Shown here: in pieces, positions 1-64,000 of the stretch
Layout of the letters: each line of letters opens with the position of its first letter
Position numbering within the stretch: position 1 is the stretch's first letter
NCBI RefSeq assembly: GCF_029962835.1
Contig: NC_080574.1
Coordinates: 41,346,501 to 41,410,500 of the forward strand
Length of the DNA: 64,000 nt
Direction of reading: 5' to 3'
DNA from: Magnolia sinica
Lineage: Eukaryota; Streptophyta; Magnoliopsida; Magnoliales; Magnoliaceae
Notes under the pieces: generated by a model
What the model was told of the DNA's origin: nothing
The model's database searches: none
The model's input: the letters and a program-made list of their open reading frames with translations, nothing else
Translations under genes and position numbers: made by a program

Positions 1-480
1 TGTGTGTGCATTGGTTTTGATGTCTCCCATCTGTCCCCTTTTTTCTTAGTTTCCCAATTGTTAACTTGGTTATTCCACATCAACTCTGGCAAACTGTATG
101 TTGAGGATGTTGGGATAAGATGGAGTAAGTGGATGGGAGAATGTACATGTTCTGCATATCTTTTTGTGCTAGTAAATGGATCTCCAAATTTTTTTTAGGG
201 GACACGAGACTTGTGTTGGGGAGATCTTTTATCTCCTTTCTTGTTTGCATTGGTGGTAGAGGCTTTGAGTTGAATGGAGGAAAGAGCAAGGGTTGGTCAA
301 TAGTTTCTTGGTGGAAAATGCTAATGTTCAGATTGCTCATCTTCAATTCACTGATGGCACGATCCTTTTTCTATGAGGCTGATCAAGTTCAAGTGGATAA
401 TCTTTGGAAAATACACTGTTTTGAGTTGGCCTTAGGTCATACAATAAACACATACAGAAACTTTGGGTATAAGGCTTAAT
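1..480 (+). pseudogene. LINE (L1-type) reverse transcriptase fragment, decayed
   Basis: Translation in shifting + frames gives pieces of a plant L1-type reverse transcriptase. About 129-190 reads like the strand upstream of the polymerase motif (FVLVNGSP followed by FF). About 198-270 reads GDLLSPFLFALVVEAL, the usual LINE 'RQGDPLSPFLF' motif. About 350-440 resembles the YADDT region downstream, with FYEADQVQVDNL. Frame changes and stops separate these pieces, the start lies outside the window, and the catalytic YADD is not intact. It is a dead 5'-truncated or internally cut copy. It appears unrelated in detail to the LINE at 27-63 kb, whose corresponding motif differs. Confidence 0.75.
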
Positions 481-587
481 GGGATCGATGTGTGTGTGTG
501 TTTTTTTTTTTTTAAAGAATATTTCACAATTTCAAAAAAAAATTGATTGGATGCTGTGGATAAAATACACGTAATGGAATTTCCCTG

Positions 588-809
588 ATAGTGCAAAATA
601 GGTGAAGTTAAAGGCTGTGGTGGTATGGAGCCACTTCTATCTTTTCATCATTTACCGTCATCGGAACTTCATCATCTGTGTGCTAATTGCTGATTCCATT
701 TTGTTAGGTGTTGCTGATCCTGCTTTGGAATGTTAGGTTTATCCTCCCACTAGGCACTGTTACCATGAGTAAACCACCACAGCCTTTAACTTCACCTATT
801 TTGCACTAT
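588..809. repeat. Perfect 37-bp inverted repeat with 148-bp spacer (hairpin / foldback)
   Basis: Positions 588-624 are the exact reverse complement of 773-809. Both read through the block 'aggtgaagttaaaggctgtg' on opposite strands. No flanking target duplication is obvious. It could be a small foldback transposon, or a locus whose transcript folds into a long hairpin processed into small RNAs. Either role is inference. Confidence 0.85.
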
Positions 810-2945
810 TTATTGCCCTTTCCATCTCCTGACCTGTAATTCTGATCTCATAATGACAATATCTAGGTCGCTTAAATTTCCATATTTGAAATTTAATGTT
901 TTGTTACAACGGCGATCTCTAGGTAGCTTAAATTTCAAGCATTTCGTTCGGCCAGTTTGTTAAGGAGACGCCCATCCCTGTTACGCTATGCAGGCGTGAA
1001 TCAGTCTGTTATGAACACAATGGGTCGTATTGGCACCGTTATGGGGCCGATTCAGCTGTCACAGGCCAATACAGTAATAAATGGCCGATTTTGTTTTTTG
1101 TTTTTTTCCTCTCTCATTTTCTGCTCTTCATTTCAACCATGAAGTAACCTTAGAAGGTTTTAAACTAGACCTAGGACTATTTTTAGTTTGAAACACAATA
1201 TTTGAGTAGGATTCATTGAATCAAAATAGAGTAGACCATTTTGGGAAATATTGAAAGGTGTAGTTTGGCCCATCATCATCCTAGCCTTCCCCCAACTATT
1301 TGGATTCGTCTAATAGTCTGGCTATTGCTTAGGAGTAAGAACAATGTCCAAAAGATATAAGAATTAGACTAGAGGCCTTTTATGGAAGTATCGAATCATC
1401 ATCATACTGGAAATGTTGGATCTATCATCCATGCTCTAAAGGGCTCAGAACTGCAACAGTTCTCTACTGGCAGAATTGTATTGCTTTAAGCATTGTTTGT
1501 ATATGCTGTGCCTTTATATCTAGTAATGAGGAATATGGTTGCTCCAAAGAAGACCTCATGATTTAGGAACTGGCCTGTCTCAGGCATCATATCACCAACA
1601 AGTGCATCTTTCCAATCCCTTCTAAAACCCTGTTTCTTGCATCATGACACTCTTTTTCAAACCTTTCTTTCATAAACCTTCCAACCCTACAGTAACTGTA
1701 CCCAGTAACTATTGCTTGAAGGAAAATCAACTATGTCATTGGCGTCGGGTGCATAACATTACCAGGGCATTTAGATCTTTGTAAGTGGTTGAAGGTAATC
1801 AGCCTTTCATTTCTACTAAAGCAGTAGCATTTTGGCCATTTCCTTATACACGCAGCCATGCATGTATACAAATATGCATGCAAGTATGCAAGTGTGTGTA
1901 TGAGCCAAGCTTTTGTATTGTGTCATATTGCCATTGTGACAGCTTTTGTATAAGGAAGAGTCACTCTCTGAAGTGTTATGTGACAGAAAACAACTGTTAA
2001 GTAACCGCCTTTAAAAAAAATAGCTGTCATATTACTAAATAACTGCTGTTATCTACGCAGGAGCAGAAGGGCTTTACCACAAAATGTGACATTTTTTAGT
2101 GCCCATTTCTTCAGGTGGTTTTGAAATTGACGTTTTGTTGGGTTTTTCCAAATGGGCCACAAAACCCTCATTTCTATTTGAAATGAGGTTTATGTTTATG
2201 AACCGCCATTTTGTTGGTGTGTCCAAACGGCCCTCATGTAATGGAAGATAATGTTGTTTTCAGGTAAAGCAGCAGTTATTCTCTTGTGTGGCTTGACAAT
2301 TTCCATTTTCCTTTTTCCTGTTTTGGTTTCATGATGGCAATTGCCATTGCATAAGTAGTGCCAGTCCACTTATATGGGAATAGGTATACGACTCTCGATT
2401 TCTAAATCTTAGGATACAATTACATATATTGGTATCCGATTTGCAAGATGCCTTTTATACTTGAGTGTTTGTTACTTAAAAACATTTGAACCCTAATATT
2501 GGAATTTAGTTTTATTAAACAAGGTACTGTTTTTCAGTTTTTGTAGCATGCAAAATATAGTGCAATTATTTCAGTTTTTGTAGATGATGGAAGCCAAGCG
2601 AAGGAGAACAACTACATTTATGTAAGTACATATTTGTAGTATTATAAGTCTTAAGCTCCATTTGGTCATCACATCAATCTTTATGAATATAATTTTTTAT
2701 CAAACCAAATGGATCTTAAGCCCCTTTTTTAACTCCGCCAATGCAACTACTTGCATTGCCGGTCCCAAGCCCAGGTAAAGGAGAAGGGAGAAAGGCTTGA
2801 TTGGGTTACATTATGGGCATGTTATAGTGCATTTCAAGGTAATGGCATTGCTCCTTGCTATGTAATTCTTCATTGGTAGATTTTTTATTTATTTATTTTT
2901 ATTTTTTAAGATTGTTGTTTCTTAGATGTAAACCCTTTGCTTCCT
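810..2945. other. Non-coding stretch, no recognised gene
   Basis: I find no convincing gene here. There are scattered short open frames and A/T-rich sequence. About 905-1090 has a GC-richer block that looks like part of an unclassified dispersed repeat, but I could not assign a family. Confidence 0.5.
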
Positions 2946-2948
2946 TTG

Positions 2949-3260
2949 TCACGAGAACAGGATTTCGCACTGGATGATCCCTTCATTTTGTCTTGTTGTC
3001 CTTGGCTTTTCCACTGAATTTTTGTGGCAAGATAAGACATCTTCTATTGTTTTGGTTCTTTCAGCTGATTGTTCAACACAAGTTGACAGTAAGCGTGGTA
3101 TTTCCTTGATATAGGAATGCATGTGAACAAGGTTCTCTACACTTTCAGTTACACATGTGTCACCGCTGGTGCAGCTGGCATTCTCTTTGCTGGAACTTAT
3201 GTGCTGGTTAGACCACCCTCCCTCTACCTTTTCTTTTTCTTTTTTTACTTTATCATCCAA
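2949..3260 (-). pseudogene. Unidentified open frame, possible captured exon
   Basis: This minus-strand frame of about 103 codons has an ordinary, polar, protein-like composition, for example VHMHSYIKEIPRLL followed by TKTIEDVLSCHKNS. That is unlike the low-complexity frames around it. I do not recognise the family. It lies upstream of the kinase and TFIIS-like exons that end at the CACTA terminus, so it could be another host-gene piece carried by the same element. It could equally be a chance open frame. Confidence 0.25.
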
Positions 3261-3310
3261 CCAGATTGGAATGGCAGGTGATGTTTGTACCTCAATTGTA
3301 GTTCAAATCT

Positions 3311-3313
<3 letters not shown>

Positions 3314-3356
<43 letters not shown>

Positions 3357-3731
3357 GGAAGCGCTCACCTGCGAACCAGTTCGTACGTACTACATATGAA
3401 CTTTTTTGAGAACCCATCATACGTGATGTGGATCCAAAATCTGAACTGTTCATGTGAAGCATCACCTCGTGAAACCCCCCAGGACCAAGTTTTACTTTGA
3501 TCTAAAACTTTGATGGGCCATGAAAAATGAAAACAGTTTCCTCCCTTGATTTGCATTTCTCTTTGCTATGGCCCACCAGAATTTTAGATCAGGGTAAAAA
3601 TTTGTCACATGGGGTTTCATGGGATTCCGCATCACATGGACCGTTCAGATTAGACACCCATGACACGTGTGCAAAGGTGCGCACGTGCGTAGGTGCGCAG
3701 GGGAGCATGATTCTATATATATATATATATA
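3314..3731. mobile_element. Small non-autonomous element bordered by (TA)n(CA)n and (TA)n, copy A
   Basis: The body (about 3358-3712) matches the copy at 7290-7630 nearly base for base ('cccatcatacgtgatgtgga' near its start, 'aggtgcgcaggggagcatga' at its end). The left border is a TA/CA microsatellite (3314-3356) and the right border a TA microsatellite (about 3713-3731). No coding capacity is seen. Confidence 0.7.
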
Positions 3732-4030
3732 AAACTTCACCCAATAAAAAAAAAAAAATCCATTTTCGTAGGAATGAGCACTATTTGTTTCGTAATAGAA
3801 CTGAATGAACACTATTTGTTTGGCACTAGAACTGAATAAACATCTATGTGATAATAGAACCTGCCCAACATATGAATCCAAGATTTGATGAATGAAAATT
3901 CTGGCAGATCCTAACAAAAAGTGGGCCACGCCATAGGAAATAATGTTTGCAATGTTAGGTAATGCTCAAAAAGATCCAAAATCATATGAAGCCCATTTGA
4001 TGATTTGATTGACCAAATATTTTTGTTCAA

Positions 4031-4150
4031 GTGATCACCATGGCGGGGTCATTTGTTAGTGATGTTACTATGCAGGACCTTGAAGAACAATCAGTTAAGA
4101 GGTCGATCCCTTTTAACCCTTTCACATATGCCAAATCTCAAAACTCTGTA
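4031..4150 (+). pseudogene. Possible isolated exon, unidentified
   Basis: About 40 codons (MAGSFVSDVTMQDLEEQ and onward, then FNPFTYAKSQNS) run from an ATG near 4040 to a potential donor 'gtaagg' at 4150. The sequence is protein-like but I do not recognise it. It lies 1.4 kb upstream of the kinase fragment and may belong to the same series of captured pieces. It could also be chance. Confidence 0.25.
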
Positions 4151-5533
4151 AGGTTTCTATCACTTGTATTTGAGTTGCTTATTCTATTTTGTGGTTTATG
4201 CTTTTTAATATCTACTTGAAGTGTATACTTTAATATGGTTGAATTGCATCTTAGACCAGAGGTGTATGGTGCCAGCATATTATGGTTCATGGCTCAATTC
4301 TGTTGAATTTCTACATCATCATGTCTTCTTGTGCATGAGTGGGTATGTTTAAACATTACATCACACAGTTACAGAGTGTGGGATATGCTCGCATGGTTTA
4401 CATGCTTGGCACGTTAATGTAGCTGGTCCATATATGTATGCAGTGATATCCGCACCATTTTCCATTCTTCTTTTGCTTAGATTCAATTTTCTTCTCTTCT
4501 TGTAGCAGCAATGCAATATCCTGCCTTGGAGGACAATCTACCTTAAATAGGCAGAGAGTGTACAAAACCATATGGGAAGATCTCCAAGCAGGCAGACTTC
4601 TTCCCTATTCTTTTTTTATTAGCTGAACCTGGAAAAACACTTACTGAATATTTTTAGCCTACTAGACAAAATGGAATTGAAACATTGAAAAAAAAAATTC
4701 ATTACGAGTAACCTTCATACATTTCTTAAGAAAAACCTTCTTAAGAAATAGATAAAACTTCTACATCTAGCTCATACTGTTTTTGCACTCTCTTCAAGTT
4801 TCCCCACATCTATTGGGACAATATTGCTTAGAGTAGAAAAATCGTGTGGCCTGTTTTTCTTGTTGGTTTTGATACAAAATTTCTTTCAGCCTTGAAAATT
4901 TAGCATATTGAGTGCATGTGGTGTGGCATACATAAGTGCATTGGCATCTATTGTTAAATGGTGAATGCATTGGCTTGGATTAGCTCTTCCTTGCAGAGCT
5001 GATGACCTAAAGAAACCCTGCCTTTTGTTTAATAAATGCCATTTCCTGTATGAGTAGAAACTGCAAACAATCTCTACTGCCACAGATCCATCCTGATTTT
5101 TTTTTTTAATTTTTATTTTGTTGCAAAGAAACATTAGTGGGCCTGGATTTCTTAGTTGGTGGGTTGGATGATAGTTAGCAAACAAGGAAACTGCAATTCA
5201 TTAGCCAAACGAGCCCTACAAAATGTTGGTCAGGGTTCCTCAAAACACTACACTGCGTTGGCTGGCAGAGTTATGGTCATTGACCAGTTTGCAGTGGTCC
5301 ATGCATTGGACTTCTGTTGCAAGACTCAGATTCTTCCCATGGATATATATATATTTTAAATCTTGGGGAGGGATAAGCCTGAAGAATCCACTGTTTTCTT
5401 TTTTCAGCTTGTTTTGTTTACTGAAATGGTCCTCTGCATTTTTTAAAGCAGGTGAAGGATTGGGTGTTATTGAGAAAAAAAAGGTGATTCTGCAACGTAC
5501 TGGAACTAGATCTGTTTGGTTCCCCATTTGCAG

Positions 5534-5822
5534 CAAATGGCATCAGCTAGTGTGGTGCCTGCGACTGGATTGAGAAACACAAGTGGAAATGCTATCAGCA
5601 TGGATAGGTTGCCTTAAGAAATGAATGATATGAAGATAAGGGATGACAAGGTAGGTTTTAATATAATCTTATCTCTGCTTGCTTGATAGCATATTAGCCT
5701 TCTCTATGAAATGTGAATTTTTCTTCTAGGAAATGGAAACTGCTGTAGTCGATGGAAATGGCACAGAGACGGGTCATATAATCGTGACAACTATTGGGGG
5801 TAGAAATGGCCAACCAAAGCAG
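5534..5822 (+). pseudogene. GSK3/Shaggy-like protein kinase, N-terminal exons only
   Basis: Two exons with proper splice borders encode the N-terminus of a plant Shaggy-related (GSK3-type) serine/threonine kinase, a regulator in brassinosteroid and other signalling. Exon one (5534-5650, acceptor cag, donor gtagg) starts at ATG 5537 and ends EMNDMKIRDDK. Exon two (5730-5822, acceptor tag, donor gtaat) reads [16 protein letters not shown] then [15 protein letters not shown], a near-invariant stretch of the plant family. The next exon, with the glycine loop and catalytic domain, is absent. An in-frame TAA at 5615-5617 sits where the family has an acidic residue. The piece therefore cannot make a kinase. 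It lies about 0.7 kb from a CACTA terminus and looks like a captured gene fragment. Confidence 0.92.
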
Positions 5823-6072
5823 GTAATCACTACACGAATTCTAAAATAATCAGTGCTTGGTTTTTCATCTTGGAATGTGACATACCTTGTTGTTCACTAA
5901 ACTCGTTGCTCACCTCACCTTATCCCTTGCTTTCAGAATTATTTGGTATTAGTTAGCAATTAACATTAATATTTTTTAGCCAACTCATCAAATTGAAGAT
6001 ATGTATTTCAGAAACAGCAGATGATGAGAGTATTAGCGTGTTGGAGGTACCTAGCAGGTGCATGAAGGCAAT

Positions 6073-6504
6073 ATGACGTTAGAAGATTTCCTCACCCCAA
6101 CTGAGATGAAAGATGGACTCACAAACCTTGCTAGAGTTGAAGAGCTGGTTGCTGTTATGCAGAAGCAGAGAGAAAATATTACGAAGAGTGTAGGTAATGC
6201 ATCCAGACAATGGTCAATTGTAGCAAGTACCTTATCAGCAACAGAGAAGAATAGTTGCCTTAATCATTTTCTTCAGTTAGACGGGCATACGTTTCTCAAC
6301 CAATGGCTCCAGGAAGCTCAAAAGTGTAGTGGTGGCACAAGTGACAGTTCTGTGGAAGAATCAATCAGTGCAGTGCTAGGAGCACTTGAGAAGCTGCCTC
6401 TAGATGAGAGCTTAACTGCTTCAGGAATTGTGGAAACTGTCAAACATCTCCTTCGCAACAGGAGCTTGAAAGTCCAGGAGAGGGCAAAAACTTTGTTTCA
6501 TGGA
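6073..6504 (+). pseudogene. TFIIS N-terminal-domain-like protein, 5' exon fragment
   Basis: From ATG 6073 an uninterrupted frame of 144 codons begins MTLEDFLTPTEMKDGL and continues to SLKVQERAKTLFHGW. The last motif is the hallmark end of the TFIIS N-terminal (LW) helical bundle, a domain that binds partner proteins in transcription elongation. The whole domain seems present, with LDGHTFLNQWLQEA in the middle. A potential acceptor lies at 6010-6011. Homology stops at about 6504, exactly where CACTA terminal sequence begins, so the remainder of the gene is missing. I assign it to the plant TFIIS-domain nuclear proteins by motif only and do not name a gene. A spliced chimeric transcript with the kinase exons just upstream is conceivable. 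Confidence 0.7.
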
Positions 6505-6953
6505 TGGATTTGTTTTTATTTATTTATTTATATTCAAGACCATTTTCAATTTATTGTAATAAATATTATATATATTTTTTTATTGTCTAGTAATATAAAT
6601 TTTGTTTAATATTCAGTTTTATTTGTATTGCATCATTTTTATGTTTCAAATATTTAAAAAATACAGGTTTCGATTGAATTATATATAATAAAAAAAATTA
6701 CTGGCACGCTAGGGCCTCTCAAATCCATGCAAAGGCTTTTATAGGCACGGTAAAAGTGTCCAGAAACCACTTTTAGCGGCGCTCATGTGCATCGAATAAA
6801 ACTGCAATTGCCGGCGCTCAGACAAGCGCGGGTAAAACAAACCTAGCGCCGGCAATACTTTCCCGACATAGCCGTATAGCGGCACTTGACTAGCGTTGCT
6901 ACTACAGTTGCCGGCGCTTTTGAGTGCCGGTAAAAGTTCCCTTTGTTGTAGTA
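6503..6953 (+). mobile_element. CACTA-type transposon terminus (element 1, right end)
   Basis: The last bases read ...ctttgttgtagta, a one-base-degenerate CACTA inverted end. Within it are repeated 'gccggcgct' subterminal motifs (about 6768-6930). The whole 450 bp aligns in inverse orientation with 9079-9533, including the A/T-rich inner part, so both are the same end of one CACTA family. The opposite end of this element is not recognised and may lie outside the window. Host-gene exons abut its inner border. Confidence 0.75.
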
Positions 6954-6956
6954 AGA

Positions 6957-6957
6957 A

Positions 6958-6986
<29 letters not shown>
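6957..6986. repeat. (GT)n microsatellite
   Basis: About 15 GT units lie directly after the CACTA end and before the truncated small-element copy B. Confidence 0.95.
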
Positions 6987-6989
<3 letters not shown>

Positions 6990-7236
6990 AAATGCCCAAT
7001 TGTGCACCGTACTTGTGAGTTTTTCATGAGAACTTTTTGAGATCTCATTACACGTGACGTGAGTCTAAAATCTGAACAGTTCATGTGATGCAACACCCCC
7101 ATGAAACCCCTAGGGCCCAACTTTTATACCGCTCCAAAACTTTGGCAGGCCATGGCAAAAGAAAACAGTTTCCTCCCTTAATTTGCATCTTTCTTTGCTA
7201 TGGTCCACTCGAGTTTTGCATTTGGTCTCGGGAGGT

Positions 7237-7240
<4 letters not shown>
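6990..7240. mobile_element. Microsatellite-bordered small element, truncated copy B
   Basis: The sequence resembles the first half of copies A and C ('cacgtgacgtgagtctaaaa', 'gtttcctcccttaatttgca'). It breaks at about 7235 next to the (CA)n tract of copy C. Confidence 0.6.
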
Positions 7241-7241
<1 letters not shown>

Positions 7242-7291
<50 letters not shown>

Positions 7292-7635
7292 AAACGCTCA
7301 CGTGCGAACTTTTTGGAGAACTTTTTGGAGAACCCATCATACGTGATGTGGATCCAAAATCTGAACCGTTCATGTGATTCAACACCTCCTGAAACCCCCC
7401 GACCCCAAGTTTTACTTTGATATGAAACTTTGGTGGGCCATGAAAAATGAAAACAGTTTTCTCCCTTGATTTGCATTTCTCTTTGCTATGGCCCACCAGA
7501 ATATTAGATCGGGGTGAAAATTTTCCACATGGGGTTTTATGGGATTCCGCATCACATGGACCGTTCAGATTAGACACCCATGGCACGTGTGTAAAGGTGC
7601 GCACGTGCGTAGGTGCGCAGGGGAGCATGACTCAC

Positions 7636-7706
<71 letters not shown>
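7242..7706. mobile_element. Microsatellite-bordered small element, copy C
   Basis: A (CA)n tract (7242-7289) precedes a 340-bp body homologous to copy A. The body ends 'aggggagcatga' at about 7630 and runs into (CT)n(TA)n (7631-7706). The 5' part carries a local duplication of 'gaactttttgga'. No coding capacity. Confidence 0.7.
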
Positions 7707-7711
<5 letters not shown>

Positions 7712-8570
7712 CTCATTTCACAAGATCTTGTAAGATACAACATTCCCTTGGTTGTATCTCTAAAACCAAGGGCCTAACTTTTACCCTGATCCAAAACTTT
7801 CACCCTTATATGCTAAATAGGTCAATGGGTCATGCACCTTAGCAATTGAAATCGAATGGACCACAAGAAACGGCTTCATCTAGTACTTTACCCCTCGAAT
7901 TTCAACTATCAAATCCTCTTGTGCTTTAGTGTTCATTTCAGGGCAATTAATATGATGTTTACAAACATCCATTGGTAATGTGTGGGCCCAGCACAGAGTC
8001 CACCTTAACATGTGGACAGTTAAAGTTGTCCCGTACATACCGAATATTTCTCTTGCCAACTCAGCCTACTTACGATAAAGAGACTTTGGGTAGGAGTAAT
8101 TCACGTAGATCATACATGCAAATCTTCTGAGGCTTTATTGCACCACCATGTTGCAAACCACCTGTCCATTTGGCAGGTCCCACCCTGGACAATACATTGC
8201 AAAAATCCCACTGAAGAGAGGTCCCCTTCATACATGCGTACGTACTTGTTGTACTATGGTATCCAGCATATAAGGATGTGCACAGATCTCCGTTACTTGA
8301 GATTGGGAAGTTGATTAGGCAGAAGGACCGGCTGTTATGGACCAGCCTCAAAGAAAGTTAACCTCTAATTTCATAGCTTCTTTCATTAAAACCATCTATG
8401 TTCTCCTATGTGGTTAATTGGGGATAATATTGCACTGATTGGATTGTCACATCAATGCCAAATTAGGATTGTCCACTCAAGAATGTTGGGGGGACTTGGC
8501 CAAGGTGTATCCCATGAATAGCCTAATAATAGTGTTTCATCCATTTTTGGTATTAATATTGCATTGATAA

Positions 8571-8880
8571 TAGCCTTTCATCCATTTTTTATAGCAACGG
8601 AAGTAAACATATGACAATCCCGACCCTTGTCACATTATAACCTCGAACCTTAACACATCAGAAAGTCAACCCTCATATCCTTGATAGTTGTCATATGTTC
8701 ACTTCCTTTAATATAGAAAAATGGATGAAAAGCTATCAAGGTCGAGGTTGTCATGTGTTAAGGGTCGAGGATGCGAGGGTGGATCGGGGTTGTCATATGT
8801 TAAGGGTCGGAGTTGTCATGTGTTAAGGGTTGGGGTGATCATGCGTTAAGGGTTAGAATTTGGTTTGAAAAATTGTTTAA
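8571..8880. repeat. Foldback repeat with 'gtcgaggttgtcatgtgttaa'-like minisatellite
   Basis: 8571-8621 and 8685-8740 are imperfect inverted copies ('aagtaaacatatgacaa' against 'ttgtcatatgttcactt'). They are followed by degenerate repeats of 'gggtcg(g)agttgtcatgtgttaa'. The same arms and a related minisatellite recur at 14.3-15.8 kb and 22.5-23.1 kb. Confidence 0.6.
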
Positions 8881-10279
8881 CTACTGATACAAAAATAATG
8901 ACAATGATAATTTGGTCTGAAAAACTTTTTAAGTCCTGCTAAAGGATTACCTTCAGAATAAGTTTATATTTAAATAACTTACAATGATTATTCATTTGAG
9001 ATAGATCTCTTTATAACAAGACAAGCTTGCTAGTAAATACTTAAATGGATGAAGGATGAAAGTAGTTTAAAGAAGCCCCACTATATGAAAAAGGATATTC
9101 AGCGGCGCTTTTGAGCGCTGCTGAATCCATAAAAGCGCCGGCGTTAGGTAAGAAAAGTTTCGGCGCTAGTACATTTTGCGGCGCTTGTCTGAGCGCTGGT
9201 GTATGTAATTTCTGACAGAAGCGCCGGAAGTTTATTCAAGCGCCGGTAAAAGAACTGTTTCGGAACACTTATTTTAACGGAAAAGCGCCAGTAAAAGTCT
9301 TTATATAGATTTAAAAGGCCCCAGCAGGCCAATAATAATTTTTTATTATATATAATTCAATTGAAACATGCATTTTTTTAATATTTGAAATATAAAAAAT
9401 GATGCAATATAATTGAAACTGAATATTAAACAAAATTTATATTACTTTACAATAAAAAAATATAATATTGATTACAATAAATTAAAAATGGTCTCAAATA
9501 AATAAATAAATAAAAACAAATCCTCTATATGGTCTACTCGTAGCACGAGTAGCATCAAAAGGCTAAAGTGCTTGTACGCTTAAATTCAGGCATAATTGAT
9601 TAAAATCCTGCACACAAGAAAAAAAAAGAGAGTAAAAAAGTAGCACTCAACAAATTGATGCATGGAAAATAATCAATCCTTTGATCCTATCCTTAAAAAG
9701 TCAAAAACTATCAGGCTTTTTTTTTACCAATTTACTTATACACATAAATTTTTGTTCGAATCAGCATGCTTAGAATGTGTCTGATGCAGATTGGTTTCTT
9801 CTCGTGTATTAGGTCGCGTTTGGATGCTCAATTAAATTGAATTATGATAATTTGATTCAATAAAGAGGTAAAAACCAAAGTGGGGCTAGCCCCATGGCAT
9901 TCATAGTGAGGACTTGGCCTCCAATTCGAAGTTATGATCCATTCATGTCTAGGTTTAAACACATGGAATCACATTTAAGGGTTCGGCCGTCACGATGGAT
10001 TGAAATGATCTACCACCATTTTCATCCTTTCTTCCATATAGATAATTATTGCTGCTAGATACTTAGATTGAATTGATCTGTCAATGGGCCCAACCTGGGA
10101 TTATTTTAGCCCCAGATTTTGAACTGTATAGGTCAGGCCGATTCTTTCTGCCTTGTTCGACTATAATGATTGCAATTCAATCTTATAATGCATCCAAACA
10201 CAACATTCTAAAACATAGGATTTAGAACTGAAGAAAGCATGGAAGCTTAAGTTGAAAATTCTTACAACAATGGACTCAC

Positions 10280-10757
10280 TTGGACATTGTGTTCCATCAC
10301 AACGCCAGGAATGATTTCTGATCCAAAGTCATTGGATGTCAGATACCTCCACCTTTTTTTTCTCTTTTCTTTTTTTCCTCTTACCTCTGGGATACCTCCA
10401 CCTGGAAAAGAAAATTGAAAGACATTGTATTCTTGATAAACAAACCCACAAAAAATCAGCAATTAGTGATCCTACATACCTGCACAAAGTCCATGTAATT
10501 CATTCGATAAAGATGGTCATCAGGCCAGATCAGTATATGCTCGATGTTCTTATTCCTGGCATCCTACATGAATCAATGGGGCTGCATCAGACGCCATCAG
10601 AAAACTGATTTGAGAAAGGATGGTGAATGAAATGCAATTTGCTTTGGCATGCTAAAGAATAAACCTCAAAGACCCATATGAATTGTCTCACAGCATCAGT
10701 TGTGCCTTGGAACCACTTCATTCCAGTTTCACCAGGTGTCTGGGTGGCCGCCAAGAC
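10280..10757 (-). pseudogene. ADP-glucose pyrophosphorylase large subunit, three-exon fragment
   Basis: On the minus strand three exons with splice borders match the glucose-1-phosphate adenylyltransferase (starch synthesis, plastid) large subunit. Exon 10757-10665 reads [18 protein letters not shown] then [13 protein letters not shown]. Exon 10563-10480 reads [16 protein letters not shown] then [12 protein letters not shown]. The third, about 10350-10280, reads SNDFGSEIIPGVVMEHNVQ. The family normally has SGDHLYRMDYM in the second exon, where W-P-D and N replace conserved residues. The third exon is not the family's next exon, so an internal part is missing. The upstream and downstream parts of the gene are absent. 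It is a non-functional captured piece inside CACTA element 2, antisense to the window. Confidence 0.85.
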
Positions 10758-12040
10758 CTGTTCATAGAGCAAGTTGAACTTTGAGTTAGAAGCAAAAAAA
10801 CAAACTGTTTCCTCGAAATTTATTGAAGAGTAATGTATGGGAATCACAATTTACACCCACCTTGGTTGATACCAGCACCCATTCTTTCTATGGTAATATG
10901 ATAGTGCAACTTTGTAATATGGTACATGGTTTAAATAAACAATTTTTTTTTTTTTTGTTACCCATATTTAATAGCATGTCATGTCAATAGACCAATTAGA
11001 TGGGATAAGGCATAGATGAAGATGATGGGGACTTAGTAGAGGATGGTGCCAGCCAATGCTAGGAGGTGATGTTAAAATTCATGAAGATTCGGTAACTAAA
11101 GTGAGACACAACCGATAACACATGAAACAGTGGGAATAGAGATGCGGATGTTGAAACTTTCCGAAGGCCCACCTTATGTTTATATGACATCTAAAACCGT
11201 TAATAAGTTGATTCCCATGCGGATGAAGGGAAACACTAATATCAGCAACTTCTACCTTCTGCATCAACTTGATGCAATCGGTTTACACCTCTTGGACCCT
11301 TCTGGACATACCAACAAATTCCCCATTGCTTTTTTTTTTTCTTTAGGTATAGTCATCCAAGCAAAACATATACAAACCTGCACCCCAAATTTACGGTGCC
11401 AAGTATTTTGTAGTCTGTTGGTACAAAACTCTTGTCTAGCAGACCACAATCATGGTCCCACAAAGAACTGATTTTTTTATTTTAGGATTTGATGAGGATC
11501 AATGTACACAATCCGGTAGGACAATACACACCCTTGTCTATGGCCAATGTTAGAGCATCCAAAACACAGGAAAATCTAAAGGAGAAGTCATTCCAGTTTG
11601 TCATCATCCAACCCTACGTACATTAGGCGGGATCCACCAGCCAATGATGAGTTGGGCCATGTTTTGGATGGTGGAGTTCAGGGATCCCCGAGTTAACGTG
11701 TACCCTGTTTTGGTCTAAAATGTTTGTTCCTATGGTTTTATATCTGGGTTTGCTTAACACATCTTACTTTGTACTAATGTCTGAGTGAATGAGATTTGAA
11801 GCTATGATAGATAAAAAATGGTTTAGATTGATTAGGTTTTAGATTTAGTGAAAAAAAAAAGACATTAGACTAGAGATTCAGCACCTAGGATCTCCAAATC
11901 ATGAAATTCTTCTCCTAGATGGGCCCCACACATCTTGTTCCGGGCTAAGCTCAACCTGCAAAGAACTGCAGTGGATTTGGCCTCTCTTTGAGAAAACCCA
12001 GCAAATGAGCCCCAAAAATTCAAAAACCTCCAAAGAGGCT

Positions 12041-12152
12041 GTAATCCCAGAGCTGGATGACACCACTATGGAGGCTCGCTAGGATCCATGGCCTATTGCT
12101 GTGGAAGCTCAGCCCCTTTACCCTATTACTTTGTCTCAAATTTCGTCCGCAT
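12041..12152 (-). pseudogene. Coatomer alpha subunit (alpha-COP) N-terminus fragment
   Basis: Starting at an ATG at 12152-12150 (minus strand) the sequence reads MRTKFETK. A two-base loss then creates a stop. In the shifted frame it continues [16 protein letters not shown] and [13 protein letters not shown]. This is the highly conserved first WD40 repeat of alpha-COP, a subunit of the COPI coat for Golgi-to-ER transport. Homology ends at 12041, probably near the end of the first exon. Upstream on the same strand (12300-12440) lies a (CT)n-rich stretch that resembles its 5' UTR. Only about 37 of more than 1,200 residues remain and the frame is broken, so it is a captured, non-functional piece. 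Confidence 0.85.
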
Positions 12153-12337
12153 TCTTCGTCTCTCTTGCTCTCTCAAACCCCTAACAAATTGCAAACTGCA
12201 TCCAAACATCAAAAACCGATTATCCCATTTCACGAAAACCAGCGAATTCGAATTACAAAGTGTAGAATGGGCCCTAGGGTTCTGATCTAGAGATCCGAGG
12301 ACATAGATCTGTAGAGATCAAGGGTTGAGATTCGAGG

Positions 12338-12342
<5 letters not shown>

Positions 12343-12388
<46 letters not shown>
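12343..12388. repeat. (GA)n microsatellite in a 5'-UTR-like stretch
   Basis: About 22 GA units lie upstream of the alpha-COP start on the minus strand. CT-rich leaders are common in plant genes, so this may be the captured leader. Confidence 0.9.
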
Positions 12389-12389
<1 letters not shown>

Positions 12390-12572
12390 ATGCGAGAGAC
12401 AAAGAGTGAGAGGCAATGGCAATGAAGGTATAGGGTTTTTTTTTAAAAAAATATATATATAGAGAGAGAGAGGTTTGTCGGTGCCTTGCTGTACTCAGCG
12501 TTGGTGAAAGGTACACCCAGAGTGCCGGGTAAGCTCTTGTTTGTTGTAGTGCCTATAAGATTCTACAAGGAG

Positions 12573-13012
12573 AAAAAGAGAAACTGTTTATATTTTCTAT
12601 CATTTATGTACATTTCGGGGAGTAGATTCAACTTCATTTATTTTATCTTTGCATGATGGGATACAAACTACGCACTAACAACCAAGTAACGGAGCTCTAG
12701 TCACAATTAGGGTTGTACACGAGTCAAGCTAGCCCGAAAAGCTTGCTCGACTAGGCTCGATTTAGCTCAGATTGACTCGGCTTAAAAGGTTGAAAAAGAG
12801 AAACTGTTTATATTTTCTATCATTTATGTACATTTCGGGGAGTAGATTCAACTTCATTTATTTTATCTTTGCATGATGGGATACAAACTACGCACTAACA
12901 ACCAAGTAACGGAGCTCTAGTCACAATTAGGGTTGTACATGAGTCAAGCTAGCCTGAAAAGCTCGCTTGACTAGGCTCGATTTAGCTCAGATTGACTCGG
13001 CTTAAAAGGTTG
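12573..13012. repeat. 220-bp tandem duplication
   Basis: 12573-12792 and 12793-13012 are nearly identical (start 'aaaaagagaaactgtttata', end 'gactcggcttaaaaggttga'). The duplication includes the left part of the hAT-like element, so it arose after or during that insertion. Confidence 0.9.
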
Positions 13013-13452
13013 AATCAAGGTGAGTCAAGCTTGTTTACTAAAGCTCGAGTTTAGTTCAAGCCAAGTTTGACCATGGTGTATTTCAACTCGACTCGACTCA
13101 AAGCTCGAGGTCGAGCTCAACTCGGCTTGAGTAATATAGTTTAATAATATATATTATATATATTATATTGATATTAAATATATAATATATATATTTAAGT
13201 TAAAAAAGAAAAAGTTAAAACTTAAAAGTTTTTACTAAAAGACCCTACCCGATCTTACCCGTCGCCATTCCCTCTTTTTCTTTCCCTTACCCTACTGAGG
13301 TAAACTCGACTCGAAAGCTTTGGCAAACAAGCCAAGCTTCAATGTTGAGCTCGAGGGCGAGCTCAAGCTTGAGCTCAAACTCCAGTATAGCATAAACGAG
13401 TCAAGCCAAGCTTGGCCCACCTCGACTTGACTCGGCTCGATGTACAGCCCTG
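12928..13452. mobile_element. hAT-like non-autonomous element, 525 bp
   Basis: The ends are tagggttgtaca and tgtacagccctg, an imperfect inverted pair. They are flanked by gtcacaat (12920-12927) and gtcgcaat (13453-13460), an 8-bp duplication with one mismatch as expected for hAT. The interior is rich in 'gactcgagct'-like motifs with an A/T core at 13135-13200. No coding capacity. Confidence 0.7.
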
Positions 13453-14007
13453 GTCGCAATCGAAGTTGTCCAAAAGGTGGACCCCACCTTCAAGATCCAT
13501 TGCTAGCATCAGCAGTATCCTTTTCTTTTAAGCTATACACTGGACAACCATAAAACCTCATTTTGCATGCGTTATTGCCACACATCATTTAACATGCTAA
13601 ATGCTAAAGTCGTTCCTACAAATGGCAGATCACTCACTTGTCATCTTTTCTTTCTCTGTCGTAGATTCCCTGTCTTAAAACTTAGGACAATATGATCATT
13701 CATCAGCCAATCTTGTGCATATAACTTGGACCGCTGCCTAATTTCTATTGACCATTAGTCCATATTGGGGAAATTGACCGTACTAACCTTGATGTATGGT
13801 CAAATTTCCTAAAGAGATTCAACCTTTCAAATATTCTGTAGGTGGCCTTTTGACACGCCTTCGAAAATTACTCAGACCAAAATGTCCTTGTCCTTGTTTC
13901 AGTAGTTGTACAGTTTTTTAGGGAATAAGGAGTTATGTCATATTTAATGCCAAGAAAGTGATGTGTACGGAACCCTTTTTTGGGCTTGGGCAAGGACCAA
14001 ACTCGTG

Positions 14008-15540
14008 AGGCCCACATTAATGTATGTGTATAATCCATGCCGCCCATCCTTTTTGCCATGTCATTTTAGGGCCAGGGCCCAAATATCAGCCGGATCTAGA
14101 GATCGTGTGGGTCACATAATAGAAAATAATGGTGAAAATGGCACCTACTATTGAAACTTTCAAGGCTCCATGTGATGTTTGTTAGAAGTGGACACTGCCC
14201 AAGTCAGGACTTTTTGGGCCCACGCTGAGTTGTCAGACAAGGTGGACGAAATAGATCACCCTATTGTAGGCTTTATGCTATTGTACCAATGGTTATCTTT
14301 TTCATTTGATAGTAAAGGAAGTGAACATGTAACAACCGCGACCCATATAACATGACAACCAAGACCCATATAACATGATAACTACGATCCAAGACAACTA
14401 CGACCCATGACAACCACGACCCATATAACATGACAACCACGACTCATGACAACTACAACCCTTACCACATTACAACCACGACCCTTACCGCATTACAACT
14501 ATGACCCGGGTATGGGCGTGGTTGTCATGAGGTAAGGGTCGTGGTTGTCATGTTATACGGGTCATAGTCTTCATTTTATAGGCCTTGACAATGACCATCT
14601 AGTGGGGCCTACATTGATGTATATGAATAATCCATGCCACCCATCCTTTTTGCCATGTTATTTTAGGGCCTTAGGCTATTGTACCAATGATGATCCTTTC
14701 ATTTGGTAGTAAAGGAAGTGAACATGTAACAACCTCGACCCATAAAACATGAGAACCATGACCCATATAACATGATAAGTACAATCCATGACAACTACGA
14801 CCCATAACAACCACGACTAATACAACATGACAACCACGACTCATGACAACTACGACCCTTACCACATTCCAACCATGACCCGGGTATGGATCATGGTTGC
14901 CATGTTGTAAGGGTCGTGGCTGTCATAAGGTAATTAGGCTATTGTACTAATGGCAATCCTTTCATTTGGTAGTAAAGGAAGTGAACATGTAACAACTGCA
15001 ACCCATATAACATAAGAACCACGACCCATATAACATGATAACTACGATCCATGACAAGTATGACCCATGACAACCACGACCCATATAACATGATAACTAC
15101 GATCCATGACAAGTACGGCCCATGATAACCACGACCCATATAATATGACAACCACAACCCATATAACATAACAACCATGACCCATGAAAACTACGACCCT
15201 TACCACATTACAACCACGACCCATACTGCATTGCAGCCACGACCTGAAAATTTGACCATACATCGATGCCCACACTGATGTATGTGTACAATCCATGCCG
15301 CCCATCCTTTTTGCTGTGTCATTTTAGGGCTAGGGCCCAAATATTAGCATGATCTAATGCTTGTGTGGACCACATAATAGAAAATAATGGTGATAGTGGC
15401 ACCCACTCATTTTGTTAGAAGTGGACATTGCCCAAGTTAAGACTTTTTGGGCCCACGACGAATTGGCCGACAAGGTGGATGGATCGGATCGCCCCATTAT
15501 AGGCCTTAGGCTATGGTACCAATGGCTATCATTTCATTTG
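14008..15540. repeat. Direct copies of an inverted-end segment (14008-14290 and 15270-15540)
   Basis: The block from 'atgtatgtgtataatccatg' to 'ctattgtaccaatgg' occurs twice in direct orientation here, and inverted near 23185-23410. A shorter version starts at about 14605. Confidence 0.75.
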
Positions 15541-15790
15541 GTAGTAAAAGAAGTGAACATGTAACAACCGCGACCCATATCACATGAGAACCACGACCCA
15601 TATAACATGATAACTACGACCCATGACAACCACGACCCTTACTATATTACAACCACGACCCATATAACATGACAACTATGACCCATATAACATGACAACC
15701 ACGACCCATGATAACTACGACCTATATAACATGACAACCACGACCCATATAATATGACAACTACGACCTATGACAATCACGATCCATTTT
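14320..15790. repeat. Minisatellite 'acaaccacgacccatataac' clusters
   Basis: The unit of about 21-23 bp (acaaccacgaccc + atataacatg or ttaccacatt) repeats in four clusters near 14330-14560, 14725-14935, 14990-15245 and 15565-15790. Each starts after the leader 'gtaaaggaagtgaacatgta'. Units are degenerate and partly palindromic with the inverted 'gggtcgtggttgtcatg' form at 14515-14560. Confidence 0.85.
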
Positions 15791-16244
15791 TGGTAGTGTA
15801 AATGGATCAAAGGCTACAGATTAAATCCGTGGTATAATCCAATTGATATTTGGATATGCTTTAATTTTGGGCTCAACCCCTTAAATTAGATGGAAAAATG
15901 GATGGACGGGGCCCAACCAAGTACTCAATCTGATTTCCTCTCTCTAGCACAACTTATGTTGGGAAAAAGCTTACATGAGTGAAAGAAAAATGGGCACGGA
16001 TTGCTACTGACAAGTTGAGTATACAAACTGCGGATTGCTAGAAGTGGATAGGAGTCTTTTGCATAATGGGAGTCTTTTGCGTTGAAAATTTTCCATGATG
16101 GGAGTCTTTTGGATTGAAAATTTTCCGTGATGGGAGTTTATCTTAATAAGGAATGGAGAATGCGCTTTGTGATTATTATTTTTTTAATCCAAAATTACCC
16201 TTTGCGAGAGACATTTTCTCCATTGCGTTATACACATCCCAACT

Positions 16245-16700
16245 TTTAACATGGGGCACTTCTTTGAGCCCACCATGATGTATGTGTTTCATCCATTCCA
16301 TTCATCCATTTTTAAAGATCATTTTAGGGCTTGATACCAAAAATGAGAGGAATATAAATCTCAGGTGGACCACAACATAGGAAAACAATAGTGATTGGAT
16401 ATCCACCATTAAAATTCTCTTAAGGCCCAATGTACTGTTTATTTGACATCCAATCTGCTGATTAGGTCATATAGACCTAAATGAATGGAAAAAACAAAGA
16501 TCAGCTTGATCTAAAACTTTTATGGCCCCCAAAAAGTTTTTAATGGTCGATGTTCATTCAACACTGTTTTCCTGTAATGTGGTCCACTTAAGATTGAGAT
16601 ATACCTCATTTTTGCTCTCATACCATAAAGTGATCTAGAAATATAAATGGATGGCATGGATGAAACACATACATCATGGTGGGGCCCACATAGGACCGAC
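16245..16700. mobile_element. Small inverted-repeat element of the 'gtgggccccaccatgatgtatg' family
   Basis: The ends 'gcccaccatgatgtatgtgt' and its approximate reverse complement 'acatacatcatggtggggcc' bracket a non-coding, roughly symmetric body ('aaaacttttatggcc' in the middle). This is one of many copies in the window. Confidence 0.7.
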
Positions 16701-16741
16701 CACAGTCATTGGCTGGTGACAGGGGAGTAGCTAATCTGTTT

Positions 16742-17358
16742 CTGCGGACGCAGATTGGATACTAACAGTTTGAGTAGCGAGACTCGCTATTGAAGTTATG
16801 TCACCAAGTTATGAGGGCCCCATCATGATGTATGTTTTATATCCATGCTGTCCATCCATTTGGAAATATAATTTTAGGTAAAGATCCAAAGAATGAGTCA
16901 AATCCAAAGCTCCAGTGGACCTCACCACAGAAAAGAGTAGGGAGAGTGACACCCACCATTAAAAACTTAAATAGGCCAAAAAAGTTTTTGATCAAGCTAA
17001 TATTTGTTTTGTTTTTTTGTTTTTTTGTTTTTTTTTTTTGTTTTTTTTTTTGTTTTTTCCATGTATGTGTTAACTTGTGAACAAGTTAGATTTCAAATAA
17101 AAATCACGATGAGCCTTAGGAAGGTTTCAATGGTAGGCATCAATCTCCCCACTGTTTTTTGTGGTGGGTCAACTACGTATTTGGATCTGCCTTATTCTTT
17201 GACTCACGCTCTAAAATTAAATCTACAAATAGATGGACGGTGTAGATAAAGCACATACATCATAGTGGGTCCACATACATCATAGTGGGCCCATGGAACT
17301 TGATGACGTGACTTCAATAGCGAATCTCGCTATTCAACCTGTTAGTAGCTAATCCGCA
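16742..17358. mobile_element. Same small-element family, extended inverted ends
   Basis: Beyond the usual ends, the inverted match extends through 'agcgagactcgctattgaag' against 'cttcaatagcgaatctcgct', and out to 'ggatactaacag' against 'ctgttagtagctaatcc'. It includes a T-rich low-complexity tract (about 17005-17056). A second copy with the same extended ends lies at 47930-48470. Confidence 0.7.
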
Positions 17359-18059
17359 TTCAAGTAGAATGCAGAATGGTTGGTGTACCTCACACCAACT
17401 ATATAGCTGCTGTATTGACATCAACAAGTTTACGGGTCCCATCATGTAATGCCTCGTGTTTTCAGGACCCGGGTATATAACTTGTTTCCCAAAAAACCCA
17501 AGTATTAGCTAATAAAAATCAGTGTAAATTTGAACCGTTTTTCATTAATCAGAGTTAACAACAATGAAGTTAGAATAAACCATACATTGTATAAAAACAT
17601 TTTGATCATTACAAAATTCCAAATGTAGCGCCCATATAGGACTTATACAATTCCAAATATAAAGTTCATTAAACAGGAACAAAAATGTATCATTTAATGA
17701 TGGAGCTCTATATGGGCCGTAGGGACCCCGTCTAGCTCCTCAGCTACCTAATCTGCTCTAGCACCCTGTGAATAGCATCGGCTCGCCCTATACCTGCATC
17801 AACTATTACATTTTGATAGCGTTAATGACTATCGTAGTGAGGAGCACCCTCTAAGATTACGCACTAATCATCCATAATTCAATATAGATTGCAAGTCATG
17901 AAATTAGATACATTAAACTGGGCATTTCATAGTCGTACTCATATTAAGAAAATCAAATTAATCAACAGAATCTCATCATAAGCAGAATATAATGGCAGTC
18001 GTAATGCAAGGAAATATGCCCAGATAACCAAACAATTAACCAATACAACTTTTTATTAC

Positions 18060-18720
18060 ACCCCAGAATTGCATTTGTACGTGAACTCCGCAAGATGACT
18101 AGAAAATCGATAAGCGAACTTCAGCTCCACCCGAAAATCATGGTACAAGTGAACTCCAGAAATCAACCTTCAAACCTCTTCTTCATCCGGAGATCATGTC
18201 ATACGTGAACTCTGCAAGATGGCTAGAAAATCGATAAACGAACTTCAGCTCCACCTGAAAATCATGGTACGACTGAACACCGTAGATGAAGAGACAAACA
18301 TACAAACCCTAGACCACCTGAAAATCATGTCGAATGTGAACACCGCAAGATGGCTAGAAAATTGATAAGCGAATTTCAGCTCCACCTAGAAATCATGGTA
18401 CGACTGATCACTACAAGATGACTAAGAAAACAAACATACAAACCCTAAACCACCTGAAAATTATGTCGTACGTGAACACCGCAAGATGGCTAGAAAATCG
18501 ATAAGCGAACTTTAGCTCCACTCGGAAATCATGGTACGACTGAACACCGCAAGATAGCTAGGAAAACAAACATATAACTATAGACCACTCGAAAATCATG
18601 TCGTACGTGAATATCGTAAGATGACTAGAAAATCAATAAACGAATTTCAACTCTACCTGTAAATCATGGTATGACTGAACTCCACAAGATGGCTAGGAAA
18701 TAACAGGGTATGCGAACATA
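18060..18720. repeat. About 5 tandem units of 123-136 bp inside the candidate LTR
   Basis: The anchor 'gcaagatggctagaaaat' recurs at about 18090, 18213, 18345, 18481 and 18615. Each is followed by 'aacttcagctccacc' and 'aaatcatggtacgac'. Confidence 0.85.
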
Positions 18721-19389
18721 ACCAACAAGCCACAAAAGGGTACCAATAGGCCATCAAAGCCATGTGGGCAAATATAAGATCTAAACCATATAAGCAATGT
18801 GCGGTCCAAGCCATGTAAGGTAAGGTGTGATCCAAGCCATGTAAGGTAAATAGGGACCGCATGATAGTAAGTCCATGATAGGTTCCATTCATTCCATCAC
18901 TTAAGTGCAAATGGTAACATGTGGTTAATCAATGCACGTACAACTAAAGAAAATAACATGTTATCATCAAACCATTTGTGCATGTTATAATTAAAGAGAG
19001 ATGCCTATCATCCAACACATGAATTAATTTCACAACAAATTAGCACATTCAATAGCAAGGTAAGTAATTTGATTAGAGGAATCGTGTCATCATCTATATC
19101 CAGATTGATAAAATTAAGTAAGAAGCTCAAAGGGTGAGTCCTCACCTTGGTCAAACAACCCAGTTATGTGTGGCCTACTAGGTAGCACGGATGTTGCCCG
19201 ATCAAGTCAAACCTAATCGATAAACATGTGACCATGACTTAATCAAAACATCAAAGAAGATAGTAAATACTTAGCTTTTATGGTCAGTGTACTTAAAGAA
19301 ACAAATGAAGTGAGTTGTGATTTACCTTGACTCAATAGCCTAACTTGGCAACTCAGATCTGGGCAAAACGACAAGTCGTGGATTCAACT

Positions 19390-20280
19390 ACGACCCGTAT
19401 AGTCGACTCACTCCCTCTCGCTCTCTTCTCTACCCTCTTTCACTTTCTCACTCCCTTCCTTTTCTTTTCTTTTTTTTGTTCTTTCCTTTTATTATTGCTG
19501 GAACGTCTAGCCAGAATATGGACTGAGTCAACTCGGACTCAACTCGTCAGCGAGTTGACTTGACTCGCAACTCTCTCTCTTCTCTTCCTTACTCTTTCTC
19601 TCTCCCTTTTTTTTCCTTGCTGGAATCCCAGCTGGACTAGGCCACTCGACCCAGTCAACGCAGTCCCAAAACCGAGTCGACTCGGCTTTTGACCAGACAG
19701 CAGCCCTCTCTCTCTCTTTCCTTCCCTGTTCCTTCTTCCTTTCTTCTTCCTTTCTCCTTCCTTTCTTCCTCTAGCTTAGAGAGGTCCGGCAACCTCCGGA
19801 CTAGACCTAGCAACGACCCAACTGGGTACCGAAGTGAGTCAGGTCGGCGGGTCAGCTCGACTCGCCAGCGTCTCTCTCTCTCTCTCTGCCCTTTCGTCCC
19901 CTGTTTCTCCCTCTCTCTTTCTTTCTCGTCCTTTCCTTCATTCCTTTTCTTCTGGATGTGTTCAATAGGGCCTGGACGAGGCTAGGCAAGGGCCGAAACT
20001 ACCAACATTTGAACTGGCTCGACCGAGTCAGCTGGTGCGGCAGCAACGTCTCGAACAAGCTCTCCCTCACTTCCTTCTTTCTCTCCTGCTGTCTCTTTCT
20101 CTCCACTTTCTTTTTCTTTCTTTGTCTGCTGCTCTTTCTCTCCTTTTCCTTAGAAGAGCATGGACCGTGCTGGGATTCAGCCCAACCGCTGTGGTGCGGC
20201 AGGAAGAGAGCGACGCTTTCGGTTCTGTCTCCCTCTCGCGCTTTCTTTCCCCCTTTTTTTTTTTTTTCTTCTTCTTTTGG
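19390..20280. repeat. CT-rich low-complexity blocks alternating with 'gactcgactc' motifs
   Basis: Several 80-120 bp pyrimidine tracts alternate with short GC-richer blocks containing 'actcggactcaactcg'-type sequence, as loose repeats of about 230-290 bp. Long open frames here are low-complexity artefacts. Nothing coding is supported. Confidence 0.7.
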
Positions 20281-22085
20281 ATAGTTGCCCTAAAATGGTG
20301 GGGTTTTATAAGCCACGCGAATCCTCATTTAGAGGTCCGAATGCTAATCATCGGATTAGCAACAAATTGCATTTTCACTTGAGTTAAATGCCTCAAGAAA
20401 TGCTGTCTGTGTGGAATCCTTTGTGTCTGGTTATAAGGTGTTTATACGGATGTTTTTTCGGTACAATGGTCCACCTGATGGACGATTCAGATTGACGAAT
20501 GGGCCACATCCCACGCAGGTGGGTCTTCCGCAGGAGTGGGGAAGATGACGGCCTCATTAATGGCAGATTCGTGTCTGCGGGGTGATCTTCCGATATGAGT
20601 CTTATAGATGGTTTGGATTTGTGACCCTTGGACATTATGGGACCCACCAGATGGGTGCTCATTAGTGCATTTGCTTGATGGTTTCATTTGCAACGTGCAG
20701 CGGCGGAAGGAGAAGCTCTTATGATAGCTATGAAGCCCTAAGCTGAGGTGGAATGGAGGGCTAAGATCTTCACAATGGAGGGTCAAGATTTCAGCAGCCA
20801 GAGAACGCAGCTAGCCAGCGTGTAAAGTGGAAGAAAGTGAGAAAATTCCGTTTTTGGGAGAAATTCAGCCGCACACACCCGATTTGTGCTTGAGCTCGTG
20901 TGCACATCCGTGCGATCCAATGGGTGAAACCAACTGATATTGGATGGGCTCTGGGTCCTTTATAATATGAACGGTTTGGATCCTACATATACTTGATCAT
21001 GGTGGAGCCACATCGTTCGCAATGGGTGAGGTAAATTCAAATTTCGTTCGGGCAGCTAAAAGAAAGGAAGGAGAATTCTTCGTTATTTCGGCAACCGGCG
21101 GGTAAGAGCCAGGTTGACCGAAAATAATGTCCGGTGCACAGCGGTTGTGCACACGATCGTGCACACGCAGTTTGAATGCGGGGTCCACAAGAGGTTCGGG
21201 GTAAATCTACTCCGTTCATCTATTTTTTCAGCCCGTAGTAGGGCCCTGTCCAAAGAATAAGGCAGATCCAAGTCTTAGGTGGGCCATACTTAGTTTTACC
21301 ATCAATTCTAGTCAATCCAATAGTCGGATTGTTTTCAATTCGACCATCAACGGCCAAAATGTCCTAAGGGATCATTTGTAGGTCTAAGCACACCATCATA
21401 GGTTATTATTCAAGTAATATATAAATTTTAATCTTTACATGTAAATATATCTATATATATGTTTGTGTATCATAATCATGTTGTGGGTTAGGTTATTAAG
21501 ACCATCCATCTCATGCTTTAATATTGTTAATATACATGAATTGTATGGACATTAGTGAAAAGAAACAAAGATTAATATATATTATTGTGTATTGTTTGTA
21601 TAATTATCTTTTTCTTATGTTAAAATATTAAATTGTTTGAAATATGCTACTTATTATAAATTTCATTAATCTTTGTAATATAAATTTTATGATTTGTAAT
21701 TTATATAAATGATTTTACAAATGTATAATTATAATATGGGTTACAATTATATATCATTTTATCATGAATTTTTTAAATATTTACAAAGTATGTAAATAGT
21801 GTTTCATAGTGTATAACCATGTTGTACTATAGTATTTAAAATTTCATTTACCTTTCTCTCATTATTCATGTGGGTCAAAATACAAGGGTCTCAACTTACG
21901 GTTATCAATTTATTAATCATTGGATTTGTGAATTTAATATCCCAACTGTTGAGTTTTAGTGATGAGTTGTGAGAGTTAAGACTTATTACGTAATAATTGG
22001 GTTTTGTGTACTCTTATATAGATGTGAAATTTTATTTTATAATGGTAATACCCGAGTATGTAAAAGTACGGGGTGTTACACATCA

Positions 22086-22470
22086 TGAGGTATGTGTTAT
22101 ATCTAAATAGTCCATCCATTTGGGGAGATCATCCTAAGGCTTGAGATGAAAATAAGACAGATCTAAAGATAAAGTGGACTGCACTATAAAAAGTAGCGGG
22201 GGATTGAACGTCTACCATTGAAATCCTTTTGGGGTCACAGAAGTTTTGGATCAACATGAAATTTGTTTTTTCCTCTTCATACAGGTATTTGTGATCTTAG
22301 GAACAGATTAGATGGAAAATAAACGTTATGGTGGGCCATACAAATTTTTTAACGGTGAAAATCATTATCCCATCGCTGTTTTTAGTGTGGTCCATTTGAG
22401 CTTTGGATATGATTCATTTTTTGGATAATGCTCTAAAATAATCTCTAAAAATTGATGAACGGTTCGGATA
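22086..22470. mobile_element. Right part of small inverted-repeat element interrupted by the solo LTR
   Basis: The sequence continues the family pattern ('gaggtatgtgttatatctaa') that breaks off at 17444 ('gggtccca'). The two halves join cleanly across the candidate LTR. Confidence 0.65.
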
Positions 22471-23115
22471 TGATAACATGATAACCACAACTCCTATAAC
22501 ATGATAACTATGACCCATATAACATGATAACTACGACCCATATAACATGACAACTATGACCCATATAACAAGACAACCACGACATATATCAACCATGACC
22601 CATATAACATGACAACCATGACATATATCAACCATGACCCATATAACATGACAACCACGACCTATATAATATAACAACTACGACCCATGACAACCACGAC
22701 CCGGGTGACAACTACAACCTATATAACATGATAATCACGACCCATAAAACATGACAACTACGACCCATGATAACCATGACCCATATAACATGACAACCAT
22801 GACTCATAAAAACCACGATACATATAACATGACAACCACGACCCATATAACATGACGACTTCAACCCTTGCTACATGACAATTACAATCTATTTGAAGGG
22901 TTGTGGTTCACATGCATAATGGATCGTAGTTTTCATCCACAAAGGGTCATGGTTGACAACAATGATATATAGTGCATGTGAACCACGACACACTGTGGAT
23001 AACAACCACGATCCATATAACATGACAACCACGACCCCATATAGCATGGTAAAGGTCGTGATTGTAATGTGGTAAGGGTCGTGGTTGTAATATAGTAAGG
23101 GTTGTGGTTGTCAGG
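22470..23115. repeat. Minisatellite 'acaaccacgacccatataac', second cluster
   Basis: This is the same unit as at 14.3-15.8 kb. The last part (22900-23115) is on the opposite strand ('gggtcgtggttgtaatgtgg'), consistent with its position in the inverted right arm. Confidence 0.85.
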
Positions 23116-23935
23116 TTGATGTGATCAATAACTTGTTTATTTTTAAATAATAGGAGTCGAGACTCACCATAGAGTGATATATTCCATCCACCTTGTTGGC
23201 CAGCTCACTGTGGGGCCAAAAAGTCTTGACTTGGGCAGTGTACACTTCTAACAAGCATCATAGTGAGCTTGGAAAGTTTCTACAGTCATCATTATTTTCT
23301 ATTTTCTGACCCACACGAGCACCGAATCAAGCTAATATTTAGGCCTTGCTCCTAAAATGACACGACAAAAAGGATGGGCGACATGGATTATACACACACA
23401 TCAATATGGGTTCATATGGATCGTTGTTTGTATGTGCCATAATTGATCGTATTATATGGGCCGTGGTTGTCATGTTGCATAGATCATGATCCCAAAAATG
23501 AGAATAATATAAATCTAAGGTGGACCACAACATAGGAAAACAGTAGTGATTGGATATCCACCATTAATCTACACTCATTCAACACTATTTCCTATAATGT
23601 GGTCTACTTGAGATTGGGATATACCTCATTTTGGGTTTCATACCATAAAATGATCTATAAAAATATATGGACGACATGGATGAAACGCATACATGGTGGT
23701 GGGGCTCATCGACCACCGAGCACTAGCCATTAGCTGGTGGCAGGGGGAGTACCGAATCCATGTTGAATTATTCACTCCAGGACCGTACGACTTCTGAAAC
23801 AAGGACGGGTATTTTCATCTGAAACAATATCTAGAAGTTGTCAAAAGGTTACTCTTGGGATATCTGGAATGAAGTACCTCCTGAAGTAATTTGACCAAAC
23901 TTTGAGGTGAGTATGGTCAAATTCCCTACATATTG

Positions 23936-25667
23936 CTCAAGTTTGGCTTATCTAATTATCTGGACGGCATGATTTTCTTAGAAAAGGCATCTATGAAGAG
24001 GGGTCCACCTCTTGTTCGGACATGATCTTTCTCACGTCTGAATTGTGTGGAGCGAGTGAAGAAAAAAAAAAAGTGAGTGCATTTAGCATTCGTGGTCGCG
24101 TATCCATGCATGTACTTTTTTTAAGGCAGGAGGACCAACTACCGTTGGGTAACAGCCATAGCCGCATCTTCCCGGTACTTTCCATCATCTTTCCATCGTG
24201 TGGTTCATCCAACTCAACGGTCTTAGTTCATCGCAACTCGAAACTGTAGACGTGGTTGTCTTTCAATGAATCAGGATCGTCCATCTGGTCAAAAATCCTA
24301 TGCCGGTCCCTTTAAATAAACCACTTCGATCAAAAGTTCTAATTATCTGATTTTTCTTCATTGAGGGGACACTAGAAATAAAAGACGGTCGATGCCCCAT
24401 GTTCAAACAGAAAAAAAAATAAAATAAAAATTGACAGGACAGACAGGACCATCCAACCAATGCCACATTTACAAATTGATAGAACATCAGCTCTGGGGAA
24501 CTAAATAGACGGTCGGGATCAGCACCGGGGTAACAATGTATAGGTAGGTTGGCGTATTAACCGGGTCCCGAAGGAGCCAACACTCGTTTACAAAAATAAG
24601 ACAAGTGGCAGTTCGTCTTTTTTTGCGAAAAAAGAAAGGTATTTACAGAGGCAATTCTACTCTCCGAGATAAATACCCGGGCTTGCCAACGTGGCAGATG
24701 TGTGAGTGTCTATCATGGAATATCTATACGCGTTGAAAATATCCAAAGATGCTTCCATCTTTCAACATGTGGGCCACTCCTCTATGGAAAATCAACGGTT
24801 ATGAAATGGGTAATCCGACTGCCAAAATGGACAGTCTACAAGAGATCTGGACCTACTAAATTTTGATATACCACATATAAATCACTGGGCCCACATGATG
24901 AATTTATCAGATCTATCAGATATAATCCAAGTTAGAGAACCCAGGGTGCTTGAGATTACCGGATCCACAAAGCTTGCTGCAAGATAGAAATCCTTGGACG
25001 AGACGGGTTTCGGTGGCATTTGCTTGCTTCACCAAATCAGATTAGATTGACCCGAAAAGGGTGGAAGACTTGGGACTTAGTCTTTCTGACTTCCCTGTTG
25101 TTACGTAGACTCTGAGCCATACACGTAGCAAGATGATGCATCATGGATGGCCTATATTCACTTTCCCACATTGAATATTGATCCCATTAATACTTTTTAT
25201 TTATTGTTGTTTCGTAGGATGCTATCGCTTAGATGGCTAAGATATTCTGTCCAATGGATGTGCATGTTGAACCATTTTTCATCACAGTGCGGAAGAATAT
25301 ACGGACGGTCTGGATTGATATCACCCTCGCACTTTTTTTTTTTTTTTCAAGCCAAATACAGTCCCCCACCATACTTGAAGTATGAAGAGCAGCAGCATCC
25401 TCCTGCCCATTAGCCCCAGGATCGGAGAGAGTTCAACGAAGCTCTGACCAGACCTTTTGATAGGCCATCCACATCTACTACTTGCCTTCCACTTTACAAG
25501 TTGCCCTTGAGTACATAGTCAAAATGAGATAGAAGCTTACTAGACATCCTGCCAATGCTCTTCAAAAAATGTGCATGGGTCATGGATTGCTACCCCACGA
25601 CGCGTATTCTATACAGCTCATTTACACGCCATGCATGGCCAGCATGGCGCGTCGGCCTGAGATCTAA
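23936..25667. other. Non-coding stretch, no recognised gene
   Basis: Only short frames without recognisable motifs. Fragments of small repeats, and a poly-T tract near 25329-25348. Confidence 0.5.
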
Positions 25668-26104
25668 GAACTTAGGTGGGGCACACTGTGGTTTTTGTGA
25701 GAAATCCATCCTGTCCATCCGTTTTGTGAGATCATTTTAGGGCATAAGGTTAAAATTGAGCACGATCCAAAGACTCAATGGGGCCACACTAAAGGTAAAG
25801 GTTGGTCGGGGAATTCCTACCGTTGAAATCTCCCTGGGTCAACAGTGATATTTACATGCCATCCATACCGTTCATAACGTCATTCCTACTGGGATAAGCT
25901 TAAAACACAAATGTTAACCAGATTCAAAACTTCTGTGGCCCCACGAATATTTCAAGTGTGGACGTTCAATCCTCACGTTTTAGGTCCACTTGAGTATTGG
26001 ATCCAGCTCATTTTTGGTCTCATGTACTAAAATGATCTTTAAAAAAATGGATGAACGGAGTGGATTTCTCACAAACATCACGGTGGGCCCCACCTAGATT
26101 CCCA
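25668..26104. mobile_element. Small inverted-repeat element, 'cttaggtggggc' / 'gccccacctagatt' ends
   Basis: The outer ends 'aacttaggtggggcacac' and 'gtgggccccacctagattc' are inverted. Inner blocks 'tttgtgagaaatccatcc' and 'gtggatttctcacaaac' are also inverted. Non-coding. Confidence 0.7.
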
Positions 26105-27202
26105 GCGCATGAACTTCCTGCTAAAGGCTTCCGCGTCCGATCTAATTCCTCCATGAAAAGGGCAGCACTGTATCCATGCACTAGCCCAAGAATCAGGTTG
26201 ATCAAACGGGCCACAGTGTTTTAAACAAATGTACGGGTGTGAGAATCTCCCGAACTTTTCTAACCCGTACACATGTTTCCAATATTAGGGCTGACCTGCT
26301 AAGTGGACCAGATTTATTTTTGGGAAAACATCTATGAGGTCAGACCACCCTGATGGATGGATTGGATCTCGAGTCTATCTGCCATGCGGGACATGTGTCG
26401 GGTGTATATGATTTATCTCACACACGTGTCTCATTCACCTCATCTTCAATCTTTAAATGAAAGAAAGAGGGAACTTCTGATTTTAGATCCTTCTCTCCTT
26501 ATGGGTCGTTTGGCATCCAAGATCTATGGTAATCGGTGTGAATGGTGAAAGACTTTCGCTTCAATTCAATGCTTTTGAAATTACTGCATTGAGGCATGAA
26601 CTTAATACCAATAATCATGGATTCCACCAGTGGTCAGAAATCCAACCATTGGAGGCGATGGCTTGGGTCGGCCCAACTGTAATGTCCACGTAAAATCCAC
26701 TCCGACCCTAGCTTGTCACCTCATGTTAGGCCCATGGCCAAAAAATTATCCCATCATTGAATTTATTTATTTTTTATTTTTATTTTTTGTCATGTCCTAC
26801 CGCGATGATCATGTGAAATTCACTTCAACTATCAGATGTTAAGCTAAAATTTATACCTTGGGATAAAAGGTCAGTCCCATTTACAGTTCAGGAAGCTATA
26901 CCACTGGTCAGAGGGGAATAGTTTGGAACGTTGCCTAGTATATTGTTTCCACTTTAATCATAGATGGAGTTAAATTTTGGGTCTTCAGCTTAATATGGTA
27001 CGGTACGCCTAATGTTTGGGGGTGGAATTTTACATAAACACCACGGTGGGTCATATATGATTTTTTTTTTTTGGTTGACATCGGTTAGCTTTTGCATGCA
27101 AATCACTTGAAATCCACTTTAAGAATTAATGGGCCCCATCATGATGTTTGAGTGAAATCCACTCCGATCACCAGGTTCATCACCCTATTTTAGCAGTAGA
27201 GC
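26105..27202. other. Non-coding stretch with small-repeat fragments
   Basis: No gene recognised. 26640-27200 contains fragments of another dispersed non-coding repeat ('gtgaaatccactccgatca'). Confidence 0.5.
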
Positions 27203-27558
27203 TTTTTTTTTTTTTTTTCAAGAAAGGCGGGTGCACACTGGCTCACCACCTATAACTTTGTTGATCATAAAGAGATTTACATGTACTGCAGGTGGGCATC
27301 ACGAAAAGGGCATGCCACACCCATTTTTACACAATTCAGGTTCCCCGGGAGAAAAGAACCTAGAAGGAACCTATCGTAAAGCCAAAACCTAAAAACATCT
27401 AAAAGCGGCAGGAGGGTAGAACCTGTACCAAGACCCCTAGATCCTAACTGCGCCCAAACCTACCTTATCTAGGAAAACTTGACCCCTAACCTCTCTACGA
27501 AGGTTGGATATGATGTGGAATAGAGCAGAATCTTGAGTATCACTGCCCAGTGTTGCCA

Positions 27559-27978
27559 TTACGCCATAGGACCGTTTCCTTCCCTTAGACCCTTGATCCT
27601 GTAAAGCCAATACTTCCATTTCCAACCTGGATCTACCAACCTTACAAGGATATTAACCACCAGAAGGGAATCCAATTCTATGATTATGTTAACCAAATCC
27701 CTATTGAGGCAAAGGAACAAACTGTCGTGAACCGCCCTGATTTCTGCCCCAATATTTGACGCCACTCCATAACCCGCAAAGAAACCAAAAATAAATTCTC
27801 CCATCTCCCCTCTACAAATACCTCCTCCCCCCGCTTTACCTAGATTTCCCCTAGCAAACCCGTCTACGTTCATCTTAAACCAATTAGCGGGGGGCTTAAG
27901 CCACTTCACTACCTGGGCCCTTCTAGCTGGGAAAGCATGGACTTTAATCCCCAATTCTGATAAAATCCGACTGCTCAC
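27559..27978 (-). pseudogene. LINE RNase H domain
   Basis: This open frame of about 139 codons contains NWFKMNVDGFARGN (first catalytic Asp), GAEIRAVHDSLFLC (catalytic Glu) and IIIELDSLLVV (second Asp), in the right order and spacing for the C-terminal RNase H of plant L1 elements. The activity would remove RNA from RNA-DNA hybrids during target-primed reverse transcription. It is the best-preserved piece of the LINE, but it is cut off from a functional ORF2 by stops, frameshifts and the 30-kb insertion. Confidence 0.85.
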
Positions 27979-29213
27979 CCACGTTTGAGACTAAGCAAGT
28001 ACCTGGGTCTTCGAGATCGCTTGGATCCACCCTTTAACTCGCGAGATTTGCACCTGGATTGGAGGGTGCCTCCCTTCAAACTTTGCTTCATTCCTACCCT
28101 TCCAAATCTCCCATAGGATCATACAAGGGATCAGCCTATACAGGATCCCTCCCTAGCCCCCTGGAGCAGGCCCATGCCACCATTGGATCAATCTGCCTTC
28201 TACCGAGCTGGCCACCAGGTAGGATTTGCCAAAAATTTCTGCAAAATGGGACCAAATAGCGTTAGCTCAAGCACTAAGAATGAAGAGGTGGGGGATAGAC
28301 TCACATGAAGGAATTTGACCCACTGCCCAGTCACAGTAGACGCACTGAGAGGCCAGGGAGACGCCTCTGGCTTGGACAACGCTCTCCATCGGGATCACTC
28401 CTTCAAGGGATTTTCAAACTAACATCGAAATCTTGGGAGGCAGAAGGGTGTGCCACACTTTCTTCACCCAGCAGATGCGGGACCTAGAAATTCTGTAAGT
28501 ATCCTAAGCAGATTTCATAGAAAATTCTCCATTTGGGTTTGGGGGCCAGATTGACACGGTTGGACCATCTGATGTACAGAAGCCCTTTTGGAAAATATGA
28601 TCGATAGTCTCTTGTGTGAGGAATGAGAAAACTACTGACGGCAGGAAGCGGCCAGCCTGGCCCAAGAAGTTGCAAATTTCCAGCTCCCACAGCTTAGTAG
28701 GAATTGGTTTCGTCACTCTGCACTCCAACGATCCCAAACCTGACTAGTTATCTCTCCAGAGGCTCCAATCGCCTTTCCCAATCTGCCATGGCATCTTAGC
28801 TTCCATGAGGGGAAAAAGCTCCCAGATTTTCTTCCACATGGGAGAAGCTGCTGACGCCACCTGCCCTCCATCAGCCAAATCCTTGTTATATTTGTCCACC
28901 ATGAAAGATCCCTAAAGGCTTCGGATTTCCTTGAACCCCAAACCATTTTAAGATGTAGAGCTTTCATAACCTCTACCATTTTCCTAATACCCAAGCCCCC
29001 TTCTAACTTCAGGGACAAAATTTCTTTCCAGCTTCTCTAGTGAAGTTTTTTCTTCCCATCAAACCATCCCCAAAAGAAGTCAGCAAAATGCCTTTCCAAG
29101 GCCTTTAACACTGCGGATGGGGCATGGGTTGCCGTTAACGAGTGCAGTGGGATGCTGCTCAACACATGTTGCAAGAGCATTGCTTGCCCACTTGCAAGAG
29201 ACACCTGGACCGC

Positions 29214-29216
29214 CAC
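29214..29216. repeat. Target-site duplication CAC, left copy
   Basis: The 3-bp direct repeat next to CACTATG; the partner is at 59209-59211. Confidence 0.75.
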
Positions 29217-29249
29217 CACTATGTGAAAAATGGTGTGAAAAATGGAAAA

Positions 29250-30022
29250 AAATGACGGATTTAGAGACGGTTCTGGACCGTCTCTAAAATTGCTTGGTTT
29301 AAAGACGCTTTAGAGACGGCCGTAAACCGTCTCTAAACTTTTAGACGGCCCTTGACCGTCCTTAATATTGTCTTAAAAATTTGAACGTCCACAAATCATT
29401 TAAGACGGTCAAAAACCATCGTTAACTGCGGATAAAAGATGGCCATTGACCATCTGGAATAAGAGACGGTCATTCCAGAGACGGTCTCTGACCGTCTTAT
29501 ATGCAACCATTTGAGACGGTCAAAGACCATCCGTATTAGAGACGGTCATTAGCCGTCTCTTACTGGTAATTTGAGACTGTTAAGGACCGTCTCAATTAGA
29601 GACGGTCATTGGCCGTCTTTTCCTGTAATTTGAGACTGAAAATAGTCTGTATTAGGGATGGTTCTTAGCTGTCTCCATTTGAGACTGTCAAGGACCATCT
29701 CTATTAGAGACGGTCTTTAACCGTCTCATATGCGGTCATTTGAGACGGTCAAAGACCGTCCGTATTAGGGACGGTCATTAGCCGTCTTTTATTGGTAATC
29801 TGAGACTGTCAAAGACCGTCTCAATTATAGACGGTCATCGGCTATCTTTTACTGGTTTAATGAGATAGTAAAAATAGTCTGTATTAGGGACGGTCCTTAT
29901 CAGTCTCCATTTGAGACTGTCAAAGACCGTATCTATTAGAGACGGTCCTTAGCCGTCTTAGAGTGGTCATTTGAGACTGTTAAAGACTGTCTGCATTAGA
30001 GACGGTCTTAAACCGTCTCTAA
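29250..30022. repeat. CACTA subterminal repeats, left ('gagacggtc')
   Basis: About 25-30 copies of 'gagacggtc' or its inverse 'gaccgtctc' are arranged as short inverted pairs. Such arrays are usually transposase binding sites in CACTA elements (family knowledge). Confidence 0.85.
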
Positions 30023-30179
30023 TGCTCATTTCAAAAATTAAGAACAAAAAAATTTATGAATTTCGTTAAAAAAAAAGTTAAAAAGCTTAGAAAAATAACT
30101 AACAATGTTTAAGAAAAAATTTTAGATTTTGAAAAAAAATGTAATTTTATAAAAATCTAGATTTTGAAATAAAAATTAA

Positions 30180-30900
30180 GAACTTTGAATAATGTTGATA
30201 ATTTAAAAAAAAATAAAATTCGATAAGAAAATGATATTTTGAAAAAGAAAATTAAAAAAATTAAACAAAATTGTGAAAAAATTGACAAACTGTAAAAAAA
30301 TATATATTTTAAAAAAGGAAACTAGATTTTGTATTTTGAAAGGAAAAATTAAAAAGTTGTATAACCAAAGTGATATTTAAAAAATGATATTTTGAAAAAG
30401 AAAATTTTAAAAATTAAACAAAATTGTGAAAAAATTGACAAATTGTAAAAAAAAAATATTTTTTTAAAAAGAAAACTAGATTTTGTATTTTGAAAAGAAA
30501 AATTAAAAAGTTATAAAACAAAAGTGATATTTAAAAAATGATATTTTGAAAAAGAAAATTTAAAAAATTAAACAAAATTGTGAAAAAATTGACAAATTGT
30601 AAAAAAAAAATATATTTTAAAAAAGAAAACTAGATTTTGTATTTTGAAAAGAAAAATTAAAAAGTTATATAACAAAAGTGATATTTTAAAAATGATATTT
30701 TGAAAAAGAAAATTTAAAAATTAAACAAAATTGTGAAAAAATTGACAAATTGTAAAAAAATATATATTTTAAAGAAGAAAACTAAATTTTGTAAAAAAAA
30801 ATGTTAAATTTTTTTATAATAAAAATGATATTTAGTTAAAAGAGTAAAATAAATATACATTTTGAAAAAAAAATGTTAAATTTATTTGTGAAAAATAAAA
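30180..30900. repeat. AT-rich tandem repeat, about 154-bp unit
   Basis: The anchor 'gatattttgaaaaagaaaa' recurs at about 30233, 30386, 30540 and 30694. Each is followed by 'aaacaaaattgtgaaaaaat' and 'actagattttgtattttg'. The same satellite reappears at 45270-45785. Confidence 0.9.
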
Positions 30901-31053
30901 TTTCTAAATTATTAGGCACATCCACTAATTGAACCTTTAATCGTTATTGAACAATTTAATCAGTTCAAATTGAATAGTAAATAACTTCAGATGTTTAAAT
31001 CAAATTTCACTGAAATTGTTGATCAATATTGTATGCCCAATATCTTTCTCATA

Positions 31054-31058
31054 TGTAG
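31054..31058. repeat. Gypsy target-site duplication TGTAG, left copy
   Basis: Identical to 44096-44100. Confidence 0.9.
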
Positions 31059-32633
31059 TGTAAGCCCCGTATCCTAGACTGTACCGTTCCATAGACGTCC
31101 ACGGTCTTTCCGGTCGAATTTTGGCAACCTTCGACCCTTATCCGATGTTTGCGCGTGACCCTGAGATGCACACCGTTAACCCTAGTTGACTCAACCTAAG
31201 ATGTGTACCCTAGCAACCGCGCCATCGCCGCAGTTCCAATACCACGACTCCCGCGCTGATTCGATACTCTGGCCAGGAGATGCGGGCCAGCGATCGGTGC
31301 AAGGAAAACGCCGCGCGTGCAAATTACGAGAGAATCTCTACGAGATGTCACATCAATCCATCAATCTCATCATGTCAAGTACACATCACCTTTCACCCAT
31401 TCCCAAGCAACCACAAAAGTTAAAAAGTTCTTACAAGTCCATACCTTTCTTACACCAAAAACCCCCAAAAGTCAAAAATCTCTTACACACCCATCACTCT
31501 CTCTCCCTTTACAAGTCTCTCTCTCTTATTTTCAAACTCATTCCCAAGCAAGAGAGAAAGCACCATACGTATGAGCCTTTCCAAGCATTCCCAAGCATCA
31601 AAGGTGGCTCACTTTCTCACCCATTCATCTCCCATCTCAACCATCCAAACCTTATCTCCTCCGTTGGAATCAAAGCTAAGGAGCTAAGGAAGCCTAGGGT
31701 GCAAGAAGAAGCCAGTGGGTGATCTTGGATATTTTTCTTTTATTATTATTATTATTTTTTGATTTAATGGTCCACATATGTGGGACCCAACTTGATGTAG
31801 GATTTGTATCAAAAGGGGCCCATAGTGGTGGGGCCCCTCCATCCTCTCCGTTCTCTCTCTCCTCTGTTTTATTCTTTTTTTTTTTATCTTTTTTTTTGTG
31901 TGTGTATAATGGCTTGTGGCCCACTTGATGTAAGACCTTATCCACGCCATCCATTGATGTGGACCCCCATTGTTTTTTTCATGGGTGGTAAGTGCCATGG
32001 GCAAAACACAAATATCAGGCTAATCCAAAATAGGTGGGCCATGTGGGACCCACCTTGATGAGGCATGCCACCCGTCCGTCAGTGGAGTTGGCTAACAGTG
32101 AGTGTGCACTGACGTAGGTGTGCTAACAGTGGGTGTACACGGACGTGGGTGTACTAACAGTGTGGGTGTGCTAGCCAGGGAAGTGTGGACTGGCATGGGT
32201 CCATGGGACCCATCCACACCCTCCACCCCACGTGTGGGGCCCTCCTTGACGTGTTAACCCACCCAGATCCATAGCTCAGGTGGCAGACTAGTGAAAGATA
32301 TCTCGTTTCAACGTGGGGCCAGGCCCTAGTTCAACTGGCAGACTGGGGGAAAGATACCTTCCTTCAACACTAAGGTCTTGGTACCGTACCCTAGTATGGT
32401 GGCTAACAGTGGTGTGAGCGGACGGTGGGGTCCATGGGACCCACCCACACCGTCCATCCACTCCGTTAGGCCACACCATGGTGTATCTGTGGTATCCTAG
32501 CCGTCCACCGTCTTTGGACGGTGGGACCCACCCCATGTGTGGGGCCCTCCTTGATGCATGAGATTATCCAGGCCGTCCAAGGGCCTGGATGTCAGCACAT
32601 ATACATATATTATATATTTAATATGTTACATAT

Positions 32634-32683
<50 letters not shown>

Positions 32684-35082
32684 GTGGGCCCTACGTGGAA
32701 CCCACCTCTCCTTTCATGTGCATAACTGCACAGCAGCAGCTATACCTATATAAGGTATTATATATATTTTATATATACATGCCTTTTTAAAAGCATAAAG
32801 CTGCATTGGCAGTAGCCAGGGATATATACGTTAAATATATATTATCTCATATACTTCATACGGATATAGGGTGGGCCTACATGGGACCCACCTCTGCTCC
32901 TTTTTAGAGCAGCTGAGGCTGTACGTCCAGCGGTTGTGTAGCTGCTCTTGCACCCTTGGCATTAACTAGGTCCGTGAGACCCATTGTATATGTGGGTACA
33001 ATCCAAACCGTCCAGTTCTATGGGACCCTCTACTATTCCACGTGTAGGCCCCATCAGGGTGTATGTGTTGTATCTTCACGGCCACTCTTTGGGTGGTGGG
33101 GCCCACCATGACGTATGTATCGTATCCATACCATCCAACCACTTGTGAGATCATCTTATGGCATGAGAAAATGAGTGAGTCTGATCCAAAGTTCAAGTGG
33201 ACCCCACCATTTAATAGTGAACCGTGACATCTACCGTTCAACTTCTAAGGGCCATGGAAATTTGCAATGAAGCTGATATTGTTTTCATTTCATCCATCTC
33301 TATGTTAACTTATGAATGGGTCGGATCTCAAAAACACATAAGGGTGGGCCCAACTTGATATACATGAGGCCGTTGGTGCGGCCCAATTTGATATACATCT
33401 GGCCCATTTGACTCAGCCATTTAAATCGGCCCATTGATTCGGCCCATTTGATTAGGCCCGGTGCAATGTACTTAGGGCCCAGTTGGTTAGGCTGATATGA
33501 TATACGAGGCCCGTTATTGAGGCCCACCTTGATATGTATGAGGCCCATATGATTAGGCCCATCTTGATGTAGTTATGGTCCATCCATTGAGGCCCACCTG
33601 ATATACATAAGGCCCATGTGATGGGGCCCATTTGTTGTATCTAAGGCCCATGAGTCGAGGCCCACTTAGATGTACACAAGTCCATTACAATGTGTGACTA
33701 TACCATGGTTTGTGTAATGATGTTATGATGGTCGTACCTTGGGAGCAATGTTGGTTTGACGCCCACATTGTAAGAATAATGTTGGTTAAATGTCCGCATT
33801 ATAATTCTCCCTAGAGCCCATTATTAGGCCCATACTTATAGGTCGTCTAGGCCCATTTTCGTTATGAATAGCATCCATCACCATATAACATGTTTAGTAT
33901 AGTTCCGTGATTCATGGTCATATGTATCATATGTATGCTTGATATGAGAAGTGACTGATCATAGCATATGCCTTCAGGTAGATGGTTTAGGGGCTTCCGA
34001 ATGAGCGGTGTTACCTTACATGAGCGCACGATACGCGCAAGATTGCTGCATGACTGGATAGTGTGATTCATGCATTCGCATTGTGTGATATGGTACTGTA
34101 CGCCTTAACGACATTAGGGCCGTAGCCTCCACAGGCATATTGTGGTTGGCAGGATTGGATACCAAAAATCTTGTTCTACATGGGGTGCTATAGATATCCC
34201 TAGGTGAAAGTCCCTAAACCCTTATGGTACCAGGAGGTTGTTCCAACGTCTAGACCGAGTGGGTGCATGAGCGCCGAGTGCCGATTACTAGACGGTTGCG
34301 CTTTCCACTGTGTCGTGGTCGGTTGGAAGGGGGTGCGGCCTTACCCGCCCAAGAGGAGGGGGCAAAGCTAGGCTGAGTCTGACTAGCTCGAGGAATGGGT
34401 CCGCTATTGATGAGCCGAGCCCGATATTGGTAGGTGGATAGTGAGGTCTTTTCCACTCACCTTATTGTGCGCGATGGGGTGGCAATCTGACTTGGAGTGT
34501 ACTAGACCCCGGTGATATTCCAGAGTTGAGCTATATTGATATGTGGACTTAGATGAGGATTCACATGCTTGAGTTGCATTTCACACCGCATAGCCTTGGT
34601 ATGGCCGACATCATCCATGCCTCGCATCGCATAGCCTTGGTACGGCTAGTAGCATTCATGGATTCATCAGCATGGGCATTACTCTAATACTGCATAACTA
34701 CTACCTTGTGCACACACTTTCACCGCCCTCTAAGCTTTCCATAAGCTTATGCACGACCGTTGCGTGCAGGTGGTGTTGGAGCGCAGCAGCGCTGAGGCAG
34801 GAGCACTTTGCAGATCATCTTAGAGCTTTTTATTTATTATCATTGTATTTTTCCTTTTATGCTCATTGTACTTTTAAAGTTTTTGATCATAGTGGAAATG
34901 TGATGGAGTTTTTTGTTGTTGTTTGTGGGTTATGCTTATTACGAATTAAACTGGTGCAAGAAAATCCTCCTTGTAGCATCCCAGGTTCGGAACCTAGCGA
35001 ATGGGGTTCTACGGAGGTTGTCGGGGTCGGATTCGGCGATCGAGAATTTTGTGAGCCCGGTTTTTGAATTTGGTGCATGACA
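31059..35082 (+). repeat. 5' LTR of the Gypsy element
   Basis: It begins TGTAAGCCCCG and ends GCATGACA. It includes a (TA)n tract (about 32637-32679), a segment resembling the small inverted-repeat family (about 33080-33350) and a cluster of GGCCCA motifs (33340-33860). Confidence 0.93.
33340..33860. promoter_or_regulatory. Cluster of about 16 GGCCCA motifs in the 5' LTR
   Basis: GGCCCA repeats every 20-40 bp, each followed by a short 'tttgat(at)' or 'cttgata' spacer. GGCCCA matches the plant site-II element core bound by TCP factors (established knowledge). That it acts as an LTR enhancer here is inference. The 3' LTR has the same cluster at about 42330-42840. Confidence 0.5.
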
Positions 35083-35087
35083 GAAGT

Positions 35088-35099
35088 TGGTATTAGAGC
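35088..35099 (+). promoter_or_regulatory. Primer-binding site (initiator tRNA-Met)
   Basis: TGGTATTAGAGC lies 5 bp after the LTR. It differs by one base from the usual TGGTATCAGAGC complement of the tRNA-Met 3' end. Confidence 0.9.
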
Positions 35100-35263
35100 A
35101 TAACTCGGGAATAACCAAGAACAACATTACATGTCTGCTATGAGTTTAGAATGACCAAGTCCCGAAGTTTGGATAGTTTAACGATCTTCCGTTTTAGGCC
35201 CTTAACGAGCGTGCCTTCGAGAGTTTTCAAAGTTGATAGGCGCCTTCTCTTTTTCTGTAGGAC

Positions 35264-36530
35264 ATGCCGCGCAGGAGAGTGACCCGATCGACTCCCGCTC
35301 CACCACCGGATACTCCAGCTCCACCACCTGCGGCTCCCGCACTACCACCTACGATCCCTGCTCCACCACCAGAGATTCCCACTGCCTATCCTATGGATGC
35401 AGCTCCTCCACCAGAGACTGGTGTGGATCCGACCGTATCCGTGAGTGCCTTCCAGTTGCAGTAGATGTTACAGGCTGTGACGGCTGCACTTCAGGGGCAG
35501 GGCAGACACCCTGTTGTTTCACCGGCCTAGGCAGAACAGGAGCGCGCGAGTGCCCTCCTTCGAGAGTTCCAATGGCTCGATCCCCGGTGTTTCCAGGGTG
35601 AGCTAGACCCGACGGTAGCTGAGAGATGGCGCGCCGATGTGGAGAAGATATTTGAGACGATGGGATGCACGACTGAGCGGCGAGTCCGATTAGCCATATT
35701 TCTCCTCCATGGTGAGGCTGAGCACTGGTGGACGTCAGTCTCCAGAGTAGCGGGTGCTGATTTTGTATAGACTTTGGAGGATTTTGTAGATCGGTTTGAC
35801 CGACAGTATTTTCCTGATCACATCCGACGACAGCGGGCGTTGGAGTTCGAGGCCTTAGTGTAGGGTGATATGACGGTGGCTCAGTATGCCGCTCGTTTTG
35901 TAGCACTGTCCAGATTTGCACCATACTTGGTGGATGATGAGGAGCGGAGAGCCTACTGATTTGAGGGCGACTTGCGTTACAGTTTTTGAGGTCGTGTTAT
36001 TGGGCATGAGCTCCCGACTTTCGAGGGAGTGGTACGGAAGGCCCAGATTTTTAAGGCTGAGTGGGATGGTTCTCAGTCTGATCGTGGTCAGAGGAGAGAC
36101 CGGAAGAGGCAGACTCCTTCCAGTGATTCCCAGCAGGGTCGACCATAGCAGAGGTGCATAGGTCGCCTAGCCTTCCGAGCGCCAGCAGCACCTCCAGCAC
36201 CACCTCCGAGGTAGTTTATCGGCTCTTATTTTAGGTGTGGTGCGACGGGGCATCGTATGTGGGAGTGTCCTCGCCCCCAGCAGCACTAGCAGCAGCAGAG
36301 AGGTCTACAATAGCCTCCATCACAGCAGCAGCGACAGCAGCCCCCACCACCGAGGCCACCTCAGTAGCAGCATCAGCACCAGCCTCCGAGACAGTAGCAG
36401 CAGAGGCAGCAGTTTTGACCGTCTCAGCGACACCAGCAGCAGCAGCACGCTCAGAGGGGACGACGCCTCCCCAGCTGGCTCAAGCTAGGTTTTATGCGGC
36501 TCAGCAGGACCCGCAGTCATCCGGAGGAGT
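35264..36530 (+). pseudogene. Gypsy gag (capsid, zinc knuckle)
   Basis: ATG at 35264 opens a Pro-rich leader (TPAPPPDTPAPPP). It is followed by a retrotransposon gag domain at about 35590-35940 (LDPTVAERWRADVEKIF, HGEAEHWWTSV, DFVDRFDRQYFP, FAPYLVDDEERRAY). Next come a basic and Gln-rich stretch and a zinc knuckle near 36225-36275, reading YFRCGATGHRMWEC. The first Cys of the C-x2-C-x4-H-x4-C motif is Tyr, which should abolish that metal site. About ten in-frame TAG codons occur, nearly all where neighbours or the family suggest CAG (Gln), plus TGA where CGA (Arg) is likely. Gag would form the particle that packages element RNA; this copy cannot. Confidence 0.88.
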
Positions 36531-36534
36531 CGTC

Positions 36535-39500
36535 GAGGGTATACTTTTAGTATCTGCATGCATTGCATGTGTATTGTTTAATTCTGGTGCATCACATTCT
36601 TTTGTGGTCGAGAGTTTTTGCTGATCGACTGGTTTGCCTTTGGAGTCTGCTCGTGAGGGCTTATCAGTATCGACTCCCTTGGGGAAGACTGTAGTGTTGG
36701 GCTGATTTTGCTCGTCTTACCCCGTTCTGGTTGGAGATATCTTTTTGCCTTCCGATCTGTTTACTTTGCTGATGTCTAAGTTCGACGTCATCCTGGGCAT
36801 GGATTGGCTTGCCGAGTACCACGCCATATTGGATTGTTCCACGAGGACAGTCACGTTTTGTATACCGGGCTTGCCGCAGTTCTAGTTCATTCCTGAGCCC
36901 AGAGGAGAGCCGTTATCTTGTTTGATGTCATGTGCCATAGAGGAGCCCATAGCGGTGAGCATCGACCAGTTGCCTGTGGTTTGCGATTTTTTCGATGTGT
37001 TCTAGGAGATTCCGGGATTACCGCCTCACCGACTCACTGAGTTTCAGATTGATCTCGTACCTGGTACTGCGCCTATTTCAAAGGCCCCATATCATATAGC
37101 ACCGTTGGAGTTACGGGAATTGCAGAAGCAGTTGGACGAGTTGTGCGAGTTGGGCTTTATCTGTCTGAGCAGTTCACCGTGGGGAGTGCCGGTACTCTTC
37201 GTGAAGAAGAAGGATGACTCGTTGAGGCTCTACATAGATTACTGCGAGCTCAATAATGTCACGATCAAGAACAAGTACCCGCTCCCGAGGATTGATGATT
37301 TGTTTGATCAGCTGCAGGGTGCATAGTTTTTTTTCGAAGATTGACTTGCGTTCCGGTTATCATCAGATTCGGGTCCGAGAGGAGGACATTCCGAAGACGG
37401 CATTCAGGACGCGTTACGGTCATTTTGAGTTTCAGGTCATGTCCTTCGGACTGACCAATGCGCCCGCAGTGTTCATGCAGCTGATGAATGAGGTCTTCTG
37501 CTCTTATCTTGATAAGTTTGTTGTAGTCTTCATTGACGACATTCTGATCTATTCGAGGACCCGTGAGGAGCACGAGCAGCATTTGGAAGTTACGTTGCAG
37601 ACCCTCCGCGCACACCAGCTGTATGCGAAGCTGGAGAAGTGCAAGTTTTAGCAGGAGGAAGTGAAGTTCCTCGGTCACGTGGTGACGAGGGAGGGTGTCG
37701 CAGTGGACCCCTCGAAGGTTGAGGCAGTGCGTCAGTGGGGCTAGCCCACGAACGCGTCCGAGATCCGCAGTTTCCTTGGTTTAGCGGGCTACTACTAGTA
37801 TTTTATTGAGGGCTTCTCTTGTATTGCAGCCCCGCTAACTAGGTTGACTCGGAAGGGCGCGGAGTTTATTTGGAGTGATGCCTGCGAGCGAGCATTTATG
37901 AAGTTGAAGGACCGCCTCATGTCTGCTCTTGTCCTCACTCTTTCCTCTAGGAGTGATGGTTTTATTGTATTTACCGATGCCTCGCATATTGGTTTGGGTG
38001 CTGTCCTAATGCAGCAAGGAAGACCAGTGGCCTTCGCGTCTCGTCAGCTCAAGGTCCATGAACTGAACTACCCCACGCATGATTTAGAGTTGGCTGCAGT
38101 TGTCTTCGCACTGAAGGTGTGGAGACACTATCTCTACGGGGTTAGGTTCGAGCTCTTTTCTGATCACAAGAGCTTGAAGTACGTCTTCTCGCAGTCTAAG
38201 TTGAACATGAGGCAGAGGCGCTGGATGAAGCTCCTAAAGGACTATGATTTCGATCTCTAATACCACCCGGGTAAGGCGAACGTGGTGGCGGATGCCCTTA
38301 GCCGTCAGCCACGAGGCCTGGTGGCGCATATGATGATTCAGGAGTGGCGGATGCTCGAGGATAGAGCAGAGTACGACTTTGAGTTTGGCTTGTAGTCTTC
38401 TATGTGCAGTTATCGAGCCTGTCGATTCAACCCTCTCTTGTCGCAAGGGTGATCGAGGCTCAGCAGGCAGACGAGTCGTTATAGGATTACCGAGCAGAGG
38501 CAGCATCTGATAGTCAGGTTAATTAGCAGATTGGTACAGATGGCGGACTTCGCTTCAGAGGCCAATTATGTGTCCCATATATTCCTGAGCTATGCAGAGA
38601 TCTTATGACCGAGGCATATCGATCGCGGTTTTCTATCCATCCTGGCTCGACGAAGATGTACCGAGATATGAGGCGACAATATTTTTGGGCGGGGATGAAA
38701 CGCCAGATCGCTAGTTTTGTGGCCGAGTGTGACACATGCCAGCGTGTCAAGGCCGATCATCAGAGACCCCCTGGTATATTGCAGCCGTTGAGTGTCTCGA
38801 TGTGGAAGTGGGAGCACGTGTCGACAGATTTCATTATGGGCTTGCCGAGAACTCAGCGCGGTCATGACGCCATTTGGGTTATTGTGAATCGTCTGACGAA
38901 GTCGGCACACTTTATTACGATTCGTGCGACTTGGCCTTTGGACCGGCTTACGAGATTATTCATCGAGGATATTGTGAGACTACATGGCGTTCTAGTCTCG
39001 ATCGTTTCTGACCGAGACCCGAGGTTCATGTCTCAGTTTTGGGGGAGCTTCTAGAGAGCGATGGGGACTGATTTTCAGCTCAGCATCGCGTACCATTCGG
39101 AGACCGATGGCCAGACCGAGAGGGTCAACCAGATCCTTGAGGATATGCTTCGGGCCTACGCAATTGATTTCGGAGGTAGCTGGGATGAGCATCTGCGATT
39201 GGCTGAGTTCGCATACAATAACAGCTATCAGGCGACCATCGGCATGGCTCCTTTTGAGGTACTATATGGTGGACCATGCAGATCACCGTGTTGTTAGACC
39301 GAGGTTGGAGAGTGTCGTCTCCTAGGTCCCAAGCTTGTGCAGAGACGTCAGAGGCTATTGATATCATCAGGCAGAGGATGCGCACAGCTCAGAGCCGGCA
39401 GAAGAGTTTTGCTGATCGTCGGCTTTGTCCCTTGGAGTTTGATGTGGGGGACCATGTGTATCTCAAGGTCTCGCCCATGAAGGGCGTAGTTCGATTTGGA

Positions 39501-39866
39501 GCGAAGGGCAAGCTTGCCCCGAGATTCATAGGACCTTTTGAGATCACTGGGCGCGTTGGTGCCGTAGCTTATCGGCTTGCCTTTCCATCTTAGTTGTCTG
39601 GCGTCCACAACGTTTTCCATGTCTCCATATTGAGGAAGTGTGAGTCAGACATCGTTCCTTTTATTGACTGACAACCGTTAGAGGTTCGTGAGGACGCTTT
39701 CTATATTGAGCAGCCAGTCCGTATCCTTGATCGGACGGAGCAGGTCCTCCGGACTAAGATCATTCCGTTGGTGAAGGTTCAGTGGGGTCACCATTCTGTA
39801 GAGGAGGCTTCTTGGGAGCGCGAGGCTGAGATTCGACAGCGTTATCCCCACCTTTTTTATGATTAA
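36535..39866 (+). pseudogene. Gypsy pol (protease, RT, RNase H, integrase, chromodomain)
   Basis: Domains in order: protease near 36540-36610 (LFNSGASHSF, with Asn replacing the catalytic Asp); RT 37105-37700 ([32 protein letters not shown]); RNase H about 37860-38330 ([13 protein letters not shown], ending NVVADALSR); integrase about 38600-39290 with zinc-finger Cys (CDTCQRVKADHQRPPG), STDFIMGLP, SDRDPRF and the Glu in TERVNQILEDML; a C-terminal chromodomain-like end (VKVQWGHHSVEEASWERE) closing with TAA at 39864. Frameshifts occur near 37323 and 39320. About eleven TAG, one TAA and several TGA codons interrupt it. Lineage features point to Del/Tekay. Confidence 0.93.
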
Positions 39867-39983
39867 TTGTGTTGTATGTTGTATGTTATCTCTGATTTTA
39901 TATAGTGATGTTATGTTTCTTCTCCCTCTTGAGTTATGTCTAGTTGTGATGATTATGTAAATTTTGAGGATGAAATTTTTATT

Positions 39984-39995
39984 AGGAGGGGAGAG
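39984..39995 (+). promoter_or_regulatory. Polypurine tract
   Basis: aggaggggagag lies one base before the 3' LTR, the expected plus-strand primer site. Confidence 0.9.
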
Positions 39996-39996
39996 C

Positions 39997-41624
39997 TGTA
40001 AGCCCCGTATCCTAGACCGTACTGTTCCATAGACTTCTGCGGTCTTCCCGGTCGAATTTCGACAACCTTTGACCCTTATCCGATGTTTGCGCGTGACCTT
40101 GAGATGCACGCCGTTAACCCGAGTCGACTCAACCCAAGATGTGTACCCTAGCGACCGCATCGTCGCCGCGGTTCCAATGTCGCGACTCGATCGCTGATCC
40201 GATAATTTAGCCAGGAGATGCGGGCCAGCGTTTGGTGCTAGAAAAATGCCACGCGTGCGAATTAAGAGAATCTCTACGAGATGTCACATCAATCCATTAA
40301 TCTCATCATGTCAAGTACACATCACCTTTCACCCATTCCCAAGCAACCACAAAAGTCAAAAAGTTCTTACAAGCCCATACCTTTCTTACACCAAAAACCC
40401 CCAAAAGTCAAAAATCTCTTACACACCCATCACTCACCACATCCATCACTCCATCACCCATCACTCTCTTTCCCTTTACAAGTCTCTCTCTCTCATTTTT
40501 AAACTCATTCCCAAGCAAGAGAGAAAGCACCATACATATGAGCCTTTCCAAGCATTCCCAAGCATCAAAGGTGGCCCACTTTCTCACCTATTCATCTCCC
40601 ATCTCAACCATCCAAACCTCATCTCCTCCGTTGGAATCAAAGCTAAGGAGCTAAGGAAGCCTAGGGTGCAAGAAGAAGCCGGTGGGTGATCTTGGATATT
40701 TGTCTTTTATTATTATTATTATTTTTGATTTAATGGTCCACATATGTGGGACCCACCTTGATGTAGGCTTTGTATTAAAAGGGGCTCATAGTGGCGGGGC
40801 CCCTCCATCCTCTCCGTTTTCTCTCTCCTCTGTTTTATTCTTTTTTTTTAATCTTTTTTTTTGTGTGTGTATGATGGCTTGTGGCCCACTTGATGCAAGA
40901 CCTTATCCACGCCATCCATTGATGTGGACCCCCACTGTTTTTTTCATGGGTGGTAAGTGCCATGGGCAAAACACAAATATCAGGCTAATCCAAAATAGGT
41001 GGGCCATGTGGGACCCACCTTGATGAGGCATGCCACCCGTTTGTCAGTGGAGGTGGCTAACAGTGAGTGTGCACTGACGTAGGTGTGCTAACAGTGGGTG
41101 TGCACTGACGTGGGTGTACTAACAGTGTGGGTGTGCACTGACAGTGGATGTGCTAGCCAGGGAAGTGTGGACTAGCATGGGTCCATGGGACCCATCCACA
41201 CCCTCCACCCCACGTGTGGGGCCCTCCTTAACGTGTTAACCCACCAGATCCATAGCTCAGGTGGCAGACTAGTGAAAGATATCTCGTTTCAACGTGGGGC
41301 CAGGCCCTAGTTCAACTAGCAGACTGGGGGAAAGATACCTTCCTTTAACACTGAGGTCTTGGTACCGTACCCTAGTATGGTGGCTAACAGTGGTGTGAGC
41401 GGATGGTGGGGTCCATGGGACCCACCCACACCGTCCATCCACTCCGTTGGGCCACACCATGGTGTATGTGTGGTATCCTAGCCGTCCACTGTCTTTGGAC
41501 TGTGGGACCCACCCCATGTGTGGGGCCCTCCTTGATGCATGAGACTGTCCAGGCTGTCCAAGGGCCTGGACGTCAGCAGATATACATATATTATATATTT
41601 AATATGTTCCATATATACTATATG

Positions 41625-41662
<38 letters not shown>

Positions 41663-44095
41663 GTGGGCCCTACGTGGAACCCACCTCTCCTTTCATGTGC
41701 ATAACTGCGCAACAGCAACTATACCTATATAAGGTATTATATATTTTATATATATACATGCCTTTTTAAAAGCATAAAGCTGCATTGGTAACAGACATGG
41801 ATATATACATTAAATCTATATTACCTTATATACTTCATACGGATATAGGGTGGGCCCTACATGGGACCCACCTCTGCTCCTTTTTAGAGCAGCTGAGGCT
41901 GTACGTCCAGTGGCTGTATAGCTGCTCTTGCACCCTTGGCATTAACTAGGTCCGTGAGACCCATTGTATATGTGGGTACAATCCACACCGTCCAGTTCTA
42001 TGGGACCCTCTACTATTCCACATGTAGGCCCCACCAGGGTGTATGTGTTGTATCTTCACGGCCACTGTTTGGGTGGTGGGGCCCACCATGACGTATGTAT
42101 CGTATCCATACCATCCAACCACTTGTGAGATCATCTTATGGCATGAGAAAATGAGTGAGTCTGATCCAAAGTTCAAGTGGACCCCACCATTTAATAGTGA
42201 ATCGTGACATCCACCGTTCAACTTCTAAGGGCCATGGAAATTTCCAATTAAGCTGAAATTGTTTTCATTTCATCCATATCTATGTTAACTTATGAATGGG
42301 TCGGATCTCAAAAACACATAGGGGTGGGCCCAACTTGATATACATGAGGCCGTTGGTGCGGCCCAATTTGATATACATTTAGCCCATTTGACTCGGCCAT
42401 TTAAATCGGCCCATTGATTCGGCCCATTTGATTAGGCCCGGTGCAATGTACTCGGGGCCCAGTTGATTAGGTAGATATGATATACGAGGCCCGTTATTGA
42501 GGCCCACCTTGATATGTATAAGGCCCATATGATTAGGCCCATCTTGATGTAGTTATGGTCCATCCATTGAGGCTCACCTGATATACATAAGGCCCATGTG
42601 ATGCAGCCCATTTGTTGTATCTAAGGCCCATGAGTCGAGGCCCACTTGGATGTACACAATTCCATTACAATGTGCGACTATACCATGGTTTGTGTAATGA
42701 TGTTATGACGGTTGTACCTTGGGAGCAATGTTGGTTTGACGTCCACATTGTAAGAATAATGTTGGTTAAATGTCCGCATTATAATTCTCCCTAGGGCCCA
42801 TTATTAGGCCCATACTTGTAGGCCGTCTAGGCCCATTTTTGTTATGAATAACATCCATCACCATATAACATGTTTAGTATAGTTCCGTGATTCATGATCA
42901 TACGCATCATATGTATGCTTGATATGAGAAGTCACTGATCATAGCATATGCCTTCGGGCAGATGGTTTAGGGATTTCTGAATGAGCTGTGTTTCCCTACA
43001 TGAGCGCATGATACGCGTAGGATTGCTGCATGACTGGATAGTGTGATTCATGTATTCGCATTGTGTGATATGGTACTGTATGCCCTAGCGACATCAGGGC
43101 CGTAGCCTCCACAGGCATATTGTGGTTGGCAAAATTGGATACCGAAAATCTTGTTCTATATGGGGTGCTATAGATATCCCTGGGTGAAAGTCCCTAAACC
43201 CTTATGGTACCAGGAGGTTGCTCCAACGTCTAGACCGAGTGGGTACATGAGCGCCGAGTGCCGATTACCAGACGGTTGCACTTTTCACTATGTCGTGGTC
43301 GGTTGGAAGGGGGTGCGGCCATACCCTCCCGAGAGGTGGGGTAAAGCTAGGCTAAGTCTGACCAGCTCGAGGAATGGGTCCGCTATTGACGAACCGAGCC
43401 CAATATTGGCAAGTGGATAGTGAGGTCTTTTTCACTCACCTTATTGCGCGCGATGGGGCAACAATCTGGCTTGGAGTGCACTAGACCCCGGTGATATTCA
43501 GGAGTTGAGTTGTATTGATATGTGGACTTAGATGAGAATTCGCATGCTTGAGTTGCATTTCACACCGCATGGCCTTGGTATGGCCGACATCATCCATGCC
43601 TCGCATCGCATAGCCTTGGTACGGCTAGTAGCATTCATGGATTCATCAACATATTTTGCATTACTTTGATACTGCATAACTACTAGCTTGTGCACACACT
43701 TTCACCGCCCTCTAAGCTTTCCATAAGCTTATGCACGACCGTTGCGTGCAGGTGAAGTTGGAGCGCAGCAGCGCTGAGGCAGGAGCGCTTTGCAGATCAT
43801 CTTGGAGCTTTTTGTTTATTATCATTGTATTTTCCCTTTTATGTTCATTGTACTTTTAAAGTTTTTGATCATAGTGGAAATGTGATGGAGTTTTTGGTTG
43901 TTGTTTGTGGGTTATGCCTTTGGTTATGCTTATTACGAATCAAACTGGTACAAGAAAATCCTTCTCGTAGCATCTTAGGATCGGAACTTGGCAAATGGGC
44001 ATGGGAGCCGAGAATGGGGTTCTACGGAGGCTGCCGGCGCCGGATTCGACGATCAGAAATTTTGTGAGCTCGGTTTCCGAGTTTGGGGCGTGACA
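39997..44095 (+). repeat. 3' LTR of the Gypsy element
   Basis: It is colinear with the 5' LTR, including the (TA)n tract (about 41627-41657) and the GGCCCA cluster. Many transitions and a few small indels separate the two. It ends GCGTGACA. Confidence 0.93.
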
Positions 44096-44097
44096 TG

Positions 44098-44330
44098 TAG
44101 ACATGTAAAATGGGCCAAATATTCTGGTTAAAATTGAGGCGAGTAACTAGTCAAATTGAGAGTATTGATCGTAAAATAGAGTGAATGGACTAGACATGTA
44201 AAATGGGCCAAATATTCTGGTTAAAATTGAGGCGAGTAACTAGTCAAATTGAGAGTATTGATCGTAAAATAGAGTGAATGGACTAGACATGTAAAATGGG
44301 CCAAATATTCTGGTTAAAATTGTGACCTAA
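44098..44330. repeat. 92-bp tandem repeat, about 2.4 copies
   Basis: 'tagacatgtaaaatgggcca' recurs at 44099, 44191 and 44284. The inner block 'gaggcgagtaactagtcaaa' appears again as a single copy near 45100. Confidence 0.9.
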
Positions 44331-44659
44331 CTTACTGACCTCGTGAGAACCTAAGAAATGATGTTAGTAAGTTTTGTGGGCCCCATCATGATGTTTTTCG
44401 AACATCAACACCGTGGATTTGATGTGTCCCCTTTAGGTTATGAGATATCTCAAAAATCATCGGTAAACAAAACTCAAGTGGGCCATACCATTTAAAACTA
44501 TGTGAAGACATCCTAAAAAATATAAAAGCACTTGGTGGGGCCCACATGAGTTTTGGATGCGGTTGAAACTTGGTCTGACCCCTCATCCAAGTGGGACACA
44601 CATAATGAGTAGGTTGGATATGTGAATCACATTTAGGCAGGCCCAATATATGATTATGA

Positions 44660-45050
44660 ATGTTTTAAGGAAACCTTTCTCCACTGCATTTAAGTGAGTT
44701 ACTCGTTAGCTTTACCAGAGTAAACTCTGTGGGGTTCACCATTATTTATTTATTTTATCCACTCCATTCATCCATGTTAACAGATAATTTGAGGTCTAAA
44801 AAATAAAAAGGAAGCATATCCAAAGCTCAAGTGGACCACACCACAGGAAATAGTGTGATTGAACCTCTACCATTTAAAATTTCTTAGAGGCCATAGAAGT
44901 TTTGGATCAAGCTGATGTTTGTGTTTTCTATTAATTTATATAATTTTGATATTATGAACAACCTTTAACTGTTTTTGGACAATCTGATCAGTCCGGACAT
45001 GAAGAGTAAATAACTTCAGATGTTTAAATCAAAATTCACTTAAATTGTTG
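44660..45050. repeat. About 390-bp duplicated segment, copy 1
   Basis: Nearly identical in direct orientation to 50539-50930 ('ggaaacctttctccactgca' through 'taaataacttcagatgttta'). Part of it (the last 100 bp) also matches 30950-31058. Non-coding, related to the small inverted-repeat family. Confidence 0.85.
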
Positions 45051-45269
45051 ATCAATCTTGTTTGCCTAATATCTTTCTCATATGTAGTATGATTGAGGCG
45101 AGTAACTAGTCAAATTGAGAGTAATGATCAGTAAAATAGAGTGAATGGACGGTGTCGATATACATAAAATATATCAAGGTGGGCCCTACACTGTTAGAGT
45201 AACACCCATGAAGGAGTTACCTAAATAGTGAAATGGTACTATAAGGTCACCTCATAGGAACTTCCTATG

Positions 45270-45785
45270 AGGTTATTTAAGAAATTTGAATAATGTTGAT
45301 AATTTTGAAAAAAAAAATTTGATAAAAAAATGATATTTTGAAAAAGAAAATTTTAAAAATTAAACAAAATTGTGAAAAAATTGACAAATTGTAAAAATAT
45401 ATATTTTTTTAAAAGGACAACTAGATTTTGTATTTTGACAAGAAAAATTAAAAAGTTATATTACAAGATTTCGATAAAAAAAATAATATTTTGAAAAAGA
45501 AAATTTAAAAAATTAAACAAAATTGTGAAAAAATTGACAAATTGTAAAAAAATATATTTTTAAAAAAAGAAAACTAGATTTTGTATTTTGACAAGAAAAA
45601 TTAAATAGTTATATAGTAAAAGTGAGATTAAAAAAATGATATTTTAAATTGAAAAAGAAAATTTAAAAAATTAAACAAAATTATGAAAAATTGACAAATT
45701 GTTAAAAAAAATATATATTTTAAAAAAGAAAACTAGATTTTGTATTTTGACAAGAAAAATTGAAAAGTTAGATAACAAAAGTGAG
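45270..45785. repeat. AT-rich tandem repeat (about 154-bp unit), second block
   Basis: Same units as at 30180-30900, about three copies with small deletions. The two blocks are now separated by the Gypsy element and about 1.2 kb of other sequence. Confidence 0.85.
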
Positions 45786-46149
45786 ATTTTGATGATGTGT
45801 TGTATATCCTTGCCGGCCCTATGTTTTTCCAACCCATTTTTGGGCCGGGTATAAAAAATTGTGTAGATTTAAATATTAAGTGGGCCACACCACTGGAAAG
45901 AATGATAATATAGTACATCACCCTTAAAAATTATAAAGAGCCCATCGTAAGGTTTCAGTAATGTTTATTTGCAATCCAACTTGTTGATAATGTAAAGAAG
46001 ATCTAGATGAAGGTAAACTACAAAGATCAAATTGATCCAAAACTTTTGTGGCCTTCAAAAGGTTTTTAATAGTTATTATCATTGTTTTGATTGGTATGGC
46101 CCACCTGAGATTATTTAGTTCTTATGATTTGAAATCATATCCTAAAATA

Positions 46150-46880
46150 TGATGGAAAAATATATGGACGGTGTTGATATACGTAAATATATCAAGGTGG
46201 GCCTTACACGATTAGAGTGACACCCATGAAGGAGTTACCTAAATAGTGAGATGGTACTATAAGGTCACCTCATGGGAACTTCCCATGAGGTTAATCTGTG
46301 TGCGCCCCACATATAAAAGCATTTGGTGGGGCCCACATGAGTTTTGGATGTGTATGAAACTTGGTTTGACTCCTCATCCAAGTGGGACACGCATAATGAA
46401 TGGGCTGGATCTATGAACCACATCTAGGTGGGCCCAATAAATAATTATGAAAGGTTTTAATGAGAGGGTAACCCTCTCAACTATAGTATGTGGTGTGGCC
46501 CACCCAAGTCATGAATTGACTTTATTTTTAAGCTCGTGGCCCACCATGGAATGGTGCATTTGACTGACGGGGTAGATCCAAAGTTCAAGTGGACCCACCA
46601 TAGAAAAGAGTGGGATAGTGACACCCACCATTGAAACCTTCTTAAAGCCCGCCGCGATGTTTATTTAAGATCCAACCTGTTTATAAGTTAATACAGACAT
46701 GGATGCAGTTGAAAATTGGTCCGACCCCTCATCCAAGTGGCACACACAAAATGAACGGGTTAGATATGTGAATCACATTTAGGTAGGCCTAATATATGAT
46801 TATGAATGTTCTAAGGAAATCCCTCCATTATATTATGTCGTGTGGCCTACATTTAGGCTGATGTTTGTGTTTTCCCTTCA

Positions 46881-46917
<37 letters not shown>

Positions 46918-48470
46918 ATATTATGAACATGTTGGATGACAAATAAACATTACTGTGGGCCTAAGGAAGGTATCAACAGTGGAAATTATTATTCGACCCC
47001 CACCCATCCAATGGCTTGTGGGCCCAACCATGATGTATGTGTTTAATCCATGCCGTCCATCTATTTTTAAAGATCATCTCATGGCATGAGACCAAAAATG
47101 AGGCATATCCCAATTTGAAATGGACCACATTACAAGAAATAGTGTTGAATGACCGTCAACCATTTAAAACATTTTGGGGGCCATAAAAGTTTTGAATTGA
47201 GATGATTTTTGTTTTTCCCCTTCATCTAAGCCTGTATGACCTAATAAACAGATTGGATGCCAAATAAAGAGTACAGTGGGTAGGATTTTAATGATGGATA
47301 TCCAATCACTATTGTTTTCATGTGGTGTGGTCCACCTGATATTTATATACCTCTCAATTTTGGGCCCCACCATGATGTATGTTTTATATCCACATGTTCC
47401 ATCCATTTGGAGAGATCATTTTAGGGCAATATCCAAAGATAAATCCAAAGCTCCAGTGGATCCCAGCACAGAAGTGTTTTAACTTATTTCATGCTTTTTT
47501 AAACTTTTGAACAGGTTGGATTTCAAATAAAAATTATGGATGCATTCTCACAGTATTTTAAGTGTTACCCTTACGTTGGAGCCCACCTTGACGATTTGAT
47601 AAATATCCATCCTGTCCATCTTTTTTTCTCTAGGACATGGTCCCAAAAATTAGGCAGATCCACCGTTAAAAATTTCGTAGGGCCCACCATAACAAATTTC
47701 TTATTGATCCAAAACTTCTGTCACCCCCAAAAGGGTTTCAATGGTAGACATTCAATCCCTCACTGCTTTTGATCGTGTGGTCTGCTTGATAGTTAGATTT
47801 ATCTTATTTTTCATCTCAAGTGTTACGACGAGCTCCTCATATGGACAGACGGTTTGGATATAACACATACCTCATGATGGGACCCACAGGACTTGCTGAC
47901 GTCACCCACCCCATTTCCATCGGGACATGGATTAGCTACTGACAGGTTGAGTACAGAGACTTGCTACTTAAGTGACGTCGCTAAGTTCTGTGGGCCCAAC
48001 CATGTTGTATGTTTTGTATCCACACTGTCCATCTACTTGGAGAGATCATATTAGGGGATGATCCAAAGAATGAGTCAGATCAAAATCTTGAGTGGACCCC
48101 ACCACAGAAAACAGTGGGGAGAGTGACGCCCACCATTAAAAAGTTTTAAGGTCCACAAAAGTTTTAGATCAAGCTAATATTTGTGTTTTCCCTTCTTCCA
48201 TGTCTTCGCTAACACATGAACAGGTTGGATCTCAAAAAAAACATCATGATGGACCTTTGAAAGGTTTCAACAGTAGGCATCACTCTCCCCACTGTTTTCT
48301 GTGGTGGGGTCCATGCCAGCCTTGGATCTGCATCATTCTTTGGTTAATACCCCAAAATGATCTCTAAAAATGTATGAACGGTGTGGATACAAAACATACA
48401 TCATGGTGGGGCCCTCATAACCTGGTGATGTCACTTTAGTAGCGAGTCTCGCTACTCATCCGCGTCCGAT
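46150..48470. mobile_element. Cluster of small inverted-repeat elements
   Basis: Successive non-coding copies and fragments of the 'gtgggccccaccatgatgtatg' family: about 46300-46480, 46490-46850, 46980-47350 and 47355-47890. A copy with extended ends lies at 47930-48470 ('gcgagtctcgctactca' at its right end). A (TA)n tract is at 46887-46913. Confidence 0.7.
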
Positions 48471-48499
48471 ACAAAGAGGGGTTAGGGCGCCGACCCTAA

Positions 48500-48665
48500 C
48501 CACTCCCTCTCCCTCCATCTCTCCTTCTCTCTCTCTGCGCCTCTCCCTCTGTCTGTCTACGCCTCTCCCTCTCTCTCTGTCTACGCCTCTCCCTCTCTCT
48601 CTCTGCCTCTCTCTCTACCTCTCTCTCTCTCTCCGCTCGATCTCTCTCTCTCTCTCTCTCTCCAT
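48500..48665. repeat. (CT)n-rich tract, leader-like
   Basis: About 165 bp of CT-rich sequence lies directly upstream of the first ATG of the exon below. In plant genes such tracts often lie in promoters and 5' UTRs. Confidence 0.85.
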
Positions 48666-48769
48666 CTCCACTCTCGAACCCCCCCTCTCCCTCCGGCTCG
48701 GATGTCATCGGCTTCCGTACCGAATCCGGCGTCCTCCTCTTGCCAATTGCAGCCTGCAATAATCAAACG

Positions 48770-49050
48770 ATGGAGATTGATCCGGAAGAGGCAGTTGCTG
48801 GAGAGACGAAGGGCCTTCTTGGGGAATGCCGCAGCGGTTCTTCGTCACAGAAGAGAAGGCGGGGGGCGGTGCCTGGGCAGGGGAGTTTGAGTGTGGTAGA
48901 TCAGGTGCATGCATTGGTGGGCCACAAGTGCTTGGAGATTGTGGGCCCCATCATGATGTGTGGTTAGGGTTTCGTTGAGGGTGTGGTCAGGTTGGCAGTT
49001 TCTGAAATCAAGGATAGCAGCTGCTTCTTTGTTTACACATTTGAGGTATC
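48770..49050 (+). pseudogene. Host-gene first exon, unidentified (F-box-type gene possible)
   Basis: After the CT-rich leader, ATG 48770 opens MEIDPEEAVAGETKG, then SSSQKRRRG and VDQVHALVGHKCLEIV. The frame is interrupted at 48965 by a TAG. A second frame near 48980-49045 reads VWSGWQFLKSRIAAASLF followed by THLRYPA, which could be the rest of the same exon after an indel. The overall pattern reminds me of a plant F-box family, but from memory only and without a visible F-box, so I do not assign it. The GC-rich composition differs from the AT-rich surroundings, as expected for a captured promoter plus first exon. Confidence 0.4.
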
Positions 49051-49075
49051 CTGCTATTTCATCTCTCTTTTCCAA

Positions 49076-50538
49076 AATGTTTTTAATTTTAAAGTTTTTT
49101 TTTAATTATTAATTTATGGATGAGGAATTTAGAGAAGTCTTGATAATATGGTAAACTGCATTTGCATGCATGCATCTGCGTTTTGGTTTGGCAAGTATTG
49201 CTACATTTAGAGGGCATATTTGGTGATCTAGACTGTCTGTTTGGCAGGCCTCACCGTCGATGGGCTGTGGTGTGAAGAATGTGTGCATCTGTTTGGATAA
49301 GAAGTCCAATCGTTTAGATGGCTGGCATTGTTTAGAATCCATTGATTGTGCAATGATTTGTGTATTGAAAATTTGACTATGTTGTGCATTTTTTGTTGAA
49401 TGTCATATTATCTCTTTCATTAGTTGGTTTTGCTTTGATCTTTGCAATCATTCTTTACTTGTAAATGATTTATTAACAAAGCCCCCTTCTCATTTACCAC
49501 CAAAAAGGTGAGTTTTCATTTACTAGTAAATGAGGAGAGGGCAGTGGCTTTATTTTTTTGAATGAAAGCCTATGAGGTAGATTTCAATTATTTATTTATT
49601 GTTATTATTTTTAATACCAATTTCAGCCTATTCAAACATTGTAAATGATTTATTAGTAAATCATTAACCACCATCCAAATGACCCCTAAAATAGGAGAGG
49701 CATTCAATTTATGCTGACAATATGTTTACACTTGCTTGGGAAGTGGATGATGTTGTGACAAACTGTTTGCCTTTGCATTTCCCTCGATAAGGGAGTACCC
49801 CCTATATATTTTATTTCTTTTTCAAAAGCTCAAATGAAGGAAACGAGTTTGTTTTTGATGTGATGTTTTCAATGACAATTTTAGAGGAAAAATGTTTTAT
49901 TTTGTGAGATTGCAATCCAAACAGTTTCAAATACAAAGGGAAAGCATTTTCCAAGACTTAAATTTTGCAAAACAAACAAGTGCAAAGGGTTTGGCTGATG
50001 TAGTTTACCTCTTGCCTATGTTGCATGTTTGTTTTGCTTTGCTTCCTTGATTTGCACTAACTGAACAAGACCTAAATGGAAATGCATTTTTTTGCTGTTT
50101 GTTAGCACCTATCTAATAAGCAAAGATTAGGAGCCTTTGGAAAGGTTTTGCTGGTAGTAGCTTGTGCCCCAACTCTTTCCAATTTAATGCAAGAAAGGAA
50201 CTTGGGTTTTCAACAGGGCAGCATGCATGGCAGCCTCTCCTTTTCCTTTTAATGCAAGAAAGGAACTTGGTTACTATTTTTCTGTATTTTTGGTGTTTTT
50301 GTTTTTCACAGTTTAGTTTGCATGTAAGCGATATCGACTTCCTAGTTTTTATAGTGATTAAAATTTTCCCTTTTTACCAATTTATGTGCATTTTCTGCTT
50401 AAATATTTGGTTTTCATGTTTTGACAGGATCAAGTTGACCCAAGTCTATTTTTTTGGGTTTATGCATAATGGAAATCAATGAATTTAATTCCCACATTGG
50501 TTTCTACTGAAATCAGTGGGAATTTCCACACTGATTTT
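49076..50538. other. Non-coding stretch, no recognised gene
   Basis: A/T-rich sequence with intron-like composition. Only short frames. A short repeated phrase 'aatgcaagaaaggaacttgg' occurs twice (about 50187 and 50252), a 65-bp local duplication. Confidence 0.5.
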
Positions 50539-50930
50539 GAATGTCTTAAGGAAACCTTTCTCCACTACATTTAAGTGAGTTACTCGTTACCTTTACCAGA
50601 GTAAACTCTGTGGGGTTCACCGTTATTTATTTATTTTATTCACTCCATTCATCCATGCTAACATATAATTTGAGGTCTAAAGAAGAAAAAGGAAGCATAT
50701 CCAAAGCTCAAGTGGACCACACCACAGAAAATAGTGTGATTGAACCTCTACCATTTAAAATTTCTTGGAGGCCATAGAAGTTTTGGATCAAGCTGATGTT
50801 TGTGTTTTCTATTCATTTATATATTTTTGATATTATGAACAACCTTTAACTGTTTTTGGACAATCTGATCAGTCCAGACATGAAGAGTAAATAACTTCAG
50901 ATGTTAAAATCAAAATTCACTCAAATAGTG
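50539..50930. repeat. About 390-bp duplicated segment, copy 2
   Basis: Matches 44660-45050 at roughly 95% by eye. The match stops at about 50930, exactly at the start of the coding segment that follows. Confidence 0.85.
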
Positions 50931-50932
50931 AG

Positions 50933-51426
50933 GTGGCATCTAATAAGCGTCTCATTGAATATTCAAGTCCTGTCAAGGTTTCACTGCCTGCTGGAGGTGG
51001 CAATAGTGAGGAGATACCAAGGGTAATTATTAAAGATGGGAGTCCATTGAAACTCATACAGGATTATGCTTCTGATGACAGTGCTGACAATGATAAAGGC
51101 ACATGCCTAGAAGATGTCAGCCCCGTAAGGGTTTTGCCACCAGTTACACAGGATATCTCATGTGTGAATGAAGATAAGAGGAACGATATGGATTCAGATT
51201 TAGATGTAAAGAATGTTTCCACAACAGAAATAGGATTTAGCATTGCCACTGGGTTGACAGAATCTGCCCAAAATTCAGAAGCACATTATGTGCAACGATA
51301 TGGAGATGCTCATTATGCTGTGGAGGCACATGAAGCTAAGAATAGCATGGGAGTGGAATTGAGTGCTGATAAACATGATTTTTCACATGAGGAAGGAAAG
51401 AGCTTAGATGTGATTATGACTACATG
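50933..51426 (+). pseudogene. Acidic host-gene exon, unidentified
   Basis: An open frame of about 165 codons with clear protein character: LIEYSSPVKVSLPAGGG, EEIPRVIIKDGSPLKLIQDY, ASDDSADNDKG and LEDVSPVRVLPP. It is acidic, Ser/Asp-rich and probably disordered, as in nuclear regulatory proteins. I do not recognise the family with confidence. Phrases such as 'DGSPLKLIQDYASDDS' made me consider SWAP/SURP splicing proteins and TFIIS-domain proteins, but I could not decide. The exon begins at the edge of a duplicated non-coding segment and ends at a donor-like 'gtatgt' (51427), so both borders look like capture junctions or splice sites. Confidence 0.6.
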
Positions 51427-51472
51427 GTATGTTGTTTGACCTTACATATATGTTTATTTATGTTTTGAGCAG

Positions 51473-51706
51473 GTTGCAAGATGCACAGAAATAATAAACC
51501 AGAATTCTGAGGAAGCAAAGTATGTAATAAATGTTAAGCAAATTGCCAAGGTATATTTTCTACGTAATGTTTTGTTATTTCAGGTTGGTATAACTTAAGA
51601 ATCTTGGCACATTTTGATGGACCTAATTCTTTCTGTACCTGCAGTTTGTTGTTGGTTTGGGCGATAAAGTTTCACCAACAGATATTGAAGAAGGCATGCG
51701 TGTCAG
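51473..51706 (+). pseudogene. 26S proteasome regulatory ATPase RPT1 (subunit 7), two-exon fragment
   Basis: Exon one (51473-51550, acceptor gcag, donor gtat) encodes [20 protein letters not shown] then VKQIAK. Exon two (51645-51706, acceptor gcag, donor gtaag) encodes FVVGLGDKVSPTDIEEGMRV. Together they match the OB-fold region before the AAA+ module of RPT1, the ATPase of the 19S proteasome base that unfolds substrates. The Walker A and B motifs lie further downstream in the real gene and are absent here. The 46-bp gap between the preceding exon's donor (51427) and this acceptor is too short for a normal plant intron. It looks like a fusion of two intron halves from different genes. Confidence 0.92.
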
Positions 51707-52659
51707 GTAAGTTCAATTTTCCACTCTATCTATGGTTTCCATTATTTATTTCTTTGACTTTCTTTCCTCTCTTTTTTTTTTTTTTTTGGGAAATGGCTTT
51801 CCAATAATTTGTTCATCTTGGATTTAATTAGGATGTTTCATCCATGATAAGACATGCAATTGTAATTGACATGACTATTACTCTTTTACCCTGGCTTTGG
51901 GACCAGCCATGGTAGAGGTACACATTGACATCACTCACAGCGCAAGCCACCACTTCTTTTGAAAGATAGCAAGAAACTTTCATTGAAAGGTGCTGAGGTG
52001 GTGCCAAAAAACATACACAAGCCAAACAAGGCAAGAAGCACAAACCACCACTTGTAATTGCAAAAGCAGAATCCTGGTGTGGAAACATAGAACTGCACCA
52101 AAAATGGAAAATGGAAGTGAAAAATCAAGGTAAATGCTTCTCATAAGGTCTGCTTTATTTAGAGTAGAATTAGATAGATCAAAAACTGATTACCAAAATC
52201 AACTCATCATTACAAAAATAAAAAATAAAAAATCCTTTACATATTAGTTTTGAAGGAAGATCTAGAATGCACTCAGCTAATGCTTTTGAAGTAGAAATTA
52301 CATTATTCAAGAAGTGAGTAATGAGTATTTTAATTCGCATATAAGAATGCTTTTGCATAAGCATTTTTCCAATTCCAGGATAAGCACCTGATGACCCAGT
52401 GCCATAAGGGTGGTATAACATTCAAATTCACAAGTTACCAAGGATATTTGTGCATGTGTTGTTGTTTTTAGATACATGCATACCAAGACATGTATTCTAT
52501 GTTATTATGTAAAACATCAATGATCAATAATATTTGTTGTGTCCCCACATGATATTCAGTGATTGAACTAGTATTGATCCAAAGTAAAACTGATAACTCT
52601 AACTAATGTATTAACATTCATCACTAGGGACATGCTGTAGTCACAAAAATCACAAAGGT

Positions 52660-52728
52660 AAACCTATAACCTAAACCTATAACCTACAACATTAACCTAA
52701 ACCTAAACCTATAACCTAAACCTAAACC
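52660..52728. repeat. Short telomere-like patch (aacctaaacc / aacctataacc)
   Basis: About 69 bp of the same hexamer-based sequence as the main array, 0.7 kb upstream of it. Confidence 0.85.
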
Positions 52729-53060
52729 ATTATTAAATATATTTTGTTCCTTTCTTTTCCTTGGACTCCACATTTCCAAACATGACCTAAAAAGTGCAGA
52801 TAGTTATGACGGTTAATTCCCATTTGCTGAAAGCTCTATAAATTTATTTTATCCTTTTTTTTTGAAAGGTAAATTCATTTTTTCTTATCCCTTATATTGT
52901 TTCCCAGTTATATTTGTGTTGGTTTTAAAGTACAGCTAGCGATAGAAATTATTGGTCGATTGTGGCTTGTAGACAAAGGGATGAGTAACCAACAATACGA
53001 ATATGGGAGGCCTTTCCTAAGTATCCAGATGCTTTTAGATATAATTATGTTGTTTTTAAA

Positions 53061-53420
53061 TGTATTAACTCGAAATTGATGGAGCAAACCCGGATGTGCG
53101 TCGGACCTATCCGGATGTTGAGTGGGGGTCCCTGGAAGGTGAGAACCGCTGTTATGACTATGATGAAGCTGTCCATTTCCTATGGACAATATTGGAGTGG
53201 CCTGGCCATTTGGACAAGCCATGTTTATGTATTTACTCGAAATTGATGGAGCAGACCCGGATGTGCGTCGAAGTTATCCGGATGTTGAGCGAGGGTCCCT
53301 GGAAGTTGGGAACCGCTGTTATGACTATGATGAAGCTGTCCATTTCCTATGGACATCATTGGAAGGGCCTGGCCAATTGGAGCAGGCCGTGTTTATATCT
53401 GTGTTTGCAGGGACCACACC
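53061..53420 (+). repeat. 167-bp tandem duplication with coding character
   Basis: Copy 1 (53061-53227) and copy 2 (53228-about 53394) are about 90% identical. In one frame each reads LEIDGADPDVRR, then SYPDVE.GSLE, then NRCYDYDEAVHFLW. The best copy continues to AVFISVFAG. This looks like an exon of an unidentified host protein duplicated once. The two copies are not in the same frame, because the unit length is not a multiple of three. It directly precedes the telomere-like array. Confidence 0.7.
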
Positions 53421-56400
53421 CTTAACCTATAACCTAAACCTATTCTCAAATCCCAAAACTTATAACTACAACCTAAACCTATAACCTAAACCTAAACTAA
53501 ATTCCCTAAACTTTAACCTACAACCTAACCTAAACCTATACTTATAACCTAAACCTATTCTCAAATCCCAAAACCTATAACCTAAACCTTAACTTAAACC
53601 TATAACCTATAACCTATAACCTGAACCTATTACCTAAATTCAATTCCCTAAATCTTAACCTATAAGCTAACCTAAACCTATACTTATAACCCAAACCTAT
53701 TCTCAAATCTCAAAACCTATAACTATAACCTAAACCTTAACCAAAAACCTATAACCTAACCTAAACTTAAACCTAAACCTATAACCTTAACCTTAACATA
53801 TAACCTTAACCAAAACCTAAACCTAAACCTAAACCTATAACCAAAACCTATTCTCAAATCCCTAAACCTAAACCTAAACCTAAACCAATAACCTAAACCT
53901 ATTCTCAAATCCCTAAACCTTTAACCTGTAACCTAAACCTATAACCTATAACCTAAAACTAAACCTATAACCTAAACCTAAAACCTAAACCTAAACCTAC
54001 ACTTATAACCTATAACCTAAAGCTAAAACTTAAACCTATAACCTAAAACCCAAACGTAAACCCGATCTCGAACCCGAACCCAATTTCCTAAACCTAAACC
54101 TTAATGTATTCTCAAATCCCTAAACCTAAACCTACACCTAATCCTAATCTTAACTCCCTAACCTAAACCTAAACCTAAACTTGAAAACCCAAACCTAAAC
54201 CCGATCTCGAACCCGAACCCGAACCCGATTTCCTAAACCTAAACCTAAACTTGAAAACCCATACCTAAACCCGATCCCGAACCCGAACCTGATTTCCTAA
54301 ACCTAAACCTTAACCTATTCTCAATTCCCTAAACCTAAACCTAAACCTATAACCTATAACCTAAACTTAAACCTAAAACCTAAATGTATTCTCAAATCCC
54401 TAAACCTAAACCTACACCTAATCCTAATCTCAACTCCCTAACCTAAACCCAAACCTAAACTTGATCCCGAACTCGAACCCGATTTCCTAAACCTAAACCT
54501 TAACCTATTCTCAATTCCCTAAACCTATAGCTTATAACCTAAATTGAAACCTAAACCTATACCTTAACCTTAACCTAAACCTAAACCTAAACCTAAAACC
54601 TATAACATAAACCTAAACCTAAAACCTAAATGTATTCTCAAATTCCTAAACTTAAATCTACATCTAATCCTACTCTCAACTCCCTAACCTAAACTTAAAC
54701 GTAAACTTGAAAACCCAAACCTAAACCAGATCCCGAACCTGAACCCGATTTCCTAAACCTAAACATTAACCTATTCTCAATTCCCTAAACCTATAGCTTA
54801 TAACCTAAACTGAAACCTAAACCTAAACCTAAACCTAAACCTAAACCTATAACCTATAACCTAAACCTAAACTTAAAAACTAATGTATTCTCAAATCCCT
54901 AAACCTAAACCTACACCTAATCCGAATCTCAACACCCTAACCTAAACCTAAACTTAAACCTAAACCTAAACTTGAAAACCAAAACCTAAACCCGATCCCG
55001 AACTCGAACCCGATTTCCTAAACCTAAACCTTAACCTATTCTCAATTCCCTAAACCTATTGCTTATAACCTAAACCGAAACCTAAACCTATACCTTAACC
55101 TAAACCTAAACCTAAAACCTAAATGTATTCTCAAATCCCTAAACCTAAACCTACACCTAATCCTAATCTCAACTCCCTAACCTAAACCTAAACCTAAACT
55201 TGAAAACCAAAACCTAAACCCGATCCCGATTTCCTAAACCTAAACCTTAACCTATTCTCAATTCTCTAAACCTATAACTTATAACCTAAACCTAAACCTA
55301 AACCTAAACCTGTAACATATAACCTAAACCTAAACCTAAAACCTAATGTATTCCCAAATCCCTAAACCTAAACCTACACCTAATCCTAATCTCAACTCCC
55401 TAACCTAAACCTAAACCTAAACTTGAAAACCAAAACCTAAACCCGATCCCGAACCCGAACCCGATTTCCTAAACCTAAACCTTAACCTATTCTCAATTCC
55501 CTAAACCTAAACCTAAACCTATAACCTATAACCTGAACCTAAACCTAAAACCTAAATGTATTCTCAAATCCCTAAACCTAAACCTACACCTAATCCTAAT
55601 CTCAACTCCCTAACCTAAACCTAAACCTAAACTTGAAAACCCAAACCTAAACCCGATCCCGAACCCAAACCCGATTTCCTAAACCTAAACATTAACCTAT
55701 TCTCAATTCCCTAAACCTATAGCTTATAACCTCAACCTCAACCTAAACCTAAACCTAAACCTAAACCTATAACCTATAACCTAAACCTAAACCTAAAAGC
55801 TAATGTATTCTCAAATCCCTAAACCTAAACCAACACGTAATCCTAATCTCAACTCCCTAACCTAAACCTAAACCTAAACTTGAAAACCAAAACCTAAACC
55901 CGATCCAGAATCCGAACCCGATTTCCTAAACCTAAACCTAAACCTTAACCTATTCTCAATTTCCTAAACCTATAACTTATAACCTAAACCTAAACCTAAA
56001 CCTATATCCTATAACCTAAACCTAAACTTAAAACCTAAATGTATTCTCAAATCCCTAAACCTAAACCTACACCTAATCCTAATCTCAACTCCCTAACCGA
56101 AACCTAAACCTAAACTTGAAAACCAAAACTTAAACCCGATCCCGAACCCGAACCCGATTTCATAAACCTAAACATTAACCTATTCTCAATTCCCTAAACC
56201 TATATCTTATAACCTAAACAGAAACCTAAACTTAAACTTAAACCTAAACCTATAACCTAAAACCTAAACCTAAACCTAAAACCTAATGTATTCTCAAATC
56301 CCTAAACCTAAACCTACACCTAATCCTAATCTCAACTCCCTAACCTAAACCTAAACCTAAACTTGAAAACCAAAACCTAAACCCGATTCCGAACCCGAAC

Positions 56401-58058
56401 CCGATTTCCTAAACCTAAACCTTAACCTATTCTCAATTCCCTAAACCTATAACTTATAACCTAAACCTAAACCTAAACCTAAACCTATATCCTATAACCT
56501 AAACCTAAACCTAAAACCTAAATGTATTCTCAAATCCCTAAACCTAAACCTACACCTAATCCTAATCTCAACTCCCTAACCTAAACCTAAACCTAAACTT
56601 GAAAACCAAAACCTAAACCCGATCCCGAACCCGAACCCGATTTCCTAAACCTAAACCTTAACCTATTCTCAATTCCCTAAACCTATATCTTATAACCTAA
56701 ACCAAAACCTAAACCTAAACCTAAAACCTAATGTATTCTCAAATCCCTAAACCTAAACCTACACCTAATCCTAATCTTAACTCCCTAACCTAAACCTAAA
56801 TCTAAACTTGAAAACCAAAACCTAAACCCGATCCCGAACCCGAACCCGAACCCAATTTCCTAAACCTAAACCTTAACCTATTCTCAGTTCCCTAAACCTG
56901 TTACTTATAACCTAAACCGAAACCTAAACCTATACCTTAATCTAAACCTATAACCTATAACCTAAACATTAACCTAAAACCTAAATGTATTCTCAAATCC
57001 CTAAACCTAAACCTATACCTAATCCTAATCTCAACTCCTTAACCTAAACCTAAACCTAAACTTGAAAATTCAAACCTAAACCCGATCCCGAACCCGAACC
57101 CGATTTCTTAAACGTAAACCTTAATGTATTCTCAACTCCCTAAACCTAAACCTACACCTAATCCTAATCTCAACTCCCTAACCTAAACCTAAACGTAAAC
57201 TTGAAAACCCAAACCTAGACCCGATCCTAAACCCGAACCTGATTTCCTAAACCTAAACCTTAACCTATTCTCAATTCCCTAACCTAAACCTATAACCTAT
57301 AACCTAAACATAAACCTAAAACCTAAATGTATTCTCAAATCCCTAAACCTAAACCTACACCTAATCCTAATCTCAACTCCCTAACCTAAACCTAAACCTA
57401 AACTTGAAAACCCAAACCTAAACCCGATCCCGAACCCGAACTCGATTTCCTAAACCTAAACCTTAACCTATTCTCAATTCCCTAAACCTTAACCTATAAC
57501 CTAACCTAAACCTAAACCTAAACCTATTACCTGCACTTATAACCTAAACCTAAGCTTAAAACCTAAACCTAAACCTAAAATCGAAATGTATTCTCAAATC
57601 CTTAAACCTAAACCTACACCTAATCCTAATCTCAACTCCCTAACCTAAACTTAAACCTAAACTTGAAAACCCAAACCTAAACCCGATCCCGAACCCGGAC
57701 CCGATTTCCTAAACCTAAACCTTAACCTAAACCTATAACCTAAACCTAAACCTTAACCTAAACCTAAACCAAAACCTATAACCTAAACCTTAACCTATAA
57801 CCTAAACCTTAACCTAAACTTATAACCTATAACCTAATCCTTAACCTAAACTTATAACCTATAACCTAAAACCTAATCCTAAACCTAAACCTAAACTATA
57901 ACCTATAACCTAAAACCTAAACCTAAACCTAAAACCTAAATATATTTTCAAATCCTTAAACCTAGACCTACACCTAATCCTAATCTCAACTCCCTAACCT
58001 AAACCTAAACCTAAATTTGAAAACTCAAACCTAAACCCGATCCTGAACCCAAACCCAA
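53421..58058. repeat. Telomere-like (CCTAAA-based) array with higher-order units
   Basis: About 4.6 kb built mainly of cctaaa and cctata hexamers, with ccctaaa, 'aacccgaacccgatcccg' and 'ctcaactccctaacc' variants. From 54105 it is organised in higher-order units. The anchor 'tgtattctcaaatcccta' recurs at about 54105, 54385, 54631, 54894, 55134, 55347, 55557, 55804, 56040, 56287, 56523, 56732, 56986, 57125, 57328 and 57587, with a decayed one at 57941. Spacing is mostly 203-263 bp. The C-rich strand is on + throughout. Confidence 0.93.
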
Positions 58059-58070
58059 TTGTTGTAATAT

Positions 58071-58272
58071 TGTAGCCCAATCACATGGCAAGAAACAAGA
58101 ATGTATCCCTTTTAACACATGCCCCTTTTTACAAAGCTTTAATTTTTGTTGTTGTTTCTATTAACTTGAATTGTAGCCCAATCACATGGCAACAAACAAG
58201 AATGTATCCCTTTTAACACATGCCCCTTTTTACAGAGTTTTAATTTTTGTTGTTGTTTCTATTAACTTGAAT
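58071..58272. repeat. 101-bp tandem duplication
   Basis: 58071-58171 and 58172-58272 are almost identical ('tgtagcccaatcacatggca' to 'gtttctattaacttgaat'). It lies right after the telomere-like array. Confidence 0.92.
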
Positions 58273-58489
58273 TGAAACACTTTTTTGCATTATTTGCTCG
58301 CAATAGTTTTATTTTAATGATCAGTTTTATTTTATAAAAGTGCCCACTTTTTTGGAAGAAGTTTATGCAATTCTTCATGATTCTGAATTATAATGTTTTG
58401 TTGGTTTAATATTTTTTTTTTTAGATGAAAGACACAAAAAGAAAATTGTTGCTAATTTTTTTTCCTTTTTTTATTGATGATGTTAAACT

Positions 58490-58640
58490 TACATGTATTT
58501 ATGCGTGGATGAATGTAATGTGGATAAGATTGTTTGTGTTTGGATGGATGTAGTTTATATTTGGATGGATGAGTTTATGTTTGGATGAATGTTGTTTATG
58601 TTGGACTTACGTAGTTTGGGTTTAGATGGATATGAATGTG
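58490..58640. repeat. Degenerate minisatellite 'tttggatggatgtagtttat'
   Basis: About five imperfect units of 22-26 bp. Confidence 0.7.
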
Positions 58641-58734
58641 AATATGATGAAATATATTATATAACAGGTGTATATCAGGAAGAACACGATGAAATATATT
58701 GTAACATGTGTATGTTGGTCCTTGTGCTTTGAAG

Positions 58735-59195
58735 GCTCATAAGGGACGGTCTATGACAGTCCTTTTTAAGGACGGTCTGTGGCTGTCCTTTGAAGGCTCA
58801 TAAGAGACGGTCCATGACAGTCCTTTTTAAGGACGGTCCATAGCCATCCTTTGAAGGGCCATAAGAGACGGTCCATGACAGTCCTTTTTAAGGACGGTTC
58901 ATGGCCGTCCTTTGAAGGCTCATCGAGACGGTCTATGACAGTCCTTTTTAAGGACGGTCCATGACCGTCCTTTTAAAGGACGGTCGATGGCTGTCCTTTG
59001 AAGGCTCATAAGAGACGGTCCACGACCATCCTTTTAGAGGACGGTCCACGACCATCCTTTTTTCATCAATAAGAATGACGGTTTTCGATCATCCTTTAAG
59101 TAATACAACACGTCAAAATTTGACGGCCCATGGGACGGTCCATGACTGTCCTTTTTGGTCATTTGAGTCGGTTTTGGACCGTCCTTTTTTCATAG
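58735..59195. repeat. CACTA subterminal repeats, right ('gacggtcc')
   Basis: Units of about 60 bp ('aagagacggtccatgacagt' and 'cctttttaaggacggtcc') repeat about 5-6 times, then degenerate copies lead to the terminus at 59208. They share the 'gacggtc' core with the left end. Confidence 0.85.
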
Positions 59196-59208
59196 TTTTG
59201 GCGTAGTG

Positions 59209-59211
59209 CAC
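59209..59211. repeat. Target-site duplication CAC, right copy
   Basis: Partner of 29214-29216. Confidence 0.75.
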
Positions 59212-59730
59212 CCTCTAATGCGGCTGTCCACCTTATCGATCAACTGCTAGAATCAGCTATTTTCCTTCTACTTGCTACAATCGGAACACCCAGGTATAAC
59301 AGTTTTGAAGGAGCTATGGCCATTGCAAGCACTCACTGGATGGAGGAGGCCCTGGAAGCAGGAAGACGACTTGAGCAAAGGTTACTACGCTTTTAAGAAG
59401 ACTAACTTTCTGACCTAATGCTCTTTGAAAGGAGTCAAGGAAGAGCTTCACCACCCTTATAGACTTAAGACCCCCGTTGAGGAACAACAAAGTATCGTCT
59501 ACATATAGGAGATGGGAAACCCGAGGACAGCCCCTACATAGCTGAAAGGGGGTACATCTACCCATGTCCATCAGATTTTTGAATCCCCTACTTAGCACTT
59601 TCGCAGCTAAGATGAACAGGCTGGGAGATAACATGTTGCCTTGATGGAGACCTCTGGTTGATTTGAAAAAAACCCTAGACTCGCCATTAACCAGCACCGA
59701 GAACCCGCAATTACTCCAGCAACGTTCCAC
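59212..59730 (-). pseudogene. LINE reverse transcriptase, palm region
   Basis: On the minus strand the longest piece (59730-59314) reads WSNCGFSVLVNGESRVFF, GLHQGNMLSPSLFILAAKVL and then SHLLYVDDTLLFLNG, containing the catalytic YVDD. A frameshift follows. Near 59300-59215 YLGVPI and LIDKVDSRIRG lead up to the CACTA insertion point. The continuing residues (WRSRC) are found at 29216. The protein would copy LINE RNA at a nicked target. Confidence 0.9.
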
Positions 59731-60666
59731 TAGCTTTACCTAAGGGCTCGAGAAACTAAAACGCTCTAGAATTTTCTTTAGGAAGGCCCATTCAACTCTA
59801 TCGTAAGCCTTCTCCATGTCCAGCTTCACCACTATATTACTGCCGCGGACTTTTCTATTTAAGTCCCTTAACACTTCCTGGGAGAGCGTAATATTTTCTG
59901 CTATCGATCGTCCTTGGATGAAAGGTCCTTATCCGGGAGAAATCAGCTTTGGGAGCACCTTACTCAGCCTAGCTGAAATAATTTTGGCAAATATTTTATA
60001 TATGCAGTTACAAAGACTAATAGGGTAGTAATCTGAAATTTTTTTGGGGCAACTCCTTTGGGGACAAGATAGATCAGCGAAGCTGTGATGCTCTTGGCAT
60101 TGGGCCCCCTCTGAACAAGGATGAGACTGCCTTCAGGAGATTAAGGCCTATAATGTCCTAGCAGCCTGTGAAGAATGCACTTGAAAAGCCGTTAGGGCCT
60201 GATGCGCCATCCTTTGGAAGGGCCGTGATTGCTTGCTTAACTTCCGGGAGGAACGGAATGGCCATCAGGAGAGAATTGTCATATGCTAATACAATATTAG
60301 GGATGACAGAGAGGAGGTCCTCCTGTGGGTCCATCGCACCTACAGAAAAATCTCACGGCTAGTTGCCCCTTTAATATCTTCTTGCGTATTAACAATCCTC
60401 CCTAAGTCAAGCTCAATGGATCTGATCACCAATCTCCTATTTTTCTCTGATACCGAGGCATGAAAAAACTTTGTGTTGTCACCTTCCTCCAGCTAATTAT
60501 TTCTAGCCTTTTGTTTCTAAAAAATTTCTTCCATGAGCTCCAAGCGACGGAGATTGGCCCTGGCCTTGCAAAGTTCAAGTTGGTCCTTCCTCCCAACCCC
60601 AGAAGAGTTATCTATCTGAAGCAGCTTCTCTTCTATATCTTGGAGAGCACGTTCCGCTTCCATAAT

Positions 60667-61540
60667 TCAAACAAATATATCCCCAAACACTTCCTTGTTC
60701 CAGATCTTCAATTCATTCTTAACCTTCTTTAGTTTGATGAGGAGATTCTCCATAGGATCCAGTGAGTTTTCCGACTCCCAGGATATTTTCACAACTTGCT
60801 GGAATGACTCATGTTGGACCCACATCATTTGGAATCGAAGAGGCTTGGGGCTAGTGAAAAACTGCCTCAGAAGGACCAATAATAACGGGGCATGATCGGA
60901 GTTGGAACGGGGGAGATGATACACCTAGAAGTTAGGGAAGGAGGTGTTCCAAAGGTCATTCATTAACACCCTGTCCAACTAGCCCACACCTTGGCTGGGC
61001 CCTGTTGATTATTGCACCAGGTGAAACGATTGCCAATAAAACCTACATCTAGCAGACCTGCGTTATTAATTACTTCTGTGAACTCCCTAGAGCTGCCACT
61101 ATATTGAATTCTACAGCTCCTTCTCTCCGACGCTTCCACAACTGTATTAAAATTGCTGTGTATTACCCATGGGCCCTGAACAGCTCTTGATAGTGTAGCC
61201 ATTTCCTCCCAAAGAAGCCTTCGCTGAAGCCAAGCACATTTTGCATACACAACTATAGAATTACTGGAATTTGGAGAGGTCACAAAATAACTGAAAGAGA
61301 GATGGCCTGACTGGAATTTGACCATATCAAGATGTCTAGAAAATTTTTGCTGAATACCCAAACCTTACCTCCCTCCTCGCCATTAGAGAAAGAGGAGTGG
61401 AAACCCAATTCGTGCCCAATCTCCACTCTTTTAGATTCCCTGATCATAGGCTCAAGAATAGCCAAAACCCATGGATTATGGGAATGGATCAGACTCTTAA
61501 GAGTCCTGATCTTGGATAGATTACCTACACCTTAGGCATT
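60667..61540 (-). pseudogene. LINE apurinic-like endonuclease domain
   Basis: Minus-strand pieces 61465-61280 (MAILEPMIRESKRVEIGHEL), 61361-60963 (IVVYAKCAWLQRRLLWEEM, GPWVIHSNFNTVVEASERR, GLLDVGFIGNRFTWCNNQQG) and 60924-60667 (LPRSNSDHAPLLLVLL) give the exonuclease-endonuclease-phosphatase fold in order, including the C-terminal SDH. The GDFN motif appears as HSNFN, so a catalytic Asp is lost. Frame breaks separate the pieces. Confidence 0.88.
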
Positions 61541-62863
61541 CCATAGTAGGAATTTATCCAATATGTGGAACCCCTGAGATCACGGCCCTTCTTTGAAGGC
61601 GTCTTAATCTAGAAATCCATTCTGCCCTGGAGGAGATGTTATCGGATTTATTTTGAGCTAGCTTGATACCTTTCTTCCTCACAATGATCTTCTTAGGCCA
61701 ACTATCATCTGTAATTGGGATAGTTTTCTCCATCGAATTCCCTTGTCTTTCTTCAAAAGCTTAGACCTCTCCTACTACCTCTGCCTGACTGTTCTGCTCA
61801 TGAGAAACAACTGACTGCTGGCACCTATTTTACCATTATCGAAGCTTGACATACCCTTACTTCTATCTGTCCCTGCTTTGAAAAAGTATGGGGACAAATC
61901 CACTTCTAGGCTAGCTCCCCTAATAGGGTTCTCCTCTGAGTGGAGAGTAGGGGAGGATGGGGAGGAACATGGAGAAAAACCTATTGAAGAGTTTGAACCA
62001 GTAGGGGAGATATCTTCCCTATCTACATCTCTCAGAGAAGAGGATAGGGGGAGACAACCCACCGATCTCGATCTGATTGTCCCCCCACCCCCTAGAGTCT
62101 CTTGTCTAGGTAACCCCACAGATTTGCTTGCTAGCAAGTTGGCATTCAATATGGAAAAAAACTAAAGAGGATTACTTACAGGGATGTGAGAAAAGCGAGG
62201 CGTAGAAGCCTTAGTTTGTAGAATTCTGCCTTGTTGATTAGTTGTTACTTGTATCTCTTTGGCCCTCGAACTACCAAGTTGAGGATCTCCATAGGATTTG
62301 CACTCCAGTTGGAGGATCGAAGGAGATTGTACCATCTGTTTTCTACTCCCAATGGAATTGGGAACAATTTTCATCGGGGATGCCAGACTTCTGATTGCAC
62401 TAGCCAATGCTAAGCTACTCCCTCCCGGGCTCCATTATGAGAGAGGGACTCAGAGAAGTAACATAGCTTCGTTGTGGTGAACTATCGGAGTCTGGGGGAG
62501 CGCTTGAGTAGGCAAGATCTCTCTTATTACCAAATTGGCATTGAGAGATGTAGCTGTAAATGTAGTCTTGGACAAGCCTTTTGTTACATTGAAACAAACA
62601 CCTGGGGTGCAAGTTTGAGTGACCACTGCAATCTCTCGCAGACCCGTTTGCCTATTGATTGCTGGATTGGGTGTGAATCTCTCCTCCACCTATTGTTTTG
62701 TACTAAGATGGCCAGATCTAACAGGCTATTTTCCAGAGGACCCTTCCCACATTCCTGACTCCATGACTGTGTGCATTGAAAACTCATCACCTTCTACTTT
62801 TAATTTCAACACCCGATGTAGCTCCACCCCTAGGGTCATGAGAACCTTAACTTGAGCGAATCC

Positions 62864-63442
62864 CTAGAATTGCCTGAATCGACTATTCGGGTTCATATCG
62901 ACTAGCTTCTCAAAGTAATTAGGCAGGTCCATGATTGCTAACCATGCATGAGATGGGATTCCAAATAATCGAATCCACACCCCTCCGCCCACTCGAGCCT
63001 CTGGTGGCGACCACGTGGAAACCGAGTTCAGCCCCATCTTCTGGTGAAGATCCGAGTCTTCAAAAAATTGAGAGAATTCTTCTTTTAATTTGAACGTGAT
63101 AAGTATTAGCATTGCTGATAATCTGACCACCTCTATCGCTAAAGCTACGAAATTGGAGGCCATGATGACCTTAATCGGATGAAGGATGGATAGTCTTGGG
63201 TCTGACATAGTGCCAATCAGGCCTAACTTGAGTTCCTCTCTCTTCCTTGCTACAGCGCCAGGGTCCGCTACTGTGGTAAAATCTTCCTCGGCGGCCCCCT
63301 GATATTTTGAAGCAACTCTGCTTGAAGCAACCTTTGCCACATAGGTGGGGTTAGAGGAAGAAGGAAATGTGACCGAATCCTCTCTGAGATTTATGGGCTT
63401 AGCTGTGGAAGGAACTCTGGGTTTTACAAAGTTAACTATCAC
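62864..63442 (-). pseudogene. LINE ORF1 (DUF4283-like)
   Basis: A 192-codon open frame containing LKEEFSQFFEDSDLHQKM and SVSTWSPPEARVGGGVW, then IRLFGIPSHAW and YFEKLVDMN. The 'VWIRLFGIPSHAW' motif is typical of DUF4283-type ORF1 proteins of plant LINEs, thought to bind the RNA. The frame stops at 62864. Remains of the C-terminal part continue in other frames to about 61800. No zinc knuckle was identified. Confidence 0.8.
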
Positions 63443-63471
63443 TACCCTCCCATATATTTTCCGACCATTGA

Positions 63472-64000
63472 TGTAACGTCTCGAAAAAATCTGTACAAAG
63501 ACCCGAGGACCACCTCAGGTAGAAATCATTAAGGACCAAATCCTTTAGAAATTAGACGTGAATTAACTAAGTGCTAAACTACATTATTTGTGAAATTAGC
63601 CCTAATCACTTTAAATACGTTCTATAAGACCCAAAATGAGTAGAACTGTTAATACTACATTGCTTAAAAACTTAGGATCCATCTCAAAACCCAGTTGCTC
63701 TTGGGAGCACCATGAAATTCCGTATCGGACCTGGACCGTGCATCGAAAGTCCGATTACCCCAAAACTATATAGTTATGACCGCCTTACTAGACTTGACAA
63801 CCACCTCAGAAATCAAGTCCAGATAGTATCTAGAAACACATAACTTGAACACGGAGCGAGGTGTGTGGGAAACGCGAATATCCTTAGGAAACGAACTGAA
63901 ACTTAAGTGAATTGAGTTGTTTGCTTACAGGACAAATCTAAGGCTTCAGACCGTCAGATTCTGACCCAACTACACCCTCGGATCAGGAAAAATTTTCAAC
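63472..64000. mobile_element. Start of an LTR-like sequence, cut by the window end
   Basis: The LINE homology stops at 63471 and a new sequence starts TGTAACGTCTCG, a common type of Gypsy LTR start. No end, duplication or coding motif is in the window, so the class is inferred from the start only. Confidence 0.5.

Follow-up and report, generated by a model that had tools for sequence, protein, structure and literature searches.

CACTA elements that have captured genes, and others that contain satellite arrays, are already known. The Jozin elements of Chenopodium, 16.5 kb long, of which 5.55 kb near the 3′ end is a tandem array, and in some cases with captured gene fragments, are of a plan similar to the element described here (PMC8978399). 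As described there, their array is a 171-bp satellite and the elements were located via their Transposase_21, whereas the present family has a telomere-like CCTAAA array in ten sampled copies, none of which was found to contain a transposase. In soybean, Tgm-Express1 resembles it in having CACTA ends around host gene fragments with exons and introns kept, but is reported as 5.7 kb long with five gene fragments (PMC1947982), whereas the element here is about 17 kb long and has a large array as well as a captured block matched at 30 other loci. Pack-CACTA members of the Pack-TYPE elements are likewise non-autonomous, with CACTA terminal inverted repeats, target-site duplications and host coding DNA inside; the main text of PMC8903248 contains the string "telomer" 0 times. 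Where a review of interstitial telomere-like repeats in seed plants treats their dispersion via transposition, this is named only as a possible mechanism (PMC8621592).

Here, a stretch of 64,000 nt from Magnolia sinica (the window; GCF_029962835.1, NC_080574.1:41,346,501-41,410,500, forward strand) was analysed. It very probably contains a non-autonomous CACTA of about 17 kb, carrying host gene pieces and an array, which inserted into a LINE and was later enlarged to 30 kb by a Ty3/gypsy retrotransposon.

The interrupted LINE and the CACTA family

The CACTA element spans 29217-59208 (29,992 bp) within a LINE, and the features are as follows:

27559-29216, minus strand: downstream half of the LINE; RNase H-like domain (RVT_3) in 27559-27990
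29214-29216, no strand: left target-site duplication CAC; a single CAC in LINE relatives
29217-29245, plus strand: 5′ terminus CACTATG..., with the 12-mer TGTGAAAAATGG doubled
29217-30030, plus strand: 5′ subterminal gacggtc repeats
30056-30910, plus strand: AT-rich stretch common to family members; a unit of 154 bp is repeated in tandem at 30228-30793
31054-31058, no strand: left target-site duplication TGTAG of the nested retrotransposon
31059-44095, plus strand: nested Ty3/gypsy LTR retrotransposon, 13.0 kb
36235-36621, plus strand: RVP_2 domain of the retrotransposon
37238-37648, plus strand: its RVT_1 domain
37799-38260, plus strand: its RNase H
38527-39054, plus strand: its integrase zinc domain
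44096-44100, no strand: right target-site duplication TGTAG; empty site in sister copies c19a, c2 and c15
44101-45275, plus strand: CACTA body of the c19a/c2/c15 type
45277-48413, plus strand: CACTA body of the L046 type; the AT-rich array recurs at its start
48414-50531, plus strand: block containing short ORFs and a CT-rich leader; shared with L046 and, starting near 49400, with L036-L038
50532-50929, plus strand: CACTA body piece of 398 bp inside the captured region, 95% identical to 44651-45048
50930-51436, plus strand: ORF segment without Pfam match, probable exon of a captured host gene
51473-51706, plus strand: two exons of RPT1 (26S proteasome regulatory subunit 7), 51473-51550 and 51645-51706, with AG/GT borders and the intron between them
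52867-53424, plus strand: conserved CACTA segment; 167-bp tandem duplication directly before the array
53420-58055, plus strand: degenerate CCTAAA-rich telomere-like array, 4.6 kb, near the 3′ end
58720-59208, plus strand: 3′ subterminal gacggtc repeats and terminus ...GGCGTAGTG
59209-59211, no strand: right target-site duplication CAC, matching the left
59212-63514, minus strand: upstream half of the LINE; RVT_1 in 59314-59739; the outer limit is a guess

The terminal inverted repeats CACTATG.../...CGTAGTG, the 3-bp target-site duplication and short subterminal repeats at both ends place the element in the CACTA (En/Spm) superfamily. GACGG/CCGTC occurred 30 times in 29217-30030 (shuffle mean 0.8, maximum 5) and 17 times in 58720-59208 (shuffle mean 0.7, maximum 4), and 51 times over the whole remaining window. 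The sequence and these counts confirmed the two ends, the CAC/CAC flanks and the paired gacggtc arrays of the original prediction. The window gave no Rfam match at gathering scores.

The host copy has the reverse transcriptase and RNase H-like domains of a LINE, with which the L1 clade name would be consistent; three ORFs further upstream in its upstream half had no Pfam match. Joined by one CAC, the flanks form a continuous LINE, and 23 of 40 scored genomic rows cross the join. Two of these 40 rows are the two flanks in the window itself; the remaining rows that do not span the join match on one side or over a short piece. The relatives L032, L033 and L034, aligned base by base, are gapless across the join with one CAC, with no missing or extra residues, and the clean removal proposed for the element thus holds. 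The joined peptide reads ...LIDKVDSRIR|GWRSRCLL..., so that IRG is followed by WRSRC in one minus-strand frame as predicted, although the LINE copy is decayed: the frame has stops near the join on both sides, and the proof of the join is therefore the DNA alignment and not the frame.

Exact family ends were found at 86 five-prime and 245 three-prime places genome-wide, the reversed-pattern control giving 0 for both. Ten copies of 7.5-24.0 kb were fetched, these being the best 5′ matches and not a random sample. Perfect 3-bp target-site duplications flanked seven of them (ATT, ATA, CCT, CCA, AAT, AAT and GGA), and a clean one was missing in c8a, c8b and c8c. The flanks of c8a are TAC/ATC; the termini are damaged at the 5′ end of c8b and at both ends of c8c, and these two copies have flank duplications of 13-16 bp. 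The 12-mer doubled at the 5′ terminus in the window was not doubled in any of the ten.

The telomere-like array and the captured host DNA

The telomere-like array was present in all ten fetched copies, on the same strand. Its unit is a hexamer, with 275 CCTAAA compared to 29 CCCTAAA. The tandem plant heptamer CCCTAAA, which would mark a telomere-derived array, was rejected as the unit: the longest CCCTAAA run is one unit, no two are consecutive, and AAACCCTAA is absent from the array. Among seven contig-end stretches searched for a true telomere, one was all N and the other six had at most one CCCTAAA or TTTAGGG. The similarity of CCTAAA to the plant CCCTAAA, and an array on one strand throughout, could be read as the remnant of a real telomere, for example of one taken up where a chromosome had broken or an end had healed, and not as a repeat grown within the transposon. 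That origin is unlikely given the hexamer unit and the lack of tandem heptamers. Furthermore, the transposase-bearing element on C7 (below) has a short tract of the CCTAAA-type array repeat directly upstream of its tnp2 ORF, so growth of the array from a resident tract is possible.

The block with the RPT1 exons gave matches longer than 1 kb at 30 other loci (54 matches; 40 of 78 candidates scored). CACTA body adjoins it at L036-L038 and L046, and at a fifth locus, on C7, the family 3′ end lies 12.5 kb downstream; from the CACTA context seen at these five, all 30 copies are presumably located in CACTAs. The sister copy c19b contains SRP54 and MYND pieces, so host coding DNA, as in Pack-TYPE elements, is found both there and in the window. 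No parental gene of the captured pieces was located among the captured-block rows listed, from the same 40 scored candidates. With the low-complexity filter on, the block at 48414-50531 was unmatched in the ten fetched copies; with the filter off, short CT-rich matches appeared. The abutting body types near position 45276 suggest a chimeric join of two CACTA bodies.

The nested retrotransposon and the size of the element

The LTRs of the nested element (31059-35082 and 39997-44095; K2P 0.059) are of the TG...CA form and it is flanked by a 5-bp target-site duplication. Its domains follow the order PR-RT-RH-INT, which is the mark of Ty3/gypsy elements. Together with one 5-bp target duplication it accounts for 13,042 bp, and the CACTA remainder is 16,950 bp. 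The original prediction of an unusual CACTA near 30 kb is thus misleading, since the element's own 16.95 kb is ordinary for the family.

End pairing, with 100 of the 245 three-prime places among the matches listed (C1 to C8:7.2 Mb), sized at least 16 family members. Fifteen of the 16 measured 13.8-24.1 kb, and one pairing on C1 spans 55.6 kb. This last pairing and the total span of 29,992 bp would be the grounds for a true giant CACTA family of about 30 kb, which is highly improbable in view of the other 15 members among the matches listed and of a retrotransposon that has its own target-site duplication and whose site is unoccupied in three sisters. Because the nested element explains 13 kb of the span, a CACTA that itself measures 30 kb is rejected. 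The least credible reading, that the two ends come from distinct elements inserted independently, with 30 kb of unrelated genomic DNA between them, could draw on the mosaic interior with its second AT-rich array copy and other internal duplications, but is refuted by the matching target-site duplications and the single clean LINE join, and also by the same ends bounding other copies in the same order at 7.5-24.1 kb and by an interior that, beyond the retrotransposon and captured block, is in large part collinear with sister copies. The genome search found one family whose ends are paired in other copies, and two families of termini, which had been named as a result that would overturn the prediction, were not borne out.

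A transposase-bearing relative and the proposed history

The middle blocks of the window and the ten copies gave 186 ORFs (at least 62 aa, low-complexity ones removed beforehand), and no transposase domain was detected in the longest 150 of them. The earlier remark that no visible content was transposase stands for these scanned middle blocks, as in Pack-TYPE elements, and has to be qualified by the reverse transcriptase and integrase domains of the nested retrotransposon. In contrast to the window copy, a 21.8-kb element at C7:71872145-71893933 with both family termini and the target-site duplication TTA/TTA has PF13963 and the tnp2 domain PF02992 of the CACTA superfamily. It was read in six stretches of 7,020 bases, about 1.1 kb of them flank, and array-like DNA was found at three sampled points. 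Its size is similar to that given for a putative autonomous CACTA of soybean, a 20.5-kb insertion in an F3′H allele (PMC2613891). One tnp2-family end pair within 25 kb was seen and 0.24 were expected, which is close to chance, and the case for the C7 element as partner therefore rests on the termini and target-site duplication found afterwards. Judged by these, it is likely to be the autonomous partner, and the lack of a transposase agrees with a non-autonomous element that carries host genes and belongs to a family with a transposase-bearing relative.

The history of the locus is very probably as follows: The CACTA (En/Spm-like) of about 17 kb inserted into the LINE, duplicating the 3-bp CAC. 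Host gene fragments occupy the place where the relative has its transposase gene, and the shared termini suggest mobilisation in trans by a relative of that kind with a tnp2 gene. The RPT1 exons with their intron and at least one more probable exon were most likely captured during error-prone gap repair in which the template was switched, since the captured DNA was copied at the DNA level, intron included, and a piece of the element's own body lies in its midst. The gene-carrying form probably then multiplied, as suggested by the 30 other block loci, the kilobase array near the 3′ end travelling with every copy sampled. The 13.0-kb Ty3/gypsy retrotransposon entered the CACTA, probably after the LINE insertion, and brought it to its present 30 kb.

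The analysis separates a transposon of normal size from the retrotransposon nested in it. A gene-carrying CACTA family in which a telomere-like array is a regular component looks like a new variant. It may tentatively be proposed that this lineage adopted a telomere-like array of kilobase length as a functional component, and that its transposition distributed one-strand telomere-like DNA over hundreds of interstitial sites and amplified a host-gene chimera; the array as such is documented for the window, for ten copies and, by samples, for the C7 element, and 245 is the count of exact 3′ ends. Carriage within a DNA transposon is a concrete route by which interstitial telomere-like repeats can be dispersed, and a single genome offers a natural system in which a probable autonomous partner occurs alongside gene carriers that are non-autonomous, a chimera that has multiplied, and unoccupied sites.

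Insertion site and boundaries of the CACTA element

The window was taken from contig C2 (positions 41346501-41410500) of the 1.84 Gb genome assembly searched here (G000). The features at the insertion site are:

29217-59208, element with CACTA termini and with CAC on either side
27559-29216 and 59212-63514, minus strand, the two halves of the interrupted LINE (63514 being a tentative outer limit)

The gacggtc repeats in the subterminal regions of the element occur far above shuffled expectation. The 12-mer TGTGAAAAATGG is tandemly doubled in the 5′ terminus (29217-29245), a doubling absent from the ten sister copies that were fetched from the genome.

A genome search was made with the two LINE flanks fused with one CAC, including about 200 bases per side, and the best 40 of 98 candidates were scored. 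The join was crossed by 23 of these 40 rows. Two others were the flanks of the window itself, and each remaining row covered one side or a short piece. Aligned base by base, three LINE relatives (L032, L033 and L034) kept ...CCACCCTCT... ungapped where the halves meet and were 74-75% identical to the joined LINE across the aligned part, in support of the original prediction that the two halves join cleanly around a single CAC. One-base gaps were present in these alignments away from the join and the reading frame across it is short, indicating that the LINE copy of the window is decayed. Two further relatives, C6:100456609-100459160 and C6:100253922-100256473, are broken by about 2.2 kb near the join point (query 190-198).

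The flanking DNA also contains an ORF (6055-6606) with a Med26/TFIIS helical-bundle domain (9.4e-06), likely a piece of a host gene, a direct repeat (3341-3713 and 7274-7633, 88% identical, 3.9 kb between starts) and minisatellites at 14007-15787 and 22473-22881 with ACAACCACGACCCATATAACATG-like units of 16, 23 and 39 bp. Fold-back repeats at 16269-16683, outside the CACTA element, and 47945-48461, inside it, are mutually related and MITE-like.

Family members, sizes and the nested retrotransposon

The first 284 bases and the last 229 bases of the element, searched separately, hit at least 40 loci apiece, that of the window among them. The proposed search for other copies with the same termini gave, genome-wide, 86 exact matches to the 30-base 5′ terminus and 245 to the 33-base 3′ terminus, in which two positions were degenerate; the reversed-pattern controls gave 0 for both. 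Pairing used the 3′ positions of 100 of the 245 places (C1 to C8:7.2 Mb) and 47 of the 5′ ends on contigs 1-8, six already fetched copies being omitted and c6 retained. Within these places, at least 16 of the 47 had an exact 3′ end on the same strand at most 60 kb away; 15 members spanned 13.8-24.1 kb and one 55.6 kb. The latter, C1:65335144-65390762, may reflect ends paired by chance or a nested copy of larger size.

The ten fetched copies, which were the best 5′ matches, are 7.5-24.0 kb long, and seven of them have perfect 3-bp TSDs. Copy c8a, flanked by TAC/ATC, lacks a perfect one. Termini are damaged in c8b (5′ end) and c8c (both ends), and these copies (L015/L016 and L019/L020) have direct flank duplications of 13-16 bp (AATCACCAAGATT; CTTCAAATCCCCTTA) in place of 3-bp TSDs, perhaps from end repair following failed excision.

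The window element is itself interrupted:

31059-44095, nested retrotransposon with LTRs of 4,024 and 4,099 bp, TG...CA ends and TSD TGTAG

Its LTRs are 94.4% identical (K2P 0.059, 4,015 aligned sites). The left one is followed by a primer-site-like stretch, and the right one is preceded by a purine-rich tract. The domains run RVP_2, RVT_1, RNase H and integrase zinc-finger, the order of a Ty3/gypsy element. The empty site CTCATATGTAGACATGTAAAATG is uninterrupted in sister copies c19a, c2 and c15. A CACTA element of about 30 kb had been proposed, which holds for the span and not for the element's own size, 16,950 bp without the retrotransposon and one TSD.

Telomere-like array and mosaic interior

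The window element contains a 4,636-bp array with 275 CCTAAA and 29 CCCTAAA, exact CCTAAA covering 36% of it versus 1% in one shuffle; AAACCCTAA was looked for in this array and was absent. The array is telomere-like only by resemblance. Such an array is present on the same strand in all ten fetched copies, at 1.7 to 12.9 kb.

The interior also carries a captured block with exons of RPT1 (26S proteasome regulatory subunit 7):

51473-51550, RPT1 coding stretch of 26 residues
51645-51706, RPT1 coding stretch of 20 residues, after a 94-base intron with AG/GT borders

Joined by hand, the two peptides match 26S proteasome regulatory subunit 7 at 5.7e-22. Under low-complexity filtering, 48414-50531 and 50930-52866 had no match among the ten fetched copies; in unfiltered searches, those matches inspected were only short and CT-rich or of CCTAAA type. 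A genome search with block 50930-52650 gave at least 54 matches in total (best 40 of 78 candidates scored), with matches longer than 1 kb at 30 or more other loci, 87-97% identical. CACTA context was examined at five of the 30 loci. The block adjoins a CACTA body reaching the array start at L036-L038 and one with the 5′ subterminal region at L046, and at the fifth, on C7, a family 3′ end lies 12.5 kb downstream. The structure is mosaic: a 398-bp CACTA piece within the captured region is 95% identical to 44651-45048, and the body changes near 45276 from the type of c19a to that of L046.

Once low-complexity ORFs had been removed, 186 of 62 aa or longer remained from the middle blocks of the window and the ten copies. 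Pfam matches in the longest 150 were SRP54 (3), zf-MYND (1) and two weak ones (E ~0.008), the middle block of c19b holding SRP54 and MYND-finger pieces. None of these 150 had a transposase domain, in line with the earlier reading that the visible content includes no transposase.

Gene capture by CACTA elements is already known from Tgm-Express1 (PMC1947982) and Pack-CACTAs (PMC8903248). No published description of a CACTA element with a telomere-like array was recognised in a literature search judged, except for the cited papers, by titles and the beginnings of abstracts; an oat genome paper (PMC6874827) that matched this search in full falls outside that judgement. The nearest element in that search is Jozin of Chenopodium, which has an array of a 171-bp satellite near its 3′ end (PMC8978399).

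A transposase-bearing relative on C7

Transposase_21 is abundant in the genome (best 150 of 1,669 candidates scored). Of these 150 places, 147 were checked for family ends nearby, against a list of 133 three-prime ends (including at least one duplicate) and 111 five-prime ends. One pair in the right orientation lay within 25 kb, on C7, versus 0.24 by chance, and the element delimited at that locus is:

C7, 5′ terminus CACTACGTGAAAAATGAGAAAAAATG at 71893933, 3′ exact family end at 71872145, TSD TTA/TTA

This element is 21,789 bp long. The locus, of which six stretches (7,020 bases) were read, encodes a PF13963 domain (6e-19) with the beginning of PF02992 behind it, and there is an open frame of 794 aa at its tnp2 domain. 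The leader is 72-81% similar to that of eight of the ten fetched copies, the exceptions being c5, matched in the array only, and c8a, matched in reverse-oriented repeats only. A short CCTAAA-repeat tract directly upstream of the ORF matches the arrays of all ten copies, and 15-17 CCTAAA were counted in each of three samples of 300 bases taken between 2.5 and 6.8 kb from the element's 3′ end. Judged from its sequence, the C7 element is a likely candidate for the source of the family's transposase.
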